Origin: Bolinopsis microptera
Taxonomy: Eukaryota; Ctenophora; Tentaculata; Lobata; Bolinopsidae
Direction of reading: 5' to 3'
Assembly: GCF_026151205.1 (NCBI RefSeq)
Contig: NC_087082.1
Coordinates: 13,799,365 to 13,859,364 of the forward strand
Length of the DNA stretch: 60,000 nt
The notes beneath the pieces were generated by a model that saw nothing but the letters and a program-made list of their open reading frames with translations, had not been told where the DNA came from and ran no database searches. Position 1 is the stretch's first letter. Every line of letters starts with the position of its first letter. A program made the translations under genes and the position numbers. Positions 1 through 60,000 of the stretch are shown piece after piece.

Positions 1-2519
1 TATTTGAAAAGTAAGAGGAATTTGTATGATCTAAGGGCCAGCTGTGCCCAAAAATATAGATTTAAATAGCTAACAACGGTCATCGGAACAGGAATTAAGT
101 TCAAAAATAAACTGGCGAGCATATTTCAAACGTGACCCAGTAAAATTTAACTCTATTAATTCGCTTATCTAGTAGCAATAGAGCTCACAGCTGGGTCCTA
201 ACACAGATCATAGCTGGCACCAGAACAGGTATTTAGTAAAAATAAAGTTTAATCTGGGAAGCTCAAGAAGATTACGTCAAGATTACGTGTTTAAAGGTCT
301 CGCAGAATGTTCTCGTTCAATAATTATAATATGATTCTAGAACTCCACCACAAGCCAGGAAGGTGCTCTAGGAACACGGCGTGTGGGGCCAGGTGCGTAG
401 GAACAAGCTCAGACAGTCAATAATGGTACGTGGTACGGGACCATATTATGTAAGTACGGGACCATATGGGTTGGTCATATATTCAATATCTAAGTGGAGA
501 TGTGCGAGATTAACTGAATATATGCGATATTAAAAGGGCTTGCTTGGTCAACTTGACTCGGTTAATGGCTTAGAAGGATATAATATATAAATATAAATAT
601 AAATACTATCGGGGTGAATGAGGTCACTTGCAAAAACAAAAAATTCAAGGCATATAACTTTTATTGATAACGTTTTCCCAGGAATATAAAATTGAATGTA
701 ATAAAACTACTTTTAATAATCAATTTTCGCAGGTCACCGCAGCTGTACTATGCAGAGAAGCACTTTCCGTTCCTAAATCTAATGGCGACGAAGAATTTAA
801 AAGATTTAAATGAAATTATATGATAGGAGGTCAAATATTCGATTTGACCATTTATGGTGGCGTTAAAGCACCGAAAATCATTTTATCAGAGTTATTTCTT
901 AAACTAAATCCTACAAATATGACGTGTCACCAGACAATAATCTTTGCTTGAGCTAAACGCGCAGGACCGTGTGTTGCTCTAGTGAACAATAATAATAGTA
1001 ATAGCAGTTTATAGTGTGAGGGCGCTCCGTGAAATGGAACCTTGCAGGAAGATAATAATAATGAGGGCGAGGTCCTGGATTCAGCCAATCTTCGGGCAGT
1101 ATTCCCGCACGTGCAACCAATCTATCCAATAAGAGAGCACCGTACATGGTGACACGTGGGCTGACACGTGACATGCATGGTACAAGATATTGGCAAGATA
1201 CAGGAAATGTTATAACACTCCTGTGAAGGCTATAGAAGTAATTATAGCGGACAGATAGGCACATATCATTGTATAATGTTAACCGCTGCCAAGACCAGTA
1301 ATCGTGATCTTTACTGTTAATTATTACAGTGCGTGTACAACATTAATACTAAGAAATTTGACAAATAAAAGAGACTACTTCTCATCTCTCAAGCTGACCC
1401 AAACAAAGAAAGCTTCAAAAAGAAAAGGTGGACAACACCTCCCCACGTCTACACGCAAGATATGGCAGCAGGACCCCGTGTGAACTAATGGCTCTCTAAT
1501 ACCCGGTAATTGGGTATAATATCTATGTGTGTGCAGGAGAGCAGTGTGTTAATGAGGCACTGTCGGTTTCCGGCCGCCTAACAATCACCTTTCTAGTCTT
1601 CTCGTGTTTGGATCAGTGCCAGGATTTGGAAATAATTGGCAACCAGCCAGCAAGGCCAACATAATGGAGAGCTATTGTGCGTTATTAATGGATAATGGAT
1701 ATTAATATCGCGACCACATAACGCAATATATAAAGCAATAAATAATCATCACATCTAATACAGATCCAATAAAGTAATCATAACGCAGCGAGGGAGAGTG
1801 TAAGATAATAAGAGACGACAAATTCAAACCTTGCAGCACAAAAGGTGACTGGACACCAATCTAGGCAAACGTCCAACACAAAAAGTGATGATATCTGATA
1901 ATAAAAGATCACTAGTCCTCCGCCGCGGGGGAGAATGACAGTAATAAGGTAATCAGGGAACTGAGCAGCTGCTAATAAGCACCCGACAGCGTGGTGACTG
2001 CTGGGACGGTCATCGGTCATCATCATTACAGGAACACAAAACGTGGTAGTTTCCTCGGAAAAGGAAACCACGCTACTCAGTACGAATATCCTATACTCAG
2101 AGATTAGGTAGAGCTGACATGGGAAACTAGTTGAGTCATCTCCCAATATAACGTTATGTTATATATATACGAGCGTTACATTGTAACACAGTCGCCGGGA
2201 AACCCGTGAGAGTATCCTGGAGTAGTGAAATGGAGCGGTACAACGCTGCTAATATAATTGACGGGTATGTAACAAGAAGTGCGGATATCTGGTTCTGGCT
2301 GCCAGCCAGGGTGTGACAGATATCGGCAAGAAACACTTCAAAAATTGAAAATATGCCATGGTATGAAGCTTTAATAGTTGGAAATGTGCCATGATATGGC
2401 ACTTGTAAAGTACGAAATATTCGGCGTTTGTCGGGCAGCGAGCCAGGGCCTCACATAGTCCTGCGACCAAGCGTTTACTACTGTAAATGAAGAGCGCTGA
2501 AAGGTTATAATAACTGCAG

Positions 2520-2640
2520 TGTCACATGGTGATGTGTCACGTGGTGTGAGCTGTCACACGGTCTGTCACGTGGTGTGACGTGTACCAGTATGCCCAGATA
2601 TGGTCATATTGGTGGTGTGTCACATGATGTGTCACATGAC
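2520..2640. repeat. E-box-rich short-repeat cluster
   Basis: Words of the form GTCACATG or GTCACGTG with GGTGTGA follow each other at irregular spacing, giving several CACGTG or CACATG hexamers in about 120 bp. It reads as a degenerate tandem repeat. CACGTG is the classic bHLH (USF/MITF/MYC-type) target, so a regulatory role is possible but unproven. Confidence 0.45.
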
Positions 2641-3914
2641 CGATATTCGAAGAACGGTTGACGGGTGTCACATTCCAAGTGTGAGACTGAAAGTCTGCCT
2701 CAACTGAAGAACTCTTCACAATCGTTAACGAGAACAACAAATATTCTAAAAATGCCGTAACATTCAACAATGTTTAATGTAAGTCTGTAACGAAATATCA
2801 AATACTACAGATAACTCTCGCAAACAACAATCGCAGAGATAGAATAGTCGTAAGAGCTTGCACTTGCACACTAAAACGTATATATTTGTAAGCAAACACA
2901 GACCACAACTAACGGTATGCAGCTACAACTGGCAGCGTTCCAGCAGCTCACACAGTTTAACTCAGCAACAGACTGTGATTACAAGCAAAAAAACGCAGAC
3001 TTTAAACTTAGAAAGCATGGACGACACAGACCACCTATATCTCGTACAGTTTGGCAGGCAAAATGCCATATATCTACTGCTCTAACAGTACTGACATATG
3101 TTATACCGAGGGAGATATGATAGTTGAACGGCTTCGTAACGCTTGCAACAGTTCTATTTGAGGAATGGAGAACAACGTACAGCTAACAGAAGTAACAGGT
3201 GATTGTGCTGGCTGGCTAGCCAGAGGCGGGTTATTGCTAGCTAGCAGCGAACAGCACTGTTTGTTTGTTGAGAGTGGGTGCGGTGTGCAATGTGGCTGGA
3301 CACTGTTAAAAGTGCAAAACTAGCACACACTACCCTACACTGCAGTAACACATACCTGATACCACAAAACACATATAATACCACAAAACCGATACAAAAC
3401 GTGTGACATATTCAAACAGTGTAGCACAGTAGAGTGTACAAATTAATATTAGCAAAGCCAGAGAGTGACAGAGAGAGGGATAAAGGAAAGCGCTGAGTAG
3501 AAATGTAGCTAGCAGTGACGTGACCATGCAAGGCGGGATCTCACAAGTGCCCACCCTTTTGTTTCGCACTAATAAGAAACATGTTCCCTGCAACTGTCTC
3601 AAAGCGTTATTATACGGCGAGACGATTGATTCATATATGGGTACTGTGCAGTGTCATAGTGTTGTAGACTGATGTATACTGTGAAGTGTAAAGGCTTTAG
3701 AGCCTTCACTGTCTTTATAAGCGACGAAGTGGGGCGACGTACAACACTAGAGTTATACAGCACTGTGACAGATAATAAAGTTAAAACAGAGAGATAATGA
3801 TGAGGTCAAACAACAGAAGTTTAGTCTAACTGTGTGTTGATAATACGAGGGAAACTAAAGATCAGAGATAACTACAGAGATGGAGTCTTTGTGTTACTAC
3901 GAGAATGAGAGAGG

Positions 3915-3975
3915 TGGTGTGTGACTATAGTCGTAGTCACGGCGGTAGTCACAGCTGTAGTCACACAGTCACACT
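3915..3975. repeat. GTAGTCAC/GTCACAC degenerate repeat
   Basis: About five repeats of GTAGTCAC- or GTCACAC-like words. They use the same TGTGAC vocabulary as the cluster near 2.5 kb. Confidence 0.4.
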
Positions 3976-4127
3976 GCTATGTGAGAATATAATACACGCG
4001 GCTCTTGTAAATATAAATATAAGATTTCAAGCGCTTATTTGTGGGATTGTCCCGGTATAATACAACATCACAGAAATGGACACGTACATTGTTGTAAAGT
4101 GTGTTTATCTTGGAGTAGGAACAAGAA

Positions 4128-4330
4128 GGGTGTTGTAAAGGTGTTGTAAAGGTGTAGTAGAGGTAGGTGTATGTATATGTAGGAGGGGTAGTAAAGCTCC
4201 GGACAGACTAGCTGTCCCACGACGCTAAACCCCAACCTCAAATTTTAAACCTTAAATAAAGCCTCTTAACCAACACCACACCCTCCAATTTTGAACTTTA
4301 AATGAGGCCTCTTAACCAAAACCACACCCT
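4128..4330. repeat. GGTGTTGTAAA repeats and a 65-bp direct repeat
   Basis: Copies of a GGTGTTGTAAA/GGTGTAGTAGA unit (about 4128-4175) are followed by two copies of a ~65-bp sequence. Each contains AAATTTTAAAC- or TTTTGAACTTTAAA-like text and then GCCTCTTAACCAA (about 4215-4275 and 4280-4330). A related GGTGTAGTAGA array lies at 8033-8093. Confidence 0.6.
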
Positions 4331-6974
4331 TAACCACACTGCATTCTTAAACCTAATCCAAAGCAGCAGGGGAGATACCAAGGAAATGACATGTCCGTTC
4401 CCTTCTGCTATGGGTGTGACGTCAATTAAAAGCTTAATTTAGGAATTCGTTATATAATGTCACTTATAAATGCCTTGAAACGTTACAAGTAAGAGGTTAT
4501 TAATAAAGCTATTAAGTAAATTGAAATTTCGCCGGTATTTAATAAATGCTGATGTTTAATAACTTATTAACTGCCATCTTTAGCTCTGGCAGAGATTAGA
4601 TGGTGATTTTGTGATTCATTTCACGAACCTCTGAAGTTCTAAAGAACTCTCCGAAAGTTTTAAAGCAAGAAACATCATAGTGAGGTTCAATATGTTGAGC
4701 TCTGAAAATCACAGTAGAGATGTAAATGGCCGGATCGGATGTGGTCACGAAGAAGCGGGAAATGCCACGATCTTTACTAATTACAGTAAACGTGTCTGAA
4801 CACAACTGAACATTCCGGAGTCGTTAGCTGGCACAGCTACACAGCGGTATTAAAGCGGAGGAGGAGTAGCTGGCAACTCAATACAACTAATTAGTGATTA
4901 TTAGCCATTATGGACCACTACCAAAAGCTTTAATTAGAAGTGAGATCAGAGCCAAAAGCGGAATTTATCAAGCAATTATGCAAATAAGGTGAGTAATAAG
5001 TAGGGTTCAAATAACGGAAAGGGGGTAATTAGAAGGGGTAACAATGATTGAGACATAATCCGGTTTAATAACCCAGCTTAACTTAATTTTAGAGCTGATT
5101 AGTATCAGTAAGTGAAGCTGCTTGACTTGGCAGTGTGTCAATCTAACTGCTTCTTAATCTTATGTCCTGACTAGATTTTGGCACGGTCGTTGGTCACGGT
5201 AGTGTAACGATAATTCTTTAACACTCTTGACGCACATCCGTCAGAATTTCTGATGGTTTCTGTTTAGACTCAGTAAGCAAAAAGAACATTCTTTTGAACA
5301 TTGTTCTTGCTGACTCTAACCAGAAACCAACCAGAAACTTTTAAACGAAATAAGCATTTAATACACCGACAAAATAAAATTGAACGTCAAGATAATAAAA
5401 CCTGTATGTGATTATCACCACAAGAGCTAACAACAATAATTGTTGTAACATTGGTATTCAGTAACGATAGGGTAGATCATTGATCAAATATTCCAGGTTG
5501 CTCTGAATTATCTACATGTAATTAACTGCGGGCACGTTATACTGTCAGATCTACAAGCTGTATATCGCCAATAACTTGGCTGTAAGAGAGATCTACATAA
5601 CACCGTTACTAGCACCCCACAGTAAGTGGTGCCCAACCGTTAGTGGTGCCCCAGGTAGTAATTATAGAGCTAACACTTGATAATTTAGTCTTAGTTAAAG
5701 TTATTAAACATATTATCAACTAATTCAACTCGCATGGTGGGCTAGTAAGTTGGCTTATATTACTATATTAGTCGTGATCTTAGACAAATTGAAAAATTGT
5801 AGTTATATGAGGGCAGCAGGTGGAAGTTATTAATAGTCTATAACGTTAGAAACTGAAAGTTATACATTATTATATACGCTCATTTAACTGAGCTTGAAAA
5901 GCAAAATAGAGAGACTGAACTCTCTATTAACATAACTATAATATATTGGAGCTATTTTCAGCAATATATAAAGGGCTAACATTCTAGAACGTTCTATACT
6001 ACATCCTGAATATGCGCGGTGCCCTTAAAGAGCCTTATTAATGTACCTTGCATCTAACTGTGAGCTGAGTAAGAAAGTCCAATCAATATTCGTAAAAACG
6101 AACCTTGAATATTACAGTATGTGGTGGGCATTTAGTATTTACAAGACTGCAACCGGTTATTTGAGCTAATACAATCTAAAACGGGAGCGTGTCTGTCACC
6201 TTTGAGAGCAGCACCTTGCTCTGAAAGAGTGGTTTTGGAGATATTACGTTAGAAAACCTTTTAAATAGGGGGTAAGAAGTGACAAGAGTAACGTTTAACC
6301 AGAGAAATGGGGGAGAGAGGCCGAGGGGAGTATTATTAGTTGTCTGGGGTATGTTATTAGTCTATATACAACCAGTCAGCAACAAGTATAAGAGTTCTTG
6401 CTTTAATATCTAACAAATATTGCTGAAGAAGCTCCTGTAATATTAAAATCTAGCAAGTATTGGGTTGGAACAATTCCCACAGACCGCCTACATATTGACA
6501 TCAAGCTACCTGTTCAATAGATCAGATCTTCAGATAGATGCTGCAACAACGTCAACCAAGCTATTCTATGGAACTAAAGCATGAAATAAGTCTTTACGCT
6601 AAGTGGCCAGTAAAACGATCTAATGGTCTGTGATGTGAGGATTTATTACCGGTCATACTTGGGCTCAGCTCCCCACCTCGTACAATATCTGGTGCTAATA
6701 TAGTCAACTTAGCTATGTTATAAACGTCTGTCAAGATCATTTGAGAGGAAGCGACGAGTCAGAATATATAAATTAACGGTCGATCTCGCAAGGATGGGAT
6801 TGTTATCTCCGTAATACAAGCTGCACTGCATAGCTGCATGTAAGAATGGTAAACATATCAAAAGAAAGTGGTGGTATCATGTCTAAGCCTTAGACATGCA
6901 AGCAGGCGACATGGTACAGCCGTCAACAATCTGAAAGCGTAATGATCTGGTAGCTCAATCTACTGCTCTAATAT

Positions 6975-7095
6975 TGTAGATAGAATTATGGCTCCTCTTG
7001 CAAGAGATTGTAAAATAGATAGAATTATGGCTCCTCTTGCAAGAGATTGTAAATTAGATAGAATTAAAGCTCTCCTTTCACGAGAGATAGATTGA
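6975..7095. repeat. 39-bp tandem repeat, three copies
   Basis: The word TAGAATTATG or TAGAATTAAAG recurs at 6981, 7020 and 7059, exactly 39 bp apart, followed by GGCTCCTCTTGCAAGAGATTG or a diverged form. CTCTTGCAAGAG inside the unit is itself a perfect 12-bp palindrome. The third copy is the most diverged. The minus-strand open frame across it is low-complexity and not taken as a gene. Confidence 0.8.
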
Positions 7096-7688
7096 ATACG
7101 ATGGAGTGGTCTCAGAGTGACGGCTGAGACTTGTATCAGGGTTACCACTGGTCACTGCTGAAATATGCTGAAAACAAGTCTGAAATGAGGCTGAAAATAT
7201 CATTTACACGAGACCGACTGTCGATATGGCTGCCGAGTAATTTTGCTAAGCGAATAGATCAGCAACATGGTGAACTTATGGACATACTAAACGACAAATT
7301 GTCCAGAAATGAGTTGTATTGAAATTACAAAGGAAGCTATGGTGCCTCGACCAACGCAGCGCACGAGGCAGGGCAGCTTTATTGCTCTAAATACCCACTT
7401 AACCTGTCATATATTAATAAAATAACCTTATATATTATATAACTTAATAAAATAACTTAATCTACAGCCCTATCATTATTCAGGGTTGGATTGGTCTGAG
7501 ATAGTGGAGACCGTTGTAATTTCTAGCTCTGAAATAAAGTGGCGGTAACAAAGTAAGCTGACAAATTTGAAAGAGTTCTGAAGCAGAACGAGTTCTGTAG
7601 TAGAAGGGAATGAGATGGCAGCATGTTACAGGCCTGAATATAGCTCTAACTTGAAGTCGTTACAGAAAGGACAAAAGGTGCTAAATAG

Positions 7689-7850
7689 GTTATGTTCCTA
7701 TTGTTCAAATCGATGCATATTCTTGGTAACTTCACCAGTAATTCCGTAGTCAGCTCTAGCTGCTAACTTTGTTACAGAAAGACACTACACAAGATATGTT
7801 CCTATTGTCCAAATCAAAGCAATATCGGTAACTTCACTACTAATTCCACG
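7689..7850. repeat. Direct repeat, ~55 bp, two copies
   Basis: TATGTTCCTATTGT followed by CAAATC and GGTAACTTCAC occurs at 7689-7748 and again at 7795-7850, about 106 bp apart, with point differences. The surrounding sequence shows no gene. Confidence 0.7.
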
Positions 7851-8032
7851 TTTGAACAGCTGGTGGAGAACAGTTGGCTACGGATGAACGCGCGCGCCTG
7901 ATAATAGTTTACTTTACTGACCATGTCCCAGACCGTATAATCGAGCATTACAAAGGACAGTTACAGGGTCTCATTATAAATTTGGTAAGTATCCAAATAA
8001 AGCAGGAGCTGTGAATGGGGGTGTATGTTTGG

Positions 8033-8093
8033 AGGGTGTAGTAGAGGTGTAGTAGAGGGTGTAGTAAGGGTGTGGTAAGGGTGTAGTAGAGGA
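8033..8093. repeat. GGGTGTAGTAGA tandem repeat
   Basis: Five to six copies of a 10-13 bp GGTGTAGTAGAG/GGTGTAGTAAGG unit. It is related to the shorter array near 4.15 kb. Confidence 0.7.
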
Positions 8094-9125
8094 ATAGCAG
8101 TGACCAGCTTTAAAGCACATACCAGAACATCAAACTAAAGCTAAAATAAAGCAATGACTATAATTATAAAGCTAGGGAACACATACAAATGTGTGTGAGA
8201 GCTAGCTTGCATATTTTCACGTTCTTAGCTAGGCCCACAATATACAGTCAAGAGACTTGGCAAGGCCCCAGCAAACTAACTTCTTTTATTTCTATTGGTG
8301 TAATTCGATGCGATAAGACCGAAAACACGCCCAAACAACAACAGTGAACGCTTCCTTTCCTGTGAATCTCTACTGATAAGTGATAGCCAAGGGAATTGTC
8401 GAGAACCACACTATCTTAAGAATGGTATTTCTAAAATTCCAGCTAGGAGTATGTTGATAACCAGATAACGGGATAAGTTGGATAATTCGAGGCCTTGTCA
8501 CGCCTACTTATTATCTTTACAAATGTTATCCAGAAAGTGCAGCTTCAGAGTTACTACTACGCTCACAAGAACGACAGATCCGACCAAAAGCAGATATAGT
8601 CTAGGGCAGCTGGCCAAGTGTCAGGGCTATTTGAGTTCTCTGAAGTGCAGTTCCTGACTGCCCTGGAGGTAACAAGTTACTTATTAATACACCAGCTGAC
8701 CTACTTAAAATTTGGTTTAATCGGTTAAATTAAAATTCTCTTATTAGATTTCTTCGCGGGTTGACAATTCCCACAATTTTGGGAGTTAACTATTTTAATC
8801 GGATCAAGATACCGGGTTATGTGTCTGGGATGGTTTACTCTACAAATCGTCGTTAAATTAAACTATCACAGTCGCAGTCAATGATTTCCCGCTCCTCATA
8901 ATTTCAGACAACTGCGAATGTTTCCTTCGAAAGCATTTCCTAAAACCGCCGACTTAACGAGGCAGTTCTATAGAATTCTGTTGATCATACCAGTTGGACG
9001 AGATCGCTTAACAGTCACTTCTCACCACAACATTACAACTTTCCAGTACAAATAGTAGGCGCCAATCAACATCCGCCCACTATCTAGACACAGCAAATAC
9101 CACAGAACTACACTGTACAAGTCAA

Positions 9126-9215
9126 GTAACAGGTTTACAATTAGTTTACTACGAACAGGTTTACTGTTTCAATAAACAGTTTTACAAGACGTGTTATACT
9201 ACGAACAGGTTTACT
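9126..9215. repeat. CTACGAACAGGTTTAC direct repeats
   Basis: ACTACGAACAGGTTTACT occurs at about 9149 and 9198, with a shorter ACAGGTTTAC at 9129. A small inverted pair (AAACAGTTTTAC against GTTTACTGTTT) sits between them. Confidence 0.6.
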
Positions 9216-10189
9216 CACATAATTTCTTGAGAAGAGCTGGGAGGTTAACCTCGTCAACCGCGGATTTGGAAACCAACAACATATCGTTACAGATAACTTC
9301 AAGCAATGCTGGCCAGCTGTGCAATGTACCGATCATAAATATATACCCGCCAAATTTTCGCAAAACTGCACTTAACACTGACCCTTAGCCCGAACGGAGC
9401 TCGGAGCTTATTATACTCTCACAATTGCTCGATCATGATCGGGAAAAACGGTGCGACTGTGAGCCAATGAGGGCAGGTTAGCAGCATCGTGTGACCCATA
9501 ATAAGAAGTCATGTGGTGTGACTAATACAAGGTTGTCCACATGCAGCCCACCGGGCCTCTGAAACCAGGGTGGAAGCTATTTAGCACATTCGAATAAGCA
9601 CGTGATATGTTGTTGCTGTTAGCAACGTCATTGGTTGCCGTGGGGTCACGTGATCAAATGCACCCGCTCGATTGGTCCGAAAATCGAGCTAGCTGCTTTA
9701 AAAGAGTCAAGCTCGACATACGGCTCGCTCATTATATACGCAGGAGACTAAAGTTACCAGGGTACGGCATGTGGTTTTAATCTATCACTGATCACCAGGA
9801 TTAACCTCGTGATTCCCAAGCTTTGTTACATAATCGATCCTCCCCTTGGAGATTGCCTTGATTTGGTTCAGACGATTATGTGAGCAGCACCATTACAAAC
9901 CTTCCTACAATTATCTAATTTAGCTTGAAAGACCCTTCTCACCTAGATCATGAATATATGGAGAGAAAGATGTTCATTAACATTAGAAAAGTAACGACCC
10001 CGAGGTGCTTCCAGCGACGAAGCAGAGGAAATGTGTCGATCAAACGCGACGATGGTTTAAAAACATAACTCCCAACAATTAAAGTTTGAGAAATGAGAAC
10101 TATTAAAATGATTTGGCAAGAGCCCAGGCCCATAGCCAGCCCTGAGTAACCGAGATGAATATTAAATATGAACCGATGTCCGATACGTT

Positions 10190-10455
10190 AGCAATCCACT
10201 TTACCTTCAGCAAAATACTTCTAAATTGCTTAACTTTGTTCAATAACAAACAATTCTAAATGCTCAAAATTTACAATCGTATGAAGTTTGTCTGAAACTA
10301 ATTCGTGTGTAAGGGTCGAATTAGATAAATATGAACTGTTACGCTAGTAATTAAGTTTACCTTCAGCAAACTGCTCCTAAATTGCTTAACTTTATTTAAT
10401 AACAAACGGTTCTAATACTCCTGATTTACTTGATCATATGAAGTTTGTCTGAACA
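10190..10455. repeat. Tandem duplication, ~165-bp period
   Basis: Text beginning TTTACCTTCAGCAAA and ending ATATGAAGTTTGTCTGA occurs twice (about 10200-10295 and 10357-10452). The copies share TAAATTGCTTAACTTT and AATAACAAAC and differ by scattered substitutions, so the duplication is not recent. Confidence 0.75.
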
Positions 10456-13400
10456 CCAAGAAATTCTGCGTTGGTAGTGGTTAGATCATATAACAGAAGC
10501 TTTAAATTCATTGGGTGATTTTGTCTCGGCGAATGGATACCAATCTCCAGAAAACAAGTATTTTATAACTTGCGTTTCTAAGTTTGATGAATTGCTTTTA
10601 AGAGCCAAGGGAAATGGTTGCCAGAGAGTTATATTTTGTTAGTAATTTGTACACATGTACTAACAAATGACAAAACAATAAGCATTCTTTGATTCAAGCG
10701 ATTTGTGAAAGTTGAGAGTTCAAAGAGAGGCTAAGTAAGCGGCTTTATTTTCAGATCCATTACAGTACCTAAAGTTTAAAGGCAGAGAACAAAATTAAAC
10801 TCTTTAAAGGCCCCCAAATATGATTAAAGCATCATTATATTCTGCTGACAAACAAAAATGTAATTATACAATCTTGAAATGGATCCATGAGCAAATAACA
10901 AAGCCTGAATGACTGAATAATATTTCAACAAGCCCTGGAGGCCTCATACAAAACTAAACAACGGGCAGCGTCTAGATCATTACCGTAAATTCATTCTCAG
11001 TCTGAATGAATTTCGGTAATTGTTTAACATAACTCAAGAGTTGGAATTGAGCCAAATTCTCCCTCCTGTTCGTATTAGTGTGTGAACTATGATGCGGCAC
11101 ACTCGTTCAATGAGAGCCGACCTCATCCACTTCATCTCATACAAGATTGTTAATTTAAAGTAGACGGTTTGAAAACGTTCAAAACAACGTTCTGGATTGA
11201 CGCAGGATGAGAAGATTTGATTCGAGCGCCAAAATTCTGCGAAACTATGCCATTATGACTGCTCATTTGCATTGTTCAAGGACGGAGGTACGTAATTAGA
11301 AATTAAATGTGCTGTTGAGAGGATTGAGTTTACGAAATTCTACAAGACAATTACAGAGAAGGAATAATTCTATTCGCATATTTAAAACTCGGAGTTGAAC
11401 ATGTAAGAAACGACCGAACATGACTCCGGCCTGCCATACAGCGAGGAAGATACGTCAAGTTCAAGAGAGTTCGAAGCAATTTCGCAATCTTGGTCGGAAT
11501 GAAGACAGGTATTAATCGAATAGTGACAGATTCCGCTAATTTAATAATTTGTAACCGATATGACGTGTTAAATGGGGGTTAATGAAGTCGACAGGGAATC
11601 GGGAAATGTTGTGGTTAAGCGTTTTAGCATACGAGCTAGAGTATAACAGTACTGGCATTGCGTCCGGAGACAAGGTGTGGCCAGAGTAAAGCAGACCAGC
11701 CTCAGACATCTTTCATGTTGAATTATTGATAAAATTCACATCTTCGGAACTTTTATTGGCAAAGCTTTGGGCTCGTATCCAAATTAGGAAAACGCGCACA
11801 TATTGCGCGTTGATCGCGCACCGCGCAACCTCTATCTGTAGAGTACTTTATTTGACTTTGTACCGAAACCTGCTAGTAGTTTGCTAATCTTGAGTTTTTT
11901 GTCCCGTTATTGAAGGATAGCAGCATTTGATACGGAACGCACACACGGCGCGCCTTTAGATACCTCTTCCGGAGAAACAAGACCGTTGAATGTTAAGTGT
12001 ACATGCAGCACTCTATATATACATACACGTGTTTAGTCCTCTAGATTTCATGAGCGATTCTTAATTCCGGTGACTCGCAGTCGGCTAAGAAGATTAGGAA
12101 CTGAGGCAAAGTTTAATTGTTTTGAAGTTTATCAGGTTGGTCTCTTGGTGGCTGACACCCCAAACCGAGTGTTTTTAAACACATTTTCCGGGTAGTTATC
12201 AGTTATGGTTAACTTCCTTTGGTTGTGGATGGTGAAGAATTTAAAACCAGTAGAACTTATCAAGGTACACAGAAGGGTACCGGTACTGCTCCTTTTAATT
12301 GAACGAGAAACATTTATAAATACAAATATTTATTATTATTCCGAGCACACAATAGAATACCAACATCAAATTTCTACATAATACTCGACTACACCAGGAT
12401 AATATTTTCCAGCACCTTCCGTTGCCGTTTAATGGAAATATTCAGGAAATTTCGTGCCTCCAATTCCTCGGAATGTCAAATATTGTCCGGCATGGAATAA
12501 TGTGGAATATACACTGCATGGTAATGGTGTAATATCGCATTTTAACGAATAGTAAGATTAAACACCACCTAATGCAAATGCATTAAACCAAATATCGAGT
12601 ACAGGGTCACTCGCTCGCCTGGGGCCCAAGCTGTCAAATCAGGAAAAATGTGGCGCAATTTGTCGCGGTAATGAAATATATGATCCCCGGCCCCAGTAGT
12701 ACTGGTGTAATTATTCAGAAAGTCGGAAGGGTACCTGTAATGAAGCACATCGACCATTATTTGGGGGCATAATTTTAATAAGTGCAGGCAGGAGGAGGAA
12801 ATGTTCGGTGTATACATGGTTATTTAATACATGCGGATTAGAAGTTTTATTGAAGTCTTTATCACGACCTGATTTGATTATCTTTATTGGTAAATAGGAG
12901 ATATTTACAAAAACGATTTAAATTAAAGGGAAAATGCTAGAGTGTAGTAAATCTTGTAGATTGTGTAAATATTGTAAATTTTGTAACCAAAGTGCATTAT
13001 CTACAAGTTGTCTTGCAGAGAATTACTGAAAAGCTAATAATAAGGATCAAAAAGGTCGATCTTAAGATCAATATCATTTACTCACTGCCACCTCACTCAG
13101 CACAATGAATCACGGCATTAATTCCAGAATATTAGCGTGATTATCGTTACTTTAAATAACAAAGCAAATTACCGCCCAGTCCATCGCCACAGCTTTGCAC
13201 ACTTCTGATACTCCCACGGTATAAGCCGGGGTAGGGTATAGATCTCTGTCACTTACTTGATAGGGCGGGGTAGAGTCGAGGGTCGACCCTCTTAAGATCT
13301 ACCCTCTTGATCCTCCCTACCAAAAATTTCAGACACTACGAAACAAAGCTTCTAGAGTATAATTCCTTAATAGTATAAAAAAGTAACATACAAATTTGTA

Positions 13401-13599
13401 CAGCAGTAACGAGGAAATGGATAAAATGACAAAACAGTTTCAACTTCATCATATTAACCATCCAGGCATGTCGAAGTATGAATCATTGTAACTAAAGATC
13501 GGCTGAAGAATGAGAAATTTTGCAACGATTTACTTCCCGCCCACTCAATAATAAACCATAGCAATGAACATAACCATCCCGATGTTAAGCCGTACTTAA

Positions 13600-13850
13600 A
13601 ACGATGCCAACACATCCTTCAACATATTTCTACAGAAACGCGGACATGTTGCAGTAGAAGAGATTGCTGGCGACTTGATCAACTTGTAGAAACTTCCCTG
13701 AATATGAGCAGCGAGCACAGACTATTCCAATATTGCATATTGATTTATCAATAATATGCAATATTGACATAAAACGATATCAACATCTTTCTGCAGAAAT
13801 TCATGTCTTCGTGTTGCGGCAGTTTAGAAGATTGGCGACTTGAAATTGCG
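13600..13850. repeat. Direct repeats flanking a hairpin
   Basis: Two related ~75-bp blocks (about 13603-13675 and 13775-13845), each with CAACATnTTTCT..CAGAAA and GAnGATTG..GGCGACTTGA, flank a hairpin at 13728-13766. The hairpin arms are CAATATTGCATATT and its complement, separated by 11 bases. This may be the remnant of a small element. Confidence 0.55.
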
Positions 13851-14990
13851 ATTTCAAACTTTTAAACTACCTTTTATCTTTCCTACTTTTGAATCGTATT
13901 TCAATTTAGAGGAATGAATGTTACGAAGAACATATTATATTTCTATAAATTACGGCCAATCCCAGCTTTCCTAGTGGCCAAGTGACACCAAGCTCAGTAA
14001 GTGTACTGGATAATTCTGGGGTTTACACTTCATCGTTATATTTATATAATTAAATATAGGAAAATGAAGACCTTATATTCTTCCGTAAGGACTGCGATCA
14101 CCTTCACGTCGGATTACAGGTTGCATGCAATTTTTTTGTAAAGAAGACCACCTACCTACCACGATGGCATTTAATTATCTTGTCCGGGATCAGCCGGTAC
14201 GGTATTTTGTTCAAAACCTAAAATCGGTTCAGCCATACTGTAAAAAAAGTCATACTGTAAAAAAGGCCAAATAATCCCCAAACAATACGACGGTATACTT
14301 TAAGTTAAGATTATCACAGTACTTGACTTTTAGTCTATAACCACTAAACGATTCCCTCTCAAGTACACACTATATTCAAAATAGCCTTTATATTCTTCCC
14401 CTGAAGACGACAGAAATAAAGCCGCAACCACCGTTTTATAGACATCGACAAACCGTTTACTGAGTCCCCAAGTAAACACTCAGACACTGTTCACATAATA
14501 ACCTGTAACCATTGTGTGTTCGTTGAATACCACACACTTTCCCAACGGCTAAACGCTCCAAATAAAACTACCGGTAGTCGGTACTCACATTTATCATGCA
14601 ATTTGTGCGCGCGCGTGCCCAACAATTAGAGATATCACAGAAAAGTTGTGTGAGTGTGGAATAGAGTGTGACCATTATTATGACAATGATGATAAGACAC
14701 ACAACATATTATTGTGTGACCATTAATATCACACACACACAGCGAGTGTCCAGGAAGAAAGCTGACACAACTCAACATTTGCATTAGTTAAATTTCTCGT
14801 CACAAAAGAAACCGTGCTCTCTTTTATGATGGGTGGTATCAGCAGCGAGTAGATATAATATGGACTAAGTGACGTGAAATACAAATATAATACCATTGTT
14901 TATGATGGGAGATATTCGAGAGATATAATAATATAGGAGTGGCGATGTTGAGAGGGGATATCACCACTCCCCTTTTAACATGGCGAGACG

Positions 14991-15040
14991 TTATAATACT
15001 CTATAATACTCTATAATACTCTATAATACTTTATAATACT
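14991..15040. repeat. (CTATAATACT)5 tandem repeat
   Basis: Five almost perfect copies of a 10-bp unit; only the first and last differ, beginning TTATAATACT. Confidence 0.9.
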
Positions 15041-15704
15041 CCTCCCTCCAAACTTTATTAATAGCTAGACCGTAATATTCCCTTGCCTTTAATTTAACCA
15101 AAGTGTGACCAACGAATCTTTAAAGTACAAGCGTATTATGTTACCATAACCCTGTATCCTAACTCCAGCGTAACAAGTTAAGAATATTCAAATTACCTAC
15201 TCAGTACTCTTACACCGGTTTAGAGGAGATAATTATGTACACAACTATTTGTCTGGGTAAGATCGTCACCTGTTCGGTCACGTGTGTAGTCACCTGGTGA
15301 TACACCTCGCACCAAGTATAAGAGAACTTTTATATTATGTATAATATCCACTCGGCATTACAAGTAGTAAGATGAGACATATTTTGTGGTGCATTAGATG
15401 CCAGGTGAACAGGAGCGACCATTAACTTTCATTTTATATAAATTTATCATTTCGTCGATATATATCTAATTTCGTAGCGAACCATTAAATATTTAGCAGA
15501 ACTCCCAAACTTTGATTTCATGAATTTGATATCAAATGGATACGCTGCATTTTAAAAAGGCCTTCGCAATGCACAAGAATCTGTCGCCGTCTCTCCATAA
15601 AGAACGGTAGGATTGCATTTAAAATACCTATTAGAATTGAGGAAAGTTGAACTGCATAATAATGATTTAACGTGCGCAACATAATATCTGGCACTTCGTG
15701 GGTG

Positions 15705-15707
<3 letters not shown>

Positions 15708-15798
<91 letters not shown>
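15708..15798. repeat. (AG)45 microsatellite
   Basis: An uninterrupted 91-nt AG/GA run, a purine strand opposite a pyrimidine strand, and so a candidate for triplex DNA. The Ser-Leu open frame on the complement is an artefact of this run. Confidence 0.97.
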
Positions 15799-15800
<2 letters not shown>

Positions 15801-16467
15801 ACATACAATTCTCGGGTAACCGTGAAGTAGAAACGGTGATTACTGATTATAATGGTTAAAATAGGTAGCGGTTCACAGGTTATATCATTACATCATTGCA
15901 ATATACTACATTTAACTCTCAGCGGTTCACGGGTTGACATCATCGCAATATACTACACTTCACTTTTAAATATTATCTTGTCGTTTTCAAGTAAAAACAG
16001 TTCAAGTCGTACGCTAAAAATATCGCAACATTTCGATTATTTTGAGAATAAATTATGTTTAAAATTCAAGTAAGAGCAGTTATGAAATAACGCAAAATTT
16101 GTATTATTTAGAGGATAGTAGGAGAAAGTAAACAGTGTTTAATAGGTAGGTGCACTGACCAGATGCTAACGATGCTTTAATGTTATTCGATATCTGTGAA
16201 CAGTAATATAAATATGCGACCACTATAATTATGATACGCAGGAATTTAAAATTTGATGTCATCACGTTCTATGTAACTTACTTTTGTAGAACATATATTA
16301 TAATTTAATCAACTTGTAGATTGTAAAATTGTATAGGTATAAAATAGGTAGTTTATTTAACGTAGATCATAACGAATTACATTGTATAATGTAGATTGTA
16401 GAAGAGATGAAAATAAGGCCAACTAAACGTACTTCACGACTAGGGACCTGAACACATGCGCCACATC

Positions 16468-16516
16468 ATATTAATTACCGACTAATTACCGACTAATTAC
16501 AGACTAATTACCGACA
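16468..16516. repeat. (CTAATTACCGA) tandem repeat
   Basis: Four copies of an 11-bp CTAATTACCGA unit, one with a G>A change (CAGA). Confidence 0.85.
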
Positions 16517-18830
16517 CACAGCTAGGGTATAACAACAATGAAGTGTGTACTCTACATACACGTTACAATTAACTGAGAACTACAAGCTCAAGATCCTCAC
16601 TTACCTAACTCGCTAGACTGTGATCCTGACTCCATCTGAAAGGGCGTGATTATTTAAAACCTTTTACCTCCGGTTTATTATGTACGTTTACAAGATTAGA
16701 TGTGGAGAAATCGAGAACGGTATTAGATTGAATTGATCTTGTATCATGAGAGAAAAATATTATGGAGAAGATTGAATCATGACCCTTGCCACTCTAATAA
16801 GAATCAAACATTTCACTTTTCTAATCTCAACTATTATAAAACACGGCCGGAGGATGTCTCAGAACCTCGCACCCTTACTGCACTGTAAGACACCAAAAAT
16901 TAGAAATAGGAAATGTAAACTACACACAGTGTAGTGGACAATGGACATACGATAATTGTGATACACAGTTATAACGGTGAGACATCACTAGGCGTACCAG
17001 CATCTACATTTAATTTGACTATTTTTGCTCCAGGCTTAGATGCTTGGTGACAGTACGATCAAGTGATTCTTGACTGTAACGTTTTTCCGGCAAAACGTTG
17101 GTTGGTGGATCAAAGTTAAACAACTGTTATTTGTTTTGAAACTTCCCGCCAGCCAGTCTGAGGTGACTCGCAGTCTGTCCTGATAATACGGTGGCAAATA
17201 GCCTTTTTTTCTTCCCAAACTTGATTCCTAGTCATATTTAAAATGTAATCCACTGGGCTGGCAATCCTTGCGGGAAATTATCAGTTACCAGTGTTCACGA
17301 CTTTTCGGGGATACAATTCCCGGAAATGATTATAATACCAAGTATTGCGAGAGTAACTCCATCTCGTTATACATTGGAGCAGCTCAATCACATACATTCT
17401 CCTTACTCTGACCGTCAGAGTCTGACGGAGACATCAGATACCTACTACGCACAGTACTACAATGGTCAATACTACAATTATTCAGCTACATAAACATAAA
17501 CCTTGGCTTGGGGGGCCTCATTCAATACGTTAAACAAACAGGCCCAAATGAATTTGTAACTTATTTTAAACTTTCAATGAATTAGTTAACTTTTTTCTAC
17601 AATAGTAACTAACGATAAATTATTAAACCTATTACACACAAGTCCTAATAATATAATAACTTACGATTGGTTGTACGGCTACAAGGGGCTCGTTCAAGGA
17701 GGACATCTGAAGTTGGGATGTGATTGTGCTTACCATACCCGGTCATGCATTTACCATCCTAATAAAATGTAATTAATTAATTAATTAAGTGTATGAAGAA
17801 GTTGTGTTGGTGTTCTCAGTCACATACGGCACAGTAAATACCATGATAGTACCGATGATAATAATACAATTCTATATTAGAAATGAAAATTTGATAAATT
17901 TTTAGTTTTTAATTTCAAGTTCAAAGACGCTCAAATAAAACTTCGAACATTAATGCGAGAATATCATTGCAGGACTACAAAACTGGTAACATTGAACAAC
18001 AACTAATTCAATCAATCCACTAAATCATTAGAGAGCATAATCTAAACATAAATCTTAAATTCTGTAATTTATCTGATTCTTATATAATTATTTATTACGT
18101 AGTCAGTTTACATTAAAAATGATTTTTATAATTCATTCATAGTTAAACACTCATGTAAGCTAAAATAAAATCGAAACATTTTGTCTTAAATTCTTACTCG
18201 GTCAAATTGCATTAACCATTATTATAAGTTACACATAACTTAAGTATAAAACGAATGTCAAACCCCACAAGTTCTATGGATTTTTTTAAAATGTTGATAC
18301 AAATTCGGATAGAAATACTACTAAAATAATATATTTAAAAAGCACTCTACAAATTTTTTTAAAAAACGTAAAATAACTAAAACTAAATCGTTTGATACCA
18401 GAGCAATTAATTAAAAACAAACAAGTTAACCAATAAAAACATATTGAAATCTTGTTCAAAATATTCTGATCCATCTAATACAGTATTCCACAAATGTACA
18501 CTATTCGGAAAATAATTAAACATACAAATTGTTAAAACTTTAGCCACTATTGCTATCTGAATTGCATATATAATCTGAATGAAGAGAATGGCTCCCTCAT
18601 ATTCACGAAACATTAAGAAATTGGTAGTCTAAATATCATATCAAGAAATGAAATTATAAAAGATGACTAGAAAGAGTTTTCAGAGGTAAATAAGGTGATG
18701 AGATAAAAAATAAAATGTAAGTTTGCTACAACCCAAATAAATGGATTCAGACTAACAGATTTTATGATTGATGTCCAAGTTGAGCATACAACTATTTGAT
18801 AAAAGTGGATATAATGTTATGTTATCTGAA

Positions 18831-19309
18831 CTAGCACGATGTTACCTCAGTAGAGTCCTCAGGGGATGCCGGAAGCTTTTCATGTGTGTAACAACATCGA
18901 TGAGGCAGCCACTGGACATATTGACGTCCAAAATAATAAAGCAGAGCTATTCCCACCACTGCGACCGTGAGTGCAATTAGTGATAGCAATACTGCTATCA
19001 AAATCATTTTTGAAAGACCAGGTGTATCCATTTCTAAGTTGAGGCGGTTGAGGATCAGGAGGGTCAGTTGATCAGTACAATTTACCTCAGGTTCATATTG
19101 GTGAGGTCGTAGGCCAAATGTAGACACTAGATGAAGCTCAGGTATCTGTAATAAGACATGGGTCTCATTCCATTTGGTTTCATCATTAGTTGCTTTGACT
19201 CTCAGGGTAACATTAGCAGTTGTAGCGTCAATAAACTGAACAGCGATCGCAAGTATACAAATGTACAGCAATTCGAACAAACATATAAAATGGGCCGAAA
19301 TGTATAAAT
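18831..19309 (-). CDS. Probable last exon of a small type I membrane protein
   Basis: The frame is open from an in-frame stop at about 19310 down to 18831. It encodes a hydrophobic leader (LFELLYICILAIAVQ), an extracellular part with three N-glycosylation sequons (NVT, NET, NCT), one strong membrane helix (ILIAVLLSLIALTVAVVGIA) and a 30-residue tail rich in Cys and His. No ATG lies between the upstream stop and the leader; the nearest start-like codon is TTG at 19280. The TTTTTTAG at about 19310 could be a splice acceptor, so the start probably lies in an upstream exon. The family is not recognised. Signal, sequons and helix in the right order argue that it is real. It could also be a chance frame. 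Confidence 0.5.
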
Positions 19310-19575
19310 GCTAAAAAGCGTGGGTCAGTGAAACAAGTACAGAGGACAACTTTCAGAACAGGAGTTTTTTGGCCGCCCAAAGTCTCAATAACATCACCTC
19401 CAGCTCCACCTAGTAATGAATTATGAAACGTGAAAAGTGTGAAACCATCAAATAATAATGTATTTATATAATATAATTGTCTCTCAAATACAGATAACGT
19501 CCGTAAACTCTTAGAATACCCCTACAAGTACATATTATACTGATCGGTGGTGTCCGAGAAACATGAATTACGTCA
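19310..19575. other. Spacer, no gene seen
   Basis: AT-rich spacer between the membrane-protein exon and the LINE ORF1. It probably includes 3' sequence of the LINE beyond ORF1. No open frame or repeat was recognised. Confidence 0.4.
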
Positions 19576-20216
19576 TCATGGTGCCTTCTTAACCCGGCTA
19601 CAGACCTTCCCGTTACGGATGTAGTGGTCGAGATGAGTCTGTTCAGCCCTCTTCTTCTTCAGGTCAGTTACCACGTTCTTCCTTGCTGCTTCACTGGATC
19701 TATCAGGACAGATCCATACATCTTTGTGCGCATCAGCCATCCTCAGTCTCCCTGTTTTCATCAGAATCTGATGAACTGCTGTTGAGCTTGGGACGGTGAT
19801 CTTGACTGGTCGGATAGCCGTGATACCTGGCCTCTTCCAGCCGACTCTAGTCGCTTCAAAATGAGGTTTCTCCCCGATCTCCTCCAATACTGCGGTTACC
19901 AGAGCTGGAAGCTGTACTCCATCCTCTTCTTTCAGTCCAAACACTATCAGATTCTTGCTCCTGTCCTCCTCTGCAGCCACACTCTTTATTACATTCTTCA
20001 GAATTTTACTGTTGCAGACGGCGCCATTTGTGCTGTTCTTTTGTACAGCGGTACTGTAGCTCTTAATCCCTGTCTCCACCGTTGTTTGTACTGTCTCTTC
20101 AACTGACGTCTTAAACAACTGTAGTTGTTCGTCCTTCTGCACTAGCAACTGGTCCTGCAACCTGACCATCTTTTCCTTGTCTGCTAGTGCTTCCGTCTTG
20201 AGGCACTCAACGATTT
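19576..20216 (-). pseudogene. LINE ORF1, C-terminal two thirds (interrupted)
   Basis: The frame reads in from the transposon edge at 20216, giving an N-terminal coiled-coil-like stretch (EALADKEKMVRLQDQLLVQ). It then runs into a typical non-LTR ORF1 nucleic-acid binding domain, with the EEDRSKNLIVFGLKEEDG motif, a basic middle and a Lys/Arg-rich C-terminus. Such proteins coat LINE RNA. The N-terminal third is at 27191-27469, on the far side of the 7-kb transposon. Removing the transposon and one GGCC copy rejoins the two parts in frame, giving about 307 codons. No ORF2 follows downstream on this strand, so this is an ORF1-only remnant. Confidence 0.8.
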
Positions 20217-20312
20217 GGCCAACGCCCTAAAAGGCCCTAGACACATCGAAAATTCAAAAAGGGCCCTAGAAATCAGGGCTTTTTAGGGCTTTTTAGGGCC
20301 TTTTTGGTTTCG
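20217..20312. repeat. Left terminus: TIR plus subterminal palindrome
   Basis: After the 22-bp TIR comes AGACACATCGAAAAT, then AAAAAGGGCCCTAG, then AATCAGGGCTTTTTAGGGC, with an extra TTTTTAGGGCC copy. The block can fold on itself (CCCTAAAAGGCCC against GGGCCTTTTTAGGG). The same ~75-bp block occurs in the same orientation at the right end, so the termini are direct as well as inverted repeats. Confidence 0.85.
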
Positions 20313-21033
20313 GATTTTTTACATGTTTTGGTTTAATTTAAAACAAATATTACAAAAAAGCAGGATGAATAAGATATATAATTATGCTCTGTTAACAATC
20401 TAACACCCTTAAACAATACCTAGTACTATTTCTTATATCCCTACCTCCTGTAATCACTGTGTACAGTTCCTACTATTCCTACCTTCTGGACACCGTGATA
20501 TATATCTGGTGTAAATATGGGGTAGATATTTACGATCGTGTTATCAAAATATTTGATTAGGAATGTGTAGACTGTTGAAATGTTGGGGAAGTAGTACATA
20601 TTTGTTTGTCTTTCAAATTACGTTATTATCAATTTGGACCTTGACTCTTGAGTGTAATGTGCCTTTTCTCTTCGGCTCACGCTTCCCGCGTGTTGTTTTA
20701 CCTGGAACCTAGATTGAGTTCCTATTTCCACCTTATTAACACTGTTTGAGATATTTTGTGCGTGTCTAGGGATCTCTTTGGTGAGATTAGTTGTTGTATT
20801 ACTGTTTACAAGCTGACTTAGTTTATTTTCTTATTTTATTTTACCCTTTTTAGTTTTTAGATGATTTATGTTATTTGCATGCTCATGTTATAATGGGTCC
20901 TATAATAGAGTTTGAAGCAGTGTTGCGTTTTGGGGCGAAGTAAATTTCGCAATCCCACAGCGACCAAGGTAAAATAACGCCCTTGTATGTGTTTGAGCTA
21001 TTAATTTAAATTTTAAAATCGCAGTATAGCATC
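20313..21033 (+). other. Transposon 5' region, no gene
   Basis: AT-rich leader of the element with no open frame of note. It probably holds the promoter and 5' UTR of the 256-aa ORF that follows; no single promoter motif can be assigned with confidence. Confidence 0.4.
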
Positions 21034-21804
21034 ATGGCGAGGAGGGCTATTAGCGAGAAGGGAAGGGAGAATGGGAACAAGAAAAAAGGTAAAGAAAGGT
21101 TAATGAAGCAGAAGGCTGGACCTCGAACAATAACGGAGGAAAAGAAAAAAAGGCTGGCAGCTAAAGATAAGTTTCTCCGGTTAGCATTGGGGATCAATGG
21201 GTTCGTTAATGTGGGGCAGATAACAACATCCCATTTAATACTTATCCTGGGGAACCTTGGGTGTAAAGGCAACTCGATATCTGAAAATATGATACGAAAG
21301 AATTTCAAGAAGGGTAAAAACTGCATCATTCCGAGCCGAGAGCTGTATGAAGCGTTTAAGCGCAGCTTCCAGGAGGACAGTAAACATGCGCTGAAGCTGC
21401 CACGTAATCAACAAACGATTGTGATAGACAAAGAAAAGATGAAAAAGCTCCAAGAGGGAGCTGAACGGAAGACTACTCAGTCGACCCTAACTTTAACCCC
21501 AAAGGTCAAGCCTGTTCAAATCCCTTGGGTGGTGGTATCTTATATGGTATTTAGAGCAGGTAGTTTAGGGCAGAACCCCACCACCAAAGATCTGACTGAT
21601 CTTGTTGAATCTGAGCTTTGCTATCTTAGCTCATTTAACCAACGTTTGGTAGATGGAGAAAACATCTTGAAACTAAAAGAAGAAGTGAACCGAAATCGAC
21701 TTGTTATTCGAGTCATGGAACTCCTGCCCAATAAACCAGGGCCTTTGAGAACGCAGGACTCGGACTCGAGTGTACTCATCGGAGAAATCGATAGTGACGA
21801 GTAA
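21034..21804 (+). CDS. Transposon accessory protein, 256 aa, basic
   Basis: A complete ATG-to-stop frame. Residues 1-47 are very basic (MARRAISEKGRENGNKKKGK and following) and would serve as a nuclear localisation and nucleic-acid binding tail. Residues 50-115 are mixed, with a region of possible helix-turn-helix character (ITTSHLILILGNLGCKGNSI). There is a second folded-looking region at 165-235 (VQIPWVVVSYMVFRAGSLG), and the C-terminus is acidic (DSDSSVLIGEIDSDE). No known family is recognised. It is the first gene of the element, on the same strand as and 487 bp upstream of the transposase. By analogy with two-protein transposons it could bind ends or target DNA; that is inference. It might also be an exon spliced to a downstream one, since the acidic C-terminus resembles the start of the 26.3-kb frame. 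Confidence 0.75.
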   Translation: MARRAISEKGRENGNKKKGKERLMKQKAGPRTITEEKKKRLAAKDKFLRLALGINGFVNVGQITTSHLILILGNLGCKGNSISENMIRKNFKKGKNCIIPSRELYEAFKRSFQEDSKHALKLPRNQQTIVIDKEKMKKLQEGAERKTTQSTLTLTPKVKPVQIPWVVVSYMVFRAGSLGQNPTTKDLTDLVESELCYLSSFNQRLVDGENILKLKEEVNRNRLVIRVMELLPNKPGPLRTQDSDSSVLIGEIDSDE

Positions 21805-22291
21805 CAAATGTTCAAGAAAAGTAATATTATATTCCTTGATAACTTATTGTTGTTTTTTTAAATCATACACATAAATAATTTACTTATTTTACAGAAAAAT
21901 TTGTTTAGTTTTAATTCATTAATGAAATCTCAAATAATGCAGTCAAACCTCTGTACTGCAAGGTAGTCGGGGGTAGCATATTTGCGGGGAAAATCCGCGC
22001 AGTATAGAGGTCCATGTGGTTTAAAGAACTAAAGAGGTAACTTAGCATAGTTTGGGGTGGTACCGCACAATTTCACAATATTGAATTAGAGGCACATAGT
22101 AATTAGAGGTCCGACTGTATTAATGCCAGTTCCATGAGTACTCCCAAATTTTCAAGTTTCGATTCTATTTCAAACTTTATCCTTAATTTTCGATTGATCG
22201 AGGATACCTTATTTATAATACTCAATATCATATCAATAGTTTTTCACAATGTAAAAATCATTCTCTTCCAAGGTGATGATTTGAAGGAACA
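21805..22291 (+). other. Spacer within transposon
   Basis: AT-rich 3' UTR or intergenic part of the element. No frame or strong repeat is seen. Confidence 0.4.
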
Positions 22292-24580
22292 ATGACTTTA
22301 GTGGACAAGCTGCTTGAGGCAATACAGGCCTCTACAGCATCCAAGGTGGATATCAAGCAGACAGATAGATCAGTTGAGTGCGTTAAATGTGGTTACTGTG
22401 TGCCCCGAAGTAGTAACCGCACATTTACTCTAATAAATCGACATGTCTCGTCTGAGAAACACCAGTCCCTATGTAGATGGTCAATACAGCGTAACTTGGA
22501 TGACACATTTGTAGTCAAGACTAGTGGCGATACTTTAATTTCAAAGTATTTCGGTCAGAAGTCTGTAGAGAGAGAAGAGCAGCATGATGTAGCAGAGCAA
22601 GAAGGTATGGATTGTGAAGATTGTGAGTCAGTTTTGAGTGAAGACTCTTTTTTGTGGGCAGTGGAAAATGGGACGTTTAGTCTAGAGAATTGTACTGATC
22701 CCATTTCAAGTCCTGAAAACAAAGCTATTCAGACAGATATGTCTTCAGTCGAAATCGAGGGCTTGATGATAGCATTTCTGAGACATGAAGTTGGTCTGAA
22801 ACTGAGGGACGATTTCAAAATGTCAGACCTGAAGAAAACACTGCAGCAGAGAGAAGTACTTAGACTGGCCTTAGAGAATGACTTAAATAGGAAGCACCCG
22901 AATTCACCCCACAATCCGAAACTGAAAGAGGTTATTGTTAAACACGCTCTGAAGTTCTCTGTTGCTTCCGCAATCAGCTTCTCTACATCAATCGGAGGCC
23001 CAAAAAAGTCAACTATCAAGACAGCGTGCCAAGCAAAAGTACCCGTACTTCCATACATCGACAAAAAAAACTTGATTGATCATCTTGATGTTTTCGAGTC
23101 CATCCTTGTTGACTCATATGTAAATGACCCTAATAGTCTTTTTTTAGACTGTTCTCAGATACCGATTCAGGTTTCAATCGATGCCACGGCTGTCGATGGC
23201 AAGCTTTCTACAAGAAAGTTGGCTGGTGAGGATCCTATGTTCCGACTCTTGTATGGCCTTAACGGTGGTATTACCCAGCAATCCCTGATAATACTTGAAG
23301 AAGTAGATGGCAAGGAGCCATTGAAAAAGTCAAAAAAACATGACAGGGAGCAGTTCATGATCATCAATGGTATGCCAGCTGTTGAAGGGTTACTCAGCAA
23401 GAATATTATCGAGCGGGCTACAAGTTATATAGCTGTTATGGCCATGCCTCTTGTTGATAAGCCGAAACCGTACTGCTTGGCACTTCTTCCTGTCGGTAAG
23501 GGATTTGATACCGATTCAGTGACCCACATACATAATATTCTTTGTGAGGTTTTTACTGCAACTAACTTACAACTTATCTCAGTTGCCGATGATGGTGACA
23601 AACCGCTCAGGTGTCACCAGTGGAAGTCACTTTATAATGACAAAATCGGCTACAAGATATCTCAAGCCAAGCTATCTGTTCCTGTTGACCGATGGTTTGG
23701 TAAAATGTCAGGGCAGACTCTCTATCCATCACAAGATCCCCTACACTGTGCTAAGAAAATAAGGAATCAAATGGACCTGACTGAGACTCACCTACTACAC
23801 CTAGGCAACATATCTGATGGTTCTAGGGTAATAGTCAGGTGGGACCTGGTGTTCGATCTTGTCTCCAAGAAAGAAGATTTTATGTTCTACTGCTCCAAGA
23901 GCGCGGTAAATATCAGTGATCGGCAAGATCCATCCCTTGCTGGTGAGCTCGCCTCCACGTATGGATTCTTCTTGGAACATGGTTTTGATGGTATGGGCAT
24001 TTACCTTAAAGTTTTGCAGATGTTCCTTGAAGCTTTCTATGACGAATCATTAAGCCCAAGTGAAAGAATGCAAAATGCTTGGTACGTGAAGACCTTCTTC
24101 ATTTTATGGGATAAGAACAAGCCCTCTTCCTGCAGCTTTGTTTCCCAAGAAACTTTCAAGGACGTAGTCTGTGCACTTGATGGGCTTTTGTTGTATTTTT
24201 TGCGACTGAAGAAGGACTTTCCTAAAGCTCCCATCGTTACCAAACATCTTGGTTCTGATCTGAATGAACAAGGTTTCGCGTTTGTCCGAAATGGGGTATA
24301 TGAGGGTCGACGTAACAATATAAACACCCTCAGGATGGCCTACTCTTTCGAGAAGCTCAACAGATTCTCTGAAATAAACAAGCACTATAGCGATCTTGAT
24401 GGAGTTGCCCATACTAGGGGCCGCAGGGTGCTCCATACACCACCTGGTCTTGACTTGTTCAACAAGTCTGAAAAGCCACTGTTTTATGGAGAAGACATCG
24501 TTCTCGAAGAGTTACTAAAATGTATGGAACAGGGCACAAAAGACTGTCTTGATGACTCAATGAAACTAATAAATCAATGA
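22292..24580 (+). CDS. Transposase, BED-like finger plus RNase H-like core (762 aa)
   Basis: A complete frame from ATG. Residues 30-57 form a BED/C2H2-type finger (C30, C33, then H51 and H57 in RHVSSEKH). An acidic linker follows (about 85-150), then a helical region (about 155-240). The candidate catalytic core has D297 in VSIDATAVDG, D433/D434 in VADDGD, a DPLHCAKKIRN segment (482-492) and E659 in SDLNEQGFAFVRNG, followed by a YEGRRNNINTLRMAYSFEKL stretch. The order D, D, DPxH..K.RN, E..F..R..N..T.R..Y matches the layout of P element and THAP9 transposases (known family). The N-terminal finger is not a THAP domain. The frame is undamaged over 762 codons, which suggests recent activity. Superfamily placement is tentative; KDZ or an undescribed lineage remain possible. 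The neighbours suggest a multi-protein element. Confidence 0.8.
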   Translation: MTLVDKLLEAIQASTASKVDIKQTDRSVECVKCGYCVPRSSNRTFTLINRHVSSEKHQSLCRWSIQRNLDDTFVVKTSGDTLISKYFGQKSVEREEQHDVAEQEGMDCEDCESVLSEDSFLWAVENGTFSLENCTDPISSPENKAIQTDMSSVEIEGLMIAFLRHEVGLKLRDDFKMSDLKKTLQQREVLRLALENDLNRKHPNSPHNPKLKEVIVKHALKFSVASAISFSTSIGGPKKSTIKTACQAKVPVLPYIDKKNLIDHLDVFESILVDSYVNDPNSLFLDCSQIPIQVSIDATAVDGKLSTRKLAGEDPMFRLLYGLNGGITQQSLIILEEVDGKEPLKKSKKHDREQFMIINGMPAVEGLLSKNIIERATSYIAVMAMPLVDKPKPYCLALLPVGKGFDTDSVTHIHNILCEVFTATNLQLISVADDGDKPLRCHQWKSLYNDKIGYKISQAKLSVPVDRWFGKMSGQTLYPSQDPLHCAKKIRNQMDLTETHLLHLGNISDGSRVIVRWDLVFDLVSKKEDFMFYCSKSAVNISDRQDPSLAGELASTYGFFLEHGFDGMGIYLKVLQMFLEAFYDESLSPSERMQNAWYVKTFFILWDKNKPSSCSFVSQETFKDVVCALDGLLLYFLRLKKDFPKAPIVTKHLGSDLNEQGFAFVRNGVYEGRRNNINTLRMAYSFEKLNRFSEINKHYSDLDGVAHTRGRRVLHTPPGLDLFNKSEKPLFYGEDIVLEELLKCMEQGTKDCLDDSMKLINQ

Positions 24581-25050
24581 AACTAATAAATCAATGTTTT
24601 AGCTCATTTTACAAAGTCAAATATTTAAAACAATTAAAATTGTATAGTGCTCAATTTGTAAATGACTAGTTGATCTTTGCTATTGGAAGTTTGTCAAGGA
24701 CTGGCAGCTAGCGGGGGCAAGGAATGCACGGGCTTAGGGGCTTTTGTGCACACCAGAACACTAGCTCGGTAGATTTTTGGAAACTAGAAGGACTGAAAAC
24801 TAAAATTGTTTTTGATGGAGGCTGAGACATGTTTTTGAGAGGGACGGTATAATAGCTTGTGGTAACAACTGGCCTTTACTTTAATAGGATGAAGTTTTAG
24901 TTTTAGGACAGGAAGAAGGCATTAAATAGATTTGCTCTTTGTTTACAAGGCAGAATATAAGCAATGTTGGTTATAATATGTATCAATATCTAGATCTTCG
25001 TTTATCAATTTTCACTAAATGGGTTTAAAATTTTAATAGGGAGGGAAATT
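24581..25050 (+). other. Transposon region downstream of transposase
   Basis: No gene seen. Presumably the 3' UTR of the transposase gene, or an intron leading towards the 26.3-kb coding region. Its right boundary with the LINE insertion is not sharp by eye. Confidence 0.35.
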
Positions 25051-26275
25051 CATCAACTTTATTAAGTACCTATCAAAAATAAATCTTATATCAATGTAAT
25101 ATATTAAAAATCATAATCCTAAGTCTAATAATAAATCTGTTAAAAACACTTTCTCACTACACTGCGCTCACACACGTTAGTAAGACAAAGGAAAATGCAC
25201 ACCCAGCTAATTTTCAATTTCAAGATAATCATTTTGGATGTGTGGACCCTAGGGTAGACTTAATGTCAAAATTTAGATTAGAGCATTCGAAATCTTTGTT
25301 TGTCCAATCAAGATCAGCATGGTTATGCTGGTTGACGAGCAGTGATTGCTTCATCCTAGACTTCAGGCAGGCCACACTTAGACAGTAGTCACGTATACCA
25401 AGCTTAGGCACAATTACGTTCCAAATACGAGTCGTTCTGCTATTGAAGTTGTCAGGGGGGTCTGCTTGGCTTAGTATAAGGGTGGGTTTCCTACTTGAGC
25501 AGGTGAAATTTTCATGGAGGGAAATCGGAGCACGGAATTTCATGATTTTATAGAGCTCAAGGAAACAATGGTAAGTGTACAGGTTTTGGACGGCAAGTAT
25601 TCCGTGTTCCTTGAACAAAGGTTTCGTGTGCTCTTTCAAGAAAAATTTTTTGTTCAGATTTTGGTTGCCAAACGGTCGAGCACGAGCACAGGTCTTAAAT
25701 TTATCTAGGTATGCCTCCCTGTCGCCAAACAGTACCCTGAGACAATATTTTTGTGCTTTGAATACAGAACTTATACGAGTTTTGGCTGCCCCACCCCAAA
25801 CCGTGATACAATAGGAGAGGTGTGATTCAAATAGAGTGTAATACAACTGGCGGTGTAAGAAATCTGGGAGGGAGCAGCGTAGGCGGCAGAGAGTTGATGT
25901 TGCATGGCTGAGAGAACGCCTAAGTGATTTTATATGTTCTTCCCAGGTTAGCTTTTCATCGATGACGACTCCCAGAAACTTAGCAGATGCAACTTGTTTT
26001 ATTGGAAAGTTATCAATGGTTAGAGTATATTCAGAATTATTGTCAGTCTGGGAGGACGATGCTGGTTTAAAGTGAATGAAACAGCATTTAGACAAGTTGA
26101 CATGGAGTTTGTTTGCTCGCATGATGTTGATGTATCGACTAAGGATCGGTGTAATTACGTGAGATGATCTTTTGATTACACTAACAGGAATATCACTTGC
26201 TTTTCCATTTTCAAATCCTTTTATGCACTGCAGGCAATATAATCTCGGTTTCGTGAAGGAGGTGAGCCTGTCGAT
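25051..26275 (-). pseudogene. LINE RT fragment inserted in the transposon, core deleted
   Basis: The minus-strand frame (stop at 25229) encodes a Jockey/CR1-type RT in which the first palm segment (FENGKASDIPVSVIKRSSHV) is joined directly to the post-catalytic segment (ANKLHVNLSKCCFIHF, then FLGVVIDEKLTWEEHI). The whole F/YADD-containing middle is missing, although the frame stays open. The C-terminal part (SHLSYCITVWGGA, then the region of the conserved SFK..K end) is intact. This is a 5'-truncated and internally deleted, non-functional copy. It lies in the opposite orientation to the host transposon's genes and came after it. Its left boundary (3' end) is uncertain. Confidence 0.75.
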
Positions 26276-26783
26276 CATCAGACTAAGTGAAGAATCAGAT
26301 GACGAGGAACTCCCTGACGAACCTATGCTAACCCATGTTAACATCAACCTCGAAGATGTTTATGACGATTGTGCCAATGATCTCGTCAAAACGCCTCATG
26401 GCACTTTCAGCTTATCCCGACTCGAACCAATCTACCTCAATGGTGAGCGTTCGAGCACAGGCGTCAAATCGAGACAATCCCGATTCTATTATAACGAGTT
26501 TGAGCTCTGCAAGCTAAGTTTCTATGTGAAGGGAAATTATTGCAGACTAAAAACCTGTGAGAGTGAACATCATATTCACAAGGGGGAGAAGGTTAAACTC
26601 CCAGTGTTCACAAAGAAATCCAAATCAGCTACCATTACAAAAGTACCTAAGAAAGTTTCAGGTGAAATCCTGTTTATGTCGAAGGGAAGGGCACCGAAGA
26701 GCTCCTGTTGTAAGGAACACAACAATGGAGACATAACTGTTTGGTTGCTTCATGAGAACAATATATACCGTTGTGTGTTCTAA
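26276..26783 (+). CDS. Third transposon coding region, acidic N-term, C-terminal exon-like
   Basis: The frame is open from the LINE junction to a stop at 26783. It begins with an acidic stretch (LSEESDDEELPDEPM) and continues with ASDxYDDC-like text and a compact region with several Cys and His (YNEFELCKLSFYV, then CRLKTCESEHHIH), ending in WLLHENNIYRCVF. The frame extends upstream into LINE-derived sequence, so the true start is either an ATG here (for example ATGCTAACC at about 26326) or an upstream exon cut off by the LINE. The family is not recognised. It ends 320 bp before the 3' subterminal block. It could be a second subunit or the last exon of an alternatively spliced transposase. Confidence 0.55.
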
Positions 26784-27102
26784 AAACGAACTTAAATTTA
26801 GTTTTTTTATTTATGTGTGCTATTTCACTGTAGGCACCTAATATGTCTCATTAATACATAATTGACAAATTTCTTTTAAGTTTACTCAGTCAGTTTACTG
26901 TATGAAAGATTATAGTTGAAAGGGGGATTATAAGGTGTTGGTTGCATTGATATGACATGTCGAAATGAAATAAAGTATTATTAAGTATCTAGTGATATAC
27001 AATATAATACATAGCAATATTTGATATTTACAGTGAAATTAGTTTCGTTAATATCATTAAAGTATCTGGCATATATTAGACTTGATAAAACTGAAGTTAA
27101 TT
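26784..27102 (+). other. Transposon 3' region
   Basis: AT-rich sequence between the last coding region and the right terminal block. No gene is seen. Confidence 0.4.
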
Positions 27103-27190
27103 CTAGGGCCCTAAAAGGCCTTAGACACATCGAAAATCTAAAAAGGGCCCTAGAAATCAGGGCTTTTTAGGGCCTTTTAGGGCGTTGGCC
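27103..27190. repeat. Right terminus: direct copy of left block plus TIR
   Basis: Contains CCCTAAAAGGCC, AGACACATCGAAAAT, AAAAAGGGCCCTAG and AATCAGGGCTTTTTAGGGC in the same order as the left end, then ends AGGGCCTTTTAGGGCGTT plus GGCC. It is followed by a C7 run belonging to the flank. Confidence 0.85.
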
Positions 27191-27469
27191 CCCCCCCATC
27201 ATAGCGCTCATCTGACTTCTCTGCCGTCGTACGAGGTCTGCTGCTTGCATAACCCAGTTTGCCATATACCTTTTATAAATAGACGGAGACATGAGTATTT
27301 CTTGGTCCATATCTCCACGAATTTCGAAGTTTTCTAATTTCAGTTCTCTTGCCATCGAAGTGAACCATCTATCAGCACAGCCCTCTACATCTTCTTTTTC
27401 TTCATAGTTGAAATCCTTGAGTTTCTTCTGAGATCGGGTCAACTGTAAATCATCCTCCGTGGTGTACAT
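27191..27469 (-). pseudogene. LINE ORF1, N-terminal third (interrupted)
   Basis: A minus-strand frame from ATG at 27469 (MYTTEDDLQLTRSQKKLKD) to the transposon edge, where it reads through a run of Gly codons (G7) into the inserted element. The longer upstream open frame is ignored because it looks like chance. The sequence is mixed helical and charged with no zinc finger. It connects in frame, through one GGCC, with the ORF1 body at 19576-20216. The join is inferred from frame and target duplication only; the N-terminal part is not itself a recognised domain. Confidence 0.65.
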
Positions 27470-27599
27470 TGTATAGTAATGTACAAGTATACACACGCAA
27501 AGGCTTACTACGCGGTAGCAGCAAACTGAACTTATCGCAAAGTTACAAAAGATAAGGGAGCTCGATAATTGCAACGTAAGCTACACACACTACACACAA

Positions 27600-28440
27600 G
27601 TCAAATCGACTCACTGTATCTTTGACCTGATTTTCTAGATAGTTTATCAGCAGCTAACTTCTTGAAGAAAGAATTAGCTTCTTTACCCATTCAACCTGTT
27701 GTTGATAAGACTATGTTTTATCTCGATCTCCATGTTTTTTTTTGGCAAACAGTATAATATATACTATAAATTAAATCAAGTGACGCAATTGATATGACTA
27801 TTGGTGTACATGTTCCATGTTCCACTTCAATGATCCTTTTGTTGTATGCGCTTTTTTTCTGTCTCTCATGGCTAGTGTACTTACTCGTTGGAGATCCGAG
27901 AGCCTTATTGGAAGGAGCTTGAGCATGAAATACTCTTACATCTAAAAATGCAGTTTCCAATGTGTTCCAAATACTCCTAGCCTAGGAGTATTTGGAACAA
28001 ATTAGTCCTAGCGCTTACATCTAATCTAGCTCCATCTGCTTTGTTGGCCCCTGCAGGAAGTTCTGTCCCGTTGACAGGAATCAATAGAGGTTCAGTGGTA
28101 ACATCTTTACGTCCAGCAGTTTCTAAGAGCTCTGCTATCACATCTCTCAATGAATTGTGGCGAAGTGATACATATCCATGAGTGGTTAATAGAGTTGTCA
28201 CTTCCTCACACACATTTTCTTGCAGCGTCTTTTGTTCCAAAGTTATACCTGAGGGCAAGGGCGTCATTGAATTCTTGCTTGTTGATACAGAATCCGAATG
28301 ACTTAAGCAGGAGTGATGAGAACCAGGAACTTGCCCCTTTCTCAGATGTAAGATCTAACTGCAATTTTTGTAACCTCTTCTTTTTTCTCCTTGAAAAACT
28401 CTATTCTTGATTTTCGGATTTGATTCTTGACCTGCACAAG
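27600..28440 (-). pseudogene. Decayed C-terminal part of a PHD-RT-nuclease LINE
   Basis: Read on the minus strand with frameshifts, the pieces appear in the family order. First is SEKGASSWF with KSFGFCINKQEFNDALALRY (28340-28270), next HGYVSLRHNSLRDVIAELLE with EPLLIPV and ARLDVSAR (28240-27999), next TAFLDVRVF with SAYNKRIIEVEHGTCTPIV (27960-27800), and last MGKEANSFFKKLAADKL (27690-27610). The E..LL / RLDV / DVRV spacing suggests a PD-(D/E)XK-type nuclease. There are in-frame stops, a palindrome at 27964-27998 and an inserted AT-rich stretch at 27715-27795. It is clearly non-functional and matches the better preserved copies at 45.4-47.1 kb. Confidence 0.75.
27964..27998. repeat. Perfect 35-nt palindrome
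   Basis: Arms GTTCCAAATACTCCTAG and its exact complement flank a single C. It sits in the middle of the decayed nuclease domain, between its RLDV and DVRV motifs. Confidence 0.95.
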
Positions 28441-28650
28441 TTTTTCCTGATCATCATAAAAGTCTGGTTGTTGACTGTATATTGCTTCTATATAAGATTC
28501 GATGTTGCTTGGCAGGAGTATTCGCCCAATATATTGATTCTACCAAAAAACCTGGTAAAACTTGGTTTATTGTAAAACCATAGCATGCTACCAAAGCTAA
28601 GGACCAAGATCTACTCCAGATACAAATGTTTCAAACAGTATACAGTATAT
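28441..28650. other. Short spacer
   Basis: No feature recognised between the LINE remnant and the palindromic mariner-like element. Confidence 0.4.
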
Positions 28651-29800
28651 ACAGGGTGGGCCATAAAAGACTACCCATCCTTATCTCTTAAAATTGTAAC
28701 AGCTCGCTGAGATCTCACTAATTATTTTTAAAACAAAAAGTGGCATAACTTATGTTCTGATAAATATTTTTGCTTCTAAATTTCACAGAATGTTAATAAC
28801 AAGTAGCTAAACCTTTGTGGCAAGTTTTGTGTGATTGCGAGCTTCACTGAGCTTATTTGACCAATTTAGCCCCTGAGCGAGCTAGCTTGAATTTCTCACC
28901 CAGAACTGTTTACATTGGTTAATAGAAACCACAAAAAAAATCCTGGGTAAAAAAGTTTAAAAACCACCGATTTATTTATGTTTTACCAATTCTATTCACA
29001 ATGATCCATTGCACATTCCATTCTCTACACTGCTGTACAGTGTACATCCTATATTTTAACTGATAAGGACTATCACAGATGATCCTTCCTGCTTGTTTAT
29101 ATCGTTCTTCTCACTTGCCTTAACAAATTTAAAATTATAGCTGGATGATTAGCCTACAATTTCATCGATTTTGGATGGAGTTTACAAACGGTGGTTTGAA
29201 ATAGGTTTACAGCAGGTCAGCCGATTCCCATGAGATGAGTGAATAAACTTGAAAAGAAAACAAACGATAACGTAGATTTCCGGTCGATAATCCATAATCT
29301 TATGAATTCTCAAGAGAATTTTACGATAGCAGGGATAGATTTCCCCCTCAAAAGTCGCAACAATTTATTAATCATTAACGATCATCTCATCATGCCTCGT
29401 AAACTAACTCTCCAGCAACGGATATTCATTGTTTCTGAATCCAAGGATACCCCCTTCGCACACTGTACAGCAGTCTGCAAAATGTCCACAGTCCAGAGAA
29501 TAGAATGTGCAATGCATCATGGTGAATAGAATTGGTAAAACATAAATAAATCGGTGGTTTTTTAATTTTTTACCCAGGATTTGTTGTTGTGGTTTCTATT
29601 AACCAATGTAAACAGTTCTGGGTGAGAAATTAAAGCTAGCACACTCAGAAGCTAACTTTGTCAGACAAGCTCAGACTCACACAAAAATTAGCACGAAGTT
29701 GTGTCTAATTATGATTGACATTCTCTAAAAATTTGAAGCAAAAATATTAATCAGAACGTAAGTTATGGCGCTTTTCCATTCTGAAATAAAATAATTAGTG
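28651..29800. mobile_element. Palindromic mariner-like deletion derivative
   Basis: Long inverted repeats, about 28725-29035 and 29480-29790, face each other. They share TTTACCAATTCTATTCAC, the CCCAGAACTGTTTACATTGG text and the TTTTTGCTTC segment. The left end starts ACAGGGTGGGCCATAAAA next to TATAT, as in many Tc1/mariner-like ends. The outermost ~75 bp of the right arm is missing, and the break is marked by a run of nine or more G. A transposase stub lies inside. Diverged arms suggest an old, immobile copy. Confidence 0.7.
29392..29529 (+). pseudogene. Mariner-like transposase N-terminal stub, 45 codons
   Basis: From ATG at 29392 the frame gives MPRKLTLQQRIFIVSES, which resembles the conserved start of mariner-like transposases (LTxxQRxFIV.., beginning of the first helix-turn-helix). 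After about 25 codons it runs into the right inverted arm and stops. The DD(E/D) core is absent, so the element is an internal deletion derivative. Confidence 0.55.
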
Positions 29801-30965
29801 GGGGGGGGTGACATGTCTCCAATGTCTCCAATGTCTTTTGTCTTTTTTGAAAAGATAGGGTGCAGAGACATGTCCTGGAGACATTGGAGACATTGGAGAC
29901 ACAGCTTTTGGAGACATTGGGGACATAAGAGACATTGGAGACAAAGCTTTTGGAGGATGACCCAGGAGGAGGACTCAGGAGGAGAAGGAGGAGGATGAGG
30001 ACTCAGGAGGAGGACTCAGGAAGAGGACTGAGGAGGACTAAGAAGGAGGAGGACTGAGGAGTACTGAGGAGGATGGCTGAGGAGGATGGCTGAGGAGGAT
30101 AGCTGAGGAGGATGACTGAGGAGGAGGACCTAGGAGGAGGAGGACCCAAGAGGAGGAGGACCCAGGAGGAGGACTCAGGAGGAGGAGGAGGAGGAGGACT
30201 CAGGAAGAGGACTGAGGAGGACAGAGAAGGAGGAAAACTGAGGAGTACTGAGGAAGATGGCTGAGGAGGATGACTGATAGGGAGGAGGAGGAGAAGAAGG
30301 ACTGAGGAGAAGGAGAAGGAGGAAGACCTAGGAGGATGAGGACCCAGGAGGAGGACTCAGGAGGAAGAGGAGGAGGACTCAGGAGGACTGAAAAGGAAGA
30401 GGACTGAGGAGAACTGAGGAGGAGGAGGACTGAATAGGAGGAGGAGGAGGGGGACTGGGGGAGGACTGAGGATGAAGAAGACTGACGAGAAGGATGAGGA
30501 GGACTGAGGAGGAGGACTGAGGACTGAGGAGGATGAAGAGGAGGAAGACCTAGGAGGAGGACTCAGGAAGAGGACTGAGGAGGACAGAGAAGGAGGAGGA
30601 CTGAGGAGTACTGAGGAGGATGGCTGAATAGGATGACTGAGGAGGATGACTGAGAGGGAGGAGGAGGAGAAGAAGGACTGAGGAGAAGGAGAAGGAGGAG
30701 GACCTAGGAGGATGAGGACCCAGGAGGAGGACTCAGGAGGAAGAGGAGGACGAGGACTCAGGAGGACTGAAAAGGAAGAGGACTGAGGAGAACTGAGGAG
30801 GAGGAGGACTGAATAGGAGGAGGAGGAGGAGGGGGACTGGGGAGGACTGAGGATGAAGAAAACTGACGAGAAGGATGAGGAGGAGGACTGAGGACTGGGG
30901 AGGATGGCTGAGGAGAATGGCTGAGGAGGATGACTGAGAGGGAGGAGGAAGAGGACTGAGGAGGA
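29800..30965. repeat. Purine-rich GAGGA satellite, main block
   Basis: About 1.1 kb of GGAGGACTGAGGAGGA and GGACTCAGGA-type units with longer duplicated segments (for example 30130-30400 against 30540-30830). It is preceded at 29813-29950 by GGAGACATTGGAGACATT repeats and their complement. It is almost pure purine on the plus strand. The Ser/Pro-rich open frames on the complement are artefacts of the repeat. The same satellite resumes at 34241 and 37910 after two insertions. Confidence 0.95.
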
Positions 30966-31478
30966 CACAGTGGGCTGTGAGTGGGGGTCATGCTAGCATA
31001 GGGTATTTTAGACCATCACACATGCCCCTAACTTTGTTTCTAAGGTAATTTGGGTACAAAAATACGATTCCAATCATTTACAGGTCCGAAAATGTCTCAG
31101 AAAAAAAATTTTGGGCCGATTTTGAGCAATCTTGTAGTACAAAAATAGGAGGCTGATCCCAGGAAAAGTTGTTTTTTTAGAGGTTTAATCAATTTTAAAG
31201 CTCTTTTATGAACTGTAAACGAAGGACAGCTATCTTAGGAACTCAAATCTTTTTGAATTATGAAAAAATATTGATCAGAACAAAAGTTGTGCCTATTTAT
31301 ATGACCAAAATTTTCTGAAACACCAAAATTGTTCCTGTTATTTTCAAAAATTTCGTTTAAAATCACGATTTTTTGGATTTTTATCAATTTTAACTATAAT
31401 TATTGTGATATTTTGATTTTTCATCCATATGCATCTGGTCTAGGGTGCAAAAAATGCCACAAACATGGAGAATAACTG

Positions 31479-33640
31479 AAATGAAATGAAATGAAATGAG
31501 GTATTTATATCCCGCTCATATGATTAACCAACAACACAAGGAAGGTGGTTAACCATGTCAGAGCGGCTGACTGTGAGTGATGTGAGCAAAAGTGTAAAAA
31601 ATGAACTAAAGTATAACTCAGCATAAGGCAAAGACAAAATTAAAACATCTTTTATTGTAAACCACACTAAACTAAATAGAAGCAGAAACCATACAGTACA
31701 TGTAGGTATAATAAAGGTTAGTACAGTGACATAATCAATCAAGAAAGAATCAGATCCAAGTAAGTAAGAGATCAAGGCATAAAATGGAGTGCGGTAAAAA
31801 ATAAAAGCCAATGTGTCTTGCAAAGTGAAGACAATGGAAAGAAAAACATCAGAACAGATTATATAAATGATTCTTTAACATTCGCTTGAAACAGTTGGTA
31901 TCAGTGATACATCTCAACATCAGGGGAAGAGAGTTCCATGCAATCGGTGCATGGCTTGAGAAACGTCTGTCATCAATTTTGGATCTTTTATTCTTTGGTA
32001 CCTTGAGCATGAGATGGTCATCAGGTCTCTTCGACCTGGTCATGGTCATGGTGTTTGAGAGTTCTTTATCCACTACATCCACATCCAGTAGTGCTTTGAG
32101 GTAATCAGGTGCAGTACCGTGAACTGATTTGTGGATTAAAAGACAAACTTTAAAGAAGATTCGTTGGTCTATATATCACAGTGGGCCACCATGCTATATT
32201 AGGTTCAAAATTGAGTATTTCGATTTAGGATGCATTTAAAATGATCTGATCGGAAAACTGTTTCCCTACAAGATGCAAAAAACCAAAATTAATAATTCCG
32301 TACGGTTCAACCGCAACGCGGCCTCGAAAATCGCAATTTTTCAAAAATCGGTTTTGTTCCTTTTTGGCAGTGAAAAATTGCTGTTATTTTATGCCTGTTC
32401 CTCAAATATGATATAATTAAGTAAGTGACTCCTTTTACATCTCAAAACAACTCTCAGATCTTAATTTATTGAAAAAAACCTTAATAGGCTATCTAATTTA
32501 GCTGATTTTTGACATGAGCCTGAGTTTTTGTCCCATTTTTAGGCAAATTTTTGGTCTTCCAGACCAAGAATAGTTGTTAGGCCGCATTAGGCCGCCATAT
32601 TCCATAGTACCATCTGAAAGCTTAGAGGATTCCCTACAATATACAAGAAAAATCAACTTGGGCAAACTTGGGCATTATTTTAAATGCCGATTTGTTACCA
32701 ATTTATTGGCTTAAACTATGTTATTTAGGGCTTATGCCCAAATATGGGCATACATATTTTTGTTATAACTCGGCCATCTTTTGTTCAATCTTGATGAAAT
32801 TTTAAATACAAGTTCTGAAAGCTTTCAGCTACAAGTAAAGCATTTCAAAACTGATTTTGTGGCTTGTGTAAGGAATTTTGAATTTTTGGGCATTTTGGAG
32901 CTAAAAATTCAAGGAGCATAATTCAAAAATCCCCAATTTTCTCAGTTTTTGTGTATAGTAGGGTCTTGAAATTGGTTTGGATTGTTTTTTTGGGTCAAAG
33001 CAGTCTACAGAACACCTTTCAGACATATTTGGATGGTACTAACATGTCTAATATAGCTTGCCCCCCTATTCTGGCCCACTGTGTATATGTGGGCCTTCTT
33101 ATAGAAGGGAACCAAGTCCGTGGTCCTCTCTTCTATGTTATAGATGAAACGAACTGCCCCATTAAGGGTTGATCTAAGTTTGTTCAATCTGGTCTTAGGT
33201 AGATTCATGTAAAGAGAATTACAGTAGTCTAATTTAGATATGACCAGTTGTTTCACCAGCATCAATTTAATGCCTTCATCAAGGTAACGACCAATGGTTC
33301 TTAGATTCATCATTGTCCAGCTGCATTTCCTTTTGACATTATTGATCTGTCTTTCCATATTTAGAGTTTCATCAAATTTGACACCCAGACTCTTCCAGCT
33401 GTCTCCTTTACACTCCGTAGGCAGAATTTCAGTGCTTCCAAATTGCAGTCTGACACTGAGTTCACACTTTTTTAGAACATGGCTCTTTCCTAACACCAGT
33501 AGTTCTGTCTTTGTTTCGTTCAGTTTCATGTAGTTGTTCACCATCCATGCTTTTATCTCTGCAAGACATTTGTTTGTTCTGTCTTGGACATCAATGAACT
33601 GTACCACACGGTTTGGTTTAAATGAGATGTACAGTTGAGA
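31479..33640 (-). pseudogene. 5'-truncated LINE inside the Transib-like element
   Basis: The 3' end on the plus strand is a (GAAAT)n run at 31477-31500, that is an (ATTTC)n tail. The minus-strand coding pieces give the RT C-terminus: AWMVNNYMKLNETKTELLVLG, then SLGVKFDETLNMERQINNVK, then LVISKLDYCNSLYMNLPK (33607-33090). Beyond a second insertion they continue with DQRIFFKVCLLIHKSVHGTAPDYL and APIAWNSLPLMLR with CFKRMLKNHLYNLF (32170-31860). The join across the 907-bp insertion is out of frame, so the LINE is decayed. Sequence on either side matches the uninterrupted element copy at 57.3 kb, which marks the insertion limits. Confidence 0.8.
32177..33083. mobile_element. Transib-like element, family B (907 bp)
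   Basis: Inverted ends start CACAGTGGGCC. The second block, CATGCTATATTAGG at the left or CAAGCTATATTAG at the right, follows after 6 bp (left) or 16 bp (right). The 5-bp duplication TATAT lies at 32172-32176 and 33084-33088. It splits the LINE of 31479-33640 and is therefore the youngest of this nest. The interior is AT-rich with no coding capacity and is not alignable to family A by eye, although the ends are clearly related. Confidence 0.82.
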
Positions 33641-34240
33641 CTAAAATATGTCAATTTAATAGCAAAATTGAGCTCATAAATTATCTAAAAATGCAGCAAA
33701 TTTTACCCAATTTTTGAGTTTCTTAATTTTGTAAACAGAGTTGCCCAAAACTGCCCAAAGTGATTCTTATTGCATCTGATAGGGAATTGTCTAAGCTTTC
33801 TGATGATACCATGCATTATACCGAACTATTGCAAACCAACAACGATTTCTGTCGTTAAATACCCCAAAAATTGCCTAAAATACACGCCATAAAAAAGGCG
33901 CGGTCAAAAATCAGGTGAAAATGTTAAAGTCACACAGTTTTTTTTAGATGGCTGAGTATTCTTAAGTACTATACTGTATTTCAATTATTAAAAACTGCCT
34001 TGATCAAGCATTTTAGCCCAAAATAATAAATATTAGGCAATTTTTGGCTAAAAAAGGCAAAATTTCTTGACAGTGAAAAATGCTATTTTTTCACGCGACG
34101 CCATTTTGGCATCTTGCAAAGTTTTTAATTACGGTTTTTTGCATGAAATCGGGCTAGCGTTTTACAATAAGGAAAGCTTATTTTCAAAGAAATTTAAGAA
34201 AGTCGATTTTAGGCCTATGCTAGCATGGTAGCCCACTGTG

Positions 34241-34557
34241 GAGGAGGAGTAGGACTGAGGAGGAGATTGAGGAGGACCTAGGAGGAGGAGGACCCAGAAG
34301 GAGGACTCAGGAGGAGGAGGAGAACTCAGGAAGAGGACTGAGGAAGACTGAGAAGGAGGAGGACTGAGGAGTACTGAAGAGGATGACTGAGGAGGAGGAG
34401 CAGGATGAGAAGGACTGAGGAGGAGAAGGAGAAGGTGGAGGAACTAGGAGGAGGATGAACCAGGAGGAGGACTCAGGAGGAAGAGGAGGAGGACTCAGGA
34501 GGAGGACTTAGGAGGAATGAGAAGGAGGAGGACTGAATAGGAAGAGGAGGAGGAAGA
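34241..34557. repeat. Purine-rich GAGGA satellite, second block
   Basis: Continuation of the 29.8-kb satellite, cut at its right end by the LTR retrotransposon. Confidence 0.95.
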
Positions 34558-34858
34558 TGTTATTACTGTTCACACCTTTCTCTCTCTTTCGTGACAGAAT
34601 ACTTCTAACGGTGTTTACCTTTTCTAGCAATGACAAGCAAAGAAGGATAACCGATTGGACTGGGGAGGAGTGGAACATTGGCAGCACACTACCGTCCAAT
34701 CGGTAAGTATTTATAATGTTTAGTTATTAGGTATTTATTTGGAATTGGTTTAATTTGGTTGTAAAGTTATTCTATTATGTACTAAAGTATTTTGTTTTAC
34801 AGGTTTTGTACATACGACAATTACTGGTTTTAATTGGTCAACTTAGAGTCATCTAACA
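34558..34858 (+). repeat. Left LTR, 301 bp
   Basis: Starts TGTTATTACTG and ends CATCTAACA. It differs from the right LTR at CTAACGGTG against CTAACCGTG and at TTTTACAGG against TTTTATGGG. Confidence 0.93.
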
Positions 34859-34989
34859 GTGATAGCAGGAAGTCGGAAAACGTTCTACGCAACGACCTGA
34901 CAGTGGCACTTTGTTTGTGTGTTATTTAGACTATAATTTAGAGACTAATTGAGAGACAGTTTTAGAGTTTTTTGAGTCGAACTTTAACT

Positions 34990-35894
34990 ATGAGTCTTCG
35001 TGAGATACCGGTTTTAGACGACAGCGCTGATTACAGCACATGGAAGAAGAAAGTGCTAATATGGCAGCTTGGCACCGCAGCATCAACGAAACAGCAAGCT
35101 AGTAAGCTGATTATGAACATGAAAGGTAGACCACAGGAGGTCTCTATAAACATGACATTAGAGGTGCTAGGGGCAGTGCAGAAGATGGAGTTGATAAACT
35201 CATTGCCGAACTGGACAAACTGTATAAGAAGGACAGTACCCAGTCTTTATTTAAGGCAATAGATGATTTTGAGGGATACAGGAGAGGAGATGGAGAAGAT
35301 ATAGACAACCACATCTTGGAATTCCAGAGGAGGTATAAAATTCTCAAACAGCTCAGAAAGAATGAAGATCTTTACGATGACATGGTATTAGCGTATAGAC
35401 TATTAAATCAGGCAAGCCTAAGTGATGAACAGGCGAGATTAGTTAGAGCAACTTGCACTAGTACATTATCCTATGACTTGATGCAAGAACAGTTAAAAAG
35501 GACGTTTGGAGATGGATTCACAAGGAATGAGAATCACTCTAGTCTACCTTTTAAAAGTACTCCTATGGAGGAAATGGTAAAGCAGGAACCTGTCTTTCTA
35601 GCTGAGGATTACAAATTGGGGTCTGACATTCACTGGACCAGAAATGGGGATCAAAGGAATTTCACGGGTCAACCAATGAGAGAAGAAAACAGATATAACC
35701 CTGATGCTCAGGATAGAGGACAGCAAAGATACAACTCATATGCTCAGAAACGAGGACAAAGGCTGTATATGAGGGGGAGTAGTAGTCCCAAGGTATGTTG
35801 CTTTATATGCCACCAACCAGGTCATATGGTTGCTCAGTGTTCATTTAACACATTCCCCGGATCTGAGGATGCTGACCTTGGAAATACGGAATGA
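34990..35894 (+). pseudogene. Gag-like protein with CCHC knuckle, one frameshift
   Basis: From ATG at 34990 (MSLREIPVLDDSADYSTWKK) the frame has the DYSTWKKKVLIWQL start of a Gag family common in invertebrate LTR elements. Near 35160 the frame shifts by one; the other frame continues as DKLIAELDKLYKKDSTQSLF and LEFQRRYKILKQLRK and runs to a stop at 35894. The C-terminus has a basic, Arg/Gln-rich linker and one zinc knuckle, CFICHQPGHMVAQC (C-x2-C-x4-H-x4-C), which binds RNA in nucleocapsids. No protease motif follows. The frameshift could be a mutation; a programmed shift is unlikely inside Gag. Confidence 0.8.
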
Positions 35895-36737
35895 TCGAGA
35901 GAGCTAGCAATACATAAAAACCTTTGTTCAGAGTAGATTTTGAAAAGTATCTTGATTGAGAAACAAGAAGGCAATCAAATGAATGTTTTGTGTCGTTAAA
36001 TGTATGAGTCAAGAGCGTTGAGTCAAATAAAAGTCAATGTTTCTATTTTAGGAATTGTGAGTTTATTCAGCTTTATGTTTTGTAATTTGTTATGTGTCGT
36101 GTTTTAAGTCTTTATCGCATTTTATTGTCGGATTCTATGATACTAAATATAGAAATGAGTCTAATATTTATTATAAGATCAATTATGTCTGTTTATAAGA
36201 AATAAGAGTAATATTCAGTATATATCCAGTTCCATGATTCGTAGAATCGTGTTTTAGTCGTTTTTACGAGTTAATTGCTGAGCAATGTCAGGAGTATATA
36301 TTATTTCGTCTCGTCAGTTTTTATTTTAAGTTTGTATATTTCATTTTAATTTGCAAAAGAATGTGGCCGCAGGTAAACATAATAATATATCTGCGTATAT
36401 AATATGTTTGTAGCTAATTTAGGGAGCTAATCTACTTTGCTGAGTTGTTCTTTTAGTATTTATCTCAAATTATTTACTCGTTTTATGGGGACGCTTTTAG
36501 TTTTTGAGCTAGATATTATAACATCTCGGTGAGTTTTTTTTGAGAACAAAGGGATCTCTGTATTGCTAGTAATTTTGAGCTCGTAGATGTAGAAAGTACT
36601 ATTAGTGTTAGCATTTGAAAATGCGCGCTGAACGCGCGCGCGCGTGGCATTTATATTTTAGCGGGGTTTTAAAGAGATTTTAATATGACTTGTTATGTTT
36701 TTCTCTGTAATAAGTTCCGAACAGTTTCGTCTCGATA
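35895..36737 (+). other. LTR element internal noncoding region
   Basis: AT-rich sequence without pol coding capacity. It includes a short GC-rich spot near 36625-36645 (GCGCGCTGAACGCGCGCGCG). Confidence 0.5.
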
Positions 36738-37565
36738 GGTCACTGCGGGTGATAATCTAAAGACAACTGTTGCTCCAACGGGGTTGTTGAGCGTAAATAC
36801 AGGGACGATTTTAATATTCGGCAGTTTCGTCTTGATAGGTCACTGCGGGTGATAATCTAAAGACAGCTGCAGCTCCAACGGGGTTTGTTGAGCATATTTG
36901 TGGGTACAAGTTTATTGTTTGGTAGATTTGTCCAGATAGGTCACTGCGGGTGATAATCTGAAGACAGCTGTAGCTCCAACAGGGTTGTTGAGCGTATTTG
37001 TGGGTACAAGTTTATTGTTTGATAGATTCGTCCAGATAGGTCACTGCGGGTGATAATCTGAAGACAGCTGTAGCTCCAACAGGGTTGTTGAGCGTATTTA
37101 ATTATTTGATGGATTCGTCCAGATAGGTCACTGCGGGTGATAATCTGAAGACAGCTATAACCCAAACGGGGTTGTTGACTGTATTTTAATTATATAATGG
37201 ATTCGTCCAGATAGGTCACTGCGGGTGATAATCTGAAGACAGCTATAACTCAAACGGGGTTGTTGACTGTATTTTAATTATTTAATGGATCCGTCCAGAT
37301 AGGTCACTGCGGGTGATAATCTGAAGACAGCTATAACTCAAACGGGGTTGTTGACTGTATTTTAATTATTTAATGGATCCGTCCAGATAGGTCACTGCGG
37401 GTGATAATCTGAAGACAGCTATAACTCAAACGGGGTTGTTGACTGTATTTTAATTATTTAATGGATTCGTCCAGATAGGTCACTGCGGGTGATAATCTGA
37501 CGACAGCTGTAGCTCAGACGGGATCTTCGAGCGTATTTTTGTGTAATTTAATAGTGCAATCTTGA
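36738..37565 (+). repeat. Nine-unit tandem array inside the LTR element (100-bp then 88-bp units)
   Basis: GGTCACTGCGGGTGATAATC recurs at 36738, 36838, 36939, 37039, 37126, 37214, 37302, 37390 and 37478. The spacing is thus about 100 bp three times, then 87-88 bp five times. The 88-bp units near 37214-37478 are almost identical, while the outer ones diverge, which suggests recent unequal exchange in the centre-right. The array lies directly upstream of the polypurine tract and right LTR. Confidence 0.93.
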
Positions 37566-37608
37566 GAGAAATTGGGGCTAGCATTGCTGGAAAAGGAAAA
37601 CCGGGGAA

Positions 37609-37909
37609 TGTTATTACTGTTCACACCTTTCTCTCTCTTTCGTGACAGAATACTTCTAACCGTGTTTACCTTTTCTAGCAATGACAAGCAAAGAAGGATA
37701 ACCGATTGGACTGGGGAGGAGTGGAACATTGGCAGCACACTACCGTCCAATCGGTAAGTATTTATAATGTTTAGTTATTAGGTATTTATTTGGAATTGGT
37801 TTAATTTGGTTGTAAAGTTATTCTATTATGTACTAAAGTATTTTGTTTTATGGGTTTTGTACATACGACAATTACTGGTTTTAATTGGTCAACTTAGAGT
37901 CATCTAACA
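37609..37909 (+). repeat. Right LTR, 301 bp
   Basis: Direct copy of the left LTR, preceded by the polypurine tract and followed by the GAAGA duplication. Confidence 0.93.
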
Positions 37910-38168
37910 GAAGACTGAATAGGATGAGGAGGAGGGGGACTGGGGAGGACTGAGGAGGAGGAGGACTGACGAGAAGGATGAGGAGGAGGACTGAGGACTG
38001 AGGAGGAAGAGGAGGAGGATGAAGAGGACCCAGGAGGAGGAGGACTGAAGAGGAGGACTGAGGATGAGGACTGAGGAGGAGGAGGAGGACTGAGGAGGAC
38101 TGAGGAGATTGGCTGAGGAGGATGACTGACAGGGAGGAGGAGGAGGACTGAGGAGGAGGAGGAGAAGG
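37910..38168. repeat. Purine-rich GAGGA satellite, third block
   Basis: End of the satellite that begins at 29.8 kb. Confidence 0.93.
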
Positions 38169-38490
38169 TTTGAAAACGCTGTTTGAAGGTTTGTTAAAAT
38201 GTCAGACGCAAAACGTATGTTTAAATTACACTAAAGAAATGGCGTTAAAACAAAGTAAAAACTGTTAAACGGTCGACGCGCGGGCAGAAAGAGTTTTAGC
38301 AGAGTTTTAGCGCGTCTTAGAATTCAATCATTCACACGCAAATTCTGCACGTGCGACATTACAATGCAATGTATGTACCATGCCAACGTTTGATGTAATT
38401 GGATTTGTTTACATAATTTGCACGTGGGCGGTCGTACAAAGTTTGTACAAAAATAATTTTACCCTTTCAATCTGCCTTCTTGCTTTTCAC
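38169..38490. other. Non-repetitive flank with GCGCG spots
   Basis: No gene seen. It could be a 5' flank of the candidate coding exons that follow. Confidence 0.3.
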
Positions 38491-39160
38491 ATGGAAAATT
38501 TACCGGATGAATTAATGGACGTAGACACCGAACAACAGACCATTGACAATGAACGTTGTATAACGATGATTATGTATGATTATATATTTTTACGTTTCAT
38601 TCCCTTCATGTTATTTGATTTAGTTATTCACATTTTACATTTATATTTCGTTCGTTACGCTATTCACAAAACTTGCATCATGCATGTTTACGATTTGAGA
38701 AGAGACAATGGATTTTAAAAGAGGCAATGAAAATTTTGTCAAGATGCAAAATAATTAACGTTGCAATTATAGACCATGACAACAATTAAAGTGATAAAAG
38801 GAAAGGCCTGTATTTCATATTTTATTGGTAAGTTTTTGTACATCATTAATGATTTTATAAACTTTGAGATTGGTGACATCTCTTTGACGATATGACATAA
38901 AAATATATATAATATAGATAATAATTTTTAAGACAATTAGTAAAGGATATCTACATTTACAACATTCAGATGGAGAAGAGAAATGCTATTTTCCAAAGGA
39001 TGGCGAGACTGTAGAACAGTCATTGGTCATCGTCTCGACCATCCTTGAGACTTTAGAATTTTATGAAGATTTTAAAAGAGACAATGAAAATTTTATCCAG
39101 ATTTATATTGATGAACCTGATTTTATCGGAAAGGGTAAAAGAAGGAGTAAGAGAAAGTGA
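38491..39160 (+). CDS. Candidate small gene in pieces: acidic start and basic end
   Basis: An ATG at 38491 opens MENLPDELMDVDTEQQTIDN, a natural-looking acidic start. After AT-rich DNA, a frame at about 38948-39160 reads HLQHSDGEEKCYFPKDGETV and ends in YIDEPDFIGKGKRRSKRK, with a nuclear-localisation-like tail. Whether the two are exons of one gene is not shown; no clear GT donor is seen after the first piece. A short echo of the second piece (GATTTTAAAAGAGGCAATG) lies at about 38708. The family is not recognised. The element-rich setting makes a transposon-borne gene possible. Sequence resembling 38560-38690 recurs at about 40950-41110. Confidence 0.3.
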
Positions 39161-40000
39161 TGTATCTATTATCTATGATGTATTATTATTATGACAATCT
39201 TTAAATGGCTCAGTGTAAATAAATTATCACTCAATGAAAAGAAGACTGAATTCCTATTGTTTGATTCTGTTGATCAACATGATGAATTAACCATTGAATG
39301 TAATGAGGTAACTTTCACAATCAAGGAGTGCAAAGAGACAAAATATCTTGGCCTCATTCTAGATAGTAAATTAAACTTCAAAAGCCATGTAGATTATATT
39401 ATTAAGAAGGTCATGAAGAGAATTGGTGCCATGTATAGAAGTAAAGCACTGCTACCCATTAAATATAGGAAAATGTTTGCCAATGCACTCATGTTGCCAC
39501 AATTCGATTATTTAGACACGATCTATTGTAGAGCTGGCAAGACAAAACTTGCTGAACTTGACACTCTGTACAAAAAGGTAGCCAAAATAGCTCTCAACGT
39601 TCCACAAACAGAGAGCAGCCTTAATGTTTATAGAGACATGAAATGGTTACCACTCCATCTTAGACGGCAACTCCATCTGTCAAATTATATGTTTAGAATC
39701 ATCCATGACAATTGTCCTACAAACTTTATGAACAAATTTAGTTACATATCAGGAGGTAGTAGGAGCGGCGAAAGCTGCAACCTATATGTTAATAGATCAA
39801 CATCACATAAAAACTTTCAATACTTGGGGGCAAAATGTTGGAATAATGTTCCAACAGATCTACGAAATCTGCCCGATGTTAAAAGCTTTAGTGATTCGTA
39901 TAAGAAACAGCTACTCTCATCTATAACAACAGACCCTAATTATACCGTCGACAATTCATATGACAAATTTTACACTGCAATCATAGTCGACGATAACTAA
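39161..40000 (+). pseudogene. 5'-truncated LINE, RT C-terminal part (plus strand)
   Basis: The open frame to a stop at 40000 begins in the segment after the RT active site (WLSVNKLSLNEKKTEFLLF, then YLGLILDSKLNFKSHVDYI). It continues through PQFDYLDTIYCRAGKTK and the conserved end region (CWNNVPTDLRNLPDVKSF, then SYKKQLLSS). The catalytic palm, endonuclease and ORF1 are missing, as expected of 5' truncation. The frame is intact over about 270 codons, so decay is slight. It is a different family from the LINEs at 25 kb and 52 kb. Confidence 0.8.
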
Positions 40001-42325
40001 GTATCTTCTAATTCTTTTAAATCTGAGGCTAATTATATAATTGATGTATCGAAAGAATTTTCCCTTTTTTACCACCTTACCATTTTGATTGATTTTGCAC
40101 ATGACTGACATGTTTTAACTGGAGAAAGGGTTCGCACAGTGGTAGTTTTATAAACCACTTTTAATTTATTGACCTATTATACCTAGTGGTAGTTTTATAG
40201 ACCACATTTAATTTATTTACTTATTATACTTAGTATTTATTTTTGGTGACTGTATCACCCAGTTTTAACATTTGATAATTGTACATTTTATTGACGACAC
40301 ATTGACTGAATGTTATTTTATATTCTAATTTATATCCTAGATATTTTATTTATTTTTCAACAGACGACAACTTCCTGTTTTTTCTTCTATATTAGTTACT
40401 CATATCTCTTTTACAGACTTTTTTACAAGGACATTGACAGATGATACTCACATTAGGCATTCATTATTGCATCTAAATTATTTCACTTGCATTAGGTTTA
40501 GAAATTTATTCTCTGGTTAACAGATTTCAAATGTTTAATTAATTTGTAGTGTGACAGTAAGGTATATAAGAAGTTATTTAATTTTGCTTGGGCTATTATA
40601 TTGACTATTGAGGTTTAATGATGATATGGAATTTGAATTCTATATAAATTTACACTATGTGGTTGGGGCATTTTGCATAGTAAATATGGTTACTACTCCT
40701 ATATATCATATTATTTGATTGGTATTCGATTTCTGATTATTTCTCTAGGAATATGATTATTATATCTCAATTTGGCTTTAGGTAGGGTGCCCCGCTAAAA
40801 GAACTGGATTCTTCCAGGAAGCATCCCGTGCACAGACCTTGGTCTACATATATATTAAATTATTAACCATTCATTCTGTATGTGCACGAAAATTTATTTC
40901 AATCAATGTGTAGAGATTTTATTTAATTATGTCAGCCTTATAGTTATTATTTTATTATGTCATTCTGTTCTTCATTTTATGTTCTGTCATTTTAATATTT
41001 CGTGTCATGATTATATTTTGTATCGTGTTTCATTCTTTTTTAAATGTGATTCGATTTATGTATTTACATTTATACTTTGTTCGTAACCCTATTCACAGAA
41101 CTTGCATCGATCATCATACTGATACATGGTGTCTCTGGCATCTCTCACTATGATCAGAAAGGTCCGTCACATTTCATTTAATCCAACCGGTACAATTTAT
41201 TTTCATATCAATCAATTTTCCTATAATCAATGTTAATTGACACATTTTCCCAGCTTATATCTATTTATTCACATTTTTAACTCAGGTTAAATCTACGCTC
41301 AACGTCCCAAGTGTTGAGTCATTTGATAGATTATGTCAACTTTCCTATTCCATTCAGCACAAATTTCCTTTATTATCTATCACAATTCATTCATACGTAA
41401 ACATTTCAATTTGAACAAAGAACAAATCTATCAAATGAGACGGTGAGGGACCTGTACGAAATGATTCAGATGTGTAATGCAATGTATGTATGTATTTTCA
41501 GAAGCAAAAGTTGTTGGATCGTGTGCAAAGTTTCAGGGTGATAAATTCTTAGACTCGATATTCAGTACACGCAACTGAAAACCACTTCCGCAATACTGAA
41601 TACGATTACTCATCACTCATAAACACTGACCTTGAGCTATGACCACTGACAAGCGTCAGAAAACTCGGTTGAACTTAACTTTTAGGACTATCAATGAGAA
41701 AAATTAACGTTTGACAAGTCGCTCAATGTTGTGTTTTAATTAGTACCTGTGATAATAATAGTTACTGTGAACCAAATATATTTTAGCCTTGAGTTTGAAT
41801 TCCTATTAGGACCCTTTTTTCGAAGAAGGAAATTTAATTACTTGCGAATATTACGCTGCGTTTAGTACGAGCAACATTTTAATTGGCTGTATCTTCGGTT
41901 GTGTAGGATATTTTTGACGCGATTCAAACTTACTAACAAACAATACTATTAGTATTAGCTTCCTCCCTGTGACCACGGGTTTTCTAGTACATCCATAAAG
42001 TGATTTACAAAATGACACCGAAACCTCGTGTTTCGGTGTTCACTTAAACGGCACAATTGGCGGCTGAACTGTGGTGTCTGACGTTTGCAGCTAGATTGGA
42101 CTCTGATATTATGTATTAGCAAATTTGTATAGTGTATAATCTTTTAGTGTTTATCATACTCTGCAACCTGGTAGCGCGGCTGACACAAAAACAAAATTTT
42201 GGCCTGGCTTGTGCATAACCTAGTAATTAACACGCACTCCGATAAAAGCCGTCTGTAGAAATTCCGCACAATTTTCATTGTAGTCAACGGGCACAAAGAA
42301 GCATTACTAGCGATTGTGTCCTTTA
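40001..42325. other. AT-rich region, no gene
   Basis: It probably starts with the 3' UTR of the LINE. Two diverged copies of a CCTAGTGGTAGTTTTATA-type segment lie at 40138-40205. A 38560-38690-like segment (TCGTTCGT..ACGCTATTCACA against TTGTTCGTAACCCTATTCACA) lies at 40950-41110. No convincing coding sequence; the short hydrophobic frame at 40880-41086 is compositional. Confidence 0.4.
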
Positions 42326-43230
42326 TTGACGGATGTTACTCCTCTAAATTTCAAGAAGTAGCGCGCGCCGCTTTCTTCTCGAAATGGCAAGTGCTACGAA
42401 GTAGCGCGCGCCGGGCCTGATTTACCTGAGGACCCCAGGCTATTATGTTCATTAACCGAATAAAGATTTGGCGGAATGACAGGCTGTGCGCGGCCCAGTA
42501 AGGCCTGATCATCAACAATGGTCAATGTCCTTTACCCTCCGACATAATTTGAACATTTTTGTGGCTAACTCATTGAATAACATTTGAATTAGTATGTATT
42601 TAGTATTAAAAGATTCAGTAAGTTATCTTTTCATGTACGGTATTGGGTATACACTGTAGTAGTTAGTAAATGCAAACCAAACTTTTTCGATCAGCCACGC
42701 GCCGAACCAGTGTTGCATTAGGTAAAAATTGTGTTAATTTTTGAGTGTAAATTAATTTATTAATTTATCACTAATTATTTTATTATAGAATAAAACAATT
42801 ATTCAGAATAAAACAAATATTATATTCAAATCTCTTTATTCAACAATATTAAATCATTATAGAACCTAATTTGTGGCTTGATCGTTATGTTAGGGCTATT
42901 CTGTTAGCTGATGCTGACAGGCACTGCATGGGGCAGAGACTTAGGACCATTACGCTGGAGGCTTACAATGACCCTTTTTGAACCCCATGGCAGTGCTAGT
43001 TTTATTATGGTACAAATTGTAAATCGAAGTTATGAAAACGATCAAGTCACTCCTGTTTTACACTATCAACAGCTACTTAAAACAACCTAGATTGTACAAC
43101 TCACTTTGAAGATTAAACTGTTAAGTGATGAGTGATTGGGCTCATTAAACATTTTAGTAGCGGAGACATGCGGATCAGCTTCTTGAGGTTCTAATAGTTC
43201 ATTCAGACAAGAAGTTTTATTTTTTCAAAT

Positions 43231-43476
43231 TTAGTCGTTCAAGCTGCCTGAGTTCAGAAAGTTTGCCAAAGGGGCCCAGGTATTCTTGTCACCTTTACCC
43301 TGAGACGAGAGAATGACTTTTTTTACCTTTGATTTGAATACACCATGAGTGATTTCAAGGTCGTTCAGTGCCAACATCTGACGGAATGAATTCCAAAGGC
43401 AACTAGATTTGTAAACGAAATTGTTTGAGGGCATGGTTGTTATAAGAAGAGTTTCTTTGCCGGGTCTTTTAGACAA
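43231..43476 (-). pseudogene. LINE RT extreme C-terminus
   Basis: The minus-strand frame reads NNFVYKSSCLWNSFRQM and FKSKVKKVILSSQ with GDKNTWAPLANF, the typical end of a non-LTR RT polyprotein (the ..LWNSL....FK..LK end). It is a 3'-end fragment of about 80 codons. Confidence 0.6.
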
Positions 43477-43613
43477 ACAGAAAAGTTCAAATAGTGCAAT
43501 TGGTGTTCGATATTAATATTTTATTATAATAAAACACTTATATGTAATATGGTTGTAGGTTTACAACCTACCAGGACGCGCGCCGAGTTGGACTCGTCGA
43601 CGGTCCAATATTA

Positions 43614-44470
43614 GTAGAGGCTCTTACGGGCATTGTCTGCTCGATACGTTAGGGACCCCAGATACACCTTACTAGACGTATTTTTGACCGTAGAATCGAT
43701 TGAAAGTAGATTCAAGATGATTGGACTGATTGTTCTGGGGTAAAATCGCAAAAAACCGATTTTTGGGCCAAAAATAGGCCAAAAAACCATGTTTTTTGAT
43801 ATTTTGAGCAAGTTAATTTTGTTGGCATGTCGGCAAAACTTGCATAAAGATAGCTAAAAGACAGCCGCACAAGATTGTATAAAAATAAAACAAATCCCTC
43901 TATTTGTTCTGAGGTAAAAATCCAAAAAAGTGGTAAAAATTTTGAATTTTTTGCTTTAAGTTTGAATAATTTTTTGCAGTTGTATTAAATCAACCCAAAA
44001 ATAGTCACATCGTGTTTGCCTAAATTTTTCCTTTCCGAGAAGTACCCACTTCATATACTTAATCGAAGTTTGAATATTGTCACTCCGCAAGCGTTTTTGC
44101 CAAATTTTCGACGCGCACTACGCGCAAAAGCATTTAGTTGTTATCAATTGGCACCCGCGCGTTCATCATAAATTTCAAACAGCTATAACTCAGCGAGATT
44201 ATGTCCGTTCTAGCTCATATTTTCACACTAAATAGAAAATAATGTGATCTTATTGCTGACAAAATATGAATATAATTACTCTATTTGCCTTAGAGTAATA
44301 GACTGTCAAAGTTTAAAACGCGCATTGGTATAGCACGTGACTAATAAGGCCAAATTTATACTTCTTAACATATTATCGATCCTTAGACATCATACTATTG
44401 TGTCCAATTAGCGGTTAGGTCTCTAAACTCGTAGCAGAAAACACGTCTTTTTGCCCGTAAGAGCCTCTAC
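43614..44470. mobile_element. MITE with 19-bp TIRs and TA flanks (857 bp)
   Basis: GTAGAGGCTCTTACGGGCA at 43614-43632 is matched by its perfect complement at 44452-44470, with TA on both outer sides (43612-43613 and 44471-44472). A TA duplication and short TIRs fit a Tc1/mariner-driven MITE. The interior is AT-rich and non-coding. Confidence 0.75.
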
Positions 44471-44819
44471 TATATGTATGGAACAGATATTTTACGAGTA
44501 TCACCCGTTAAGATCTTTTGCGCGGCTGTAATTGGTTCTGAACGATCACGTGAATGCAAATCACGTGCGCTCTTACATCCAATGAGCATTCGCACTTTTT
44601 TTCAGGGCCCGAATAAAGATTCGGCGGAATGACAGGCTGAGCGCCGCCCAGTAAGATCAGGCCCGGCGCGCTACTTCGTAGTACTTGCCATCGGGCCAAC
44701 ATTTCGAGAAGAAAGCGGCGCGCGCTACTTCGACGAAATTTAGACGAGTAACATCCGTCAAAGGCAAATCATATAATTTGTTGGATTGTAAGGAATTTAG
44801 TTATTAGAAAAAAGGTTGT

Positions 44820-45247
44820 TATGCTATAATATTATATAAAGCTTTAATAAGACCTTATTAAGTCGGGGGACTGTTTTGGAGCTGGAGAGCGTCCAGAGGC
44901 GGTTTACCCGTCTGATTGATCATTGATGAGGTATGTACTCTTCCCTACGGCCGTAGATTGGAAATTCTCAATTTGACAATGCTGGCAGAGCGGTGAATAC
45001 GTGGGACCTCATAGAAGCTTTTAAAGTAACAAGTGGTTTAACTGATTGAATTATGGATCAGGGATGTTTATGGATCAGGTATGGCATATCCGGTCTTAAT
45101 CTTGTTTTAAGTAATCGATGTAGTAGAAGCGAGTTATTCCATATCGGAACAAACTCCCTCCGGACGTCAAGAATTCTGACAGTTTTAGGTTTTAAAATTA
45201 AATTAGAAGGATTTAAGAAAGATATGATTTCTAAAAGTATTAAGTAA
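44820..45247 (+). pseudogene. Decayed CR1-like LINE end, same family as the 52-kb LINE
   Basis: The plus-strand pieces parallel the 52153-55152 protein: TVLELESVQRRFTRLID (about 44868-44920), then text matching LPYSERLDALQITTLAERR and DLIEAYKIVNGL with stops and frameshifts, then RSELFHIGTNSLRTSRIL. Several in-frame stops show it is a dead 3' fragment. Confidence 0.65.
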
Positions 45248-45406
45248 AGCAAAATTAAGTAAAACAAAATTTAAATTTTATTGCTATTACAATGAATAAT
45301 GATATCATAATAAATATAAGTAGACATTCGATAATAAACTTGTTACATCCAGTACAAAAAAAAAGGAAGCAATTCACGGTATCACTCTCAGAAGAGACAT
45401 GTTTCA
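45248..45406. other. Short spacer
   Basis: AT-rich, no feature apart from an A-rich run at 45355-45368. Confidence 0.35.
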
Positions 45407-46399
45407 TCATTTACCGGAATTGCAACCAAATATACACAATAAGGTTTGGTACTTTATCCGTACATCCCCTTTAATAGCTACAATAAATTGTCTATAAAAT
45501 TTACATAAACAAACTTTAGAGACCTCAAAGCTCGTCTTCTGAGGAATGAGATTGAAGGATACGTCATCCAGTCCAAGGTGCTGGGCTTTTTGTCTTCCTC
45601 TGATTCCCCTGAGTGCTATGAGTGTGCTTCGTAGCAGATCAAACCTGAATCGTGTTCTGATGTGATTTTTGACCTGGCTCTTAGCTTCTTTATTGTGGTC
45701 AGCTATCCTTTCAGAAATACGATCTACAAACACAGTGCAGAGTGGGCCCATACCTCCGGATGTTGTAAAAACTAGTGGGACAAAGGACCCTTTCTCTGAC
45801 TGAAGTACTCTCTCCTCATATAGATCTTTCTTATCTTTCTCATGCGCACTGTAGATTTTATCTAGTGGCTTAAATGTATTGGAGTCGCAATTAGGATGAG
45901 TGACCCTGATGTCAAAGAATGTTCTTTCGAATGGTGCATACAGTCCAACAGCTGCTACGTCCAGACGGGCTTCATCCTGGGTGTTGGTCTTCCTGGAGAA
46001 TGAAGTTGGTTGGACAGGTAGGAGTGCAGGTTCTATCCTTACATCCTTACACTTTGCTTCTTGAAGGAAGAAAGCTGCAGTGTCTCTAATGGCATTGTGG
46101 CGCATGCAAACGTATCCACCTAATTTACAATCAAGGGAGTGGTAGACACTGTTTGCATGTCCGCAAGCACATTTAGAGGGCATTCCTTGGATCTTCCATC
46201 CATAGCGTAGGCGTATGCTGTCTTGGAACTCTTGCTTGTTTAGAACATAGTTGAGGTCCTTTAGAGGTAATGCTGAAAGCCATGTTGATGCTCCCTTCTC
46301 TCTTGCTTGGTTTAAGTGGTTCTTAAGAAGATGATCTGACCCATTATAAAGCATCTTGAACCTTTGTGATAGAAACGAATATTCAAACAATATACACAT
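45407..46399 (-). pseudogene. C-terminal nuclease-like domain of a PHD-RT LINE (open frame)
   Basis: The minus-strand frame begins (after junction residues) LSQRFKMLYNGSDHLLKNHL, continues EKGASTWLSALPLKDLNYVL and FQDSIRLRYGWKIQG, then a Cys/His stretch (CACGHANSVYHSLDCKLGGY) and VCMRHNAIRDTAAFF. The nuclease-like motifs follow: EPALLPV, ARLDVAAVG and FFDIRVTHP, then RVLQSEKGSFVPLVF and RFDLLRSTLIALRG. This family is abundant in cnidarian and other invertebrate genomes. E..LL / LDV / DIRV suggests a PD-(D/E)XK fold (inference). The RT part is absent; the sequence is cut at 46378 by the inverted-repeat element that follows. No stop codons interrupt it. Confidence 0.75.
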
Positions 46400-46522
46400 A
46401 ATATAGCAATGGCCAATTGGCTGACTATAAGGTCATGGCCTGAACTTTAATAGTCAAGTGATGCTAAAGCAGAGCACAAATATGTAATAAGTTAATAGAT
46501 AAAAATACTGATTCAATGATTA
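46378..46522 (+). repeat. Left inverted repeat arm
   Basis: Matches the complement of about 49420-49590, with small indels (the right arm has an AACAAACAATTTTTTTAAAT stretch absent here but present in the third copy at 50795). Confidence 0.8.
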
Positions 46523-46623
46523 AAATTATAGCTGTGAGTGTCAATAAATTACTGTGTCATAAAAAAAGGAACGATGTACACGTGATCTGAGATACCAATA
46601 TCTCAATATCAAAAGGATAGTGT

Positions 46624-47058
46624 CTAGAAACATTCATAGTCCATGGTGGCAGGTATCAAGTTAAACGAAGTTACACTGACTGGCAATGTATACGATTGCC
46701 GTCTCCCTCTCTCACCCCTGACCGCTATCAGGGTGCTCCTGAGGATTGAGAATCTAATCCTGGTGCGCATGTAACACATAATAGCCGCATAGTCTTCTCC
46801 TCTCTTCTGGGATAGTTTTTCAGCGAGTCTCTTGTGGTATCTTGTGGCTTGTGGACCCCATCCGCCATTTGTTGAGTATATAAGTGGGGTAAAGGTGCCT
46901 TTTTCCACCTGGATGATTCTGTTGTTGTACTTTTTCATTTTCCTCATTTCGTGAGCTTTATAGATCTGTTCCATATCTTTTTTGACATATGTGGGTGAGT
47001 TGGGGTGGGTAACACAGACATCAAAGAATGTTCGTTCAAATGTGTGATAGAAACTCAT
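46624..47058 (-). pseudogene. Nuclease-domain end of the PHD-RT element (internally shortened)
   Basis: It starts FERTFFDVCVTHPN and continues QVEKGTFTPLIYSTNGGWGP, then YMRTRIRFSILRSTLIAVRG and SVTSFNLIPATMDYECF. The Cys/His stretch, the RHNAIRD region and the EP.LL / RLDV strand seen in the 45.4-kb copy are missing: the upstream RT frame ends and a Lys/Glu-rich bridge leads straight into FERTFF. The active-site half of the nuclease is therefore deleted. It is nearly identical to 50987-51343. Confidence 0.75.
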
Positions 47059-47155
47059 CTTTCTGTTTTCTCAGTTCTTCTTTCTTTTCTTTCATCTTGC
47101 CCATATCCAGCTTGGTGATATCCTGGTCTTGTTGGTTGATTAAACTCACAAGATC

Positions 47156-49283
47156 TTAAGTGAGTGCCACTGAGAATGCATATTCACGAGATGCTATCCT
47201 GACAGGATTGATGATACCTAGGCCTCCATATCGAACAGGGAGTTCAAGGATATCTCTTTCATGCTGGTTGACAGGGCGACCGAGGAGGGCTGGAATGAGC
47301 ACATGCATGATCTTGCTCTCTAGTGGGACAAAGTGCTCTCCAATGTCTGGTATAGTACGCATGTAGTATCTCCATCCGTGGCATATTCCTTTAGTAAAGG
47401 CCGAATAAGCCAGTTGTGGTTCTTCTGTCGCTACATCTGCTAGTTGATCAATATCAACTATCCATTTTTCGACTTTTTCTCTGATGTACTCTTCCCTGAA
47501 TTCTTTTGAGCCTACAACAGCACCAAGATGGCGTTCTCCGGATGTCGTGATCTTAACTCCCAGGTGTTTAAACAGGGTTTCTGCTTCTATTAGCTCTTCG
47601 GGATTTTTAACAATCAGAATTGTCTTTTTTGCGTTGGGGCGGTACCCATATCTTGGGCCTATTTCACAGAGTCTATTCCACCAATGGAGCAGTTGGATGA
47701 AGCTTCCACACGCAGAGCTGTCGTCAGCATACCACACCATAGTTGTTTCTGCATAGGCTTTCAGATCATCTATTATAGGTCTGGTGGCTATGGAATAAAA
47801 TTGCATTGCTGCAACATCTCCTTGTGTGTTGCCTTCTTCACCCCAGATGAACTCCCCAGACTTTGAGCCGGAGATGAAGAGCTTTGTCTTTGCTTGGTAG
47901 GTATTTTTAAGGAACTGGTGAAACACAGGGCAGGTTGTTGCAACAGTATCAAGAGCCAGCTCTCGGTGTAAACTGTTGAACGCATTTGATGCATCAACTA
48001 GGAGAAGGCCTTGGCTGTTTTTGTTGGCAAAGTTCTCGGCCATTGAATGAACTGCGGCTTCTATACCTGATTCAATGCCACTGCAGGTTTGTAGGGAGCC
48101 ACTTGCCTCCTTAATGTGTTCTTTGATAGTTCTTGTAACTGTTTTTGTCATAATCCTTCGCAAGACTTCACCAATGCCGATAGGTCTGACTCCTGGTCGC
48201 TTGTCTAAGGGGATCAGTCTGCTTGCAAGAAGATCACTGAGCATGGTTGGTGCAATGGTTTCAGTGCATAATCTTTTAGTAACATCGGCTATGGCTTGAG
48301 CTAAGGTATCATTGCATTTTCCATAGCTCTTTGAGCATAGAATGTGTTTCCAACCGTCTGCATCAATGAGAGTGGGGCCTCCTGATCCATGGGTGTTCTT
48401 GGCAGCAGCTTTGATGGCTTCACTGTCAATTTCTTCAAACAGTACAGGTTCTATGTCAATTGTTGGATGTTTCTCTGGCCCATCACGCTTCGTTGCAGGA
48501 GGGTGTTTTTCTCGCAGCTGTTTGATTGTGTCATCATTAATAGGAAGAATGCCTGTTCTCTTCTCATTGTCTATTAGTCGTGTGGCTTCTTTTACTTTAC
48601 CCTGGAGCATTCTCCGGCAGAACGCCTTCTTTTCATTGAAATCTTTAGTAACATTTATCTTCTGAAGGCGGCTCTGTATCATTCTACATTCTGACAACAG
48701 TCCTTCTATGTCTCCAACATCCCATTTCTGAAGCCTGGAGATCAGATATTTGTTGTTCTCACGGGCTTTGGACCTTGCTGATGGTTTCTGAAGGAGCAGA
48801 GGAATAAATATCTGAACAAGGGAAAGTGAAACTTTCTCCCATACGGAGTCAGGGGTGAACATAGTGAACAGTCTGGTTAGCTCAATGATGAAATCTTTGC
48901 CAGCCTTGCCACGTGGAAGTCTCATTAAATTCTTATCCCAGGTTATTATCTCTGCATAGACGCTGTTGATCATACCAGTAATGGCTTCCTCGCTATCCAT
49001 CTCTCCCCAAATGAACTTGCTTCTATCCATCTTGCCAGTTTTCTTGCATTTCAGGCATATCCACTCGGTTGACTCTTTCCCTATCACATCATATTGTTTA
49101 ATTGATACTTTGGCACATGAAATGTGAAACCATATGTTGCATTTTCCACATTCAACCCATCTGGCTGTTCTATTGCCATCTCCTTTATTGCAGATTCCAC
49201 ATAAATCCGATTTTGCAGTGACAGGGTTTTCTTCTACCTTATCTGATTTGAGTCTTTCCGATTTGATATATTCTTCTATTTGA
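47156..49283 (-). CDS. PHD finger plus reverse transcriptase (about 708 aa)
   Basis: The frame is open from about 49283 to the stop at 47156; the first ATG lies further in, so the N-terminus may be lost. A PHD finger comes first: CGICNKGDGN, then WVECGKCNIWFHISC, then WICLKCKK (Cys4-His-Cys3). Then a helical region (about 75-200) and the RT: GSGGPTLIDADGWKHIL, LIPLDKRPGVRPIGIGEVLR, LLLVDASNAFNSL, GNTQGDVAAMQFYSIA and the catalytic VWYADDSSACG, with a thumb-like region (KHLGVKITTSGERHLG) and GRPVNQHERDILELPVRYGG. All RT motifs, including the two Asp of YADD, are present. This RT type is common in cnidarians, sponges and lancelets and usually continues into a C-terminal nuclease-like domain, which here is cut short. 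Confidence 0.82.
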
Positions 49284-49590
49284 GTTCAACCCATCCAGTA
49301 CAACCCAAGATGTCAGCCGACTTTTTTGGAATGTTTCTAATGAAGTTTTAGTAAGAATTGAGGGAGCCAGTTATGTCACTGAGCCAGTTATGTCACTGAA
49401 TCAGTATTTTTATCTGTGCTCTGCGTAATGCATCACATGAATCAGTTTTTAATCTATTAACTTATTACACATTTGTGCTCTGCTTTAGCATCACTTGACT
49501 ATTTAAAAAAATTGTTTGTTCAGGCCATGACCTTATAGTCAGCCAATTGGCCATTGCTATATTATGTGTATATTGTTTGAATATTCTTCA
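49284..49590. repeat. Element edge and right inverted repeat arm
   Basis: Includes a short direct repeat (GAGCCAGTTATGTCACTGA twice at about 49352-49398) and then the complement of the 46378-46522 arm, ending GTTTGAATATTC. Confidence 0.75.
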
Positions 49591-49599
49591 TTTTCGTTA

Positions 49600-49862
49600 T
49601 GTCAGTAATAAATAAAATAACTATTATCTTTTGTTCCATCCTCATGTGGCAAAGAATCGTTTTATAAATCTTTATTCCACTGGGAAGACTTTAAAATAGG
49701 ATAATGTTCTTGATAAAATTTTTAAAAATATTGTATTTGATAAATAATTAATGTTGGTGGGAAATGTTTATTATTTATTTTTTCACATAGTGCGATGATA
49801 CTTTGTAGACATGAGTGATGATGTGATATCATAAATTTTACTCTACTTTACTTTACTTTATT
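49600..49862 (+). pseudogene. LINE 3' end, extreme 5' truncation
   Basis: A few C-terminal codons (AKNRFINLYSTGK) are followed by a 3' UTR with GTGCGATGATACTTTGTAGA and an (ACTTT)n-like tail. The same segment, more diverged, occurs at 56480-56740. Both are 3'-only copies of one LINE family. Confidence 0.65.
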
Positions 49863-50073
49863 AAGACATTAATTCTGCCCTCCTTAAATTGAAAGCTGCG
49901 AACACATATAGATCATTTTGTGGTGTTGCCTGTATTTACTACATAATGATTGTATTCTATTGAGCTACGACATCATACCCTGTTCTTCCTATAGCACCTC
50001 GAGGCCCATAATTTCCCTGACGCTGATCTCTTTCGGCAGTATCTAGATAGCCCGACCCGACCCCTGTCTGTGT

Positions 50074-50157
50074 ACAACTGTCCACGTACAACTGTCCACA
50101 GACAACTGTCCACGGACAACTGTTCACGGACAACTGTCCACAGACAACTGTCTACTA
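50074..50157. repeat. Subterminal 14-bp tandem repeat
   Basis: Six copies of ACAACTGTCCACGG or close variants, back to back. The right end has only about two copies, so the ends differ in repeat number. Confidence 0.9.
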
Positions 50158-50730
50158 AATCATATTACTGCATAATAACAGTATCCCCTGAATCAAGCAG
50201 GGTTCACATCATCGCACGCGAATTTCAATCAGCGGTGGTGTCAAGGCTTACCAAACGATTAAGCAACCTTACGAGATCAGTTCACATCATGCAATATATA
50301 AAGATTAACTTTTATCAGACTGCATCAATCATTTCTATCATCAACTCCTTCTTGAACAACTACAACTATGGTCTCAGAGAAAACAGTATCTCCAGTCAGA
50401 CACCGCGTTTTCTGACAGTCCCGTCATCTGTGATATCGTAATGCCAGCTAGTCCTTTTATACTCAAACAGAACAGCAACTGTAAAAAGGTCTTGAGAGCG
50501 AGCTTCTTTTAATACTTTCAACACTACTATATAACAAATAATTTGAGTTCAGGGATGGTAACCAATGACGGGCAAACGGGGCACACTGATAGTGCCCCAG
50601 CCAGTAGAGAACATGTAGAGACGAATGAACAAGCTGAAGAAGAACGTACTAAACCTGAAGAAGATTGTTTCTGCAACGAACACATTGATGATTTTTTTTT
50701 TATTTGGGTGCTCCTATAAATGAAGAAAGA
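50158..50730. other. Unclassified interior of the TIR element
   Basis: The open frame at 50070-50441 is largely translation of the terminal repeat and is not supported as a gene. Nothing else recognised. Confidence 0.35.
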
Positions 50731-51353
50731 ATATTCAAACAATATACACATAATATAGCAATGGCCAATTGGCTGACTATAAGGTCATGGCCTGAACAAA
50801 CAATTTTTTTAAATAGTCAAGTGATGCTAAAGCAGAGCACAAATGTGTAATAAGTTAATAGATAAAAATACTGATTCAATGATTAAAATTATAGCTGTGA
50901 GTGTCAATAAATTACTGTGTCATAAAAAAAGGAACGATGTACACATGATCTGAGATACCAATATCTCAATATCAAAAGGATAGTGTCTAGAAACATTCAT
51001 AGTCCATGGTGGCAGGTATCAAGTTAAACGAAGTTACACTGACTGGCAATGTATACGATTGCCGTCTCCCTCTCTCACCCCTGACCGCTATCAGGGTGCT
51101 CCTGAGGATTGAGAATCTAATCCTGGTGCGCATGTAACACATAATAGCCGCATAGTCTTCTCCTCTCTTCTGGGATAGTTTTTCAGCGAGTCTCTTGTGG
51201 TATTTTGTGGCTTGTGGACCCCATCCGCCATTTGTTGAGTATATAAGTGGGGTAAAGGTGCCTTTTTCCACCTGGATGATTCTGTTGAACAAGTTGTACT
51301 TTTTCATTTTCCTCATTTCACGAGCTTTATAGATCTGTTCCATATCTTTTTTG
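50731..51353 (-). pseudogene. Second copy of the PHD-RT element's left arm and nuclease end
   Basis: The left inverted-repeat arm (50731-50880) and the nuclease C-terminus (50987-51343, ending CYMRTRIRFSILRSTLIAVR and NLIPATMDYECF) are nearly identical to 46378-46980, with a small insertion (NLFNR against NNR). The copy stops abruptly at about 51353, where the CR1-like LINE begins. Confidence 0.8.
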
Positions 51354-52144
51354 TCATTGATGATTCTCTATGGATCAGATGTGATTGGTGCAACAAATGG
51401 TGTCATATTGATTGTGTTGGACTGACAGGACTTGACAAGGATCAGGTGCTTTTGATCAAAAAATATAAGTGTCCACACTGCATTGTCAATGCGACAACAG
51501 TGCTGATTAAGTTGAGTGAAACCATTAATGAAACGGTTACCAATGCTGTTAAAAACAGTCTGCAGAACGCGTTACCAACAGCAATGGCTGCTGTCAAAAA
51601 AGATATAGTCAATGAATCATCCTCAAAAGTGAAGAGCTACGTTGATGCAGCAAAGGTTGACCTCCAGGCAACTATTAGTGACAAGCCACCAACTCAATTA
51701 GTGAAGGCAACAGTCCAACAAATTGATGCTGACAAGATCGAACGGATCAAAAGAGAATGTAATGTGATCATCAGACACGTTCCCGAAATGGCTATCAAAG
51801 AGAACAGATCTCAAAGCAATGATCTCAAGTTTTTACATGAAACCTGTGGCATGGAAGAAGACGTGATTGTGTCCTGTTTCCGGGCAGGTAAATTAACTGA
51901 ATCTGGTGAAAGCAGGGAACATCAACCTAGACCGCTGATTGTAAAACTAAAATCAAAAGAGGCTGCATTGCATTGGAGTAACTATGGTAAAGGTTGGAAG
52001 ATAGAAGTGGATTCTGAAAAAGCAAAGAAAGAAGTTTATTGGATCAATCAGGATCTGAACAGAGCTGACAGAGATGTCCAATTTTTTGTGAGACAGGAAC
52101 GGAGAAAGCGACTTGCAGAGAAAGCAAAGATAAAGAATACCTAA
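51354..52144 (+). CDS. LINE ORF1 (5'-truncated): partial PHD finger, coiled coil, RNA-binding part
   Basis: Open from the junction at about 51354: DDSLWIRCDWCNKWCHIDCV and then YKCPHC form the second half of a PHD finger; the first Cys pair is cut off. Then come a helical Ala/Lys-rich region (about residues 45-110), ADKIERIKRECNVIIRHVPE and a mixed domain with FRAGKLTESGESREHQPRPL and VKLKSKEAALHW. The basic end is RQERRKRLAEKAKIKN. This is the usual CR1/L2-type ORF1 architecture, an RNA chaperone that travels with the LINE RNA. Loss of the start codon means this copy cannot express it normally. Confidence 0.82.
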
Positions 52145-55100
52145 ACCTTAAATTGTTTTATAGTAACAGTAATAGTTTATATAACAAGTTTTGTGAATTG
52201 AGAAATGCTGTTTCGCTGTACCAGTCTGACATTGTTTGCATAAATGAAACTCATTTTAACAATGAAATTATTGATGCTGAAATTAGCATACCTGGTTTCA
52301 AAATATTTAGAAAAGATAGAGATTTTACAGTTAATGAAGAAGTAGGAGAAAGTTCTGTTAGTAGTGGTGGAGGCTGTATTATTTATATTAAAGACTCTTT
52401 GAACCCAGTTGTCATAGATTGGTTTAGGGTCACTGATTCGATTGCTGTTGAATTCGATAGCAACATTGGTAGGGTAAATATTGCATGTATTTATAGATCA
52501 ATGTCTCTTTCTAAAGCGCAGAACAATGCGATGACCAAAATGATTGCAAAACTAGCTGTTTTTAATGTTGAATCAATCCTAGTTGGAGATTTAAATTTAC
52601 CAAATGTATCTTGGCTTAGTGGAACTGTTAATGCTCCTTTAGGAACAAGTAATAAGAGTTTAATTATAGAAAAGAATTTTATGGAATGTGTACAAGACAA
52701 TGGCTTGGTTTGGTATATCACAGATGAAGTTACCAGACGTAGAGTTGTCAGCGGTAAACTTCAAGAGAGTACACTAGATCAGGTTCTCTCTACAAACGAA
52801 GCTATTGTCAATGAAGTAATGATTGTCTCCCCCTTGGGGAAGAGCGATCATGTTTGTTTTAATGTAGAATTAAATCTAAGTCTTAGTAACAGTAAGCAAG
52901 ATGATGAGGCTGCAAAGGAGCCTAGAAAGCTATGGGGAAAAGTCTCTGGCAAAGAATTGTTACACAGATCATCTGAAATTGACTGGTCTTTTAGTGAAGG
53001 TACTTTAACTTCTGAAGATATGTGGAGTGAGTTACACTCAAAGCTTAACTTAGTATCTGATATAGTTCCGACGGAAAAGAACTTTAAATGTGAGCCTTGG
53101 GCAAACTCATCCTTAAAAAGATGCAGGAAAAAGACAGATAAATGTTGGTATTATATTTTTGATAATAATCCTTCTTCTGAAAATCTTAATGTTGCACTGA
53201 ACCAACAAGGACAGTTTGATAGTAAGTCATTTAAATGTAAAGTTAATTATGAAAGAAAAATTACACAGTGTATGAAATATAATACGAAGCCATTTTATGC
53301 ATATTTAAGAGGGAAAAGAGTGTTAAAAAGTTGTGTATCATCCCTGGAAAAACCGGACGGATCTTTGACCAAAAGTAATTTTGAAACTGCCGAAGTATTG
53401 GCTGATGCTTTTGCTTCAGTTTTTGTCAAAGAACCAGATGGACCTTTGAACAGAGAATGTTATTTTATTGCGGATGAGTTAAACATTGAAAATATTGAGA
53501 TAACAATGGATGATGTTGGCAGAGAACTGAAAAGAATTAATATTAGTAAAAGTAAATGGCCAGATGGCATTCATCCTAAATTATTAAAAGAACTTGAACA
53601 TAATTCAAGTTTTGTTTCTGCTGTGACTAAATTATTTCAAACATGTGCTTCAAGTGGAAAAATTCCAGAACAGTGGAAGACAGCAAATGTTACATCTCTT
53701 TATAAAAAGGGTAGTCGGAAAGATGCCCTAAATTACAGGCCAGTGTCACTTACATGCATTTTATGTAAATTATATGAAAAATTAGTAAGGAGGCATATTA
53801 TGAGTTTTGTTAGTAAGAAGATAAATCCAAACCAGCATGGATTTGTAGAAGGTAAATCTTGTTTATCTAATCTATTAGAGAGTGTAGAATGTATCATCGA
53901 ACTATTAGAGGATGGTGCACCCGTAGATGTGTTTTACTTAGATTTTTGTAAAGCATTTGATAGTGTTCCACATCATAGACTACTTACAAAAATGAGAAAT
54001 TTGGGTATAGGTGGTAACACTTTAGATATTGTGAAAGACTTTTTATCTGGAAGAAGATTTAAGACATTCGTTGGTGGAGCATATTCCTACCTTCGTGATG
54101 TTTTATCAGGCGTCCCACAAGGGTCTGTTTTGGGTCCTTTATTGTTTGTCATTTTTATCAATGACTTGCCTGATTGTATTAATGGTATATCTAAACTGTT
54201 TGCAGATGATCTTAAAGTTATTATGGATGCCAATGACACTGAAAGCACTTTCAATATGTTAGAAAGCTTGCAAAACTGGCAAAATGTGTGGCTGTTAAAG
54301 TTTAATCCTAGCAAATGCAAAATAATGCATGTTCCATTTAATGAAAATCCCCTTCAAGAATATGTATTTAGTGGTATTACACTTGAATGTATTGAAGCAG
54401 AGAAAGATCTTGGAGTTTTAACTTCTTCAGATTTGAAATGGTCGAAACATATTAAAAGTTGTATCAGTAAAGCAAACAGTATGATTGCATGGGTTACAAG
54501 GAATCTCATTATAAGAGAAATTAACGTTATGAGAAATGTTTATAAAACTATAATAAGACCCCACTTGGAGTATTGTGCTCAGTTGTGGTCTCCACCTGCC
54601 TGCCATGGGAATTGGGCTACTATCATTGAACTGGAAAATGTCCAGAGAAGGTTCACACGCCTTATTGATGATATTGGAACACTTCCTTACAGTGAAAGGT
54701 TGGATGCCTTACAGATTACAACACTCGCAGAGAGACGGGTTAGAGGAGATTTGATTGAAGCCTACAAAATTGTAAATGGATTGGTTGAGTATGGAAAAGA
54801 TATTTTCAATTTAAGTAGATCGGGAGATAAAATTGTTAGCACTAAATCTAACAATATTGATAGAAATATTAAAACCTTGTCTAATAATTTTTTATCAGAG
54901 CGTGTTATCAGCTTTTGGAATAAATTACCATCATTTGTTAGAAATTCAGTGTCTGTTATTGATTTTAAAATTAATCTAGAAGAATTTAAAAAGACTAATA
55001 ATTTAGTAGACACAGGCAACTTTTGGGAAGTGTCAAATATAGTTTTAGCAAAAATAGAGGGTGTAAATTATATCGAAAAGAAGAAGCAACAAGTTCAATA

Positions 55101-55152
55101 TTTATATAAAAACCCGTGTGTTGCCAAGAGAAAGGGAATAAATATCTCATGA
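52069..55152 (+). CDS. LINE ORF2: AP endonuclease and reverse transcriptase
   Basis: The frame is open from a stop at 52066-52068 to 55152, overlapping the end of ORF1 in another frame. Endonuclease motifs: LKLFYSNSNSLYNKF, DIVCINETHF, VGDLNLPNVSW and KSDHVCFNVEL. RT motifs: NYRPVSLTCILCKLYEKLV, NQHGFVEGKSC, VFYLDFCKAFDSVPH, GVPQGSVLGPLLF and the active site KLFADDLKV (the two Asp at codons 685-686 counted from 52153), then KDLGVLTSSDLKWSKHI and NVQRRFTRLIDDIG. The layout and the LPxNYRP..GFVEGKSC text fit CR1/Rex-type LINEs. There is no ATG in frame before 52501, which lies inside the endonuclease, so ORF2 must be reached by reinitiation, frameshift or a non-AUG codon. All catalytic residues that I can recognise are present. 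Confidence 0.88.
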   Translation, partial: QRCPIFCETGTEKATCRESKDKEYLNLKLFYSNSNSLYNKFCELRNAVSLYQSDIVCINETHFNNEIIDAEISIPGFKIFRKDRDFTVNEEVGESSVSSGGGCIIYIKDSLNPVVIDWFRVTDSIAVEFDSNIGRVNIACIYRSMSLSKAQNNAMTKMIAKLAVFNVESILVGDLNLPNVSWLSGTVNAPLGTSNKSLIIEKNFMECVQDNGLVWYITDEVTRRRVVSGKLQESTLDQVLSTNEAIVNEVMIVSPLGKSDHVCFNVELNLSLSNSKQDDEAAKEPRKLWGKVSGKELLHRSSEIDWSFSEGTLTSEDMWSELHSKLNLVSDIVPTEKNFKCEPWANSSLKRCRKKTDKCWYYIFDNNPSSENLNVALNQQGQFDSKSFKCKVNYERKITQCMKYNTKPFYAYLRGKRVLKSCVSSLEKPDGSLTKSNFETAEVLADAFASVFVKEPDGPLNRECYFIADELNIENIEITMDDVGRELKRINISKSKWPDGIHPKLLKELEHNSSFVSAVTKLFQTCASSGKIPEQWKTANVTSLYKKGSRKDALNYRPVSLTCILCKLYEKLVRRHIMSFVSKKINPNQHGFVEGKSCLSNLLESVECIIELLEDGAPVDVFYLDFCKAFDSVPHHRLLTKMRNLGIGGNTLDIVKDFLSGRRFKTFVGGAYSYLRDVLSGVPQGSVLGPLLFVIFINDLPDCINGISKLFADDLKVIMDANDTESTFNMLESLQNWQNVWLLKFNPSKCKIMHVPFNENPLQEYVFSGITLECIEAEKDLGVLTSSDLKWSKHIKSCISKANSMIAWVTRNLIIREINVMRNVYKTIIRPHLEYCAQLWSPPACHGNWATIIELENVQRRFTRLIDDIGTLPYSERLDALQITTLAERRVRGDLIEAYKIVNGLVEYGKDIFNLSRSGDKIVSTKSNNIDRNIKTLSNNFLSERVISFWNKLPSFVRNSVSVIDFKINLEEFKKTNNLVDTGNFWEVSNIVLAKIEGVNYIEKKKQQVQYLYKNPCVAKRKGINIS

Positions 55153-55382
55153 ACTTGTTTTTATCTAATTTTTTTATTAACGGTTTTTTAACATTTTAAA
55201 CTTTTTAAAAAAACTTATTAATTTAATTTCTACTATAATATGTAAATAAATTATGACAATTATGTTAGTTATAGAATTTGTTTGTTTTTTAATGACGAAG
55301 GCTGTGAAATGTTCACAGTTCTGATAATGAGGAAATCAGAAAGAATGTTTAAAACTAGTGATGATGTTTATGTCATTATTCT

Positions 55383-55408
55383 TAATCTAATCTAATCTAA
55401 TCTAATCT
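55383..55408 (+). repeat. (TAATC)5 LINE tail
   Basis: A simple-repeat 3' tail in place of poly(A), as expected for CR1/L2-type LINEs. Confidence 0.9.
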
Positions 55409-55455
55409 GTCCAGAGAGGATGCTGTCTGTTCTGATATTCTTGTACTTCTTGCAG

Positions 55456-55671
55456 GGGGAGCAGCGCCATGTCAGTCCATCTGGAGACTTCAAGGACGAG
55501 CAGGGAACCAGGGAAATAGATGCGTTACACATGGAGCTCTTTAGGAGGTTTTTCTGGAATAGGAAGTCTCGAGCATTCTCTAGGGAGGCCGTGGGTCCAT
55601 TAATTTCGTCCATTAGACAAAAGAGTACCATGTCAGGAATTGGAATAGTTGTTGTTGATGATGGCAACTGA
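55456..55671 (+). CDS. Candidate exon: acceptor-led 71-codon frame
   Basis: TTGTACTTCTTGCAG is a strong splice-acceptor-like sequence. The frame that follows reads GEQRHVSPSGDFKDEQGTRE, then DALHMELFRRFFWNRKSRAF, and ends SGIGIVVVDDGN before a stop. It looks compositionally like real protein but belongs to no family I recognise. It lies inside the 9-bp-duplication element, 45 bp after the LINE tail, so it may be an exon of that element's lost gene or a captured host exon. On the opposite strand an alternative reading has a WRCSPCKK motif that could be a PHD scrap; the two readings compete. Confidence 0.3.
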   Translation, partial: GEQRHVSPSGDFKDEQGTREIDALHMELFRRFFWNRKSRAFSREAVGPLISSIRQKSTMSGIGIVVVDDGN

Positions 55672-55689
55672 TAATACTTCACCAAAAAC

Positions 55690-55890
55690 GAACGACTTAT
55701 ATACCACATTTAAATCGTAATCATTTATTTCATTGAGCAATATGCTACGCTACAATCAACTAATCAATCCTATTCGTAACTAATTATATCCGAGAGACCA
55801 CATTTGAATCGTAATCAATAGTTTGATCCAGTAATTTACTATGCTACAATTAATTATGCTAGTCGTAACTAATTGCATCCAAGATACCAT
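55690..55890. repeat. ~97-bp direct repeat, two copies
   Basis: CCACATTT(A/G)AATCGTAATCA followed by TACAAT and TCGTAACTAATT occurs twice, just inside the right end of the TIR element. Confidence 0.7.
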
Positions 55891-56006
55891 ACATACCATT
55901 CAATTTCATAAGATTTGCGGTCATATGATCTGGTAGACTAGACAGGTGTCCGTGGACAGTTGTCCGCGGACAGGGGTCGGGCTATCTAGATACTGCCATC
56001 TCTTTC

Positions 56007-56479
56007 ACCTCCAACTTTCTCGTTGACCTCCACCAAACATTTGGTTCTTGCTGACTTTCATCTTAGCATCAACAACATATCTCAAATTTTGGTAATCTGA
56101 CACCTCTTTATCATCAAAATCTCTTGCCTTCGGCGCCCCTTTATTCAACACATATACTCCTTTTACCTTAGGTCCACTGCATGTAATAAACAAACCTGGG
56201 CATATTTATGGCTTTTATTGTCCTCATCCTCTCGTGAGCCCTAACCCCATGGCCATGATATAGTACTCTAGATCATCTACCCAATCACTTTACTCCATTC
56301 CCTTTGTGAACACTCCCATCCCCTTGTCAACCATCCTTGTCGCTAATGTATCTTTGTACACGAGTGAGGACTGCATTATATTTACTATGGGAACAAGCCC
56401 CTGAAGATATATTATTATTAACCAGAATTAGAATAAGACCAATACAATAACCTATCAAAAATTTACTCTTCAGTAGTTC
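56007..56479. other. Flank, no clear gene
   Basis: A minus-strand frame (56005-56193) reads plausibly but has no recognised domain and changes frame at the insertion border; not supported as a gene. Confidence 0.35.
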
Positions 56480-56745
56480 ACAATGATCATCTTTGGTTTC
56501 ATCCTTATGTAGCTAAGAAACGTTTTATAAATCTTTACTCCATTGGGAAGTATAAATGAATTACATTTTTTTATGTTGTTGTTATTCATGATTTATATTT
56601 GATAAATTATTACTTTTAAATTTGATGGAGAAATAGTTACTGTATATTTTTCCATGTAGTGCGATGATACTTTGTAGACATTAGTGATGATGTTATGTCA
56701 TAATTTTTACTTTACATTACTTTAATACGTAGACACATATTTTTC
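56480..56745 (+). pseudogene. LINE 3' end, second copy
   Basis: AKKRFINLYSIGK codons, then the GTGCGATGATACTTTGTAGA segment and a TTTAC-rich tail: the same 3'-only LINE fragment as at 49600-49862, with more substitutions in its first part. Confidence 0.65.
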
Positions 56746-56801
56746 AGTTTTCACATATTATGCCTTGCGTTCCTAAGATATTGCGCTACAAAGTTCCAGG
56801 T

Positions 56802-57905
56802 CACAGTGGGCTGTGAGTGGGGGTCATGCTAGCATAGGGTATTTTAGACCATCACACATGCCCCTAACTTTGTTTCCAAGGTAATTTGGGTACAAAATAC
56901 GATTCCAATCATTTACAGGGCCCAAAATGTCTTAGAAAAGTTTTGGGCCGATTTTGAGCTCTCCTGTAGTCCAAAAATAGGAGGCTGATCCCAGGAAAAG
57001 TTGTTTTTAGAGGTTTAATCAATTTTAAAGCTCTTCTATGAACTGTAAACGAAAGACAGCTATCTTAGAAACTCAAATCTTTTTGAATTATGAAAAAATA
57101 TTGATCAGAACAAAAGTTGTGCCCATTTATATGACCAAATTTTTCTGAAACACCCAAATTTTTCCTGTTATTTTCAAAAATTTCGTTTACAATCACGATT
57201 TTTTTGGATTTTTATCAATTTTAACTATAATAATTGTGATATATTGATTTTTCATCCATATGCTTCTAGTATAGGATGCAAAAAACGCCACAAACATGGA
57301 GAATAACTAAGATATGTCAATTTAATAGCAAAATTGAGCTCATAAATTATCTAAAAATGCAGCAAATTTGACCCAATTTTTGAGTTTCTTAATTTTTTCT
57401 TGAAAAAAGCCCAAAGTAGCCCAAAGTGATTCATATTGCATCTGATTGGGAATTGTCTAAGCTTTCTGATGATACCATGCATTATAGCGAACTATTGCAA
57501 ACTAACAACGATTTCTGTCGTTAAATACCCCAAAAATTGCCTAAAATACACGCCATAAAAAAGGCGCGGTCAAAAATCAGGTGAAAATGTTAAAGTCACA
57601 CAGTTTTTTTGATGGCTGAGTATTCTTAAGTACTATACTGTATTTCAATTATTAAAAACTGCCTTAATCAGGCATTTTAGCCCAAAATATGAAATATTAG
57701 GCAATTTTTGGTTGAAAAATGCAAAATTTCTTGACAGTGAAAAATGCTATTTTTTCACGCGACGCCATTTTGGCATCTTACAAAGTTTTTAATTAAGGTT
57801 TTTTTGCATGAAATCGGGCTAGCTTTTTACAATAAGAAAAGCTTATTTTCAAAGAAATTTAAGAAAGTCGATTTTAAGCCTATGCTAGCATGGTAGCCCA
57901 CTGTG
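56802..57905. mobile_element. Transib-like element, family A, copy 2 (1104 bp, uninterrupted)
   Basis: CACAGTG, 16 bp, then CATGCTAGCATAGG at the left; CACAGTG, 6 bp, then CATGCTAGCATAGG (complement) at the right. The 5-bp duplication CAGGT lies at 56797-56801 and 57906-57910. The interior aligns with copy 1 (30966-31478 plus 33641-34240) with scattered substitutions and small indels. It is non-coding, so it would need a Transib/RAG1-like transposase supplied in trans. It is the clean reference copy of the family in this window. Confidence 0.85.
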
Positions 57906-57910
57906 CAGGT

Positions 57911-58825
57911 TTACCTGTAATTACTAGTAAAACTTAAGACTTTCTCTTGAACATAGTGTAAACCTCAACTTTTGTAAAAAATCTAGCCACACCGTACCCA
58001 GGACCTGATTTTTTTATATATATCCTGTCATCACTCCTGGAGTAATGGATATTATATGTTTATTTCACTAAATATAATAATCAATAAATTAGAATAGAAT
58101 CTTGTCTTTTTTCAGCTCACTCTTCTGAAACCTCTTCCTCTATATTCTCAACCTCATCATTAACTTCCTCATCTTCATCATCAACATCATTACCCAGGAC
58201 CTGATACTTTATTATTAAACCTCTTGAATGTGAAACTTAGAAATCTAGATATACTTAACTGCAACTCATTTAATGGTAAATTGTATTTTGACGGTAGGAC
58301 AGACATAATCATGATTTACAATATATTTACAGAATACTAGGCTAAGTCCTTAAAACTGTGCCAAGAGTCAAGCGTTCATGCTGCACTATCATCTGCAAGA
58401 ATTGTCAGATACCTATTGTATATATCTCGTGATAGGAAAACAGCCAGAACAGCTAAATTTACAGTCATATAAAATAGGTGTCTACTGTCTATGATAAAGG
58501 TGATAAAATGTCTAATGGTAAATTAGATACAAACGGGCCCTCATCAAATGCAATGCAATGTTAAGTGTAAGTCACTTCAAATATAGCTATTATGCTTTAA
58601 TACTGACCCCCTCCACTCCAGTAACATTTATGAACAGTCCCTAATTTGAAATCCATTTCATAGGAGTATGATATTTATTAGCAAAATGCTCACTGAAGCT
58701 TAAATTAATTAAAATATCATCTAAACTTCAATAATTAATTGGAGCAGATACAGTTCAGTTGACCTTGCATACATATATTACATGCCCGATATTCCTAAAT
58801 ATTAATATCTATTCAGGTAAAGAAC
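57911..58825. other. Upstream region of bL36m, no gene seen
   Basis: AT-rich. ACCCAGGACCTGAT recurs at about 57998 and 58192. A TCATC/TTCATCATCA-rich run lies at 58150-58185. The promoter of the downstream gene is presumably here, but no specific element stands out. Confidence 0.4.
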
Positions 58826-59248
58826 ATGTCATTGGCTGCACGGTTATTAAAGAGTGCATTATGTACAAGGAATTCAGTGATTTCATCTCCGCTCATACAA
58901 TCCCGCTCCTTAAAACAGACACATCATGCCAAACTACTTTGCCATGGGTGTTACTTTGCAGTGGATCACAGGACAGACAACAAGTTTGTTCTTTGTAAGG
59001 TCAACCCTGGCCACAAGCAACAGCAGAAAAACAACATTGATTACAGGTTGAGAAAGAAATATTACAAATGGGGACTGCAAGACTTGGGAGCAAGTGAGCA
59101 ATACGTTGATGCAAGACTTGGTGACACTGGGTATAATAGTAAAGATAAATTTCGAAAACTCAAGAACGATCACAAATTTGATACCTTGAAGGAAATCAGC
59201 AATAAAGCTAAAGAACTAAGCTCTGGAAAATTAAAGGAATTGGATTGA
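58826..59248 (+). CDS. MRPL36: Mitochondrial ribosomal protein bL36m with a long C-terminal extension
   Basis: A 140-aa frame from ATG at 58826. Residues 1-36 are basic, Ser/Leu-rich and free of acidic residues (MSLAARLLKSALCTRNSVIS), as expected of a mitochondrial targeting sequence. Residues about 38-66 match bL36: LCHGCYF, then NKFVLCKVNPGHKQQQ, with the zinc-ribbon ligands C-x2-C, C and H and the terminal PxHKQ-type motif of the family. bL36 is a small zinc-binding protein of the large ribosomal subunit. Bacterial bL36 ends at this motif, and vertebrate MRPL36 does too; here about 70 further charged residues follow (RLRKKYYKWGLQDLGASEQY, ending KELSSGKLKELD). The gene is single-exon in its coding part. 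Being a host gene in a TE-rich window, it is the best anchor for identifying the organism. Confidence 0.82.
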   Translation: MSLAARLLKSALCTRNSVISSPLIQSRSLKQTHHAKLLCHGCYFAVDHRTDNKFVLCKVNPGHKQQQKNNIDYRLRKKYYKWGLQDLGASEQYVDARLGDTGYNSKDKFRKLKNDHKFDTLKEISNKAKELSSGKLKELD

Positions 59249-60000
59249 ATATTATTATTAGATTGTTTTGAGAAATGTTTTAGGTATTTTGTAGCCAAAT
59301 TTTGCTATGATGCTATAGTGATAGATTGATGTGGATTGTGGATTTAAACTAAGCCTGAAGTGCACTCTTTTGTTAAGGACTGGGGTAACTGACACAGTTT
59401 TAAGAGTTCTAGAAGATCAGTTTTCATGATTTTATTGATCTCGGCTGCCAAAGCTAAGCTAAGGCAGCTCATTAATTGATGTATATATAATACTTGATTT
59501 AATTGGAAATGAAAGGCCTGTAATGATGCATTAGAGTAGCAATTATCGTGGAGTTGTCTAACTACCTACAAAAAGTGAGAGATGATGTGTCGTGTTTCCA
59601 ATTAGGCCATGATTTGATAAGCTAGTATAAGTTTTCTAATTAGCTAATCAGTTAGTTAATAAGCTAATAAGCTCGTTTTTACATCTTCCAAGATAACCTG
59701 CTTTTAATAGCATTGTTTCAACAGTTAGTATTTCGGAATTCTGTTTCAAATTCGCCTCCATTCTTTGTCCTTATATTCCTTACGTTTTTAAGGTAGACAT
59801 TGCGTTTATTTTTGGGTAGTTGAACTGTATACTTAACCAAGCTAAAGCTGATCTTGATATCCTTTATGGACACAATCTAACTTCTAAGACTCCCAACACA
59901 GATTTGTGGAATTAGGGTTCGGTTTGGCAAAATTCCATCTTTCAGTGGAATTCTACGGAGCTGTGTCGGCCTTTTTGAATTGTGATCTTTCTGTTTATAA
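59249..60000. other. Downstream flank, no gene seen
   Basis: Probably the 3' UTR of bL36m followed by intergenic AT-rich DNA. A short TAATTAGCTAATCAGTTAGTTAATAAGC-like run lies at about 59636-59675. No frame of note. Confidence 0.4.

Follow-up and report, generated by a model that had tools for sequence, protein, structure and literature searches.

The DNA analysed here, called the window, is a stretch of 60,000 nucleotides of contig NC_087082.1 of Bolinopsis microptera. Three of its elements, A1, A2 and B1, are likely to be non-autonomous (MITE-like) Transibs, which would be moved in trans by the transposase of larger copies with like ends. Asymmetric Transib ends are already known, and the B. 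microptera set is a well-resolved new case. All three elements are bounded by exact CACAGTG heptamers, and each of the six ends carries a second block. The features are given below in window positions.

30961..30965, no strand: GAGGA duplication of A1, left copy, within a GAGGA repeat
30966..34240, plus strand: A1, non-autonomous Transib copy of about 1.1 kb, split by a LINE piece carrying B1; aligned to A2 in two pieces
30966..31002, plus strand: A1 long end, CACAGTG, 16-bp spacer, CATGCTAGCATAGG
31477..33640 (31477-32173 and 33086-33640), minus strand: LINE 3' piece within A1, itself split by B1
32172..32176, no strand: TATAT duplication of B1, left copy
32177..33083, minus strand: B1, second non-autonomous Transib family, sitting in the LINE piece; reads from its long end on the minus strand
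32177..32203, plus strand: B1 short end, CACAGTG, 6-bp spacer, CATGCTATATTAGG
33047..33083, minus strand: B1 long end, CACAGTG, 16-bp spacer, CAAGCTATATTAGA
33084..33088, no strand: TATAT duplication of B1, right copy
34214..34240, minus strand: A1 short end, CACAGTG, 6-bp spacer, CATGCTAGCATAGG
34241..34245, no strand: GAGGA duplication of A1, right copy
56797..56801, no strand: CAGGT duplication of A2, left copy
56802..57905, plus strand: A2, non-autonomous Transib copy of family A, 1104 bp, uninterrupted
56802..56838, plus strand: A2 long end, CACAGTG, 16-bp spacer, CATGCTAGCATAGG
57879..57905, minus strand: A2 short end, CACAGTG, 6-bp spacer, CATGCTAGCATAGG
57906..57910, no strand: CAGGT duplication of A2, right copy

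Direct reading of the six ends gives left/right spacers of 16/6 in A1 and A2 and of 6/16 in B1, a difference of 10 bp in every element. The heptamers, second blocks and spacers are thus as the initial annotation had described them. It had also assigned a 5-bp duplication to each element. TATAT and CAGGT indeed match over exactly 5 bp, while for A1 a duplication of at least 5 bp is all that can be read, because the surrounding GAGGA-rich repeat extends the match to 8 bp. In pairwise alignment A1 is 94.0% identical to A2 over 30966-31477 and 94.5% over 33640-34240. The LINE pieces within A1 are 99.3% and 99.6% identical to the L039 element. The long frame of that element hits reverse transcriptase (102 bits) and endonuclease families; the 6-kb L039 copy, on C10, was considered as an autonomous Transib and rejected, since it is a MITE containing a LINE. 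B1 is 92.5% identical to another genomic copy, L020. As a check for an empty site of B1, we compared the LINE copy in L039, which differs at the place of insertion, and a search for the joined flanks found none.

By itself CACAGTG is not rare, with 13 occurrences in the window against a mean of 6.2 in shuffles. The two-part end pattern, in contrast, is rare, with 140 matches in the genome against 12 for the reversed pattern. The genome-wide tabulation proposed by the initial annotation gave nearly invariant spacer lengths. Among 144 matches to exact patterns fixing CACAGTGG and GCTANNNTAGR, 134 have a spacer of exactly 6 (62/144) or 16 (72/144). More diverged ends are uncounted in the 144 because the patterns are exact, and the census is no test of the heptamer because CACAGTG is fixed by the search pattern. 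One copy, L056, has CACTGTG instead at one end. Both ends were located for 58 elements, with 56 being 6/16, one 6/15 and one 6/10, and no 6/6 or 16/16 pair was found among them. These 58 comprise 51 pairs by position (49 are 6/16) and seven elements with a looser partner end (all 6/16). Most of the 51 pairs are based on position and orientation, as is the longest one, a family-B pair (C10:17814867-17822302, 7436 bp); both flanks were read for 26 elements. The duplication is exactly 5 bp in 24 of these 26, and the remaining two are A1, with at least 5 bp within its repeat, and the 6/10 copy, with four of five positions matching. The 6/15 copy, L016, has a clean 5-bp duplication, and its missing spacer base may postdate the insertion. 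Forty-two ends were unpaired by position: seven were paired on the looser reading, eight have odd spacers (8, 10, 15, 18, 33, 35, 36 and 38), and 27 with a spacer of 6 or 16 were left single. For seven of the 27 (L044, L046-L049, L053 and L057), reading inward for about 10 kb found no partner end.

A search for a Transib transposase with the same ends, also proposed at the outset, was successful. L040 is a 3927-bp family-A element with 6/16 ends, CACAGTG at both and a 5-bp duplication TATCT. The long end lies upstream (5') of its gene and the short end downstream (3'). The transposase frame is open, in two exons, and gives 740 aa after splicing. Exon 2 matches HzTransib (6pqn) with E=1.1e-11 and exon 1 with E=2e-7, amphioxus RAG1L (6b40) is matched with E=6.1e-8, and the Pfam RAG1 family at 41.3 bits (cut-off 25). 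HzTransib is the best solved-structure match of L040, ahead of RAG1L, and is the sole Transib seen among the structures. GFDG and SEGGIEACNK of L040 align on like motifs of HzTransib, as does MIDGK of another copy, L060, and we take these motifs to carry the catalytic residues. Among solved structures, no nonamer-binding domain was matched by the N-terminal part of L040 or of L060; a GRP-like motif there may correspond to that of RAG1. The L040 tail, CKHCDMRGHSRRWC, has the motif Cx2Cx3GHx4C, which is found in RAG1L and is the CTT* motif of PMC7204232. A2 aligns to L040 over 498 bp at 95% on the side of the short end, and the 37 bp of the long end are 92% identical between the two. What was found includes a RAG1-core-like DDE transposase without RAG2, a CAC-initial heptamer and a 5-bp duplication, the criteria of a Transib. 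As judged from sequence comparison, the source of the A/B-type ends is a Transib. Spacers were nearly invariant genome-wide and the transposase found between such ends is of the Transib type, so neither of the two refuting outcomes named by the initial annotation was observed.

Two further transposase copies were identified. The transposase of L059 (61% identity; Pfam RAG1 49.4 bits) has upstream of its gene a long end with CACAGTG and a 16-bp spacer. A short end of L059 was searched for and not found, and the Cx2Cx3GHx4C tail is absent from its frame. L060 is a distant Transib (about 30% identity) with CACAGTG at both ends, a duplication TGGTG, 18/9 spacers and a different, A-rich second block. 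It gave no Pfam RAG1 match, and its tail has only CKLCNKEGH, without the C at the fourth place. One long (18) and three short (9) ends of the L060 type were found; allowing 3 mismatches at most, a search for a second long end returned one match, L060 itself. The 18/9 layout is a more independent witness of asymmetry than A and B, and it rests on this single long end.

The initial annotation held that families A and B do not otherwise align. This did not stand, as their interiors align at 70-72% over 137-182 bp, and the idea that A and B are unrelated was rejected. B1 is a reverse insertion; once both are read from the long end, A and B turn out to be collinear. The alignment of 137 bp at 72% scores 73.4 bits, with 31.0 bits for the best of 100 shuffles. 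Therefore A and B do not provide independent evidence for the asymmetry, and their 6/16 layout was probably inherited once. Alignment further shows that families A, B and C have common interior sequence in the same orientation. Eight family-A copies have a mean identity of 98.2%, and the copies of this family are fairly young.

We propose that the Transib transposase would cut at CAC, that the second block would be read by another DNA-binding part of the protein, and that synapsis would join one long with one short end. The 10-bp difference, one helical turn, would let the two second blocks face the same side of the helix, like the 12/23 layout of V(D)J signals. A short/long pairing requirement of the transposase is plausible on these sequence data. 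However, the copies share ancestors, so the layout would be inherited even without such a requirement. An ancestral Transib could have gained or lost 10 bp at one end, with a tolerant transposase and no pairing rule. We consider this inherited accident rather unlikely, though a serious contender. The common interior of A, B and C in one orientation means that a single event explains their 6/16 copies, and a non-autonomous family arising by internal deletion keeps both ends. A G-run is common to the long spacers of most families, so that the spacer sequence is partly inherited, and there is also a 6/15 copy whose duplication is clean. On the other hand, the long-spacer sequence varies by family (TGTGAGTGGGGGT, CAGAATAGGGGGG, CGCGAAGGGGGGT, CAGAACAGTGGGT or TGCGCGGGGGGGT, after GGC or GTC) and the length holds at 16, also at L059 beside a transposase that is only 61% identical. 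Moreover, the ends of the distant L060 are offset by 9 bp, with different spacers and a different block, and PMC9435367 (2022) reports asymmetric ends throughout Subgroup I Transibs. Members of one family do not count as independent cases, and 6/16 may be a single inherited accident; both points were counted against our preferred explanation of trans-mobilised Transibs.

It is very unlikely that the source is a RAG1L/RAG2L (ProtoRAG-like) transposon and not a Transib. The L040 protein does carry the tail of RAG1L and matches amphioxus RAG1L, but HzTransib is the better match. Furthermore, no long frame for a RAG2-like gene is present in the 3.9-kb element: apart from the two transposase exons, only one frame is longer than 84 aa, an antisense frame of 119 aa, and this leaves too little for such a gene unless it lies in small exons. 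A genome-wide search for the RAG2 family gave 0 matches and is uninformative, as controls were positive in 0 of 14 genomes. Although CAC termini also occur outside Transib, convergence of another cut-and-paste superfamily (e.g. CACTA-like) on CACAGTG is extremely improbable and was rejected, with 5-bp duplications and a RAG1/Transib-type transposase found between such ends.

Tentatively, and with considerable reservation, we suggest that the conserved quantity in a branch of Transib/RAG is the end offset of about one helical turn and not the absolute spacers. If true, RAG2-free transposases of a lineage perhaps sister to all other animals would already have paired short with long ends by the logic known from V(D)J recombination. 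This bears on the question whether asymmetric ends existed before RAG2 and adaptive immunity. In the ctenophore system the copies are fairly young, the transposase frame is open and the ends, of 27/37 bp, are simple, and the short/long rule is therefore directly testable in a RAG2-free relative of RAG.

V(D)J signals have 12/23 spacers and an A-rich nonamer, are used by the RAG1/RAG2 recombinase and flank gene segments, not transposon ends. They share with our elements the consensus heptamer CACAGTG and a second motif whose two distances differ by about one turn, whereas here the layout is 6/16 with CATGCTAnnnTAG, no 12/23 spacers occur and an A-rich block is seen only in L060. A close likeness is to Transib Subgroup I (Tao 2022, PMC9435367), described as having a RAG1-like transposase without RAG2, a CTT1 tail and asymmetric bipartite ends. 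Asymmetric ends (56 of 58 pairs 6/16) and, in L040, the CTT1 tail (Cx2Cx3GHx4C) are present here; what differs is that 6/16 was measured across many copies and that a second lineage gave 18/9. That paper includes six Transib-like proteins of ctenophores and names Mnemiopsis and Pleurobrachia in a figure legend, and the cited text does not give their subgroup or spacers. Insect Transibs with 12/23 ends (Drosophila Transib5; Anopheles Transib2 and N1-N3; cited part of PMC8355894) likewise have a heptamer, a spacer and a second motif, with spacers about one turn apart; theirs are close to 12 and 23, and the motif resembles a nonamer, unlike 6 and 16 with CATGCTAnnnTAG. Aureococcus RAGL has asymmetric ends with 4/13 spacers (9-bp offset) and 5-bp duplications, but has RAG2L and other motifs (PMC9435367). 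Amphioxus ProtoRAG also has bipartite asymmetric ends, and its 27/31 ends work better as unlike pairs, but its offset is 4 bp, its second element is different and RAG2L is present (cited part of PMC8289069). HzTransib has a related transposase, but its ends are reported as symmetric in PMC8289069, which gives symmetric ends for most Transib families. For invertebrate RAGL, PMC7204232 puts forward that asymmetry makes no difference. The statements on most Transib families and on invertebrate RAGL, and the clean duplication of the 6/15 copy L016, were also counted against the preferred explanation, as were the missing short end of L059 and, for L060, the single long end, the lack of a Pfam RAG1 match and the incomplete tail. 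ProtoRAG (27/31) and many symmetric-ended Transibs are exceptions to a one-turn offset. Set side by side, the other offsets are 6/16 and 9/18 in the ctenophore, 4/13 in Aureococcus RAGL, and 12/23 in some insect Transibs and in vertebrate signals.

Three non-autonomous Transib copies, here assigned to families A and B, lie in the window:

30966-34240, copy A1 of family A
32177-33083, reverse strand, copy B1 of family B
56802-57905, copy A2 of family A

The six heptamer ends that the initial annotation assigned to them are all present in the sequence as stated. Read directly in the window (G+C 38.0%), the long ends are CACAGTG + 16 bp + CATGCTAGCATAGG in family A and CACAGTG + 16 bp + CAAGCTATATTAGA in family B, and the short ends are CACAGTG + 6 bp + CATGCTAGCATAGG (A) or CATGCTATATTAGG (B). 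The proposed duplications CAGGT at A2 and TATAT at B1 are found, as is GAGGA at A1, the length of the last being uncertain because the GAGGA copy sits within a GAGGA repeat. This degenerate GAGGA-rich repeat borders A1 on both sides (30900-30965 and 34241-34320). In most families, though not in CAGAACAGTGGGT, the long spacer is closed by a G-run, about GGGGG[TG]CA (e.g. 30966-31002), which is perhaps a third recognition element peculiar to the long end.

The genome (264.65 Mb, 232 contigs, among them C1 with 26,206,493 and C11 with 20,825,282 bases) was searched with the pattern CACAGTGG...GCTANNNTAGR with spacing left free, short and long spacer ranges being run separately and the reversed pattern serving as control. 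The short range gives 65 matches versus 1 for the control and the long range 79 versus 11. Spacers of 6 bp (n=62) and 16 bp (n=72) dominate, with two each of 15 and 10 bp and single cases of 8, 18, 33, 35, 36 and 38 bp. Another pattern, free over 8-21 bp, returns a 16-bp spacer in 52/52 matches, including three tandem fragments from a single site. Converging ends at most 12 kb apart form 53 combinations, two of which, crossings of the nested A1 and B1, were removed. Among the 51 position-paired elements 49 are 6/16, one is 6/15 and one 6/10, and seven more elements whose partner end falls outside the exact pattern are 6/16 without exception (7/7). In total, 56 of the 58 elements with both ends located are 6/16, the asymmetry noticed in the window.

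An exact 5-bp duplication flanks 24 of the 26 elements with both flanks available; the exceptions are A1, with an 8-bp match inside its repeat, and the 6/10 copy (TGATA/TGACA). The latter is missing part of its long end. An unpaired family-D long end (C10:12830922-12830977) has a spacer of 35 bp with a stretched G-run, probably by slippage after insertion, and both cases look like damage later than insertion. The 6/15 copy retains a clean duplication and could alternatively be read as tolerance of other spacers. Two further arrangements were observed. At C3:2278539-2278699 (L008) three tandem units of roughly 63-68 bp each carry the first 30 bp of a family-A long end (CACAGTG...CATGCTA), a solitary long end duplicated in tandem; at C10:17814867-17822302 family-B ends pair 16/6 across 7.4 kb, with room for a transposase or an insertion.

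A transposase within the same kind of ends, which the initial annotation had suggested seeking, is found and is of Transib type. Two transposase-bearing elements have both ends known:

C3:4782663-4786589 (564-4490 of locus L040), protein on the minus strand of the locus, family-A transposase copy with 6/16 ends and duplication TATCT
Locus L060, 4348 bp, a distinct Transib (about 30% identity) with duplication TGGTG

The L040 protein has two exons. Among solved structures exon 2 has its best match in HzTransib (E=1.1e-11), ahead of amphioxus RAG1L (6.1e-8) and vertebrate RAG1 (1.4e-5); its score with Pfam RAG1 is 41.3 bits. Exon 1 matches HzTransib (E=2e-7) and no Pfam family. The splice junction, picked by eye, is consistent with the uninterrupted frame of the related locus L059 and gives 740 aa with a Cx2Cx3GHx4C tail. 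This is a motif of invertebrate RAG1L (PMC7204232), and under the name CTT1 it is also assigned to Subgroup I Transibs (PMC9435367). An origin of family A by deletion, with mobilisation in trans, is plausible, because A2 shares with L040 498 bp on the short-end side (95%) and the 37-bp long end (92%). For the remaining families of the 6/16 group no transposase-bearing copy occurs among the loci read.

The exon-2 protein has 38 matches in the genome, for the most part short pieces, with stops in 21. A Pfam RAG1 profile search finds two places, L040 and L059. L059 (61% identity to the L040 protein, 49.4 bits) has an open frame without the tail and, upstream of it, a long end CACAGTG + 16 bp + CATGATAGTTTAGG; a search for its short end found none. 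The L060 exon matches HzTransib (3.2e-8) and not Pfam RAG1, and the ends of this element are CACAGTG + 18 bp + CTGGAAAAAATCAAG and CACAGTG + 9 bp + CTGGAAAGAATCAAG. Measured post hoc to an A-rich core GAAARAATC these spacers become 21 and 12, which we take as a lead only. Two further L060-type short ends with a 9-bp spacer lie on C5, at most 2 kb from related transposase fragments; a second long end of this type was sought in the genome and not found. Relative to the transposase, the long end lies upstream in L040, L059 and L060, and the short end downstream in L040 and L060, those with a known short end. Several transposase fragments of both Transib lineages lie within about 1.5 Mb at C5:12621204-14081450.

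Contrary to the statement that the two families do not otherwise align, A2 and a B copy, placed long ends first, share 137 bp at 72%, scoring 73.4 bits where the best of 100 dinucleotide shuffles reaches 31.0. In the same orientation the alignment of A with C spans 93 bp and that of B with C 144 bp. D has 157 bp in common with B in inverted orientation, and scores no higher than shuffles against A or C. Families A and B are thus probably not independent of each other; since A, B and C align with one another, their 6/16 layout probably goes back to one common ancestor.

Constraint on this layout is favoured because spacer length stays while spacer sequence varies, because L059, whose transposase has diverged by 39%, keeps the 16-bp spacer at its one located end, the long one, and because the distant L060 has a 9-bp offset with different spacers and a different block (one pair). 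One long and one short end would be brought into synapsis, and the one-turn offset may maintain helical phase. End anatomy, 5-bp duplications, matching transposase and polarity are established. We lean slightly towards a functional short/long pairing requirement, and rate it below the identification of the elements. In the literature, unlike ends serve ProtoRAG better and most Transib families are said to have symmetric ends (PMC8289069); indifference to asymmetry is proposed for invertebrate RAGL (PMC7204232). With reference to earlier work, PMC8355894 describes Drosophila and Anopheles Transibs whose ends are asymmetric, 12/23. Asymmetric TIRs are described for all Subgroup I Transibs, and 4/13 spacers for Aureococcus RAGL (PMC9435367). 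The same source reports six ctenophore Transib-like proteins, with Mnemiopsis and Pleurobrachia proteins in a figure legend, and its text leaves their subgroup unstated. The available text on Transib ends holds no mention of 6/16 or 18/9 spacers, which the figure and supplement of PMC9435367 could contain.

A1 is interrupted by a LINE piece that was later entered by B1, and the relative order of insertion is A, then LINE, then B. Sequence identity between the LINE parts inside A1 and the LINE of L039 is 99.3 and 99.6%. Eight family-A copies have a mean identity of 98.2% (range 95.0-99.6, gaps left out), and fairly recent movement is therefore indicated. The LINE 3' piece (31477-33640) matches at >99% the LINE within that other Transib MITE (L039, C10:475482-481457), and a longer family-A copy, L043, also contains a reverse-transcriptase frame.
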